35,369 nt of DNA from Psychromonas hadalis ATCC BAA-638. Its GTDB lineage: Bacteria > Pseudomonadota > Gammaproteobacteria > Enterobacterales > Psychromonadaceae. This document shows, in pieces, positions 1 to 35,369 of the stretch. The notes under the pieces were generated by a model. That model was given only the letters and a program-made list of their open reading frames with translations. It did no database searches and had not been told where the DNA came from. The DNA is taken from contig NZ_ATUO01000019.1 in NCBI RefSeq assembly GCF_000420245.1, forward strand, positions 1-35,369. The letters run 5' to 3'. The position numbers and the translations under genes are program-made. How positions within the stretch are numbered: position 1 is the stretch's first letter; every line of letters begins with the position of its first letter.

Positions 1-4
1 TTTT

Positions 5-122
5 TGCTTGGCGAACATAGCGCTGTGGTACCACCTGATCCCTTTCCGAACTCAGCAGTGAAACGCAGTTGCGCCGATGGTAGTGTGGGGTCTCCCCATG
101 TGAGAGTAGGTCATCGCCAAGC
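5..122 (+). rRNA. rrf: 5S ribosomal RNA
   Basis: This is the 5S rRNA of the large ribosomal subunit and the last gene of an rrn operon whose 16S and 23S lie outside the window to the left. The 5' end (TGCTTGGCGA) pairs with the 3' end (TCGCCAAGC) to close helix I. The internal gammaproteobacterial hallmarks are all present: the ACCACCTGATCCC segment, CCGAACTCAG, GAAACGCAGTTGCGCCGATGG and the GAGAGTAGGTCATCG run. The length of about 118 nt is normal. No tRNA follows before the terminator. The ends are set by pairing and may be off by 1-2 nt. Confidence 0.96.
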
Positions 123-136
123 GCCTAATAAACGGA

Positions 137-172
137 AAATCCCTGTTGACTATGTCAGCAGGGATTTTTTCG
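137..172 (+). terminator. Rho-independent terminator of the upstream rrn operon
   Basis: An 11-bp stem (TCCCTGTTGAC at 140-150 with GTCAGCAGGGA at 154-164, one G-T wobble, 3-nt loop) is preceded by an A run and followed by TTTTTTCG. It lies about 15 nt after the 5S gene and fits the end of the rRNA transcript. Confidence 0.93.
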
Positions 173-445
173 TTTAGGCGTTAAGCGATGACTGTTCGAG
201 CATGGAAAGATTAAAGTGGATATTTGGACAGAAAGAAATGATTGATAATCATTTCTGAGATATATCATAGTAATGAGTGGGCAATGCGTATAGTGATAGT
301 CGGGTGAGTTTTCCGATAGGCAAGGTTTACGAGCAATGTTCATCCATCGCTAGATTCCCCTCTTTAATTAAAATAATGAAAAAAATCTATTGACTACGTC
401 AGCAGATTCCTAAGATGAGAAGTCTGATATTCATATATTGGAAGC
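173..445. other. Gene-free spacer between rrn terminator and hslU terminator
   Basis: No credible coding region is visible here. The stretch holds a perfect 8-bp hairpin (GAAATGAT at 235-242 with ATCATTTC at 248-255) without a U tract. At 379-410 there is a degenerate copy of the rrn terminator core: TTGACTACGTCAGCAG against TTGACTATGTCAGCAG in the real one. The second copy has lost the GC-rich base of its stem, so it probably no longer terminates. It looks like the remnant of a duplicated 5S 3' flank. Confidence 0.6.
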
Positions 446-479
446 AAAAAAAACCACTAACAACAAATGTTATTAGTGG
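446..479 (-). terminator. Rho-independent terminator of hslVU
   Basis: Read on the minus strand, CCACTAATAA (479-470) pairs with TTGTTAGTGG (463-454), a 10-bp stem with one mismatch and a 6-nt loop. An uninterrupted T run follows (453-446). It lies about 25 nt after the hslU stop codon. Confidence 0.88.
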
Positions 480-502
480 ATTAAATAATATTTTATAGTG
501 AT

Positions 503-1843
503 CTATAGAATATAACGACTTAAATCTTCATTTTCTACTAAATCATCTAATGCATTTGCGACATAACTTTCATCAATGGTAATACTCTCACCACTGCGGT
601 CTGAAGCTTCATAAGAAAGTTCATCCATAATGCGTTCCATTAAAGTATGCAAACGACGTGCACCAATGTTTTCAGTGGTTTCATTAACATGCCAAGCAGA
701 TTTAGCTATTTTGTTAATACCATCTTGAGTGAAATTAATGGTGACACCTTCGGTGGCTAAAAGTGCTTGGTATTGCTCACTGAGCGATGCTTTAGGCTCG
801 GTAAGAATACGGGCTAAGTCTTCCTCTTTAAGTGCTTCTAGCTCGACACGGATTGGCAAACGCCCTTGTAGTTCTGGGATCAGATCAGAAGGTTTTGCGA
901 CTTGGAATGCACCCGATGCGATAAATAACATATGATCTGTTTTCACCATGCCATGTTTAGTGCTCACTGTTGAACCTTCAATTAGAGGTAATAAGTCACG
1001 CTGTACCCCTTCACGTGAAACGTCAGGGCCACTGCTATCACCGCGTTTACATATTTTATCGATCTCATCAATAAAGATAATACCGTTGTTTTCTGCTGCA
1101 AAAATAGCACGCTCTTTAAGATCTTCTTGGTTAATAAGACTGGCGGCTTCTGTTTCAACAATCGCTTTTAACGCATCTTTTATTTTCATTTTGCGTTTTT
1201 TAACTTCACCTTTACCAGATAGATTTTGGAACATACCCTGTAATTGATTGGTCATCTCTTCCATACCCGGAGGAGCCATAATTTCAACACCAATTTGTGG
1301 TGCAGGAACATCTACTTCAATCTCTTTGTCGTCAAGCTTACCTTCGCGCAGTTTCTTACGGAATGATTGGCGAGCAGCACCTTCAGTGACGGTATCGCCA
1401 CTGGTATCCCATTCACCAGATGTTTTAGCGGGGGGAATTAGAATATCTAAAATTTTATCTTCGGCGATATCTTCCGCTTTTTTGGTTACCTTTTTCATCT
1501 CTTGCTCACGAGTGATCTTAATTGCTACATCAACCAGATCACGTACAATGCTTTCTACTTCTTTACCGACGTAACCTACTTCAGTAAATTTTGTTGCTTC
1601 TACTTTAATAAAAGGAGCATTGGCAAGTTTAGCAAGACGACGAGCAATCTCTGTTTTACCAACACCAGTAGGGCCGATCATCAAAATATTTTTGGGTGTC
1701 ACTTCTTGACGAATCTCTTCATCAAGCTGCATACGACGCCAGCGATTACGTAAAGCAATCGCGACTGCGCGTTTTGCTTTGCTTTGTCCAATAATGTGAT
1801 GATCTAATTCAGCGGTTATCTGCTTGGGAGTCATGTCTGACAT
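503..1843 (-). CDS. hslU: ATP-dependent protease ATPase subunit HslU (ClpY)
   Basis: HslU is the AAA+ hexameric unfoldase that binds, unfolds and threads substrates into the HslV peptidase; the pair forms a cytoplasmic heat-shock protease. The sequence shows Walker A GPTGVGKT (residues 57-64), the GYVG pore loop (90-93), the long inserted I domain (about 110-240), and Walker B IIFIDE (255-260). The C-terminus ends LSRYIL, close to the SRFIL tail that docks into HslV pockets. At 446 residues it is about the family norm. The start MSDMTPKQI matches the E. coli N-terminus (MSEMTPREI). It begins 12 nt after the hslV stop codon, so the two are co-transcribed, and the terminator at 446-479 ends the unit. 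Confidence 0.98.
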
Positions 1844-1855
1844 AATATTATTTTC

Positions 1856-2407
1856 CTATTTATCGCTACTATTTTCATTACTATCGAAATTAATCACTTC
1901 GATAGTCTGGTTAGTATTGGTGAATACACAGATATTACCTGCAATGGTTAATGCTTTTTCAACAATAGTTTTCGCATCTAAATCAGTATTTTCAAGCAAT
2001 GCGATTGCTGCCGATTGGGCAAAGTTGCCACCAGAACCAATGGCGATAATATCGTTTTCTGGGCGAACCACATCACCGTTACCAGTAATAATGTATGAAT
2101 GTTTGGCATCTGCAACGGCTAATAATGCTTCAAGCTTGCGTAATATTTTATCGGTGCGCCAATCTTTCGCGAGTTCTACCGCTGCGCGCTCTAAGTTACC
2201 TTGATGAGCTTGTAATTTAGCTTCAAAACGTTCCAGTAACGTGAATGCATCTGCCGTACCGCCAGCGAAGCCCGCAATAACTTGATTATTATATAAACGA
2301 TGCACCTTACGTGCATTACCTTTCATGACGGTGTTGCCGAGAGAAACTTGACCGTCACCACCTACAACCACTTGGTTGCCACGGCGAACTGAAACAATAG
2401 TTGTCAT
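1856..2407 (-). CDS. hslV: ATP-dependent protease proteolytic subunit HslV (ClpQ)
   Basis: HslV is the threonine peptidase of the HslUV complex, a double hexameric ring related to proteasome beta subunits. After removal of Met1 the protein starts TTIVSVRRG, so the catalytic N-terminal threonine is Thr2. The GGDGQVS segment and the [13 protein letters not shown] region are typical. The protein has 183 residues against about 176 in E. coli; the excess is a polar tail (NENSSDK). It is the first gene of the hslV-hslU unit and has its own sigma-32-type promoter upstream, after the terminator of the argS-ftsN unit. Confidence 0.98.
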
Positions 2408-2441
2408 TTTAATTACCTGTTTATTGATATCTATTTAATAG

Positions 2442-2472
2442 ATATAGGGGGAAAGGGAGGATATTTCAAGGG
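2442..2472 (-). promoter_or_regulatory. Heat-shock (sigma-32, RpoH) promoter of hslVU
   Basis: On the minus strand the sequence reads CCCTTGAAA (2472-2464), 13 nt, then CCCCTATAT (2450-2442). The known RpoH consensus is CTTGAAA, 13-17 nt, CCCCATnT, so the -35 is perfect and the -10 keeps the C run and the AT. It lies 35 nt upstream of hslV, a known heat-shock operon in enterobacteria. Confidence 0.78.
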
Positions 2473-2512
2473 AGTAAAAAATAGAAAAGGGTAAATTTTC
2501 ATTTACCCTTTT
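2473..2512 (-). terminator. Rho-independent terminator after the ftsN-like gene
   Basis: A perfect 12-bp stem (AAAAGGGTAAAT at 2485-2496 with ATTTACCCTTTT at 2501-2512, 4-nt loop) starts 14 nt after the ftsN-like stop codon on the minus strand. It is followed there by CTATTTTTT. It separates the argS-ftsN transcript from the hslVU promoter. Confidence 0.85.
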
Positions 2513-2525
2513 ATTTGCAGTTGTA

Positions 2526-3059
2526 TTAACGCCAATACCAAATTTGGCAGCCATTAATTTTTGCGCGTTGTAGTTTATGACGTTCTTTTTCTGCAACACG
2601 TTTTCTATCGTATGGACCAAGAATGACACGATACCATGAGCCTGTTTTTTTAACCGTGCTGTTTAAGCCTTGAAAAGCGATACGTGCTTTTAATGTTTCA
2701 GCATCCTTCTGTTTTCTGAATGACCCGCACTGCATCTGATAAGGGCGTGTATTCTTTTTCTCTTCAGGAATATCGACCTCAACCTTTTTGCTTGGTAGTG
2801 ATTTTTCATACTGCCATTTTGGCTGAGGCTTTTCAGGTAAGGCTTCCTCTTTTTTAATCGTCTGTTTTTTTACTTTTTGAACCGCCTCTGGTTTATCAAC
2901 AGCAAATATAAAATAGCCGATAAATGCAACCAGTGATAGCGCAATAGTAAACGCTAAAAAAGGAAAACCTTGCTTGGTCTTTTTTTGAGGGCGTTTGGGT
3001 GCTGAGCGCCTCTCTTTTCTAATACCAACATTTTTTTTACGTCTACTGGAAGGCGCCAT
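2526..3059 (-). CDS. ftsN: FtsN-like SPOR-domain cell division protein
   Basis: FtsN is a late division protein that activates septal peptidoglycan synthesis; its SPOR domain binds denuded glycan at the septum. A very basic cytoplasmic N-terminus (residues 1-31) precedes one membrane segment (about 32-53). A Lys/Glu/Pro-rich periplasmic linker follows (55-105), then a SPOR domain (about 107-177) containing YQMQCGSFRKQKDAE and WYRVILGPYDRKRVAEK. At 177 residues it is much shorter than E. coli FtsN (319), mostly through a shorter linker. Its place between argS and hslV is the usual ftsN locus in Vibrio and Shewanella, which supports the name. It starts 1 nt after the argS stop codon, so translation is probably coupled. 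Confidence 0.85.
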   Translation of the reverse strand: MAPSSRRKKNVGIRKERRSAPKRPQKKTKQGFPFLAFTIALSLVAFIGYFIFAVDKPEAVQKVKKQTIKKEEALPEKPQPKWQYEKSLPSKKVEVDIPEEKKNTRPYQMQCGSFRKQKDAETLKARIAFQGLNSTVKKTGSWYRVILGPYDRKRVAEKERHKLQRAKINGCQIWYWR

Positions 3060-3060
3060 A

Positions 3061-4809
3061 TTACATGCGCTCTAAGGTATTAATACCTAACAATGATAAT
3101 CCCTGTTTTAACGTTTTAGCGGTTAACGCGGCTAATTTTAAACGGCTCTGTTTTTGTGCTTCAGTTTCTGCAGTTAAAATTGGGCAGGCTTCGTAGAAAC
3201 TTGAGAATAAACCCGCTAATTCGAACAGGTAGGCACATAGGAAGTGTGGCATGCCCTGTTTACCCACTTGGCTAATAATCTCATTAAATTGCATTAATTT
3301 GTTAGCGAGATCTTTCTCTTTTTCCTCAGTAAAGGAAACATCAGCTGTGATGCTATCCATCTCAATTTTTGCTTTGTTGAAGATACTGGCAACACGCGTG
3401 TAAGCATATAAGAGATAAGGTGCGGTATTACCTTCAAAACTGAGCATGCTATCAAAGCTAAAGGTGTAATCGCTGGTACGATTTTTAGAAAGGTCTGCAT
3501 ATTTAACAGAAGCGATCCCAACAACAGAGGCGATATGACGAAGTTCATCTTCCGCCATCTCTTGATTTTTCTCTTTAACTAACTCGTATGCACGTTCTTC
3601 AGCTTCGGTGAGTAGATCAGCAAGTTTGGGTGTTGAACCTGCACGTGTTTTAAAGGGTTTACCATCATCCCCCATCACGGTGCCAAAAGGCATATGTTCA
3701 AGTGTGGTTTCTGGTTTCACAAACTCAGCTAAACGAGCAACTTCAAATACTTGCTGGAAATGTAGACCTTGGCGTGCATCGACGAAGTAAAGTGCTCTGT
3801 CTGCATTTAATACTGATTGACGGTAACGAATGGCCGCTAAATCAGACGTTGCATAAAGGAAACCACCATCTTTTTTCTTGATGATAACAGGAAGAGGCTC
3901 ACCCTCTTTATTTTTAAAATTATCTAAAAATACACATTTAGCGCCTTGGCTCTCTTGCAGTAATCCCTTTTTATCAAGGTCACTGACAACGACGGATAAG
4001 TCTTTATTGTAAGCACTTTCACCGCGAATATCTTCTAGGCTTAAGCTAACACCTAAACGCTGATAGGTTTCTTGGCAGTGTGAAATACTGATCTCTTTAA
4101 ACTCTTTCCACAGTGTTAGGCACTCTTCATTACCACTTTGTAGTTCAACAACCAGGAAACGCGCACGGTTTGCAAACTCTTCTGATTCATCAAAACGTGC
4201 TTTTGCTGCGCGATAAAATACTTCTAAGTCTGCTAGATTTTTTGAAATTTCGATGTTTTGTGCACGTAACTCTTCCATGTAAGCGAGTAACATACCAAAT
4301 TGTGTTCCCCAATCACCTACGTGGTTTTGACGAATTACATTTTGACCTTGAAATTCTAAGGTACGTGTTACAGCATCACCAATGACGGTTGAACGCAAGT
4401 GACCAACATGCATCTCTTTAGCAAGATTTGGTGATGAGTAGTCGATAACAATGTTCTGTGGTTCGCTGACTAATTCAACATTTAAACGTCTATCGGCATA
4501 AGCGCTATCGATCTGTTTTTCAAGGAAGTTTGGATTAATGAAAAAATTAATAAAACCGGGCCCTGCAATCTCAGTTTTAATAATAAGTTCTGATGCAGGC
4601 AAGTTTTTAACGATCAACTCCGCTAAGGCCCGAGGATTCTGCCTTGCGGGTTTTGCTAACATCAAAGCAAGGTTGTTAGCAAAATCACCATGAGATTTGT
4701 CTTTAGTACGATCAATGACAATACGTGGCTGAATATCTTTTGGGAGAACTTGTTGTTTTTGAAGGGCAATAATTGCTTGTTCAAGTTGTTGCTGGATAAA
4801 CGCTTTCAT
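3061..4809 (-). CDS. argS: Arginine-tRNA ligase
   Basis: ArgRS charges tRNA-Arg with arginine in the cytoplasm (class I synthetase). Visible parts are the N-terminal additional domain (about 1-105), the class I HIGH motif as HVGH (134-137) within [16 protein letters not shown], and a degenerate KMSK region ([10 protein letters not shown]) as in many ArgRS. The C-terminal anticodon-binding DALR domain ends [10 protein letters not shown], close to the E. coli ending. The length of 582 is near the family norm of about 577. It is followed directly by the ftsN-like gene. Its upstream region (4810-5057) contains a roughly 70-bp direct duplication that probably includes the promoter. Confidence 0.98.
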
Positions 4810-4820
4810 AGATAATTCAC

Positions 4821-5012
4821 CAATTGATACAGACTAAAAAGAGAGGGGGAATTCTACAATTTATCGACTGGGAAAACTAGGGGAGCGTGCAGGTCTCGCT
4901 TATTTATTAACGTAACCTATGCTGTAATAATTATATAAAATCAATACAGGCTAAAAATAGAAGAGGAATTCTACCGTTTATCGATTGGGAAAACTAAGGG
5001 GCAGTGTAGATC
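4821..5012. repeat. Imperfect direct duplication (about 70 bp) in the argS upstream region
   Basis: Copy 1 spans about 4821-4895 and copy 2 about 4941-5012. Both carry a GACTAAAAA/GGCTAAAAA segment, then GGAATTCTAC, TTTATCGA and TGGGAAAACTA followed by a G run, with scattered differences. The copies lie head to tail, about 115-120 nt apart, in the non-coding space before argS. On the minus strand each carries GTAGAATTCC, which could serve as a -10 region, so argS may have two diverged promoter copies. That reading is inference. Confidence 0.75.
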
Positions 5013-5042
5013 GAATCTATTATATTAATGGATTCGACCTAC
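5006..5042 (-). terminator. Inverted repeat after the helical protein gene; possible terminator or attenuator
   Basis: GTAGATCGAATC (5006-5017) pairs with GATTCGACCTAC (5031-5042) with one wobble and a 13-nt loop. It begins 15 nt after the stop codon at 5058. No U tract follows on the minus strand, so intrinsic termination is doubtful. It could be an RNA stem ahead of argS. Confidence 0.45.
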
Positions 5043-5057
5043 GTGGAATATGAGAGG

Positions 5058-5513
5058 TTACATAAACTCAAACTCGTGACTGGCAATCACCACTTGATGT
5101 AGTGTTTCCTCCTCTTGGTTACTGAGGTTTTCGAGTGCCAGTTCCGCTTCAATGGTCGGGGAATTGTAAGCTGCCGTTTGCATCAGCTCAATTAACTGCA
5201 TATCAAGTTTCATGGCGAGCGCAACGACATCATCAATGGCTAAATCAGGTTGCAGTTTCATCTGTTGGCATTTCATAGGAAAGCTCTGATCAAAAATATT
5301 GTCTAACCATGTTTCTAGTAAGCTCGCGGGGGCTTGTTGGGCATATTCATGTAGATGATAATAGGATAACTGTTCTTTGTTACGCATAAAATCGAGCAGT
5401 AATTTTACCTTTTCATCGCTCGCTTCCAAGCTTAAACGCAGATAGAGATCGGCGAGTGCAATATGACACTCTTCAATATAAGCTAAAAACTCTTTTATTG
5501 GCTTGAAACGCAT
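5058..5513 (-). CDS. Uncharacterised all-helical protein, ferritin-like pattern
   Basis: I do not recognise this family. The 151-residue product looks entirely helical and soluble, with no signal peptide or membrane segment. Four amphipathic helices can be proposed at about 5-28, 33-60, 92-116 and 121-145. Acid/histidine pairs sit in helix positions: E14-x-x-H17, E47 with H53/H55, and E136-x-x-H139. That pattern recalls ferritin-like four-helix bundles, but the ligand spacing is incomplete, so metal binding is a guess. The start has a strong ribosome site (AAGGAG, about 8 nt upstream of ATG on the minus strand). It lies upstream of argS on the same strand, separated by 248 bp. Confidence 0.75.
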   Translation of the reverse strand: MRFKPIKEFLAYIEECHIALADLYLRLSLEASDEKVKLLLDFMRNKEQLSYYHLHEYAQQAPASLLETWLDNIFDQSFPMKCQQMKLQPDLAIDDVVALAMKLDMQLIELMQTAAYNSPTIEAELALENLSNQEEETLHQVVIASHEFEFM

Positions 5514-5678
5514 ACTCGACTCCTTGGGAAATATGATTTATACCCCTTAAAGCGTAGTTACTTTATATTTGTTTACGTATAAAAAACCAACATAAATAGA
5601 GTAAACGTTGAATTGTCACTTGCTTTTTTCGTAAGTCGAATTAAGACTCTAATAATATCAATTAGTTACTGGTTATAT

Positions 5679-6023
5679 ATACCCGTTACCATTCAAGATA
5701 CAAAGTTCAGCAAGTGGAGAGGTGAACTGATTCTAGGCGGTAAGTTGAAGCTCTAACTGGTTCAAGCGAAACTTACTAACAACGAATATGTTTGCCTCAC
5801 CGCTTGCCCTGTGGGTCGCTAGCTCGCCTCTTGTGTAAGCATGGCAATTCAGCGTTGCAACACTTGATAAGGACTAGCCATTAAAGAATGAAAGTATTTT
5901 ATTTCATTTTACCGATAGAGGATTAATGTCTTTTTATTAATCTCTCGTAAGACCTTCATGTTGCGCCTTGCCTTGGTATCCGAGCTAGTGACTGAATAAA
6001 GTATCCTGATTGGTAACGGGTAT
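5679..6023. mobile_element. MITE-like element, family 1 copy A (345 bp), overlapping the uvrD 3' end
   Basis: A non-coding element bounded by inverted repeats: ATACCCGTTACCATTCA at the left end and TGATTGGTAACGGGTAT at the right end match at 16 of 17 positions. A diverged second copy lies at 18539-18943. Inside is a hairpin-forming segment (GATAGAGGATTAAT ... ATTAATCTCTC, about 5920-5949). It encodes no transposase. Its last 39 bp are translated as the final 12 codons and stop of uvrD. Every end of both copies has TA just outside CCCG or CTCG, which would fit a TA target duplication, but TA may simply belong to the repeat. The rest of 5514-5678 is AT-rich upstream DNA of the minus-strand gene ending at 5058. 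Confidence 0.85.
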
Positions 6024-8186
6024 GACCTCTAAACGTGCATAAGCGGTCATCAACCATTTACTGCCAACGTCTGAGAAATGTACCTGTAAACGGCTATTTT
6101 CACCACTTCCTTCTTGCGCAATAATGGTTCCTTCACCAAATTTAACATGTTTAACTTGCTGGCCTAATTGGAAACCTAATACATCTTGGCTTTCGCTTTT
6201 AAAAGTGCTTGGTAATGGCGCAGGTTGCATTCGTTTTACTTGTGTTTTTTTACGCACAAAATGAATATCTTTTTCAGGTAGTTCGGCAATAAAGCGAGAG
6301 GGCGAATGAAATTTCTCTTGCCCGTATAAACGACGACTTTCAGCATGGCAGATGGTGAGCTTTTTCATGGCACGGGTCATGCCAACATAACAAAGGCGAC
6401 GTTCCTCAGCTAAACGTGTTTCATCTTCGGTGGAGCGTTGTCCCGGAAACATGCCTTCTTCAACCCCGACCATAAAGACCTGTGAGAACTCTAACCCTTT
6501 TGCTGAATGCATGGTCATCAGTTGCACCGCATCTTCAAATTCATCGGCTTGGTTATCACCGGACTCTAACGCAGCATAAGCAAGAAAAGCGGTGAGTTCA
6601 TCCATCTCCTGTTCTTCTTCAGGCACTTTAAATTGCTGAGCCGCTGAAACCAGTTCTTGTAAATTTTCAATGCGTGTACGGGATTTTTCACCTTTCTCTG
6701 CTTGAAACATTGCTTTTAAACCAGAATGGCTAATGATGTGATCCACCATTTGAAACAGTGGTAATTCTGATGTTTCACTTTTAAAACGACTTACTAGCTC
6801 TATAAAGCCATTTAGAGAACTTCGTGCACCTGCGCTGAGTTGTTTATTTTCAAGTAAATAAACGGCAGCTTGCCACATCGTATAACCCTGCTCACGGGCA
6901 CAAAATCTAATTTTATCGAGGGTGGTATTGCCAATTTTACGTTTTGGTTTATTAACAATACGTTCAAACGCGGCATCATCTTGGTGGTTATTCATTAAAC
7001 GCAGATAAGCCATGCTATCTTTTATTTCCAAACGGTCAAAGAAGCGCTGTCCACCATAAATATGAAACGGTATTTGATTGTTCATAAACTCTGTTTCAAA
7101 GAGGCGAGATTGAGCATTGCTACGATATAAAATGGCACAATCACAAAGTTTGTTACCTTCACGCTCCCATGCTTTAATTTGTGAGGTGACATAACGTGTT
7201 TCATCATAATCATTGAATGCGCTGTAAATTGCGATAGGCTCGCCATCTTCACCGCTGGTCCATAATACTTTACCTAAGCGATTACTATTGTTTTGAATCA
7301 ATTGGTTAGAAGCGTTAAGGATATGCCCTGTGGAGCGATAGTTTTGTTCTAAACGCACGGTGACGGGGTTATTTTTCTCTTTTAAGAAACGTTGGATATT
7401 TTCAACATCAGCACCACGCCAACCATAGATAGATTGGTCATCATCACCGACAATGGTTAAAAAATTATTACTGTCTGTGAGCAAGTTTAACCACGCGTAT
7501 TGTAATTTATTGGTATCTTGAAATTCGTCCACTAAAACGTGTTTAAAGCGATCTTGGTAATGTTTTAATAGTGCCTCGTTATTGAGCAATAACTCATGTG
7601 CGCGCAATAACAATTCTGCAAAATCCACTAATCCTGCTAATTGGCATGCTTCTTCATAGGCTTGATAAACTTGTAAGCGTTGTTTCTCTTGTAAGCTATA
7701 ACCGGCATCAATATGTTTAGCACGTAATCCTTCATCTTTTTTATCGTTGATATACCACTGTAGCTCTTTGGCGGGGTAAAATTTATCATCAAGGTTAAGC
7801 GTTTTGATAATACGTTTAACCATTTTTAGCTGATCATCACTGTCGATGATCTGAAACTGCTCGGGCAGGTTGGCTTGTTGATAATGCAACCGCAATAAAC
7901 GATGGGCGATACCATGAAAAGTACCAATCCACATGCCACCAATCTGAAAAGGGCAGATATCCGCGATACGGCCACGCATCTCTTTGGCTGCTTTATTGGT
8001 AAAGGTTACCGCTAAAATACCATAGGTTGGAATGTTTTTTTCCTGCATTAACCATGCGATACGATGGGTTAAAACACGGGTTTTACCACTTCCTGCACCT
8101 GCGAGTACCAGCATATTTTGTTCTGGTGCAGAAACGGCAGCCCGTTGAAAATCGTTTAAACCATCAGTTAAGTAGGAAACATCCAT
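5985..8186 (-). CDS. uvrD: DNA helicase II UvrD
   Basis: UvrD is a superfamily 1A 3'-5' helicase acting in nucleotide excision repair and methyl-directed mismatch repair, and it clears RecA filaments. Motifs seen are Walker A AGAGSGKT (29-36), VDEFQDTN (219-226), QSIYGWRGAD (251-260), the motif IV region RLEQNYRS, and LMTMHSAKGLEF and LCYVGMTRA near the C-terminus. The N-terminus MDVSYLTDGLND matches E. coli UvrD rather than Rep. The C-terminal KWLMTAYARLEV aligns with the end of E. coli UvrD. The 12 residues after it (IPVTNQDTLFSH) and the TAG stop are encoded by the terminal repeat of a MITE-like element. It ends the lptM-lysA-dapF-xerC-yigB-uvrD series and has a probable LexA site upstream. 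Confidence 0.97.
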   Translation of the reverse strand: MDVSYLTDGLNDFQRAAVSAPEQNMLVLAGAGSGKTRVLTHRIAWLMQEKNIPTYGILAVTFTNKAAKEMRGRIADICPFQIGGMWIGTFHGIAHRLLRLHYQQANLPEQFQIIDSDDQLKMVKRIIKTLNLDDKFYPAKELQWYINDKKDEGLRAKHIDAGYSLQEKQRLQVYQAYEEACQLAGLVDFAELLLRAHELLLNNEALLKHYQDRFKHVLVDEFQDTNKLQYAWLNLLTDSNNFLTIVGDDDQSIYGWRGADVENIQRFLKEKNNPVTVRLEQNYRSTGHILNASNQLIQNNSNRLGKVLWTSGEDGEPIAIYSAFNDYDETRYVTSQIKAWEREGNKLCDCAILYRSNAQSRLFETEFMNNQIPFHIYGGQRFFDRLEIKDSMAYLRLMNNHQDDAAFERIVNKPKRKIGNTTLDKIRFCAREQGYTMWQAAVYLLENKQLSAGARSSLNGFIELVSRFKSETSELPLFQMVDHIISHSGLKAMFQAEKGEKSRTRIENLQELVSAAQQFKVPEEEQEMDELTAFLAYAALESGDNQADEFEDAVQLMTMHSAKGLEFSQVFMVGVEEGMFPGQRSTEDETRLAEERRLCYVGMTRAMKKLTICHAESRRLYGQEKFHSPSRFIAELPEKDIHFVRKKTQVKRMQPAPLPSTFKSESQDVLGFQLGQQVKHVKFGEGTIIAQEGSGENSRLQVHFSDVGSKWLMTAYARLEVIPVTNQDTLFSH

Positions 8187-8196
8187 AGAGAGATAC

Positions 8197-8212
8197 CTGT
8201 TTATTTATTCAG
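8197..8212. promoter_or_regulatory. Probable LexA (SOS) box upstream of uvrD
   Basis: CTGTTTATTTATTCAG matches the LexA consensus CTGT-N8-ACAG at 7 of the 8 conserved positions, with an all-A/T core. It ends 11 nt before the uvrD start codon. E. coli uvrD is a known SOS gene. The site would let uvrD respond to DNA damage separately from the upstream operon. Confidence 0.6.
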
Positions 8213-8265
8213 TGAATTAATAATACGTGAAGATGTACTTATCAACAAGTTGATCGTTTTATTTA

Positions 8266-8997
8266 TCACTTTTTGGCGGCGTTAAAAGGCTCTATTAAAA
8301 AATAGAGCTGTTTAAGCTGGCTAATTTCAACGGTGGGTAATAGTGTTGCGCCCGTTAATGATTGTTGATGTTCATTTAACCAAACAGCTTGCGCACCACT
8401 GTTCTGTGCACCGTACACATCGCTGATCAGGTGATCGCCAATGTGTAAAATATCACTCACTTCAATCTTTAAACGTCTTGCTGCTTCGATAAAAAGATCG
8501 GCTGCGGGTTTGGCTTTGAAACCTTCACCTGCTTTAAGAATAAACTCAAATTTATCATGCAGACCGATCTGTCTTTCATCGACATTACCATTGGTGATCG
8601 CAATAATAGGATACTGCTTACGAAGCGTTTCTAATAAAAGTAAACTTTCTTCAGGTACTTTAAAATCACTGCGTAAGCGTAAAAATTCTTGAAAGGCCAC
8701 TTGCGCATATTCAATCGCTTTATATTCACTAATGCCATAAATAACCATAATACGTTTTAGTATTTCAAGTCGCCATAAAGAGACATCTTCTTTTAATTTA
8801 GGAAATTCATGCGCAAGGTGGTTTTTATATAAAGCCCACTGGCGAACATCTAATTCACTCAGTTCTGGGTAGGTCTGATTGAGGTGAATTAAAAAATTGG
8901 CTTCTGCTTTTTTGATGATCGGGTGGTTGTCATATAAGGTATCATCAAGATCAAAGCTAATCACTTTAAACGATTTTAAGGGGCGATAAAATTTCAT
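8266..8997 (-). CDS. yigB: HAD-family phosphatase YigB
   Basis: This is a haloacid dehalogenase-type phosphatase. E. coli YigB dephosphorylates flavin mononucleotide and the riboflavin intermediate 5-amino-6-ribitylamino-uracil phosphate. Motif I is FDLDDTLYDN (about 15-24, nucleophile Asp and acid/base Asp), motif II is AITNGN (about 133-138), motif III is the Lys in KAKPAAD, and motif IV is LHIGDHLISDVYGAQNSG. A helical cap (about 30-115) makes it subfamily I. The length of 243 is close to E. coli (238). Its ATG overlaps the xerC TGA (ATGA), implying coupled translation. Substrate assignment rests on synteny and the family. Confidence 0.9.
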   Translation of the reverse strand: MKFYRPLKSFKVISFDLDDTLYDNHPIIKKAEANFLIHLNQTYPELSELDVRQWALYKNHLAHEFPKLKEDVSLWRLEILKRIMVIYGISEYKAIEYAQVAFQEFLRLRSDFKVPEESLLLLETLRKQYPIIAITNGNVDERQIGLHDKFEFILKAGEGFKAKPAADLFIEAARRLKIEVSDILHIGDHLISDVYGAQNSGAQAVWLNEHQQSLTGATLLPTVEISQLKQLYFLIEPFNAAKK

Positions 8998-9896
8998 GTT
9001 TTTTTCCGTTTAGCGCGTGGGTGTGCTTTGTCATACACCTCGGCAAGATGCTGAAAATCAAGATGTGTGTACACTTGTGTGGTGGATAAATCGGCATGAC
9101 CTAATAACGTTTGTACTGCGCGTAAATTGCCACTGGACTCTAACATATGGGTGGCAAAAGAGTGGCGTAGCTTATGTGGGTTAAGGTGGCTAGGTAGGTT
9201 CTGCTGTAATCCCCATTTTTCCATACGTGCTTGTACACTGCGTGCGGAGATACGTCTTTTCAGTTTTGAGGTAAACAGAGCTGTTTCTCCCGCTTCACAA
9301 AAGTCAGGACGTACTTTTAACCATGCTTTAATGGTTTCAACGGCCTTTTTTGTGATCGGTAATAAGCGTTGTTTACTGCCTTTTCCGAGTACCATTACCT
9401 CTTTTTCGCGTAGTTTTAAATCCACTAAGTTAATGCCCACTAACTCACTGAGTCTTAATCCAGAAGAGTACATGAGTTCCATCATCGCTTGATCACGTAA
9501 ACTTAAGGGATTATCGTCATTTATATTAAGTAGTTGAAATACTTCATCCACAGAGATGTTTTTAGGCAGTGGTTTATCAAGCTTAGGCGCTGCAACCCCC
9601 TTCGCTGGATTAAAAGTGAGTATTTCACACTCCACAAGATGTGTTAAAAAAGAGCGTAAAGCGGAAAGCTTGGTGGCGATGGAGCGGGCTTTTATTCCTT
9701 TGCTATTCAGCTTTTTAACCATCAAACGTACATGCTCACTGTCTAAATCTGTCCAGTTTGTTATCTGTTTTTCAGTCAAGAATAAAACAAACTCTGCGAG
9801 GTTACGTTGATAGTTTTTAATGGTGACAGGGCTTAAACCGCGTTGGCTTGCGATATGGTTAAGGTATTGGTCGATTGGTTTTTGTAGTGATTTCAT
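8994..9896 (-). CDS. xerC: Site-specific tyrosine recombinase XerC
   Basis: XerC acts with XerD at dif to resolve chromosome dimers at division. The N-terminal SAM-like DNA-binding domain (about 5-95) precedes the catalytic domain. Active-site residues can be read as R148 (SSGLRLSEL), K172 (GKGSK), H241 and R244 (HKLRHSFATHML), H267 (LLGHADLSTTQ) and the nucleophile Y276. The length of 300 is typical. The dapF-xerC-yigB context separates it from XerD and from integrases. No dif site was noticed in the window. Only 48 nt separate it from the dapF stop codon, so the yigA (DUF484) gene that usually lies between them is absent here. Confidence 0.96.
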   Translation of the reverse strand: MKSLQKPIDQYLNHIASQRGLSPVTIKNYQRNLAEFVLFLTEKQITNWTDLDSEHVRLMVKKLNSKGIKARSIATKLSALRSFLTHLVECEILTFNPAKGVAAPKLDKPLPKNISVDEVFQLLNINDDNPLSLRDQAMMELMYSSGLRLSELVGINLVDLKLREKEVMVLGKGSKQRLLPITKKAVETIKAWLKVRPDFCEAGETALFTSKLKRRISARSVQARMEKWGLQQNLPSHLNPHKLRHSFATHMLESSGNLRAVQTLLGHADLSTTQVYTHLDFQHLAEVYDKAHPRAKRKKT

Positions 9897-9944
9897 CGCT
9901 TAGTATTACATGAAGACAGATCGGGTTAACCCGATCTGTTGTTA

Positions 9945-10772
9945 TTAAATTTGAATCTGTCCATCATAAACAAACTCAGCAGCACCGGTCATACGTACAC
10001 TTTGACCTGATTGCCAAAAGAACTTGAGCTGTCCACCGGGTAACTCAATGGTGCAATGGGTATCTAGCTTTCCTTGTAGTTGACCTATTACAGCGGCCGC
10101 ACAAGCGCCTGTTCCACAGGCTAATGTTTCACCTACGCCACGTTCCCAAACACGTAATTTAGCAAAATCACGGCGGACAATTTCTAAGAAACCCACATTT
10201 ACTTTATTAGGAAAGCGTTCATGATTTTCTAGCAGAGGTCCTAGTGTTTCCACAGGAGCCGTTTCAATGTCATCCACTAATACGATACAATGTGGATTAC
10301 CCAGAGAAACCACGCCACATAATACCGTATGATCTTCGACACGAAGAATGTAGGTTTTTTCCTCTTTTTGTGCTTCAAAAGGAATTTTTGCAGGCTCTAA
10401 AATAGGCTTGCCCATATCCACGGTGATGTTGCCATCTTGCTCTATTTTAAGTTGGATTCTCCCTTTTGCAGTGCTGACGTTAATCACACGTTTTTGGGTT
10501 AACCCTTTTAACTTCACAAAACGAGCAAAACAACGCGCACCATTGCCACACTGTTCGACTTCACACCCATCTGCATTAAAAATACGATAATGGAAATCAA
10601 GCTCAGGATCGTAAGGTGCTTCAACCATTAACAGTTGGTCGAAGCCGATACCAAAGTTACGATCCGCTAAACGGCGGATCGCGTCTTTAGAGAGAAAAAC
10701 ATTCTGTGTCACATTATCAATGACCATAAAGTCATTGCCTAAGCCGTGCATTTTTGAAAATTGAATGTGCAT
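9945..10772 (-). CDS. dapF: Diaminopimelate epimerase
   Basis: DapF converts LL- to meso-diaminopimelate, the precursor of peptidoglycan cross-links and lysine. It is a PLP-independent racemase with two catalytic cysteines, C75 ([13 protein letters not shown]) and C219 ([12 protein letters not shown]). Other conserved parts are the N-terminal [15 protein letters not shown] and SLGNPHCIV. The length of 275 matches the family. It lies downstream of lysA, whose enzyme uses the DapF product, but the two are separated by a 253-bp gap mostly filled by a short repeat-like element. Confidence 0.98.
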
Positions 10773-10837
10773 CTATATTATATTTCCATCTGTTTTTTAA
10801 GATAAAATGTAACATTACTTATTTTTGTAAATATTTC

Positions 10838-11029
10838 ATAACCGCTTTGGGCTAAGCCATTTATGTTTAGTTCGAGAAAGAAAAGCACAGTTTAATCGTT
10901 TAAATACTTCGTACATCCTGTACTACGCCCTACGGGCCATCTTACAGATGTTCAAATTATTTCCAGACTAATTTGTGAGCATTTTCCGACGCTGAAATAA
11001 GCTTAAATGGCAACGGCCTAAGTTGTTAT
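10838..11029. mobile_element. MITE-like element candidate, family 3 (about 192 bp), abutting the lysA stop
   Basis: The ends ATAACCGCTTTGGGCTAAGC... (10838 onward) and ...GGCCTAAGTTGTTAT (to 11029) are imperfect inverted repeats, 19 matches over 26 bp, with a shared CCATTTA inner block. Internal palindromic bits include GTACATCCTGTAC and CCCTACGGGCC. No coding capacity is seen. The lysA TAA stop (11026-11028, minus) falls within the right terminal repeat. Only one copy is in the window, so the boundaries and mobile nature are inferred from structure and from the similar placement of the other families. Confidence 0.5.
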
Positions 11030-12288
11030 GGTAAAACATGCTCACCAGCCCACAATGTGCGGTGCTCTTCACGTTCTCGAACGATAAATGCTTTTTCACC
11101 ATCAACCATCACTTCAGCGGGGCGACAACGAGAGTTATAGTTAGAGCCCATCGTTGCACCATAAGCACCCGCACTGCGTATTGCCAAGTAATCACCTTCG
11201 GCAAGGGTTAATTGACGATCTTTCCCTAAGAAATCACCTGTTTCGCAGATAGGCCCAACAATATCGTAGTTACGTAGAGGGCGGGTTTCTGACTCAATAA
11301 GGCTTTTATTAAGTGGAATGATATTCTGCCATGCGCTATATAAAGCGGGGCGAATCAAATCATTCATGGCGGCATCAACAATGGCAAAACTTTTATGGTC
11401 GTTGATTTTCAAGAATTCAACTTTAGTGACTAAAATACCTGCATTTGCCATGATCGCACGACCCGGTTCAAATAGCAGTTTTAGTTTACGGTCGCCCATT
11501 TTTGCGATAATCGCATCCATATACTCTTTAGGCTCTGGTGGTGTTTCATTTTTATAAGGCACACCTAAACCACCACCGAGATCAAGATGGCTAATGGTAA
11601 TACCTTTCTCTTCAAGTTGATCGATTAACAGTAACAATTTATCCAATGCTTCAATAAAGGGAGCAACTTCAGTTATTTGAGATCCAATATGACAATCGAC
11701 CCCTTTCACTTCAAGAAACTCAAGGTCGTTGGCTAAATGGTAAACGGTTAATGCCTGTTCGATATCAATACCAAACTTATTCTCTTTTAATCCAGTCGAA
11801 ATATAAGGGTGTGTACCTGCATCAATATTAGGATTAATACGAATCGACACTGAGGCTTTTAAATTTAACCCTTGTGCTACGCCATTAATGCGGTAAAGCT
11901 CTGAAATAGATTCTACATTGAAGCAATAGATGCCAGCTTGTAGTGCAGTTGAAATTTCAACTTCCGTTTTCCCAACGCCTGAAAAAACTACTTTTTTAGG
12001 ATCGCCCCCTGCTTGAATAACACGTAATAGCTCACCAACAGAAACGATATCAAAACCTGAACCTAAACGTGCCATCAGGTTTAAAACGCCTAAGTTAGAG
12101 TTGGCTTTTACGGCATAACAGATAAGATGAGGGTGATCGCCCGCCGCTTGATCAAAGCCTTTCCAATGGCGCTCAATGGTGGCACGAGAATAGATATAAG
12201 CAGGTGTTCCTGACTTTGCTATAACGTCTTCGACAGGCAGTCCTTCAACAAAAAGACGACCATCATTCTGATAATTAAAGTGATCCAA
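11026..12288 (-). CDS. lysA: Diaminopimelate decarboxylase
   Basis: LysA decarboxylates meso-diaminopimelate to L-lysine using PLP (fold type III, alanine racemase-like barrel). K61 in CYAVKANSN is the PLP lysine. H200 (GVDCHIGSQ), the glycine loop GGG (238-240), EPGRAI (about 274-279) and C348 (PICETGDFLG) are the expected cofactor and substrate contacts. The length of 420 is normal. The start has AAGGA about 6 nt upstream. It sits 48 nt after lptM. The ending HVLP followed by TAA falls at the terminal repeat of the element at 10838-11029, so the native C-terminus may have been altered by a residue or two. Confidence 0.98.
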   Translation of the reverse strand: MDHFNYQNDGRLFVEGLPVEDVIAKSGTPAYIYSRATIERHWKGFDQAAGDHPHLICYAVKANSNLGVLNLMARLGSGFDIVSVGELLRVIQAGGDPKKVVFSGVGKTEVEISTALQAGIYCFNVESISELYRINGVAQGLNLKASVSIRINPNIDAGTHPYISTGLKENKFGIDIEQALTVYHLANDLEFLEVKGVDCHIGSQITEVAPFIEALDKLLLLIDQLEEKGITISHLDLGGGLGVPYKNETPPEPKEYMDAIIAKMGDRKLKLLFEPGRAIMANAGILVTKVEFLKINDHKSFAIVDAAMNDLIRPALYSAWQNIIPLNKSLIESETRPLRNYDIVGPICETGDFLGKDRQLTLAEGDYLAIRSAGAYGATMGSNYNSRCRPAEVMVDGEKAFIVREREEHRTLWAGEHVLP

Positions 12289-12336
12289 TTTTAAATCCTT
12301 TTTATTTGCTTGTTGGTAAAAGAGAGTGCGCGTTAA

Positions 12337-12510
12337 TTAGGACGCTTTTTCTGTTTTTTGTTCAATACTTGCTTCTTTTTCTGGTGCTGTTTTTTGTTTT
12401 TCTATTGGTTGTGGTTCTTGAGGCACACGATAAAGAGGCCCTTTCATGCCACAGCCAATTAATAAGCTTGAAAAAAGCACGGGTACTACTAATAAATTGA
12501 GCTTTTTCAT
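12337..12510 (-). CDS. lptM: LPS-assembly lipoprotein LptM (YifL)
   Basis: This 57-residue lipoprotein begins MKKLNLLVVPVLFSSLLIGC. The signal peptide ends in the lipobox LIGC, with lipidated Cys20. The conserved GMKGPLYRVP motif follows directly, then a Gln/Glu/Lys-rich tail. LptM helps the LptD-LptE outer-membrane translocon mature by promoting correct disulfide pairing in LptD. The start has AGGA at a good distance on the minus strand. Its position divergent from cyaY and ahead of the dap genes is the conserved yifL locus. Confidence 0.92.
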   Translation of the reverse strand: MKKLNLLVVPVLFSSLLIGCGMKGPLYRVPQEPQPIEKQKTAPEKEASIEQKTEKAS

Positions 12511-12582
12511 CGCTTATCCTAGTTAAATTATTTGAGCGCTCTATAATCGCACTTCATTGTTCAAAAGCAAAGGGGATCGATC

Positions 12583-12897
12583 GTGAATGACAGTCAATTT
12601 CAACAATTAGCGGATGAGTTGTATCAAACCATTGAAGATTGTATTGAGGAATCAGGTGCAGATGTGGATTATGATCAAAATGGTGGTTTGTTAACCCTAG
12701 AATTTGAAAACCGTAGTAAGCTTATTATTAATCGTCAGCAACCCTTACATCAAGTTTGGCTGGCAACACAGGAAAATGGCCATCATTATGATTACATTGA
12801 TGGTAAGTGGATTGATGATCGTAGTGGAAATGAATTTTTAGCGTTTTTATCAGCCGCTATTTTTAAGCAGTCAGAAGAGCAAGTAGCGTTTAATTAA
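12583..12897 (+). CDS. cyaY: Iron-sulfur cluster assembly protein CyaY (bacterial frataxin)
   Basis: CyaY binds iron and modulates cysteine desulfurase IscS during Fe-S assembly. The 104-residue protein has the acidic first helix (FQQLADELYQTIEDCIEESG, with further Asp at DVDYD), the strand motif GGLLTLEF, and the frataxin signature of a Gln/Trp-containing sheet (HQVWLAT ... HYDYIDGKWID). Translation starts at GTG (12583) with AGGGG about 8 nt upstream; no ATG fits the conserved N-terminus. It is divergent from lptM. A short hairpin (GTAGCGTT at 12883-12890 with AACGCTAC at 12896-12903) spans its stop codon but has no U tract. Confidence 0.95.
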   Translation: MNDSQFQQLADELYQTIEDCIEESGADVDYDQNGGLLTLEFENRSKLIINRQQPLHQVWLATQENGHHYDYIDGKWIDDRSGNEFLAFLSAAIFKQSEEQVAFN

Positions 12898-12914
12898 CGC
12901 TACCTTACAGTGAC

Positions 12915-13094
12915 TTAAAGGTAACGTTTAGCAATAATATAATAAAGGCTAAATAGCGTCACATAAAAAGCAATAATCCAGTTGTGATAGTTGCTATAAC
13001 CTTGAATGATAAGATCAAATAGAGTGAATAATGCTAAAGTTAAAAATGTACTTTGTATCGCTTCGCTAACGATAATTTTATTATAAGTCATCAT
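12915..13094 (-). CDS. Small predicted two-helix membrane protein, unrecognised
   Basis: A 59-residue reading frame starts MMTYNKIIVSEAIQSTFLTL and ends YYIIAKRYL. Two hydrophobic segments (about 15-30 and 39-54) are separated by a short polar loop (QGYSNYHNW), and the C-terminus is basic, which suggests a hairpin-type inner-membrane protein. A clear ribosome site (AGGAGA, 6-9 nt before the paired ATG codons) supports translation. It is convergent with cyaY, 17 nt apart. I do not recognise the family. Confidence 0.62.
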   Translation of the reverse strand: MMTYNKIIVSEAIQSTFLTLALFTLFDLIIQGYSNYHNWIIAFYVTLFSLYYIIAKRYL

Positions 13095-13369
13095 TTACTT
13101 TCTCCTATTACATCGAATTGATGCACTAAAGGTAGATCAGTTTTGCAAGAAAAAAAGGCTTTTATAGGGATAAAAGAGGTTAATTTTTAGTGCTTAAAAC
13201 AATTGCTTGTTTTCAAAAGTCTTTTTATTTTGAATTAAAAAGGGAACGTTATTTTTGCGATAATTGTTCAAGTTTTACAATTAATAACTGGTAATATTAT
13301 CATCACTTAATAAACAAACACTTATCAAAAATAAAGCTAATTGTTCAGGTGAGTGCAAAAGGAAGTAAC

Positions 13370-13603
13370 ATGTTTAAACTATTTTTTGTTTACCCGCTGA
13401 TTTTACTTATCGTTGCTTGGTTAGCAAGTGACGTTGAAATTGGTGCGTCAGTCTACTCATTTGAAGATAATCACATCTCTATTGAGTTTCCTAAAGCGGT
13501 ACTTCGCTCAGAAGAAAACCCCGAACCTTGGTATAGCTTCTATTGGAATGCAGAGTCTGCACGTGGTGGGCTACAAACGATTAATGATGCAGTGGTTAAT
13601 TAG
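13370..13603 (+). CDS. Small membrane-anchored protein upstream of coaD, unrecognised
   Basis: The 77-residue product begins MFKLFFVYPLILLIVAWLAS, a signal-anchor or uncleaved signal segment (about 2-20), followed by a short polar domain rich in aromatic and acidic residues (NPEPWYSFYWNAES). I chose the ATG at 13370 over an upstream one at 13349 because AGGAAG lies 6-8 nt before it. It ends 11 nt before coaD, so the two are probably co-transcribed. No function can be assigned. The 275 bp upstream (13095-13369) are AT-rich, hold a 7-bp hairpin near 13196-13213, and show no other gene. Confidence 0.6.
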   Translation: MFKLFFVYPLILLIVAWLASDVEIGASVYSFEDNHISIEFPKAVLRSEENPEPWYSFYWNAESARGGLQTINDAVVN

Positions 13604-13614
13604 AGGTAACGTAA

Positions 13615-14100
13615 GTGAAAACTGTTATTTTTCCTGGTTCATTTGATCCTGTCACCAATGGCCATCTTGATCTACTAAAACGTGCTTCATACCTCGCAGA
13701 GCGAGTCGTAGTGGCCGTTGCAAAAAATGACACTAAGAAAACACTGTTTACTTTGCAAGAACGTTGCCAATTATTGAAACAGTCTACTGAGCAGATAGAG
13801 GGGATTGAGATCATCTCTTTTTCTGGTTTGTTAGTGACGTTTGCTGCCGAGCAACAAGCGCAAGCGTTACTACGTGGCATTCGAGGTGCAAGTGATGCAG
13901 ATTATGAAATACAGCTTTCACAGGTAAATAAAGCACTGAATCCACAACTAGAAACTATATTGTTAGCGGCTAATGGGGCAACCGGGTTTATCTCTTCGAC
14001 TGTTGTTAAAGAGGTATTTAAACACGGTGGCGATATCAGCCAGTTAGCGCCTCTCTGTGTTAAAAATGCGTTAATCACAAAACAGAATAAAAATAACTAA
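13615..14100 (+). CDS. coaD: Phosphopantetheine adenylyltransferase
   Basis: CoaD transfers AMP from ATP to 4'-phosphopantetheine, the penultimate and rate-controlling step of coenzyme A synthesis. The nucleotidyltransferase motif GSFDPVTNGHLD carries T14-N-G-H17. RGIRGASDADYE and the SSTVVKE segment are also characteristic. The length of 161 is normal (E. coli 159). The start is GTG at 13615 with GAGG upstream; this gives MKTVIFPGSF, matching the family. CoaBC, which makes the substrate for this step, is encoded 5 kb downstream. Confidence 0.97.
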   Translation: MKTVIFPGSFDPVTNGHLDLLKRASYLAERVVVAVAKNDTKKTLFTLQERCQLLKQSTEQIEGIEIISFSGLLVTFAAEQQAQALLRGIRGASDADYEIQLSQVNKALNPQLETILLAANGATGFISSTVVKEVFKHGGDISQLAPLCVKNALITKQNKNN

Positions 14101-14119
14101 GCCTACAAGCAGAACTATT

Positions 14120-14152
14120 TTCTCTTTCTATAATTAACAAATAGAGAGAGGA
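14120..14152 (+). promoter_or_regulatory. Stem-loop covering the ribosome site of the channel gene
   Basis: Bases 14120-14131 (TTCTCTTTCTAT) can pair with 14141-14152 (ATAGAGAGAGGA) as a 12-bp stem with two G-U pairs and a 9-nt loop. The right arm contains the purine-rich ribosome site (GAGAGGAG) of the gene starting at 14159. No U tract follows, so it is more likely a translation-control hairpin than a terminator. Function is inferred. Confidence 0.5.
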
Positions 14153-14158
14153 GCCGTT

Positions 14159-15139
14159 ATGCCAAAAAATGAACATTGTAGTTATATCAATCACCTTGGT
14201 GAACGTTGTCATACACATTCGCATTCTTCGCAGTATTGTTATTGGCATGATCCTGAAATCACTAAATCCAGCCCCGAAACAGCAAAAAATCTTGAAAAGC
14301 ATGCGCGCGATGGTGGCATGTTGCATGGTATCTTTTTAAAAAATGCAAACTTAGAAAATTTAAACTTGGTAAGAAGAGATTCAAAGCTAGGGTTTGACCT
14401 TACAGGCGCTGATCTTTATCGCGCTAATTTACGTGGCGCTCATCTTTTTAACGTTATTTTTATTCGCGCCAGTTTAATGAAAGCAGATCTTTCTAATGCC
14501 AATATACATTGTGCGCATTTAGAAGAGTGCAACTTGCTAGGTGTTAAATTAACCGATACCAAAATAGAGCACATTAAAATTGGTAACAAGTTGATCCAAG
14601 AAAGTAGCGCGAAAGTGTTGGAGGAGCAAGGGAATAGCGCACAGGCAAAAGATTTTTATGAACAAGCAGAAGAGATCTACCGTAACTTACGAAAAACCAG
14701 TGAGCATCAAGGTTTGTTTACGTTATCTGGGCCTTATCTACGTAAAGAGTTAACCATGCGTCGCTTTCAAGAGAAACGTTGTTCGGTTAATCGACTCTCT
14801 TCAAAAGTGGTGGATCTATTTTGTGGTTATGGAGAAGACCCATTGCGGGTAATTCTGTTTTCATGGGCATTAATTGTTTTCAGTTCTTTTTTCTATTACA
14901 TTTTTGGCTTGCGGTTTGCGGGAGAGTTTCAAGTTTTTTCTTTCGATCAAACTTTAGAACGCAATGTAATCTTCTTTTTTGAATGCCTCTATTATAGCGT
15001 GGTGACATTTACCACACTAGGTTATGGGGATTTTATACCTGTTGGTTTGTCGCGGGTGGTTGCCGCTTTAGAGGCGTTTACAGGTAGCTTTACCATCGCA
15101 CTGTTTGTGGTGGTCTTTGTGAAGAAAATGACGCGTTGA
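14159..15139 (+). CDS. Pentapeptide-repeat protein fused to a two-TM K+-channel-type pore
   Basis: The 326-residue protein has four parts. An N-terminal Cys/His cluster (C7, C17, H18, H20, H22, C27, H30, spaced C-x9-C-x9-C-x2-H) could bind zinc. A pentapeptide-repeat stretch (about 54-140) shows the A(D/N)LxxA pattern, for example LTGADLYRANLRGAHL and MKADLSNANI. A helical linker (about 150-210; AKDFYEQAEEIYRNLRK ... KELTMRRFQEKR) follows. The C-terminal ion-channel module has a first TM (about 226-247), a pore loop with the selectivity filter TTLGYGDF (285-292), and a second TM (about 298-322). It is probably an inner-membrane potassium channel gated or scaffolded by the cytoplasmic part. 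It is inserted between coaD and mutM, which are neighbours in E. coli. Confidence 0.88.
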   Translation: MPKNEHCSYINHLGERCHTHSHSSQYCYWHDPEITKSSPETAKNLEKHARDGGMLHGIFLKNANLENLNLVRRDSKLGFDLTGADLYRANLRGAHLFNVIFIRASLMKADLSNANIHCAHLEECNLLGVKLTDTKIEHIKIGNKLIQESSAKVLEEQGNSAQAKDFYEQAEEIYRNLRKTSEHQGLFTLSGPYLRKELTMRRFQEKRCSVNRLSSKVVDLFCGYGEDPLRVILFSWALIVFSSFFYYIFGLRFAGEFQVFSFDQTLERNVIFFFECLYYSVVTFTTLGYGDFIPVGLSRVVAALEAFTGSFTIALFVVVFVKKMTR

Positions 15140-15143
15140 TAAA

Positions 15144-15200
15144 AAGTCGGGTCAGATCAAACTTAAATCACCTACTGTTAAGTTTGATCTGACCCGACTT
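15144..15200. repeat. Perfect 23-bp inverted repeat between convergent genes (REP-like)
   Basis: The left arm 15144-15166 (AAGTCGGGTCAGATCAAACT plus TAA) and the right arm 15178-15200 are exact reverse complements around an 11-nt loop. The repeat fills the gap between the channel gene stop (15139) and the mutM stop (15203). The GGGTCAGATC...CTTAA core resembles repetitive palindromes associated with REP-type tyrosine transposases. It would also act as a stem at the 3' end of both transcripts, although neither side has a real U tract. Confidence 0.8.
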
Positions 15201-15202
15201 AA

Positions 15203-16015
15203 TTATGTTTGGCACTTCGGACAATAGACACTATTGCGAGAAGCTAATTTAAGCGATTTTAAGGCTGTTTGGCATTTTGGGCAGTTGTGCCCTGTTTTTC
15301 CATAGATGTGCAGTGTCTGTTGGAAATAGCCAGGTTTACCATCACTCCCCACAAAGTCTTTGAGTGTTGTACCCCCCTGTTTTATCGCTTCGGCTAAAAT
15401 CTCTTTGATGGCATCGGTTAATCGTTGATAACGCGTTAGTGAAATATTACCCGCTGCGCGAGTGGGGTTAATACCTGCGATAAATAGCGCCTCTGTTGCG
15501 TAGATGTTACCTACTCCAGTGACCACCTTTTGATCCATGATAAATTGTTTAACTGACAGTTTTCGTTTGCCTGCTAATTCAAATAAATGCTCTCCCGTGA
15601 ACGCTTCACTTAATGGCTCTGGGCCTAAATGGCTGAGTAGTTTTGAATCTTGTGGAGAGAGGCCTAACCATAAAATAGAACCAAAGCGCCGTGGGTCGGT
15701 ATAGCGTAATAAGCATTGCTGAAAAATAAGATCGGCATGATCATGTTTTTCAGGTGCACTGCCTAGTGGACAAATTCGTAAACTGCCGGACATGCCTAGA
15801 TGGATCAGCAGTGTACCCGACTCAAAATTAAGCAGTAAATATTTTGCACGACGATCGACAGAGAGTAATTCTTTATGTTGTAGGTGATCCAGTAAATCAC
15901 TTGGAATCTTCCAGCGTAGTTGTGGTTGTCGAATAATAACATCGGTGATCGTTGAGCCAACAATATGTGGAATAATGCCACGGCGACTGGTTTCTACTTC
16001 GGGCAGTTCTGGCAT
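15203..16015 (-). CDS. mutM: Formamidopyrimidine-DNA glycosylase (Fpg)
   Basis: MutM excises 8-oxoguanine and formamidopyrimidines from DNA and nicks the abasic site. The N-terminus MPELPEVETSRRG gives the catalytic Pro2 and Glu3. K58 (DRRAKYL) is the conserved lysine. The helix-two-turns-helix region contains MDQKVVTGVGNIYATEALF. The C-terminal zinc finger has C245, C248, C265 and C268 (NCPKCQ ... YCPKCQT). The length of 270 is normal. GGAG precedes the ATG. In E. coli mutM follows rpmG in one unit; here two unrecognised genes and a repeat element lie between them. Confidence 0.98.
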   Translation of the reverse strand: MPELPEVETSRRGIIPHIVGSTITDVIIRQPQLRWKIPSDLLDHLQHKELLSVDRRAKYLLLNFESGTLLIHLGMSGSLRICPLGSAPEKHDHADLIFQQCLLRYTDPRRFGSILWLGLSPQDSKLLSHLGPEPLSEAFTGEHLFELAGKRKLSVKQFIMDQKVVTGVGNIYATEALFIAGINPTRAAGNISLTRYQRLTDAIKEILAEAIKQGGTTLKDFVGSDGKPGYFQQTLHIYGKTGHNCPKCQTALKSLKLASRNSVYCPKCQT

Positions 16016-16078
16016 GTTTTTTCTCCATTAGTCTAATATGATGAGTATATCAGTGTACTTTTTTTAAAGGGAAAAGCG

Positions 16079-16585
16079 ATGCTAAGAATTCCCACTTGGT
16101 TAGTTGTTTTGGTTGGTCTGCTGTTTAATATATCCGCGGCCTTAATTACTCACTTTATAATTGAGGGAAAAACCAATCAACTGAATAGTTTATCGATGCA
16201 AATGAAAAACAATGATAAAGAGATAAGTTTGTTGTGGGTGCAGGTAGAGGGAATTGAACGTAAGCGAGAAACGCTCTATCTGTTAAAAAATCAAGGTGAA
16301 CTAGATGAAGTGATTGCATTGCAGTTTAGTCGTTTGTTGGCGTTGCATTTGCAAGAGAATATCCCACTTGCAGATATTCAGTTGGTTGATAAAAAAATAG
16401 ATAGCTACCAAGCTAATATCCGTAATGAGATAGATAACAAATTCTTTTTAAACTTAGAATTGGTTGAGTTAGAGATGCTTCTGCAAAGTGAGGTTGCTCG
16501 TTTGCGTAGCTGGTCACTTTTTTTACAGATGATTGGGCTGTCGCTTATTTTAGCGCGAGATTTAAGCCGACAACGTGCAGTTTAG
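16079..16585 (+). CDS. Predicted membrane-anchored coiled-coil protein, unrecognised
   Basis: The 168-residue product starts with a membrane segment (about 6-28; TWLVVLVGLLFNISAALITHF). A charged, heptad-like helical region follows (about 30-140) with many Leu/Ile and Glu/Lys residues, and a second hydrophobic stretch lies near the C-terminus (about 146-160; WSLFLQMIGLSLILA). The end is basic (RDLSRQRAV). This suggests a coiled coil on one side of the inner membrane with both ends anchored. AAAGGG precedes the ATG. It is divergent from mutM, with 63 bp between. I do not recognise the family. Confidence 0.7.
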   Translation: MLRIPTWLVVLVGLLFNISAALITHFIIEGKTNQLNSLSMQMKNNDKEISLLWVQVEGIERKRETLYLLKNQGELDEVIALQFSRLLALHLQENIPLADIQLVDKKIDSYQANIRNEIDNKFFLNLELVELEMLLQSEVARLRSWSLFLQMIGLSLILARDLSRQRAV

Positions 16586-16589
16586 TATT

Positions 16590-16804
16590 ATACCAATTCG
16601 CCTAAGTAACAGATCGTTTTTACTGCTTTAAATGACTAATACCTGCGTGGCATTCAATCGCAATAGCCAGCTGCTCTATTTGACTTCGTCAAACAGTACG
16701 CAGTACAAAACAAATGACCGTTTTGCTTATTACTCAATCATGCGCCTTGACCTTAGTAATTTGTCCTACGTAAAACCTGGTCATTATATTAAACGGAATG
16801 GTAT
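16590..16804. mobile_element. MITE-like element, family 2 copy 1 (215 bp)
   Basis: It is bounded by ATACCAATTCGCCTAA (left) and TTAAACGGAATGGTAT (right), imperfect inverted repeats with 12 of 16 matches. A second copy lies at 30412-30624, highly similar along its whole length, with shared blocks such as TTTGACTTCGTCAAACAG and CAAATGACCGTTTTGCTTAT. The block TTTGACTTCGTCAAA is itself a perfect hairpin. Reading frames across it are not conserved as proteins. Its right end meets the TAA stop of the minus-strand gene at 16804. Confidence 0.85.
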
Positions 16805-17256
16805 TAGCGACCTAAAAAGAGGGGGAGTTGAGCGCTACTTAAAAATAGCGCCATTTTTTCATCAGTTTGTAATAGGTAGTCTTCACCCTGTTGAATTAAC
16901 TTAACGATAATCGGTTGCGCCTCGTTAGCGGTATAAACTTGCATGATAAAGGGGTCTTTAGGTTCAAGGATCGCGCCTTGAGTTTGTAAAGGCAGGGTTT
17001 GCCAGTTTTGTACCAATAGCGAGAGTTGATGTGCTGATAAACCAATACCGGGTTCACTTATCCAATGACGGCCAGATCGTTTAATAGAAAAATCAGGGGT
17101 TTTAATTTCCACAATCATCACTTCACTACTAATGAGTGTGCGCTGGTGGACTTTGGGTTGGAGCAGTAGTTTATGACTAAAGTTAAACAGGAAAACAACG
17201 ATTAATACACTAAAGATAAGGACGTTATTCCAACCTCTTGCTGATAAACGTATCAT
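16804..17256 (-). CDS. Predicted single-pass membrane protein with periplasmic domain, unrecognised
   Basis: The product is 150 residues from the chosen start. A short basic N-terminus (MIRLSARGWN) leads into one membrane helix (about 11-28; VLIFSVLIVVFLFNFSHKLL). A mixed sheet/helix domain of about 120 residues follows, probably outside the cytoplasm. I chose the ATG at 17256 over the one at 17262 because AAGGAA is 6-8 nt from the former and only 2 nt from the latter. It lies downstream of rpmB-rpmG, past their terminator, on the same strand. The TAA stop sits at the boundary of the MITE-like element, so the native C-terminus may differ in relatives. Confidence 0.68.
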   Translation of the reverse strand: MIRLSARGWNNVLIFSVLIVVFLFNFSHKLLLQPKVHQRTLISSEVMIVEIKTPDFSIKRSGRHWISEPGIGLSAHQLSLLVQNWQTLPLQTQGAILEPKDPFIMQVYTANEAQPIIVKLIQQGEDYLLQTDEKMALFLSSAQLPLFLGR

Positions 17257-17274
17257 ATTCATTTCCTTTAGACA

Positions 17275-17303
17275 TAAAAAAACCCAGTATAAACTGGGTT
17301 TTT
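17275..17303 (-). terminator. Rho-independent terminator of rpmB-rpmG
   Basis: A perfect 10-bp stem (AAAACCCAGT at 17279-17288 with ACTGGGTTTT at 17293-17302, 4-nt loop) lies just after rpmG on the minus strand and is followed there by a T run. It also overlaps the leader of the downstream minus-strand gene. Confidence 0.88.
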
Positions 17304-17320
17304 ATCAGATAAAATCAAAA

Positions 17321-17476
17321 TTACTTGATTTTGCCTTCTTTGTACATAACGTGCTTACGTACAACAGGATCAAATTTCTTGATCTCAAATTTTCCAGGCA
17401 TCGTCTTTTTATTTTTATCAGTAGTATAAAAATGACCAGTACCAGCACTTGAATTTAAACGGATTTTTTCGCGCAT
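17321..17476 (-). CDS. rpmG: 50S ribosomal protein L33
   Basis: The 51-residue protein starts [19 protein letters not shown] and ends [14 protein letters not shown], clearly L33. It lacks the four zinc-binding cysteines of some L33 forms, so it is the zinc-independent type. It is a few residues shorter at the N-terminus than E. coli L33 (which has MAKGIREKIKL). The ATG is supported by AAGGAG about 7 nt upstream. The rpmB stop is 11 nt away, so rpmB and rpmG form one operon. Confidence 0.96.
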
Positions 17477-17487
17477 TTTACAACTCC

Positions 17488-17724
17488 TTAAACTTTAATG
17501 CCATTAGCACGGATATCAGCAAGAACTGTATCAATACCTTTTTTGTCGATGATACGCATACCTTTAGTCGTTAGGCGTAATTTAACAAAACGGTTCTCAC
17601 TCTCAACCCAAAAACGGTGTGTTTGTAGGTTAGGTAAGAAACGACGTCGTGTGCGGTTCTTTGCGTGTGATACATTGTTACCAGTAGTCGGACGCTTACC
17701 TGTAACTTGACATACTCTAGACAT
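17488..17724 (-). CDS. rpmB: 50S ribosomal protein L28
   Basis: The 78-residue basic protein starts [23 protein letters not shown], the L28 signature, and continues [20 protein letters not shown]. The length equals E. coli L28. A ribosome site (TTGGAGA) precedes the ATG. It is the first gene of rpmB-rpmG, behind a strong sigma-70-type promoter with a GC-rich start region. Confidence 0.98.
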
Positions 17725-17809
17725 GTCGATTTCTCCAAAATAATAGTTTTACTCGAGCAAAATAGTCGAACACCTTTTTTAGCCGTCGCCAAAGGCGTCG
17801 AGGGCGCAT

Positions 17810-17838
17810 TTTATACATGATTGAGTATGAAAGATCAA
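17810..17838 (-). promoter_or_regulatory. Sigma-70 promoter of rpmB-rpmG
   Basis: On the minus strand TTGATC (17838-17833), 17 nt, then TATAAA (17815-17810). The following ATGCGCCCTCG is a GC-rich discriminator of the kind found at stringently controlled ribosomal promoters. The leader from here to rpmB is about 80 nt and contains a short CGCC-AAA-GGCG hairpin. Confidence 0.7.
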
Positions 17839-17858
17839 CAATTCTATGAATTTAACCC

Positions 17859-18536
17859 TTAAATCCAGCCTTTTTCGGCAAAAGAGGTACATTTATGGTG
17901 TCCAATGATGAAATGATCTAAAACGCGTACATCAATTAATTGCATCGTTTTGACGATTTTTTCAGTGATTTTTTTGTCACAAATACTGGCGGTAGGATCG
18001 CCACTTGGATGGTTATGGACCAATATAATAGCGGCTGCATTTTCATGTAATACTTTCTGGGCAATAACTCTTGGATGGATGGTTGCACTGTCAATTGAGC
18101 CAAAAAAGAATTCATGAAAACAGATGATTTGATGTTGTGTGTCTAATAGCAAGGCAGCAAAAACTTCGTAAGGGTAGGCGTGCATTTTAGCGATTAAAAA
18201 ATCTTTAGTCTGCTGTGCGCTGGTGAGAGCAAATCCTTTTTGCAGAGGTTCTTGCAGATAACGACGTGACATCTCTAAAACAGCCTGTAATTGTACATAT
18301 TTAGCCTGTCCGAGCCCTTTTTTAGTACAAAATTCACTTTCAGAAGCTGCAAATAATCGGTGTAACGAGCCAAATTCACTCAGTAGTAAACGCGACAGTG
18401 TTACCACATCCATGCCTTGGCAGCCCGTGCGTAAAAATATAGCTAATAGCTCTGCATCTGAAAGGGCGTTACTGCCTTTTGATAGTAACTTTTCTCGTGG
18501 TCGCTCTTGTTCTGGCCAATCTTTTAAAGTTGTCAT
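17859..18536 (-). CDS. radC: RadC family JAMM-domain protein
   Basis: RadC proteins carry a JAMM/MPN+ metalloprotease-like domain; despite the name, a role in recombination repair is not established. An N-terminal helix-hairpin-helix-like segment (about 20-95; ALSDAELLAIFLRTGC, TKKGLGQAKYVQL) precedes the JAMM domain. The metal motif is H174-x-H176-x7-S184-x2-D187 in LVHNHPSGDPTASICD. The length of 225 matches E. coli YicR. The start codon lies 2 nt from a MITE-like element, so the 5' untranslated region, including the weak ribosome site (AACGGGT), comes from the element. Conserved order rpmGB-radC-coaBC is kept. Confidence 0.95.
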   Translation of the reverse strand: MTTLKDWPEQERPREKLLSKGSNALSDAELLAIFLRTGCQGMDVVTLSRLLLSEFGSLHRLFAASESEFCTKKGLGQAKYVQLQAVLEMSRRYLQEPLQKGFALTSAQQTKDFLIAKMHAYPYEVFAALLLDTQHQIICFHEFFFGSIDSATIHPRVIAQKVLHENAAAIILVHNHPSGDPTASICDKKITEKIVKTMQLIDVRVLDHFIIGHHKCTSFAEKGWI

Positions 18537-18538
18537 GA

Positions 18539-18943
18539 ATACCCGTTATCATTCAAAATGCAAAATTCAGCAAGCCGTGAGGTGAACAGATTCTAGGCAG
18601 AAAGTTGAAGGTCTAACTGGTTCAATCAACGCTTTCTAACGAATTGTTAAATGCTTGTATTTAATCAAAGTCGATAGAGGATTAACGTCTTTTTGTTAAT
18701 CTCTCGAAAGACAGCGAAAATGTTTGCCTCACGATTTGCTAGCTCGCCTCTTGTGCAACCATGGCAATACAGCGTTGCAACATTTACTAAGGACTCGCCA
18801 TTAAAGAATGAAAGTCTTTTATTTCATTCTACCGATAGAGGATTAATGTTTTTTTATTAATCTCTCGTAAGACCATCATGTTGCGCCTTGCTTTGGTGTC
18901 CGAGTTAGCGACTGAATAAAGCATTTTGATTGGTAACGAGTAT
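18539..18943. mobile_element. MITE-like element, family 1 copy B (405 bp), upstream of radC
   Basis: Ends ATACCCGTTATCATTCA and TGATTGGTAACGAGTAT are inverted repeats matching those of the copy at 5679-6023. Shared internal blocks include AAAGAATGAAAGT, CGATAGAGGATTAA and CTAGCTCGCCTCTTGTG. Copy B is about 60 bp longer. The GATAGAGGATTAA ... TTAATCTCTCG hairpin occurs twice in it (about 18671-18712 and 18832-18873) and once in copy A. It fills nearly all of the radC-coaBC divergent gap; only 18944-19030 remains for the coaBC promoter. Confidence 0.85.
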
Positions 18944-19030
18944 AGGTAAATCTAGTCGATAAAATCACATATTGCTAAAAATGTTTATGTTATCCTAGCG
19001 ACCTCTTTAAGTCCTTTACGGGAAAATAAT

Positions 19031-20239
19031 ATGTCTTTGCGTGGAAAAAATATTTTATTAGGCATCTCGGGTGGTATTGCAGCTTACAAATGTGCTGAAT
19101 TAACACGTCGCTTAAAAGATCAGGGGGCTGATGTTCGTATTGTGATGACTAAAGCTGCCAAAGCGTTTATTACTCCACTGACTATGCAAGCGGTGTCGGG
19201 TCATGCGGTTGCTGATGATCTTCTTGACCCAAGTGCCGAAGCAGGCATGGGGCATATTGAACTGGCTAAGTGGGCGGATCTTATACTGTTAGCGCCTGCG
19301 ACAGCGAACTTAATGGCACGCTTAAGAGCGGGTTTTGCAGATGAGTTGTTAACAACCCTTTGTTTAGCTTCACCAGCACCGATTGCTATTGCGCCAGCCA
19401 TGAATATGGAGATGTATATCGCACCTGCAACACAAGAAAACATCACGGTGTTAGCCTCGCGTGGTTTCTCTATTTGGGGGCCTGGAGAAGGCGTGCAAGC
19501 GTGTGGTGATATTGGTCCTGGGCGTTTGTTAGAGCCAGCAGATTTAGTTGAACGAGTTGTTAATTTCTTCACTGTAGATAAGCAGATTTTAGCAGGGGTT
19601 AATATCACCATTACCGCAGGGCCAACGCAAGAAGCGTTAGATCCTGTGCGCTATATTAGTAATCATAGCTCTGGGAAAATGGGTTTTTCGTTAGCGGAGA
19701 TAGCTCAGAAAATGGGGGCTCACGTTACTCTGATCAGTGGGCCTGTTAAACTAACTACACCAAAAAATGTAGAGAGAGTCGATATTTTAAGTGCGCTTGA
19801 TATGCACCAAGCAAGCCTCGCTCAATTGGACTGCTGTGATATTTTTATTGCCTGCGCAGCGGTTGCTGATTACCGTCCTGAACAAGTGGCAACCCATAAA
19901 ATAAAAAAACAGCAGGGCATTGATGATCTCACTATTAAGCTTATAAAAAACCCCGATATTATTGCAGACGTGGCGAGTGTTGAAAATGCGCCTTTTTGTG
20001 TGGGTTTTGCTGCTGAAACACAAAATATTGAACGCTATGCACTAGATAAGCTAAAACGCAAAAAATGTCAGCTAATTGCTGCAAATGATGTTGCAAAATC
20101 GGGGCAAGGTTTTAATAGTGAAAAAAATGCGTTAACGGTATTTTCTGAAACAGAAAGGTTTGATATAACTCTTGCTACTAAAAAAGTAGTTGCGAAACAG
20201 TTATTAGAGATTATTGCTCAGCAATATTCACAGAAATAA
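19031..20239 (+). CDS. coaBC: Bifunctional phosphopantothenoylcysteine decarboxylase / phosphopantothenate-cysteine ligase
   Basis: CoaBC performs two steps of coenzyme A synthesis: CoaB joins 4'-phosphopantothenate and cysteine using CTP, and the flavoprotein CoaC decarboxylates the product. The CoaC half (1-190) has the FMN-binding [10 protein letters not shown] (11-20), H75 (GMGHIEL), N125 (PAMNMEM) and C158 ([13 protein letters not shown]). The CoaB half (about 190-402) has [33 protein letters not shown] and the KIKK ... IKLIKNPDI lysine region. The length of 402 is normal. It heads a plus-strand series with slmA and mscS. In E. coli dut follows coaBC; here slmA follows directly. Confidence 0.98.
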
Positions 20240-20268
20240 AAAGAATGATGCAAAGGAAGTAAATAGCA

Positions 20269-20886
20269 ATGGCGACAACATCAGTAAAAAAAACAACAAC
20301 AAAAAAGAAAATTAATCGTAAAGATGATATTTTACGTGCGTTAGCAGCAATGTTGGAAGGCAGACCCGGACAGCGCATTACCACCGCTAAATTAGCAGCG
20401 CAAGTAGGGGTTTCTGAGGCAGCGTTGTATCGTCACTTTCCCAGTAAAGCACGCATGTTTGAAGGGTTAATTGAATTTGTTGAAAATACTATTTTCACGC
20501 AAATTAACTTGATTAAAGAGCAAGAAAAACAGACGTTTACCAGAATAGAGCATTTGTTACATTTTCTACTTGGTTTTGCTGAGCAAAATCCGGGTATCAC
20601 GCGAATATTAACGGGAGATGCCCTACTTGGTGAAAATGAGCGCTTGCAGGTACGTGTTGAACATATTTTTTCTAAGCTTGAATTGCAAATAAAACAGATT
20701 TTACGTGAAAAACCAATGTTAGATGGTGATAAATTAGCAATCGATGAAGCCATTATTGCTAACTTATTACTTGCTTACGTAGAGGGACGTATGAACCAAT
20801 TTGTACGCTCACAATTTAAACAAAAACCGACTCAAAACTTTAAGGTTCAGTGGGCATTTTTGTATAACCAACTAAAACAAAGCTAA
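20269..20886 (+). CDS. slmA: Nucleoid occlusion factor SlmA
   Basis: SlmA is a TetR-family DNA-binding protein that blocks FtsZ assembly over the nucleoid. The N-terminal helix-turn-helix domain (about 20-65) has [25 protein letters not shown]. The C-terminal dimer and FtsZ-interaction domain contains [22 protein letters not shown], a stretch well conserved in SlmA and absent in generic TetR repressors. The length of 205 is close to E. coli (198); the extra residues are a Thr/Lys-rich N-terminal tail. It lies 29 nt after coaBC. Confidence 0.95.
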
Positions 20887-20902
20887 AAAAGGAAATTAAA
20901 GC

Positions 20903-21805
20903 ATGGCAAATGAAAATATAATCCCAGATGTTGCAGAAACAGCAGGTGAGTTGATCGGTGACCGTTTAGAAAACAGTGTGGATGTTATGGCTAATGGTGT
21001 TGAGTGGGTGAACAATAACCAAGGATTATTAATTGAATATGGGCTAAATATAGTTGCTGCGTTTTTAACACTATTTCTTGGTATGCTTGTTGCGCGACTA
21101 ATCGCGGGTGGATTCCATAAAGTGTTAACTAAGCGCAAGCTTGATATCACTATTGTTGATTTTGTTTCCCACATGGTGAAATACGTTATTGTTGCATTTG
21201 TTGTGATCGCAGCATTGAGCCGTATCGGTGTGCAAACAACCTCCTTTATTGCACTGATTGGTGCCGCTGGGTTAGCCATTGGTTTAGCATTGCAAGGTTC
21301 ACTTTCAAATTTTGCATCTGGCGTATTAATTATTGTATTGCGTCCATTTAAAGCCGGTGAGTATATTGAAGCGGCGGGCATTGCGGGTAGTGTTGAGTCA
21401 GTACAAATTTTTGCAACAACGTTAGTCACGGTTGATAATAAATTTGTGGTTGTTCCTAACTCTTCTATTCTTAGTGGCAACATCATTAACTATTCACGCA
21501 AAGCAACACGTCGTATCGATTTGATGATTGGTGTGAGTTACAGTGCTGATCTTGCTAAAACCAAAGCGGTATTAGAAAAAGTGGTTGCTGCTAATCCTAA
21601 AGTATTAAAAGATCCTGCAGTCCTAGTCGCCGTTGCTGAATTAGGTGATTCAAGTGTTAATCTAGTGGTGCGTCCTTGGGTAAACAGTGAGGATTACTGG
21701 CCTGTGCGTTTTGCGTTAATGGAAGCGATTAAAAATGGCCTTGATGAAGCGGGCATTGAAATTCCATTCCCACAAATGGATGTACATATGGACAAGCTTG
21801 GTTAG
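20903..21805 (+). CDS. mscS: Small-conductance mechanosensitive channel MscS
   Basis: MscS is the heptameric inner-membrane channel that opens under membrane tension to release solutes during hypo-osmotic shock. Three TM segments (about 42-68, 90-107, 113-147) are seen. The pore helix has the Gly/Ala packing pattern ALIGAAGLAIGLALQGSLSNFASG, almost the E. coli sequence. The cytoplasmic beta and alpha/beta vestibule follows (about 150-290), including VVVPNSSILSGNIINYS and VRPWVNSEDYW. The length of 300 exceeds E. coli (286) at the N-terminus. AAGGA precedes the ATG, 16 nt after slmA, so it is probably co-transcribed. Confidence 0.96.
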   Translation: MANENIIPDVAETAGELIGDRLENSVDVMANGVEWVNNNQGLLIEYGLNIVAAFLTLFLGMLVARLIAGGFHKVLTKRKLDITIVDFVSHMVKYVIVAFVVIAALSRIGVQTTSFIALIGAAGLAIGLALQGSLSNFASGVLIIVLRPFKAGEYIEAAGIAGSVESVQIFATTLVTVDNKFVVVPNSSILSGNIINYSRKATRRIDLMIGVSYSADLAKTKAVLEKVVAANPKVLKDPAVLVAVAELGDSSVNLVVRPWVNSEDYWPVRFALMEAIKNGLDEAGIEIPFPQMDVHMDKLG

Positions 21806-21824
21806 AAAATAAAAGCTAAGCATT

Positions 21825-21864
21825 AAAAAGCCCCCTGTTTTTAATAAAGCAGGGGGCTTTTTTA
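21825..21864 (+). terminator. Strong Rho-independent terminator after mscS (probably bidirectional)
   Basis: A 13-bp perfect stem (AAAAAGCCCCCTG at 21825-21837 with CAGGGGGCTTTTT at 21850-21862, 12-nt loop) has T runs on the plus strand and, by symmetry, on the minus strand. It stands between mscS and the convergent peptidase gene. Confidence 0.95.
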
Positions 21865-21888
21865 ATTCATAAATCGGGAACAGGTTTA

Positions 21889-24681
21889 TTATTTGGGAAT
21901 GTTGATCATCTGCACCGTTTTAGTTGGATCTAAATAAATTTTAATAAACTGGTTCATATCTGCCAGTGAGATACTACTTACAATCGCTTCTGCATTCTCC
22001 GTGGAGTCTAATTCAAACCCTTGTAGATGGTCGCGGTGTAAAAGCCATTGTCTGTCGGTGGATTTATGTAGGTTAGATAACATGCCTTGTGTTAATCCAC
22101 GCTGGTGATCGGTTAGTTGCTCGTTAGTGATGCCTTTGCTGACAAAATCATTAATTATCTCACTAACAACCTGCTGGGTTTGTTGTGCATCTTCTACTTT
22201 GGTGACCATCTGAATAAACACTTCGGTAAAGTTATTACCTGCTTGTTGATCAGCAACATAAACAGAAGGGGTGTAAGTGAGTGATAGTTTCTCTCTAATC
22301 TCTTTGTTTAACGTCTGAGTGATGATACGGCGCATTAAATCGGCTTGATAAACCTCTTTAATACTGTGGTTTTTATTATCGGTTACCGTGCCAAAACTCA
22401 CAATGGCATTATCTTGTGGATTAGTTGTTTCATTAATTTTAGTGGCTTGCTGAATAAGCGGTTGTGGTTGTTGATTAAATTGATGCAACTTTCCACCCTG
22501 TAGTGGCGCGATATATTGCACAATAAGTGTTTTCATCTCATCAACATCAAAGTCACCAACAATGGTCAATTTGTAGCCATTGACACTGCCAAAAAATAGC
22601 GCATGTAGGGATTCCACATCACTCTGCTGTATTACTTGCAGTTCTTCCACACTGAACACATGTTGGTAGCGACTGTTGGGCCAGAGTGCTTCTAATAGCT
22701 TGATCTGTGTGTTAGTGGTGGGTTGTGCTAAATAACTTTCTTGTTGATCAATTAACTTGGCTTTTTCCAAAGCGAATATCTTTGTTTTTATGGTTGCGTC
22801 ATTGATGGCGCTGTATAACATCGAAAACAATAGCTTTAGGCTCTTGCTATTATTCACCGATTGCATGGTAAAACCATGGCTATTAGCCACGCTAAAAGGT
22901 GTTAAAACCGCTTTAGCACTAAGCATTTTTTGGTGTAATGCTTGTGGCGATAAACCTGCAAGGCCACTGTTCATATAACTGTTTATTAACAATGTGTTGG
23001 CTGCTATTTGTGTTTTAGTTAATGTGTTTGTACCACCTGGCGCAGTAAAGCTCATGCTGATGGCATTTTTAACGCTGTAATCAGGCTGTAATATAACATC
23101 CACACCATTATGCAAGGCAAGTTGGGTGATCTGTTTTTTCGGATAAAATTTTTCACTTTTTATCGCGCTGATCGCGCTCGTTCTTTTTATTATTGGAAAT
23201 ACCACTTTTTCTATCTTGATGCTGGTATTTGCAATGGTTTGCTCAAAGTACTTAGCAAAGTTTTTATCAGCCATTAAAAATTCAGGTTGCAAAGCGACAT
23301 CAGTGTAAGCAAAGGTGAGCTTTTTAGGACTTTTTATCAGTGTACGAGTCAGTTGGTTTATCTCATCTAAGCTGAGGGTTGCTAACGCGTTTTGGTAAGC
23401 TTGTTGTTCTAATTCATAGCTAAATAGTGTGTTACCGTTTGCCCATGAGTTAATGACACTGTTGGCTATTTGGGCGGATGTTTGGTTAAGATAGTTATTT
23501 TTTAGTTCGCTTTGCTGTGCTTGCAATGCTTCATATTGCAGGGCGTATTCTGCTTGGCTAAAGCCATGTTGCTGTAATCGTGCTAGCTCTTGGGCAATGA
23601 AAATCACTGATTCTTTGACGTTCTCCTTTTGATAACTTATGGTTATGCTCTTAAACGATTGGTTATTTAACAGTCGCAGGTAACTAAAAGAGATCTCGTT
23701 AAAGGGATGTTTTAACTCACTATTAAGTACATTTAAACGGTAGTTAAGCATGTTATCAAGCAGATCCAATTTAATCGCTTGGCTAAGCTGTTCACTGTTG
23801 GTAATAGTAAGTTGAGGGACCTCAAAAAACAGATCGGTTTGTGAAAAGATGATCACTTTACTGCTAAATGCTTTGCTTGCTGTTTTTAATTTGGGCGCAT
23901 CAGGAACCACTTGTTGTATTTCATTGTGACTGCTTGCTATCGAGGAAAATGTATCAATAATAAGCATTTTAGTCAGCTCACTATCGACATCACCCGTAAT
24001 TAATAGTTTGGCATTATTAGGGCGATACCACTGTTTATAAAAGGCTTTAACGCCTGCTTCGGTGCTATTTCCGACACTCTCTAAGGTGCCCAAAGGGAGA
24101 TGTGATTGATAGTGGCTAGTGGCAATGTAATCGTCAAATAGCGCGTAATAATAGGGTTTCTCTTGTGGCACACTTACACGGTATTCGTTTTGTACCACAC
24201 CCTGCTCTTTATCCAGCTCTGCTTGGTCAAACTCAATGTCAGTAAGCACATCACGTAGGTAAAGCAGCGTCTCTTTGAGTAGCTTTTTATCAGCAACGGG
24301 CACACTTAAAGTGTAAACGGTTTCTGTAAAGCTAGTGTAAGCATTGATATCGTGGCCAAAGGTTAACCCTGATTTTTCAAACAGTTCAATAATTTTGTTT
24401 TTAGGGAAATGTTTGGTGCCGTTAAACGCCATGTGTTCCAGAAGATGTGCATAACCTTGTTGTTGCTCTGTTTCACTTAGCGAGCCTGACTTGATAAAGA
24501 GGCGTAGTTGAATCTTTTGTGAGCTCTCTTGTTTAGCGTGAATCGCATAGCTGAAACCATTATCAAGTGTTGCTTCGCTGATGGTTGCAAAACTATTCTC
24601 TGGATTGGGGCTAGAGCTCATACATGCCGTTAAGGTAAATAGTGTAATGAGGGTTATAACCCCTTTTTTAATGGTTCTCAT
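21889..24681 (-). CDS. M16 family (pitrilysin-type) zinc protease, lipoprotein
   Basis: A large (930-residue) insulinase/pitrilysin-type peptidase. The N-terminus MRTIKKGVITLITLFTL runs into a lipobox LTAC (Cys20), predicting a lipoprotein facing the periplasm. The inverted zinc motif HLLEH gives H79, E82 and H83, and E160 (AELDKEQGVVQNEY) is the likely third ligand. Four M16 repeat units are expected for this length; the second half lacks a catalytic motif, as usual. I start at the ATG at 24681 because AAGGA lies 5-7 nt before it; an ATG nine codons upstream has no such site and would spoil the signal peptide. It stands alone between two terminators. The substrate is unknown. Confidence 0.92.
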   Translation of the reverse strand: MRTIKKGVITLITLFTLTACMSSSPNPENSFATISEATLDNGFSYAIHAKQESSQKIQLRLFIKSGSLSETEQQQGYAHLLEHMAFNGTKHFPKNKIIELFEKSGLTFGHDINAYTSFTETVYTLSVPVADKKLLKETLLYLRDVLTDIEFDQAELDKEQGVVQNEYRVSVPQEKPYYYALFDDYIATSHYQSHLPLGTLESVGNSTEAGVKAFYKQWYRPNNAKLLITGDVDSELTKMLIIDTFSSIASSHNEIQQVVPDAPKLKTASKAFSSKVIIFSQTDLFFEVPQLTITNSEQLSQAIKLDLLDNMLNYRLNVLNSELKHPFNEISFSYLRLLNNQSFKSITISYQKENVKESVIFIAQELARLQQHGFSQAEYALQYEALQAQQSELKNNYLNQTSAQIANSVINSWANGNTLFSYELEQQAYQNALATLSLDEINQLTRTLIKSPKKLTFAYTDVALQPEFLMADKNFAKYFEQTIANTSIKIEKVVFPIIKRTSAISAIKSEKFYPKKQITQLALHNGVDVILQPDYSVKNAISMSFTAPGGTNTLTKTQIAANTLLINSYMNSGLAGLSPQALHQKMLSAKAVLTPFSVANSHGFTMQSVNNSKSLKLLFSMLYSAINDATIKTKIFALEKAKLIDQQESYLAQPTTNTQIKLLEALWPNSRYQHVFSVEELQVIQQSDVESLHALFFGSVNGYKLTIVGDFDVDEMKTLIVQYIAPLQGGKLHQFNQQPQPLIQQATKINETTNPQDNAIVSFGTVTDNKNHSIKEVYQADLMRRIITQTLNKEIREKLSLTYTPSVYVADQQAGNNFTEVFIQMVTKVEDAQQTQQVVSEIINDFVSKGITNEQLTDHQRGLTQGMLSNLHKSTDRQWLLHRDHLQGFELDSTENAEAIVSSISLADMNQFIKIYLDPTKTVQMINIPK

Positions 24682-24825
24682 GGTTTTCCTTAGAAAGTTA
24701 TTTGACATTTCAGGTATTTTTGTTGGCCTGAATTGTGCTGTAAGTTATTGAGTAAGCAAGTACCACTCTAAGCTTTAATGCATTGTTTAAATGGATATAA
24801 TTTTTTAATGTCATTTTTTTGTAGG

Positions 24826-24887
24826 AAAAAGTCCCAGTATCGGGATTTTAAATGCTCGATACTGGGATAACCCTGAGCGAGGGTTAT
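24826..24887 (-). terminator. Double hairpin terminator after the zinc-ribbon protein gene
   Basis: Two adjacent perfect stems lie downstream of the stop codon at 24902. The first is an 8-bp stem (ATAACCCT at 24867-24874 with AGGGTTAT at 24880-24887). The second is an 11-bp stem (TCCCAGTATCG at 24832-24842 with CGATACTGGGA at 24857-24867), followed on the minus strand by CTTTTTC. The second is the likely terminator. The remaining gap to 24681 is AT-rich with no further gene seen. Confidence 0.72.
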
Positions 24888-24901
24888 TTACAATGGAATG
24901 A

Positions 24902-25189
24902 TTAAATAATCGATTTACTTCTAAATAGAATGGTTTTGCAGTTTAAGCAGATATGTTTATAACGGGGGTCTGCATGAGTTGTCAGAGGCTGAAAAAGTAC
25001 TTTATTTGACTCACAGTGGTAACAACGTGCATTTTCATCATCGTCTGTTTTACACTCGGGGTGTTGTATTAAATATTCTGCTAACAAGGGCAGTTTACGC
25101 CAATCCTCATCTTGTCGAGGAGAGTAGAATACAAAATAGTACTGTAGTGTCACACCAATCGCTATTATTAAATAGATATACCAAGCCAT
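24902..25189 (-). CDS. Membrane-anchored zinc-ribbon protein, unrecognised
   Basis: The 95-residue protein has an N-terminal membrane segment (about 3-22; WYIYLIIAIGVTLQYYFVFY). A cytoplasmic or periplasmic tail follows with two Cys pairs, C56-x-x-C59 (CYHC) and C81-x-x-C84 (CLNC), typical of a rubredoxin-like zinc ribbon, plus a further C46. The ATG has an excellent ribosome site (AAAGGAGGG). It begins 11 nt after the stop of the gene at 25201, so the two form a small operon. Function is unknown; zinc binding is inferred from the Cys spacing. Confidence 0.75.
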   Translation of the reverse strand: MAWYIYLIIAIGVTLQYYFVFYSPRQDEDWRKLPLLAEYLIQHPECKTDDDENARCYHCESNKVLFQPLTTHADPRYKHICLNCKTILFRSKSII

Positions 25190-25200
25190 AAATCCCTCCT

Positions 25201-25431
25201 TTAAACCAGTGTGGCATGAACAAAAAGGTGGCTATTAGTGAACTGCTGTTCGTCTTGATGGATAGATTTGAACTTATTAAAGGCTGCATAGCTGGTTTCT
25301 GCTTCTACAGCGCGACCAACGCGTTCAAACCCCTGTTCAACAAGTTGAACTTTTTCAGTGTTAAATGAGGGATTATTGATGTTGATATGTACCAGTGCGT
25401 TTTGTTTTTTATAAAACTGGAAAGCTTCCAT
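25201..25431 (-). CDS. Small hypothetical protein, unrecognised
   Basis: The 76-residue product starts MEAFQFYKKQNALVHININN and appears soluble with mixed strand and helix. It may resemble a small alpha/beta domain (strand ALVHININN, helix TEKVQLVEQGFERV, helix SYAAFNKFKSIHQ, strand SHLFVHATLV). I use the ATG at 25431, with AAAGG upstream, and not the ATG six codons before it, which has no ribosome site. It is the first gene of a pair with the zinc-ribbon protein. A perfect 18-bp palindrome lies in its upstream region. Confidence 0.62.
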   Translation of the reverse strand: MEAFQFYKKQNALVHININNPSFNTEKVQLVEQGFERVGRAVEAETSYAAFNKFKSIHQDEQQFTNSHLFVHATLV

Positions 25432-25504
25432 ACAATTATACCTTTGCATAATATTAAGTCTTTTTATGTCAAAGTATTATAAAGGCTATAAAATAAAATG
25501 TAAC

Positions 25505-25522
25505 TACCTACCCGGGTAGGTA
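25505..25522. promoter_or_regulatory. Perfect 18-bp palindrome between metJ and the downstream pair
   Basis: TACCTACCCGGGTAGGTA is its own exact reverse complement. With no loop it would make a poor hairpin, and there is no U tract on either strand, so it looks more like a binding site for a dimeric regulator than a terminator. It lies 5 nt after the metJ stop and about 75 nt upstream of the next minus-strand gene. The binding factor is unknown. Confidence 0.5.
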
Positions 25523-25527
25523 AGTGA

Positions 25528-25809
25528 TTATTTTTTTATGCTTTCAGATGTTTCTAAAGAAGTTTGGTTTTTATCTAGATCACAGTCTTCAGGTAGTGGT
25601 TGCCCAGTATAAGCATGTAAGAAGGCTTCACACAGTAGCTCGCTATTGGTTGCGTGGCGAAGATTGTTAACTTGGCGACGAGTGCGTTCATCGGTGAGTA
25701 TTTTTAATACTTTGTTGGGAATCGATACCGTTACCTTTTTAACTAATTTACTTTTCTGGCCGTGTTCAGCATAAGGGCTGATATATTCACCGTTCCAATC
25801 TTTAGACAT
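25528..25809 (-). CDS. metJ: Methionine repressor MetJ
   Basis: MetJ is a ribbon-helix-helix repressor that, with S-adenosylmethionine as corepressor, shuts off methionine synthesis genes at met boxes. The N-terminus [15 protein letters not shown], the DNA-contacting strand KKVTVSIP (about 24-31) and helices [39 protein letters not shown] are nearly identical to E. coli MetJ. The protein has 93 residues against about 105. The last dozen or so residues of the enterobacterial form are absent and the tail ([15 protein letters not shown]) is unrelated. No metB is adjacent; metJ lies downstream of cyaA on the same strand with its own operator upstream. Confidence 0.97.
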
Positions 25810-25880
25810 GATGTTCCTTGCTTATTTAACCCATAATATTAGAAAGGACATTTTAGCGGTTGTTGTCAGTGATGGCAAAT

Positions 25881-25896
25881 AGACTTCTAGAAGTCT
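25881..25896. promoter_or_regulatory. MetJ operator (two tandem met boxes) upstream of metJ
   Basis: AGACTTCTAGAAGTCT is a perfect 16-bp palindrome made of two 8-bp units, each matching the met-box consensus AGACGTCT at 7 of 8 positions. Two tandem units are the minimum MetJ operator. Lying 72-87 nt before the metJ start codon, it points to autoregulation, as known for E. coli metJ. Confidence 0.82.
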
Positions 25897-26001
25897 GATG
25901 TTACATGAATGAAATACTCATTTTGTTTGTTTCATTTCATGTTGTTAAGGTTTTGTTGAATTATTTTAATGATTATATGGATTATGCCCTGAGTAATATG
26001 C

Positions 26002-28503
26002 TTAGTGCAAGGCATGCTCTGCACTTTTACAGCTACTTTTAAAACTGGAGAGTTGCAATTGGTCATTTTCGCCTAATTCAATCTCATAAAATTGTGGCAG
26101 ATTAAAGTTTATCTGCTCTTTTAATGTACTACTATCAGGGCTATTAGACGCATAAAAACGGTTTACGTTTTGCACTAAGTCATCTTTACTGCCTGCAAAA
26201 CTTTGGAAACTTTCAACCTCATTTTTTGCATTAGCAATATATACATTAAAGCCGTCTGGGTAGTTTTCAAAAAAGAACTGAATTAATCCTTCACTGATAT
26301 GTGATTCAATCACCTCTGCAGTTTGCTCAAAAAAGGTGTTTTTGAGATTAATTGCACTAGTAGATACCTTCTTCTTGGAGATATGGCTGTAGATATCGAC
26401 GGTACTTTGTAAATGTTGTAGAGAAACGCCTGTGCGTTCAAAATAAAAACCAAATTTTCTGCCACCAGTCCATAGTGTTTGCACTGATCGTTGTGAAATA
26501 GAATCTAAACGTAGTTGGATATACTCTTCGAGTTTATTTTTAAAAGTATCACTTATCTGCTGTTGAAAGTGTTGGCTATAACAAAAAAGGTCTATTTGTT
26601 CAGGTGGGCGCGCATCTTGATGCATCTTACCCAAAATAGTATTGAGTGCATCTACCACTGCATAGTTATTATCAAAGTGTAAAGTACGTACTTCATTCCA
26701 AGAGTTACGGTAGATAAGGTCGATACTGCCCACTAAACATTCATTGTCTTGCCCATAAGATAAAATATTGCCATTTTCAATGTCAGCAGATTCGTGGGCA
26801 TCTTTCCAGTGACGAGTGGGATCTTTTTCTACGTTTAAAAAAATAGCAAGATGTTTGATTTCACAAGGTTGACTAAGGGCTTGGTTGCTGGCTTTGGGCA
26901 CATAAACTGGAAACACTGAGTACAAGTCTTTTATAAACAGGTTGAGTTTTTTATCAACCAGATCAGATCCTTGATTATAAAGGTGTAGTTTTGTTTCCTC
27001 TTCATATAAGCCGTTCATATGGCACCAAGCAATAATCTTAGAGAGATATTTGGCATACATCAGTGTTGGTGTGTTAACTAAGGTGTGTGCATCCATTGAG
27101 CAGTTATAAAGATACCAACCTGCGCTATTTTTTCGCCCTTCTGGTACTTGGATGAAGCTTAAGTCTGGCTCAGAAAGATCGGGAGAAATATTAGGGTTAA
27201 TAAGATCCACTTTACCGGGCAGTGTTTCGTGTGCAGCGTAGAGTTTGCGTGATAATATGCCGATATCTTCCGCACTGATCGATTCTCCGATATTATTATC
27301 ACGTGCAAAGGAGAGTAGTTTACGATAACTGGTCATCAACGTTTCGAGCAGAATATCTTTTGCTTTGGTAACTTCGTTTACTTTCCAATTTTTACGGTTA
27401 TCTAAGTCGGCAATTTGCTCTTCAACCCAGCCCCACTGATTAACAAATTTATTTAAAATGGTACGTCGCCACGCGCTATTGTCGTTATAACAAACTTTGG
27501 AAAGGTTCTCTTCTGTTTTTAGATAGAAGCAACCTCGTACCACTTGTAAGCGTTTTAGATCGTTGATCTCAATAAGATAAGCGGTTACTTTTTCTAACAT
27601 TAAGCAGTAAGGGTCAAGTCGTTCATCGTAATATTCTTGCGTTTGAAAACGTCTTTTGTAGGTGATGGCGACTAATTCTGTTTTAGGATATTCCCACGAG
27701 TAAGCTTCCATCAAAATAGTTTTTAATACCGCTTTATAGGGGGTGTCGATGCCTTTATAGAGTTGCCAAAGTGTGGCGCCAAAATACTCTTCTGCAGGAA
27801 TGCGGTGAAAGCCCCCTAAGTCTAACCAATCATCTTTATTAATTGTGTCATTATCATAAAGTGCTTGTACATATTGGTTATAATTTTCTTCGTGCTCTAT
27901 CGGAATAACGCGCCATAAAATAGGTTTTCCTGCAATGCGTAGCGCGGTACGATAAAACTCATCTAATAAAACCATATGTTGTGAAGAGCCACAGGAGTCT
28001 TTGCTCATGCCTGCATTATTATCAATGCGAAATTTATTGTCTGGGATGAGAAAAAAGTTAAGCTCTACGCCTAAGCTTTCTGCCCAGTGAGTAATTAACC
28101 ATGATTTTTCTTCTAATAGTTTAACGCGTTGGCTGTTGAGTTGGTTGGGGTAGCAGATCCAGATATCAAAATCACTTTCCGAGCATTGTCCTATTGAAGA
28201 GGTGCTGCCCATCGCATACAAGCCAATAATATCGTTTTGTGCTGATGTTGTTCTTGGCAGATCGGTATGTAGGAAATAATTGATGAGCTGGTGGTGTGTT
28301 TCATTAACTTCAAATTGGCAGATGCCCGTTGGTACATCAGCGTTAATATAACCAGGCAGTGTTGGCAGATTGAAATGAAACAGAAGCGGAAATGATTGAA
28401 ACACATTCAACTCATCTTCTCTCATCAATCCTTGTGCGGACTGAATACGTAAGCGATTAAATTTATTCGCTTTGTCACGTAATCTGATTATTTCACAGCT
28501 CAA
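26002..28503 (-). CDS. cyaA: Class I adenylate cyclase
   Basis: CyaA makes cAMP for the CRP regulon and is controlled by the glucose phosphotransferase system. From the chosen start the product has 833 residues (E. coli 848). The N-terminal catalytic domain has GSTSSIGQ (99-106) followed by S-x-S-D-x-D-I-W with D111 and D113, the nucleotidyltransferase metal site. The long C-terminal regulatory half starts near 520. The frame is open upstream to 28569, but the TTG at 28503 aligns with the E. coli start: both have 17 residues before the LR(V/I) motif. E. coli cyaA is known to use TTG. CAGG lies about 7 nt upstream. A CRP-like site lies at 28571. Confidence 0.95.
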   Translation of the reverse strand: MSCEIIRLRDKANKFNRLRIQSAQGLMREDELNVFQSFPLLFHFNLPTLPGYINADVPTGICQFEVNETHHQLINYFLHTDLPRTTSAQNDIIGLYAMGSTSSIGQCSESDFDIWICYPNQLNSQRVKLLEEKSWLITHWAESLGVELNFFLIPDNKFRIDNNAGMSKDSCGSSQHMVLLDEFYRTALRIAGKPILWRVIPIEHEENYNQYVQALYDNDTINKDDWLDLGGFHRIPAEEYFGATLWQLYKGIDTPYKAVLKTILMEAYSWEYPKTELVAITYKRRFQTQEYYDERLDPYCLMLEKVTAYLIEINDLKRLQVVRGCFYLKTEENLSKVCYNDNSAWRRTILNKFVNQWGWVEEQIADLDNRKNWKVNEVTKAKDILLETLMTSYRKLLSFARDNNIGESISAEDIGILSRKLYAAHETLPGKVDLINPNISPDLSEPDLSFIQVPEGRKNSAGWYLYNCSMDAHTLVNTPTLMYAKYLSKIIAWCHMNGLYEEETKLHLYNQGSDLVDKKLNLFIKDLYSVFPVYVPKASNQALSQPCEIKHLAIFLNVEKDPTRHWKDAHESADIENGNILSYGQDNECLVGSIDLIYRNSWNEVRTLHFDNNYAVVDALNTILGKMHQDARPPEQIDLFCYSQHFQQQISDTFKNKLEEYIQLRLDSISQRSVQTLWTGGRKFGFYFERTGVSLQHLQSTVDIYSHISKKKVSTSAINLKNTFFEQTAEVIESHISEGLIQFFFENYPDGFNVYIANAKNEVESFQSFAGSKDDLVQNVNRFYASNSPDSSTLKEQINFNLPQFYEIELGENDQLQLSSFKSSCKSAEHALH

Positions 28504-28570
28504 TGGGGAACCTGCTCTTTGGTTAGGATAATACAACGTTGGAAATGTTTTGATAAAAACGTGGTACAAA

Positions 28571-28592
28571 AAGTGTGAGCATCATAACATTA
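28571..28592. promoter_or_regulatory. Probable CRP-cAMP binding site upstream of cyaA
   Basis: AAGTGTGAGCATCATAACAT plus TA fits the 22-bp consensus AAATGTGA-N6-TCACATTT, with the left TGTGA perfect and the right half TAACA (4 of 5). It is centred about 78 nt upstream of the TTG start. In E. coli, CRP represses cyaA; the same feedback is plausible here. Confidence 0.55.
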
Positions 28593-28646
28593 TTTTGCAG
28601 GTCTGGGAAATATCCCCGATTTTACTCAGGGATTAAAATTGCAACT

Positions 28647-29624
28647 TCAAGCCTCTTCAATTGTGTAGGGAAGTGGTGCGTAATATAGTGTTGAGCCCTC
28701 TATTTCTTTGACTTGATACACATTTTCTGGGCTGCAATCTCTCGGTAATACGGCCAGTACTTCAATATGACCATCTCCATATTGGCAACCTGAAATAACC
28801 ATGCCGATACGCTTCCAGTTATTGCTCACTAACATTTGAATATTATCACCGGCTTTAGGGGCGACAGTTGCGCGACCCGTTAAAATAAACAGCGCACGTT
28901 TATTCGCGCCACGATATTTTGCGCGGGCAACAGTTTCTTGTCCGATATAACAACCCTTGGTAAAGCTAATGCCGTTTAATGCTTGTAGGTTTAACATCTG
29001 TGGAATAAATGAGGCACAAGTTTTCTCCTCAATAAAACCGATACCAGAAGCAATGTTCATGGCGTTCCATAAGCTATCGTCATAAATCTCAGCGCGATTT
29101 TTTAGATCGTCTAAGAGTTCTTCTGCTACCGAATTTTTCATGATCGCTAAATAACGCAGTGAGGGGTAAGGTTGTTTGATGATCACTGTACCACTCTCTA
29201 ATAAACGGCTTTGATCATGTGTGGCGGCGATATCTACTTTTTCTGCAATATACTGTGCTGATTTACAGCCTGCTAATCCAAAAACTCTGTAATCAGGATC
29301 AATGCTAATTTCTACTTTAGAGAAAGCAGCATATTTTTTCAGTTCAGGTAGTTGGCGTGTCGTTATGGAACTTGGCTGTGTTAATAATACCCTGTCTTCT
29401 AAGATGATAACGCGCAATACGCTAAAAACTTTACCTTGTGGATTACACTGAGCAGCTAAGGTTTGTTGCCCGGGTTGTAAACTGCTTAAATCACAGGTTA
29501 ACTGCCCTTGTAAAAAACTGATACGATCATCACCTTTTACGCAGATAAGATCCCAGTTATCAAGTGGACATAAAACTAAATCGGGTAGTTGGCTGATATT
29601 ATCTAATTCACTCAGTTTGCGCAT
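28647..29624 (-). CDS. ygfZ: tRNA-modifying / folate-binding protein YgfZ
   Basis: YgfZ is a tetrahydrofolate-binding protein of the aminomethyltransferase (GcvT) fold that supports Fe-S enzymes such as MiaB. The signature KGCYIGQE (residues 223-230) with its reactive Cys is present, as are FLQGQLTCDL near the N-terminus and the C-terminal beta-barrel domain. The product is 325 residues from the ATG at 29624, close to E. coli (326). This ATG has ACGAGG about 6 nt upstream and matches family starts; an ATG 13 codons earlier does not. It is divergent from sdhE, the conserved ygfZ/sdhE arrangement of gammaproteobacteria. Confidence 0.95.
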   Translation of the reverse strand: MRKLSELDNISQLPDLVLCPLDNWDLICVKGDDRISFLQGQLTCDLSSLQPGQQTLAAQCNPQGKVFSVLRVIILEDRVLLTQPSSITTRQLPELKKYAAFSKVEISIDPDYRVFGLAGCKSAQYIAEKVDIAATHDQSRLLESGTVIIKQPYPSLRYLAIMKNSVAEELLDDLKNRAEIYDDSLWNAMNIASGIGFIEEKTCASFIPQMLNLQALNGISFTKGCYIGQETVARAKYRGANKRALFILTGRATVAPKAGDNIQMLVSNNWKRIGMVISGCQYGDGHIEVLAVLPRDCSPENVYQVKEIEGSTLYYAPLPYTIEEA

Positions 29625-29747
29625 AATTGCCTCGTTTATATTTTTTACAATGGTATAGCTCACAACCTATTTTGTCAGTAGTTGCCACTAATAAATTGTT
29701 GTTGTTATGATGTTGGTAGATATTTATTATTAAGTAGGAAAATGAAA

Positions 29748-29999
29748 ATGACTGAAGTGGTTAATAAGTCGCGTTTATTATGGGCGTGTCGTCGGGGAAT
29801 GTTGGAATTAGATGTGTTATTTATGCCTTTTGTAAAAGAAGCATTTGATGATTTATCAAATGCAGACCAGTTTACTTTTCAGCGCTTATTGACCTGTGAA
29901 GATCCAGACCTTTTTGCGTGGTTTATGGGACACAAAACCTGCCCTGATGTTGAGTTAACAAAGATTATCGATGTTATCCTCAAGCGCGTTAAAGTATAA
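29748..29999 (+). CDS. sdhE: FAD assembly factor SdhE
   Basis: SdhE (YgfY, DUF339) promotes covalent FAD attachment to succinate dehydrogenase and fumarate reductase flavoproteins. The 83-residue helical protein has the essential RGxxE motif at 16-20 (RRGMLELD) and the F-x-R-L-L ... DPDLFAWFMG segment. I chose the ATG at 29748 because AGGA is 8 nt upstream; the ATG two codons earlier is too close. It overlaps ygfX by 29 nt. The nadB gene downstream encodes another flavoprotein of the same superfamily. Confidence 0.93.
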   Translation: MTEVVNKSRLLWACRRGMLELDVLFMPFVKEAFDDLSNADQFTFQRLLTCEDPDLFAWFMGHKTCPDVELTKIIDVILKRVKV

Positions 30000-30408
30000 A
30001 ATTAGCGTTAAGCGCTCTTATTGTGCAGGTTTTGTTAACTTCCTGCTTTACCTCTCTGTTATTTTAATGTCGTTATTGGTGGTATCACTTAATGCATTGT
30101 CGCTGTTTTTTTACTTAATACTGCTGGCGATTGCATTTGTTGCTGCCAGAAAAGCATTCTTGCAACAAGATGAATTGTTATTGAGTGAATCGGGTGCACT
30201 GGAAAGGGTGCTAGCCAGTAAGGTCTACAGTGGAAAGATTGGAGCGCACTCTTTTTATAATGGTTTTTTTATTTTTTTACAGTTAGACATTGTGGGCTCT
30301 CCTTTTGCCAAGAAAACCAGTAAACAGTTTCTGACTATCTACAAAGATGCCATTACTGAAGAGCAGTATCGTTTAATCGCCCGCCTAATAAATAGCGGGC
30401 GAAGTTAG
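29971..30408 (+). CDS. ygfX: YgfX family membrane protein
   Basis: YgfX (CptA) is a small inner-membrane protein encoded next to sdhE; it has been reported as a toxin-like partner acting on cytoskeletal proteins, but that role is debated. The 145-residue product has two TM segments close together (about 20-40 and 43-62; FVNFLLYLSVILMSLLVVSL, LSLFFYLILLAIAFVAA) and a soluble C-terminal domain with LQLDIVGSPFAKKTSKQFLTIYKDAI. The start lies inside sdhE (29-nt overlap), the same arrangement as in E. coli, which suggests translational coupling. A GC-rich 7-bp stem (30378-30384 with 30395-30401) spans the end of the gene and may help terminate. Confidence 0.88.
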   Translation: MLSSSALKYKISVKRSYCAGFVNFLLYLSVILMSLLVVSLNALSLFFYLILLAIAFVAARKAFLQQDELLLSESGALERVLASKVYSGKIGAHSFYNGFFIFLQLDIVGSPFAKKTSKQFLTIYKDAITEEQYRLIARLINSGRS

Positions 30409-30411
30409 TTT

Positions 30412-30624
30412 ATGTCAATCCGCCTAAGTAACTGCTCGTTTTTACTGGTTTAAATGACTAATACCTGCGTTGCATTCAATCACCATAGTCAGCGGTTCTA
30501 TTTGACTTCGTCAAACAGAACACTGTACAAAACAAATGACCGTTTTGCTTATTACGCATCATGTGCCTGACCTTAGCAATTTATCCTACGTAAAACCTGA
30601 TCATTATATTAAGCGGAATGGTAT
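30412..30624. mobile_element. MITE-like element, family 2 copy 2 (213 bp), meeting the nadB stop
   Basis: This is a close copy of the element at 16590-16804 with conserved blocks CGCCTAAGTAAC, ATGACTAATACCTGCGT, TTTGACTTCGTCAAACAG and CGGAATGGTAT. The left terminal repeat is more decayed (ATGTCAATCCGCC) than in copy 1. It starts 4 nt after the ygfX stop and ends at the nadB stop, so it fills the gap between two convergent genes. Confidence 0.85.
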
Positions 30625-32252
30625 TAATCATTCTGTGGACATAAAATCGTGGGTTTGGGATTATCTATCTGCTCAGGGTAATCTAAGTTGTAATGTAAAC
30701 CTCGACTCTCTTTGCGTGACATTGCGCTACGAATAATCAATTCAGCGACTTGTACTAAATTACGTAACTCTAATAAATTGTTGCCCACTTTGAAGTTACT
30801 GTAATACTCGTTGATCTCCTGTTGTAGCATCTGCACACGACGCAAGGCGCGTTCTAAACGCTTATCGGTGCGTACAATACCCACGTAATCCCACATAAAT
30901 AAGCGTAGTTCATGCCAATTATGCTGAATGACCACCTCTTCATCGGAGTCTTCTACTTGGCTATCATCCCAAGCAGGAATATCAGCAAACTTTCTCTCTT
31001 GATAAAAAGGGATACGGTTAATAATATCTTTTGCGCAAGCGTGTGCATAAACAATACATTCGAGCAGTGAGTTAGAAGCCATGCGGTTTGCACCATGTAA
31101 ACCTGTGTAAGTGACTTCACCAATGGCATATAAACCATCAATGTCCGTTTGTCCGTGATGGTCGATCATCACGCCACCACAAGTATAATGTGCAGCGGGC
31201 ACAATAGGCATTGGCTGGTGGGTGATATCAATCCCTAATGATAAACAACGGCGATAGATAGTGGGGAAGTGTTTAACGATAAATTCTTTAGGTTTATGGC
31301 TGATATCAAGGTACATACAATCAGCGCCTAAACGCTTCATCTCATAATCGATAGCACGTGCCACAATGTCACGCGGAGCAAGTTCTTCGCGTTCATCAAA
31401 GTCAGGCATAAAGCGAGTGCCATCTGGGCGCAGAAGGTGCGCACCTTCGCCACGTAACGCTTCCGTTAATAGAAAGTTTTTAGCGTCAGCATGAAAGAGA
31501 CAAGTGGGGTGAAATTGGTTAAATTCCATATTGGCGATACGGCAACCACTACGCCAAGCCAGCGCAATACCATCCCCACTTGAAACATCTGGGTTACTGG
31601 TATATTGGTATACTTTACTTGCGCCACCTGTTGCAAGGGTTATAAAGTGTGCTTTGATGGTTTCGACGCGTTCTTCATTACGGTTCCAAACATAAGCGCC
31701 CAAAACACGGTTCGCGGGTAAGTTCAGTTTACGGCTAGTGATCAAATCAATGGCATTAAAACCTTCCATCAAGGTGATGTTTTTATGTTTTTTAACCGCA
31801 TTAAGCAACGTATTTTCAATTTCTCGGCCTGTTGCATCTGCCGCGTGTAAAATACGGCGATGTGAATGTCCGCCTTCACGCGTCAGGTGAAATTGGGTAT
31901 TGCCCTCTTTATCGACTTCGGTATCAAAATTAACACCAGTATCAATTAACCATTGCATGCTCTCTTTGGCATTACTCACCGTAAAGCGCACCGCCTCTTC
32001 ATCGCATAATCCTGCACCTGCAATTAAGGTATCATCAACGTGCGAGTCTACACTGTCCGATTCAGAAAATACGGCAGCTACGCCTCCTTGAGCATAAAAC
32101 GTAGAGCCCTCGGAAAGTTTGCCCTTACTTAATACATTTACTTTTGCGTGAGGGGCTAATTTCAATGCAAGTGAAAGGCCTGATGCCCCTGCCCCAATAA
32201 TTAATATGTCACAGTTGTATTGTTGTGCAGTTATTGATTTACTTTCTGTCAT
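30624..32252 (-). CDS. nadB: L-aspartate oxidase
   Basis: NadB is the FAD enzyme that oxidises L-aspartate to iminoaspartate, the first step of de novo NAD synthesis (partner NadA, not in the window). The N-terminal dinucleotide motif is GAGASG (20-25). Other hallmarks are [40 protein letters not shown] and the [12 protein letters not shown] substrate region. A C-terminal helical domain follows. From the ATG at 32252 it has 542 residues (E. coli 540); an ATG 16 codons upstream is not needed. It is divergent from rpoE, the usual arrangement. The TAA stop is formed at the boundary of the MITE-like element. Confidence 0.97.
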
Positions 32253-32325
32253 GGCACTATATGCTCTGCAGTTAATGAAGTATGAGTGCAGTTTATCCAA
32301 AAAATGATTTCTTTTGCAATAGTTT

Positions 32326-32353
32326 GGAACTTTCTTTTTAAAGTTGAGTCATA
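32326..32353 (+). promoter_or_regulatory. Sigma-E promoter of rpoE-rseABC
   Basis: GGAACTT (32326-32332), 16 nt, then TCATA (32349-32353) fits the known sigma-E consensus GGAACTT-N15/16-TCTGA or TCAAA, with a perfect -35 element. It lies about 47 nt before the rpoE start and points to positive autoregulation, as in E. coli. Confidence 0.8.
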
Positions 32354-32400
32354 ACTGTAGATGCCAATAAGGCTAATATAATGATAGGTAGATAAGCTCA

Positions 32401-32979
32401 ATGAATGAGCGTGATTTAGATTTTCAGTTAATTCAGCGTATTCAGAATGGAGAGCAACAAGCTTTTACATTGTTGGTTCGTAAATATCAGAACCGAGTAG
32501 CGAACATATTAACGCGTTATGTGCGTAATTCAGGCGATATTGCCGATGTTGCGCAAGAGGTATTTATTAAAGTGCATAAGTCGCTTCCCTCTTTTCGAGG
32601 CGATAGTGCATTTTACACGTGGTTATATCGTATTACGGTTAACACCGCAAAGAACTATCTGACCAGTCAAAGCCGTCGCCCCCCTGCATCTGACATCGAT
32701 GCAATGGAGGCGGATAGTTATGATGGCAGTGATGCGCTTAAAGAGGCAGATACGCCAGAGGGAATTTTACGCTCTCAAGAGATAAAACGCGTGATCATGA
32801 ACGCGATTGAGCAGTTACCTGCTGAGCTTAAAGCCGCTATTACACTGCGAGAGCTTGAAGGCATGAGTTATGACGAAATTGCAAAAATAGAAGATTGTCC
32901 GATTGGTACAGTACGTTCACGTATATTTAGAGCGCGTGAGGCCATTGATAAGCAGTTAGCACCTTTATTAGAAGAGTAA
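32401..32979 (+). CDS. rpoE: RNA polymerase sigma-E factor
   Basis: RpoE is the ECF sigma factor for envelope stress (misfolded outer-membrane proteins, altered LPS). The 192-residue protein has sigma region 2 (about 20-95; DIADVAQEVFIKVHKSLPSF, FYTWLYRITVNTAKN) and region 4 (about 125-185; LPAELKAAITLRELEGMSYDEIAK ... GTVRSRIFRAREAI). The starting MNERDLDFQLIQRIQNG is close to E. coli RpoE, and the length is the same (191). It is the first gene of rpoE-rseA-rseB-rseC. Confidence 0.98.
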   Translation: MNERDLDFQLIQRIQNGEQQAFTLLVRKYQNRVANILTRYVRNSGDIADVAQEVFIKVHKSLPSFRGDSAFYTWLYRITVNTAKNYLTSQSRRPPASDIDAMEADSYDGSDALKEADTPEGILRSQEIKRVIMNAIEQLPAELKAAITLRELEGMSYDEIAKIEDCPIGTVRSRIFRAREAIDKQLAPLLEE

Positions 32980-32989
32980 TGAGAAAATC

Positions 32990-33505
32990 ATGAAAGAAAT
33001 TAACCAACAACTTTCAAGTTTGATTGATAATGAAAATGTTGAAAGACAATCATTAGATGCATTGATTAATGACCAAGCGCAGCAAGCGATATTTTCTCGC
33101 TACCAGTTGATTGGTGATGTGATGCGCAGTGACGTTACGATTAATATTGATATCACAGCGCAAGTGATGGCAGAGATTAAACAACAACCTGTTTTAGCAA
33201 CGGTGACTGCGATTAAATCAGATCGTTCTGAAACTAATGTTGTTTCATTCGTAAAACGTTTTGGTCAATATGCGATTGCCGCTTCTGTGGCGGGTGTGGT
33301 AGTGATGACCAGTCTTATTACTACACAACCCACGGTTGAAAATAGAGGTATTGAGGTATTAAATACAACACCTTTTGGTGGTATGGTTTCACCTGTTAGT
33401 TTGCAAGCGAACCCTAATCAAACAAAGCAAGCGTTACAAGCGCGTCATCAGCGCTTAGAAGCATTATTAAAAGATCACCAATTACAGTTACAAATACAAC
33501 CATAA
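32990..33505 (+). CDS. rseA: Anti-sigma-E factor RseA
   Basis: RseA holds sigma-E at the inner membrane and is cleaved in order by DegS, RseP and cytoplasmic proteases under stress. The cytoplasmic N-terminal domain (1-66; LSSLIDNENVERQSLDALI, RYQLIGDVMRSD) is the sigma-binding part. One TM helix spans about 92-111 (GQYAIAASVAGVVVMTSLIT). A short periplasmic tail carries the RseB-binding region. The length of 171 is slightly below E. coli (216). It begins 10 nt after rpoE. Confidence 0.92.
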   Translation: MKEINQQLSSLIDNENVERQSLDALINDQAQQAIFSRYQLIGDVMRSDVTINIDITAQVMAEIKQQPVLATVTAIKSDRSETNVVSFVKRFGQYAIAASVAGVVVMTSLITTQPTVENRGIEVLNTTPFGGMVSPVSLQANPNQTKQALQARHQRLEALLKDHQLQLQIQP

Positions 33506-33523
33506 ATAAAAGACAGGTAACCC

Positions 33524-34540
33524 ATGAAGAAACCCTCTCTCTTTACTGCGTTAGTAGCAACATTGTTGCTATTTTTGACACCTTTGAGTTTGGCAATCGA
33601 GCTTGACGGTAAAGAGCCAGTCTCGATAGAGCAGAAAGAACAATACACCGCGATTGAATACCTGCAATTAATGCAACAAGCTTATCAACAGAAAAACTAC
33701 GAACTCCTCTATTTAAGCAGTTTACAAAGTCAACTTGAACCGATGCAGTTAATTCATGGTGTGGTTGCTGATCAACAAATTACCTATTTTCGCTATCTCA
33801 ATGGAGCGATTCGAGAATCACTGCAATTCAACGGTAATATTAGTTATTTTGAGCAAGGTACGCCCGCATATACATTGAAGTCGCATCAAAATCGTAGTGT
33901 TTTTGCAAATGTTGCTAACTTTGATTATGAAAAGGGTAAAGATAACTATGAATATGTCATTCTAGGAAAAGGGCGTATTGCAGGAAAACAGTCCATTGCA
34001 ATCAGAATGATCAGTAAAGATAAATATCGGCACAGTTATGTGGTTTGGTGTGATCTGAAATCTAATCTTCCTTTACGTTTAGATACACTAAATCAATCTA
34101 ATTCTGTGTTAGAGCAGGTAATGGTTATTTCACTTAATGTTTCCGATGATATAAATCCATGGTTAAAAAAGTTAACTCAACAAACACTGCCTGATATTGT
34201 GCATATTCCACAATTAACCACTGATAATAGTTCGCAATGGCAACCAAATTGGTTACCTAATGGTTTTGATATCATAAAAGATGATCAACATAAATTAGTG
34301 ATGCATGAAAATGAACCCGTCTCGTATATTCTGCTTAATGATGGCATTGTTAATGTCTCTATCTATATATCAACTAAAAAAATAGCCCTCGATAAAAACC
34401 AAAAATTGATTCGACGTGGTGCAACGGTTTTATATACAGAGCAACGAGGTAATATAGAAATTAACGTAGTGGGTGATATTCCTGCTATTACTGCGCAACG
34501 TTTAGTTAAATCAATGAGTTTAGTAAAAAATGATCACTGA
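33524..34540 (+). CDS. rseB: Sigma-E regulatory protein RseB
   Basis: RseB is a periplasmic protein that binds RseA and protects it from DegS until it senses off-pathway LPS. The signal peptide (1-24; MKKPSLFTALVATLLLFLTP then LSLA) is followed by a lipoprotein-carrier-like N-terminal domain (about 40-210; AIEYLQLMQQAYQQKNYELLYL, LVMHENEPVSYI later). A smaller C-terminal RseA-binding domain lies at about 230-338. The length of 338 is near E. coli (318). It overlaps rseC by 11 nt. Confidence 0.93.
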   Translation: MKKPSLFTALVATLLLFLTPLSLAIELDGKEPVSIEQKEQYTAIEYLQLMQQAYQQKNYELLYLSSLQSQLEPMQLIHGVVADQQITYFRYLNGAIRESLQFNGNISYFEQGTPAYTLKSHQNRSVFANVANFDYEKGKDNYEYVILGKGRIAGKQSIAIRMISKDKYRHSYVVWCDLKSNLPLRLDTLNQSNSVLEQVMVISLNVSDDINPWLKKLTQQTLPDIVHIPQLTTDNSSQWQPNWLPNGFDIIKDDQHKLVMHENEPVSYILLNDGIVNVSIYISTKKIALDKNQKLIRRGATVLYTEQRGNIEINVVGDIPAITAQRLVKSMSLVKNDH

Positions 34541-34979
34541 AACGGGTAAAATTATTGCGATTGAACAAGTGCAGGGTGAAACCGTTGCGCGTATTGAGTG
34601 TATCTCTAAATCAGCTTGTTCATCTTGTCATAATCAAACAAATTGTGGTGTGGGTGTGGTATCTAAAGCATTTTCAGATAAAAGCCAATATTTTGAGTTC
34701 CCTTATAAAGAGGGAATGAAGGTTGATCAGTTTATCGAACTACAAATCAGCAATGGCGACCTAATTAAAAGCGCCTCTTTAATCTACCTATTACCTTTAT
34801 TCTTCTTTATTGGTAGTGCGCTATTAATAAAAAGCCTATTTCATGTAGATGAGGCAATATTAATTGTCGTTTCATTACTATTTGCTACGTTAGGCTTTCT
34901 AATAACTCGTGTTGTTGCCGATAAACTCTTTTCGAATAAACAAAGTAAACCTATCATAGCCACTCAATTCAACAAATAA
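34530..34979 (+). CDS. rseC: SoxR-reducing / sigma-E regulator RseC
   Basis: RseC is an inner-membrane protein with roles in sigma-E control and, in some species, in reducing SoxR alongside Rsx proteins. The cytoplasmic N-terminus has a cysteine cluster at C24, C30, C33 and C39 (ECISKSACSSCHNQTNCG), which may bind a metal or Fe-S cluster. Two TM helices lie at about 81-99 and 104-125. The length of 149 is typical. It is the last gene of the operon. In E. coli lepA follows; here the next unit is an rRNA operon. No clear terminator is visible; only a weak 6-bp hairpin (AACAAA/TTTGTT, about 34984-35002) follows. Confidence 0.92.
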   Translation: MITETGKIIAIEQVQGETVARIECISKSACSSCHNQTNCGVGVVSKAFSDKSQYFEFPYKEGMKVDQFIELQISNGDLIKSASLIYLLPLFFFIGSALLIKSLFHVDEAILIVVSLLFATLGFLITRVVADKLFSNKQSKPIIATQFNK

Positions 34980-35052
34980 TGATTAACAAAACAGCACTTT
35001 GTTTAGTAATTATTCATTCAGTCATTTAATTGAAATAATTAGTAATAAAGTG

Positions 35053-35080
35053 TTGCCAACGTGATTTAGATCCCTATAAT
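35053..35080 (+). promoter_or_regulatory. rRNA operon promoter P1
   Basis: TTGCCA (35053-35058), 16 nt, TATAAT (35075-35080), followed by GCGACCCCAC, a GC-rich discriminator expected of a growth-rate and ppGpp-controlled rrn P1. Upstream (about 34995-35050) is an A/T-rich tract that could act as an UP element and Fis region. It is about 290 nt from the window end. Confidence 0.85.
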
Positions 35081-35188
35081 GCGACCCCACAGACAAGGCA
35101 ACTAACGCAAGTTACTAACCGAGTCCGAACCAACAAACTCAGTGAGTTTGAGCCAACAAAAACTTTTAAAGTAATTTAAAATAACATG

Positions 35189-35216
35189 TTGACAAGGTTC
35201 AAGGTTAGCGTATTAT
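35189..35216 (+). promoter_or_regulatory. rRNA operon promoter P2
   Basis: TTGACA (35189-35194), 16 nt, TATTAT (35211-35216), then ACGCACCTCGCC. The perfect -35, 16-nt spacer and GC-rich start are those of rrn P2 promoters. It is 136 nt downstream of P1. Confidence 0.87.
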
Positions 35217-35223
35217 ACGCACC

Positions 35224-35369
35224 TCGCCGAAAGGCACGCTCTTTAACAATTTAATCAAACAATCTGTGTGAGCATTGATAGACGATTTCAAAAAAGTCCA
35301 CTCTCCTCGTGAGAAGGGGACAAAAAGAATCAATATCAATGACACACGAATTAATTCATTAATTCAGAA
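35224..35369 (+). ncRNA. 5' leader of the next rRNA operon with boxA antitermination site
   Basis: GCTCTTTAACAA (35238-35249) is the rrn boxA, bound by NusB-NusE to assemble the antitermination complex. A TGTGTG segment at about 35265-35270 resembles the nearby boxC. The leader continues with a short stem (TCTC ... GAGA, about 35302-35316) and ends at the window edge just before the expected 16S 5' end. The RNase III processing stem cannot be checked because its other half is outside. Confidence 0.85.

Follow-up and report, generated by a model that had tools for sequence, protein, structure and literature searches.

A miniature element with a TNA target duplication at the 3' ends of genes in Psychromonas hadalis

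Repeat elements and gene ends in the window

The window, by which we mean the whole 35,369-nucleotide stretch analysed (contig NZ_ATUO01000019.1 of the draft genome of Psychromonas hadalis ATCC BAA-638), carries repeat elements that lie on or near the stop codons of minus-strand genes. An earlier, sequence-only reading had assigned them to three families, and this was borne out by the many blast matches that each family has in the draft genome (at least 56, at least 66 and at least 66, fragments counted). The elements and the genes adjoining them are as follows.

5679..6023, minus strand: family-C foldback element, inserted just ahead of the native stop of uvrD and displacing it
5985..8186, minus strand: uvrD, with its TAG stop (5985-5987) inside the family-C element (edge at 6023)
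10838..11029, minus strand: family-A element, a decayed copy with IS66-like ends (profile match from 10820; terminus ATAAC)
11026..12288, minus strand: lysA-like gene of 420 aa (Orn_Arg_deC_N, Orn_DAP_Arg_deC), with its TAA stop (11026-11028) being the TAA of ATAAC
16079..16585, plus strand: convergent neighbour gene, with a TAG stop ending at 16585, 2 nt ahead of the left TTA of the next element
16588..16806, plus strand: family-B miniature element, counted with the TNA copy on each side (left TTA 16588-16590; body TACC...GGTA 16591-16803; right TTA 16804-16806)
16804..17262, minus strand: 152-aa gene without a Pfam match, with its native TAA stop (16804-16806) being the right target copy
18539..18943, minus strand: second family-C copy, with its edge upstream of radC, 2 nt from the start codon (18534-18536)
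30410..30626, plus strand: family-B miniature element (left TTA 30410-30412, right TTA 30624-30626), with a decayed left end (TATGTC for TATACC)
30624..32300, minus strand: nadB-like gene (FAD_binding_2, Succ_DH_flav_C), with its native TAA stop (30624-30626) being the right target copy

The sequence-only reading had four elements each ending at the stop of a minus-strand gene, which is so for nadB, the 152-aa gene and lysA, and is not so for uvrD. It had also seen that both family-B copies end on stops in the same string, and the TAA codons at 16804-16806 and 30624-30626 do both read as TAATACCATTCCG on the minus strand. The lysA stop lies within the element terminus. A search of the window with Rfam at gathering scores found 5S rRNA alone.

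All 20 of the element-free relatives compared for the 152-aa gene end it at residue 152; of 22 compared for nadB, 12 end at residue 542 by direct alignment and the other 10 at most three residues away. Because genes lacking the element thus end at or near the same codons, sequence comparison establishes that both stops are native and were not brought by family B. The earlier proposal had been that an element either brings its stop or favours TA-containing stops, and that the idea would fall if ancestral genes already ended at such positions. For family B the second option comes close, since the duplicated target is TNA, while the first does not hold, since the stops of the relatives were already there, at the same position for the 152-aa gene and at or near it for nadB.

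A 3-bp TNA target duplication and an IS630-type relative

Flanks were readable for 71 of 170 family-B matches. With the ends anchored on TACC and GGTA only, the adjoining 3 bp were identical in 52 of the 71 compared with 23.2 in shuffles, and duplications of 2 and 4 bp failed (2 and 1 of 71, respectively). In a larger set, 102 elements could be read at both ends and 83 of them had equal flanks, a count in which TNA was demanded by the pattern, and TNA precedes the family-B ends in nearly every case among the copies listed. The sole clean empty site read, in genome G023, is AAATAC TTA CTAGC, where G016 has a related IS between two copies of TTA. A 2-bp TA duplication within a wider TNATATNA target was ruled out, because this empty site has TTA only. 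Being short, with inverted ends, a target duplication and ends common to an IS, family B has the features of a miniature inverted-repeat transposable element, and the sequences compared identify its target duplication as 3-bp TNA.

The related IS of G016, the autonomous partner of family B, is 1.1 kb long and encodes HTH domains and a DDE_3 transposase; the two ORFs of one copy (L411) match PF13592, PF13384, PF13551 and PF13358 (1.5e-26). In four of seven copies the frame is divided between overlapping ORFs of 160 and 208 codons; one copy has a single 341-codon frame, and one has a shortened first frame. Flanks are unequal in two of the seven (TAA/TTA and TTA/TAA), and among nine related copies from other genomes that could be read at both ends, six have equal TNA flanks and three have unequal flanks. 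Compared with the IS ends, the family-B arms agree at 20-21 of 25 bases, a level reached by 0 of 100,000 shuffles. Furthermore, the window's own genome encodes a transposase 61% identical to that of the family-B partner, with a right end in which GGTA is followed by TTA; G022, a genome rich in family-B copies, gave no transposase match at E 1e-20. We infer that family B is moved by an IS630-type transposase.

The HTH domains and DDE_3-type transposase would place the partner with IS630/Tc1-mariner elements, but the 2-bp TA duplication of that group is absent and TTA is doubled at the empty site. A 3-bp TNA-type duplication is a property of the IS1031 group of IS5 and of PIF/Harbinger elements, and the duplication first pointed to IS5/IS1031; the transposase of the family-B partner, however, is DDE_3 of the IS630 type, not of IS5 or Harbinger. 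ISY100 and IS630 (PMC2170065) resemble the partner in their HTH and DDE transposase and inverted ends, whereas ISY100 inserts into TA and duplicates it; the partner duplicates TNA and often has a split frame. RUP of Streptococcus pneumoniae is, like family B, a short intergenic repeat with IS630-like ends, resembling those of IS630-Spn1, and mobilisation in trans has been proposed for it; as described in PMC2229807, RUP targets TA, unlike the 3-bp TNA of family B, which can restore a stop codon. A search of the open literature gave nothing on topic by title for an IS630 element with a TNA duplication, and no match for Psychromonas miniature inverted-repeat elements or restored stop codons. The IS630-type lineage described here, with its duplication other than TA, bears on how fixed the target choice of the family is.

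Families A and C

Family A is an element distinct from family B, with IS66-like ends and a fixed orientation at stops. Its ends carry about 12 bp of inverted sequence (GTAACTACTCAG), and of 23 two-ended copies eight are flanked by 8-bp duplications matching at 8/8 bases and six at 7/8, taken as the best of small end shifts without a shuffle control; two of those six probably represent a single site seen at the ends of two contigs. These features fit a mobile element better than integron attC sites or plain terminators, which were also considered. The IS66 family (PMC11946415) has inverted ends of 20-30 bp starting GTAAGCG and 8-bp duplications; family A has in common with it the GTAA ends and the 8-bp duplication, and differs in having about 12 bases of GTAACTACTCAG in place of the longer GTAAGCG ends. 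A terminator-like hairpin can be seen by eye inside family A.

In a sample of old copies from one draft genome with home-made gene calls, 21 genes read into the element on its GTAAC side, and in 16 of them this end lies -4 to +7 nt from the stop, compared with 1.2-4.7 expected (P 2e-16 to 3e-7). In 7 of the 16 the end contributes to the stop, wholly or in part, as TAA at distance -4 (four copies) or as the G of TAG at -1 (three copies); nine further copies lie 2-7 nt beyond an intact stop, with distance 6 recurring in four. The suggestion that an element brings its own stop is correct in part for family A. On the far side of the element a stop falls within -4..7 in 3 of 11 cases. Why one IS66-like end should stand at stops in so many copies is a question that can be tested.

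The uvrD element, of family C, belongs to a third kind. In the window uvrD runs 11 residues past its usual end and into the element, as ...RLEVIPVTNQDTLFSH*, and the relatives stop two residues after ...LE or ...LK in 22 of 22 cases, among those listed. The stop therefore lies inside the element and not at its edge, as had been thought, and neither a brought stop in the sense proposed nor a preference for TA-containing stops holds here. Family C is found at stops in 6 of 21 cases, with distances taken from blast ends in one genome and a significance that depends on the null. A similar effect is described in PMC6382973 for ISAba125 downstream of hns, where a 3'-end insertion alters the protein and extends it by a few residues; element and host differ.

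Stop codons as insertion sites

Among 125 gene ends facing family-B elements, 15 have the element exactly on the stop, compared with 6.6 expected (P 0.001), and within 30 nt the count is 15 of 36 compared with 8.7 (P 0.007). This is an enrichment of about twofold that is not secure: in a strict test of 46 elements three lie on stops against 2.3-2.6 expected (P 0.42-0.51), and one variant gave P up to 0.07. In the -4..7 range, 23 of the 125 compare with 7 expected per base, but with 28 if every gap is equally likely (156 gaps, G000 only). These counts draw on the elements among the matches listed, on genes called by a custom script (74-75% of bases), and on on-stop copies that are partly shared: G000 C78 and G011 have the same gene-end context and site, and G002 has the G006 insertion, and both were counted. 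Set against chance, the result is far above it for family A, about twofold for family B without excess under the strict and equal-gap tests, and variable with the null for family C.

On one of its strands TNA is TAA or TGA, and insertion into such a stop therefore duplicates the stop; TAG is not TNA. The facing genes hit are TAA 15/96, TAG 0/20 and TGA 0/9, and the same arm faces the gene in 12 of the 15 on-stop copies compared with 53 of 110 elsewhere. Among the gaps that family-B elements occupy, convergent ones are enriched (31, with 41 in the background) and divergent ones depleted (6, with 56), which supports for this family the earlier idea that gene 3' edges are a safe harbour. The lack of a called ORF spanning an element (0/226) was dropped as evidence, because stops within the element would split any ORF hit.

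It is very probable that family B is an IS630-moved miniature inverted-repeat element which duplicates TNA, can use a stop codon as its target, and has its copies mainly beside gene 3' ends. An IS630-type transposase would move the element into TNA and double the 3 bp; where TNA is readable as TAA or TGA a stop codon could serve, and insertion would leave both flanks with an intact stop and would not alter the upstream protein. As the landing site is copied on both sides, an insertion at the extreme end of a gene can be harmless. With copies lying mainly beside gene 3' ends, some would coincide with a stop and carry the shared string TAATACCATTCCG. The distribution was presumably shaped by selection against promoter and gene hits. 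Such a duplication offers a concrete molecular reason for harmless repeats at gene ends, and annotators should expect repeat ends and gene 3' ends to overlap.

That each element instead brought its stop, by inserting within a longer gene, towards its 3' end, with a terminus that happens to read TAA, is improbable. It is true in part for the seven family-A copies that lend a TAA or a G, and the TNA standing ahead of nearly all listed family-B ends would suit it; however, the relatives of nadB and the 152-aa gene speak against it, as does lysA, which ends at residue 420 in 20 of 23 genomes, that of the window among them. A random cut should moreover yield genes that stop inside the element; of 98 facing ends three did so, each of them a weak, short ORF. 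A closer contender, given somewhat less than an even chance, is that TNA insertion across intergenic DNA has no preference for stops and that the window cases are a chance share. A+T-rich gaps commonly have TNA, and the strict and equal-gap tests agree with this reading; the exact-hit excess, the arm bias and the per-base null do not.

Active recognition of the gene 3' end by the transposition machinery, in one orientation and strongest in family A, is a tentative third possibility. The two sides of family A and its recurring distance of 6 argue for it, but the sample is limited as described, the empty gaps tend to be short, with 6 of 20 measuring 19-45 nt, which would alone favour small distances, and start codons, too, stand close to family A, at 13-55 nt in 13 of 16 cases on one side. 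More speculatively, and we think it rather unlikely, mobile repeats of the genus could have stop codons as a genuine class of target, with an IS630-like lineage shifted from TA to TNA and an IS66-like GTAAC end that, on or behind stops, completes TAA or TAG. If so, element ends would have been shaped for silence at gene ends, and many genes would have been given a mobile 3' hairpin. The sequence-only reading had likewise suggested a 3' stem-loop on the transcripts, and a hairpin is indeed predicted.

Stop codons at the element ends

The sequence-only reading had placed the ends of four short elements at the stops of minus-strand genes. This is so for both copies of family B, a miniature element at 16588-16806 and 30410-30626, and for lysA, where the TAA is the element's own (family A, 10838-11029), but not for uvrD, whose stop lies inside a family C element (5679-6023).

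Stop codons and element edges in the window
16804-16806, minus strand: TAA stop of a 152-aa ORF (16804-17262), coinciding exactly with a family B end
30624-30626, minus strand: TAA stop of nadB (30624-32300), coinciding exactly with a family B end
11026-11028, minus strand: lysA stop, a TAA within the family A terminus ATAAC
5985-5987, minus strand: uvrD ORF stop, inside the family C element
18539-18943: second family C copy, adjoining the radC start

The uvrD stop comes two residues past ...LE or ...LK in each of the 22 relatives listed, and the eleven additional residues of the window's gene, PVTNQDTLFSH, are supplied by the element, which fits an insertion of family C directly ahead of a native ATA TAA. 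For nadB, 22 further genomes were compared at the 3' end, and for the 16804 gene 20; within the 50 nt read per end no relative carries a family B element at these stops. All 20 relatives end the 16804 gene at residue 152; NadB, which is 90% identical to a Psychromonas ossibalaenae record, aligns up to residue 542 with the stop immediately after in 12 of 22, including the nearest relatives G005, G010 and G011, and the remaining 10 end within three residues of that position. Because element-free relatives end at or near the same residue, family B is not the source of these stops, contrary to the suggestion that the elements bring a stop codon with them; it landed on native stops and doubled them. 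The string TAATACCATTCCG, which the two stops had been observed to share, is explained by duplication of a TNA target at native stops. In lysA, residue 420 is the last in 20 of 23 genomes, the window's own counted, and the stop in G005, G010 and G011 is TAG.

Target duplication and the IS630-type partner of family B

Used as a blast query, one family B copy gave at least 66 matches in its own 3.98-Mb draft genome of 351 contigs, in which the window is contig C19, fragments counted (40 candidates scored). Profile searches returned at least 170 hits in stretches of 10 genomes and, in 11 genomes, at least 226 entries, including fragments and 7 IS copies. The ends are TACC...GGTA. A pattern asking for nothing beyond these anchors left 71 of the 170 hits readable; 52 of these carry the same 3 bp on both sides, versus 23.2 in shuffles, while 2-bp identity occurred in 2 and 4-bp identity in 1; given this contrast, the family B target duplication is 3 bp, TNA. 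A larger set, for which the search pattern itself required TNA, had identical triplets in 83 of 102 elements (TTA 40, TAA 34, TCA 7, TGA 2). Any TNA reads as TAA or TGA on one of the two strands.

When 8 genomes were scanned for inward-facing pairs of family B ends, pairs about 1.1 kb apart turned up in the congeneric genome G016. The IS they enclose has a pair of overlapping ORFs, one bearing HTH_33, HTH_23 and HTH_29 and the other DDE_3, domains that assign the predicted transposase to the IS630 type; one copy has a single open frame of 341 codons. Seven copies are flanked by TTA on both sides (five), TAA/TTA (one) or TTA/TAA (one), and among 9 related IS copies from other genomes that could be read at each end, 6 carry equal TNA flanks. 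Aligned with the IS ends, the 25-base arms of the miniature elements agree at 20-21 positions. In the window's own genome, contig C88 encodes a transposase 61% identical, with a right end of GGTA followed by TTA, the left part being cut by the contig edge. One site is unoccupied in the relative G023, with the sequence AAATAC TTA CTAGC, and G016 has TTA on each side of the element there; in G008 the same TTA is occupied by a different element. Two different elements with TACC-type ends (stretches L436 of G008 and L411 of G016; L437 of G023 is empty) share this one TTA, and the gene upstream is presumably pilT/pilU-like.

Characterised IS630-family elements duplicate TA (PMC2170065), and the 3-bp TNA duplication therefore sets the lineage apart in a defining feature. 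Systems of this kind are already known; what is new is that an IS630-type lineage makes a 3-bp duplication, and where family A is placed. The complete genome G022 has at least 70 family B-type profile hits in the stretches read and yielded no transposase match at E 1e-20, and for this reason family B may be stranded there. At C16:32789-32950 of the window's genome a family B element is nested in a family A element, which gives the order of events.

Stop preference and gap orientation of family B

The suggestion that insertion favours TA-containing stops may hold in part, for TAA. In the first, strict test, limited to 46 elements for which both ends and the genes on either side were available, 3 lay at a stop versus 2.3-2.6 expected (P 0.42-0.51), and the facing-gene-end test gave 11 versus 4.7-6.9 (P 0.005-0.07). 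An enlarged set had 15 of 125 at a stop within 300 nt (6.6 expected, P 0.001) and 15 of 36 within 30 nt (8.7 expected, P 0.007). All 15 were TAA, with none on 20 TAG or 9 TGA stops, and the same arm was used at 12 of 15, versus 53 of 110 elsewhere (Fisher 0.027). These counts include two insertions probably shared by descent, one between contig C78 of the window's genome and G011, where gene-end context and site agree, and one between G006 and G002. Under a null of equal likelihood per gap there was no excess within -4 to 7 nt of stop to element end (23 observed versus 28). The preference is thus roughly twofold and unproven.

The proposal that the 3' edge of genes is a safe harbour is supported by orientation: of 113 elements flanked on either side by a gene no more than 400 nt away, 31 lie in convergent, 6 in divergent and 76 in tandem gaps, against a background of 41, 56 and 213 (convergent versus divergent, P 1.4e-5), a comparison in which called ORFs cannot show copies inside genes, as any such insertion would break up the ORF. 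The bias is read most simply as selection against hits on promoters.

Families A and C, and predicted folding

Most family A copies share a stretch beyond the original query; the full element is GTAACTACTCAG...CTGAGTAGTTAC, with a short form of 171-201 bp. Among 23 two-ended copies, 8-bp duplications were perfect in 8 and matched at 7/8 in 6, when small shifts were allowed and the best one taken, with no shuffled control; none was found for the decayed lysA copy. IS66 elements have GTAA ends, 8-bp duplications and GTAAGCG termini (PMC11946415). Family A shares the first two and looks IS66-like by ends and duplications, but its ends are not GTAAGCG.

Genes reading into the GTAAC side have their stop within -4 to 7 nt in 16 of 21 cases, versus 1.2-4.7 expected (P 2e-16 to 3e-7); on the far side this holds for 3 of 11.

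Distances from gene stop to the GTAAC side of family A
Within range: -4 nt, four genes; -1, three; 2, two; 3, 5 and 7, one each; 6, four
Other five genes: 26, 42, 83, 175 and 468 nt

At -4 the TAA belongs to the element, two of the four, the lysA copy among them, starting with A or T, not G, and at -1 the G of the element end completes TAG, so that in seven copies family A, unlike family B, does bring stop bases. Start codons are likewise close on this side (13-55 nt in 13 of 16), and short gaps may contribute to the one-sided closeness.

Family C has 6 of 21 facing stops within -4 to 7 nt, significant under the per-base null only, and inspection by eye showed no target duplication. At window positions 18534-18540 the edge of one family C element precedes the radC start codon by 2 nt, from which we infer that radC ribosome binding or expression would draw on sequence within the element.

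Predicted folding spans the whole length of the elements. A short family B copy has a z-score of -5.9 on one strand and -3.8 on the other; the copies in the window reach -2.8 and -3.1, family A -2.9 and family C -6.8. The 3' stem-loop suggested for transcripts is thus predicted, but inverted ends alone could suffice for such folding. Elsewhere in the window, a 5S rRNA gene (Rfam RF00001) lies at 7-122, and a perfect 23-bp inverted repeat at 15144-15200, flanked by a pentapeptide/ion-channel gene and a mutM-like gene, is probably a terminator separating convergent genes.
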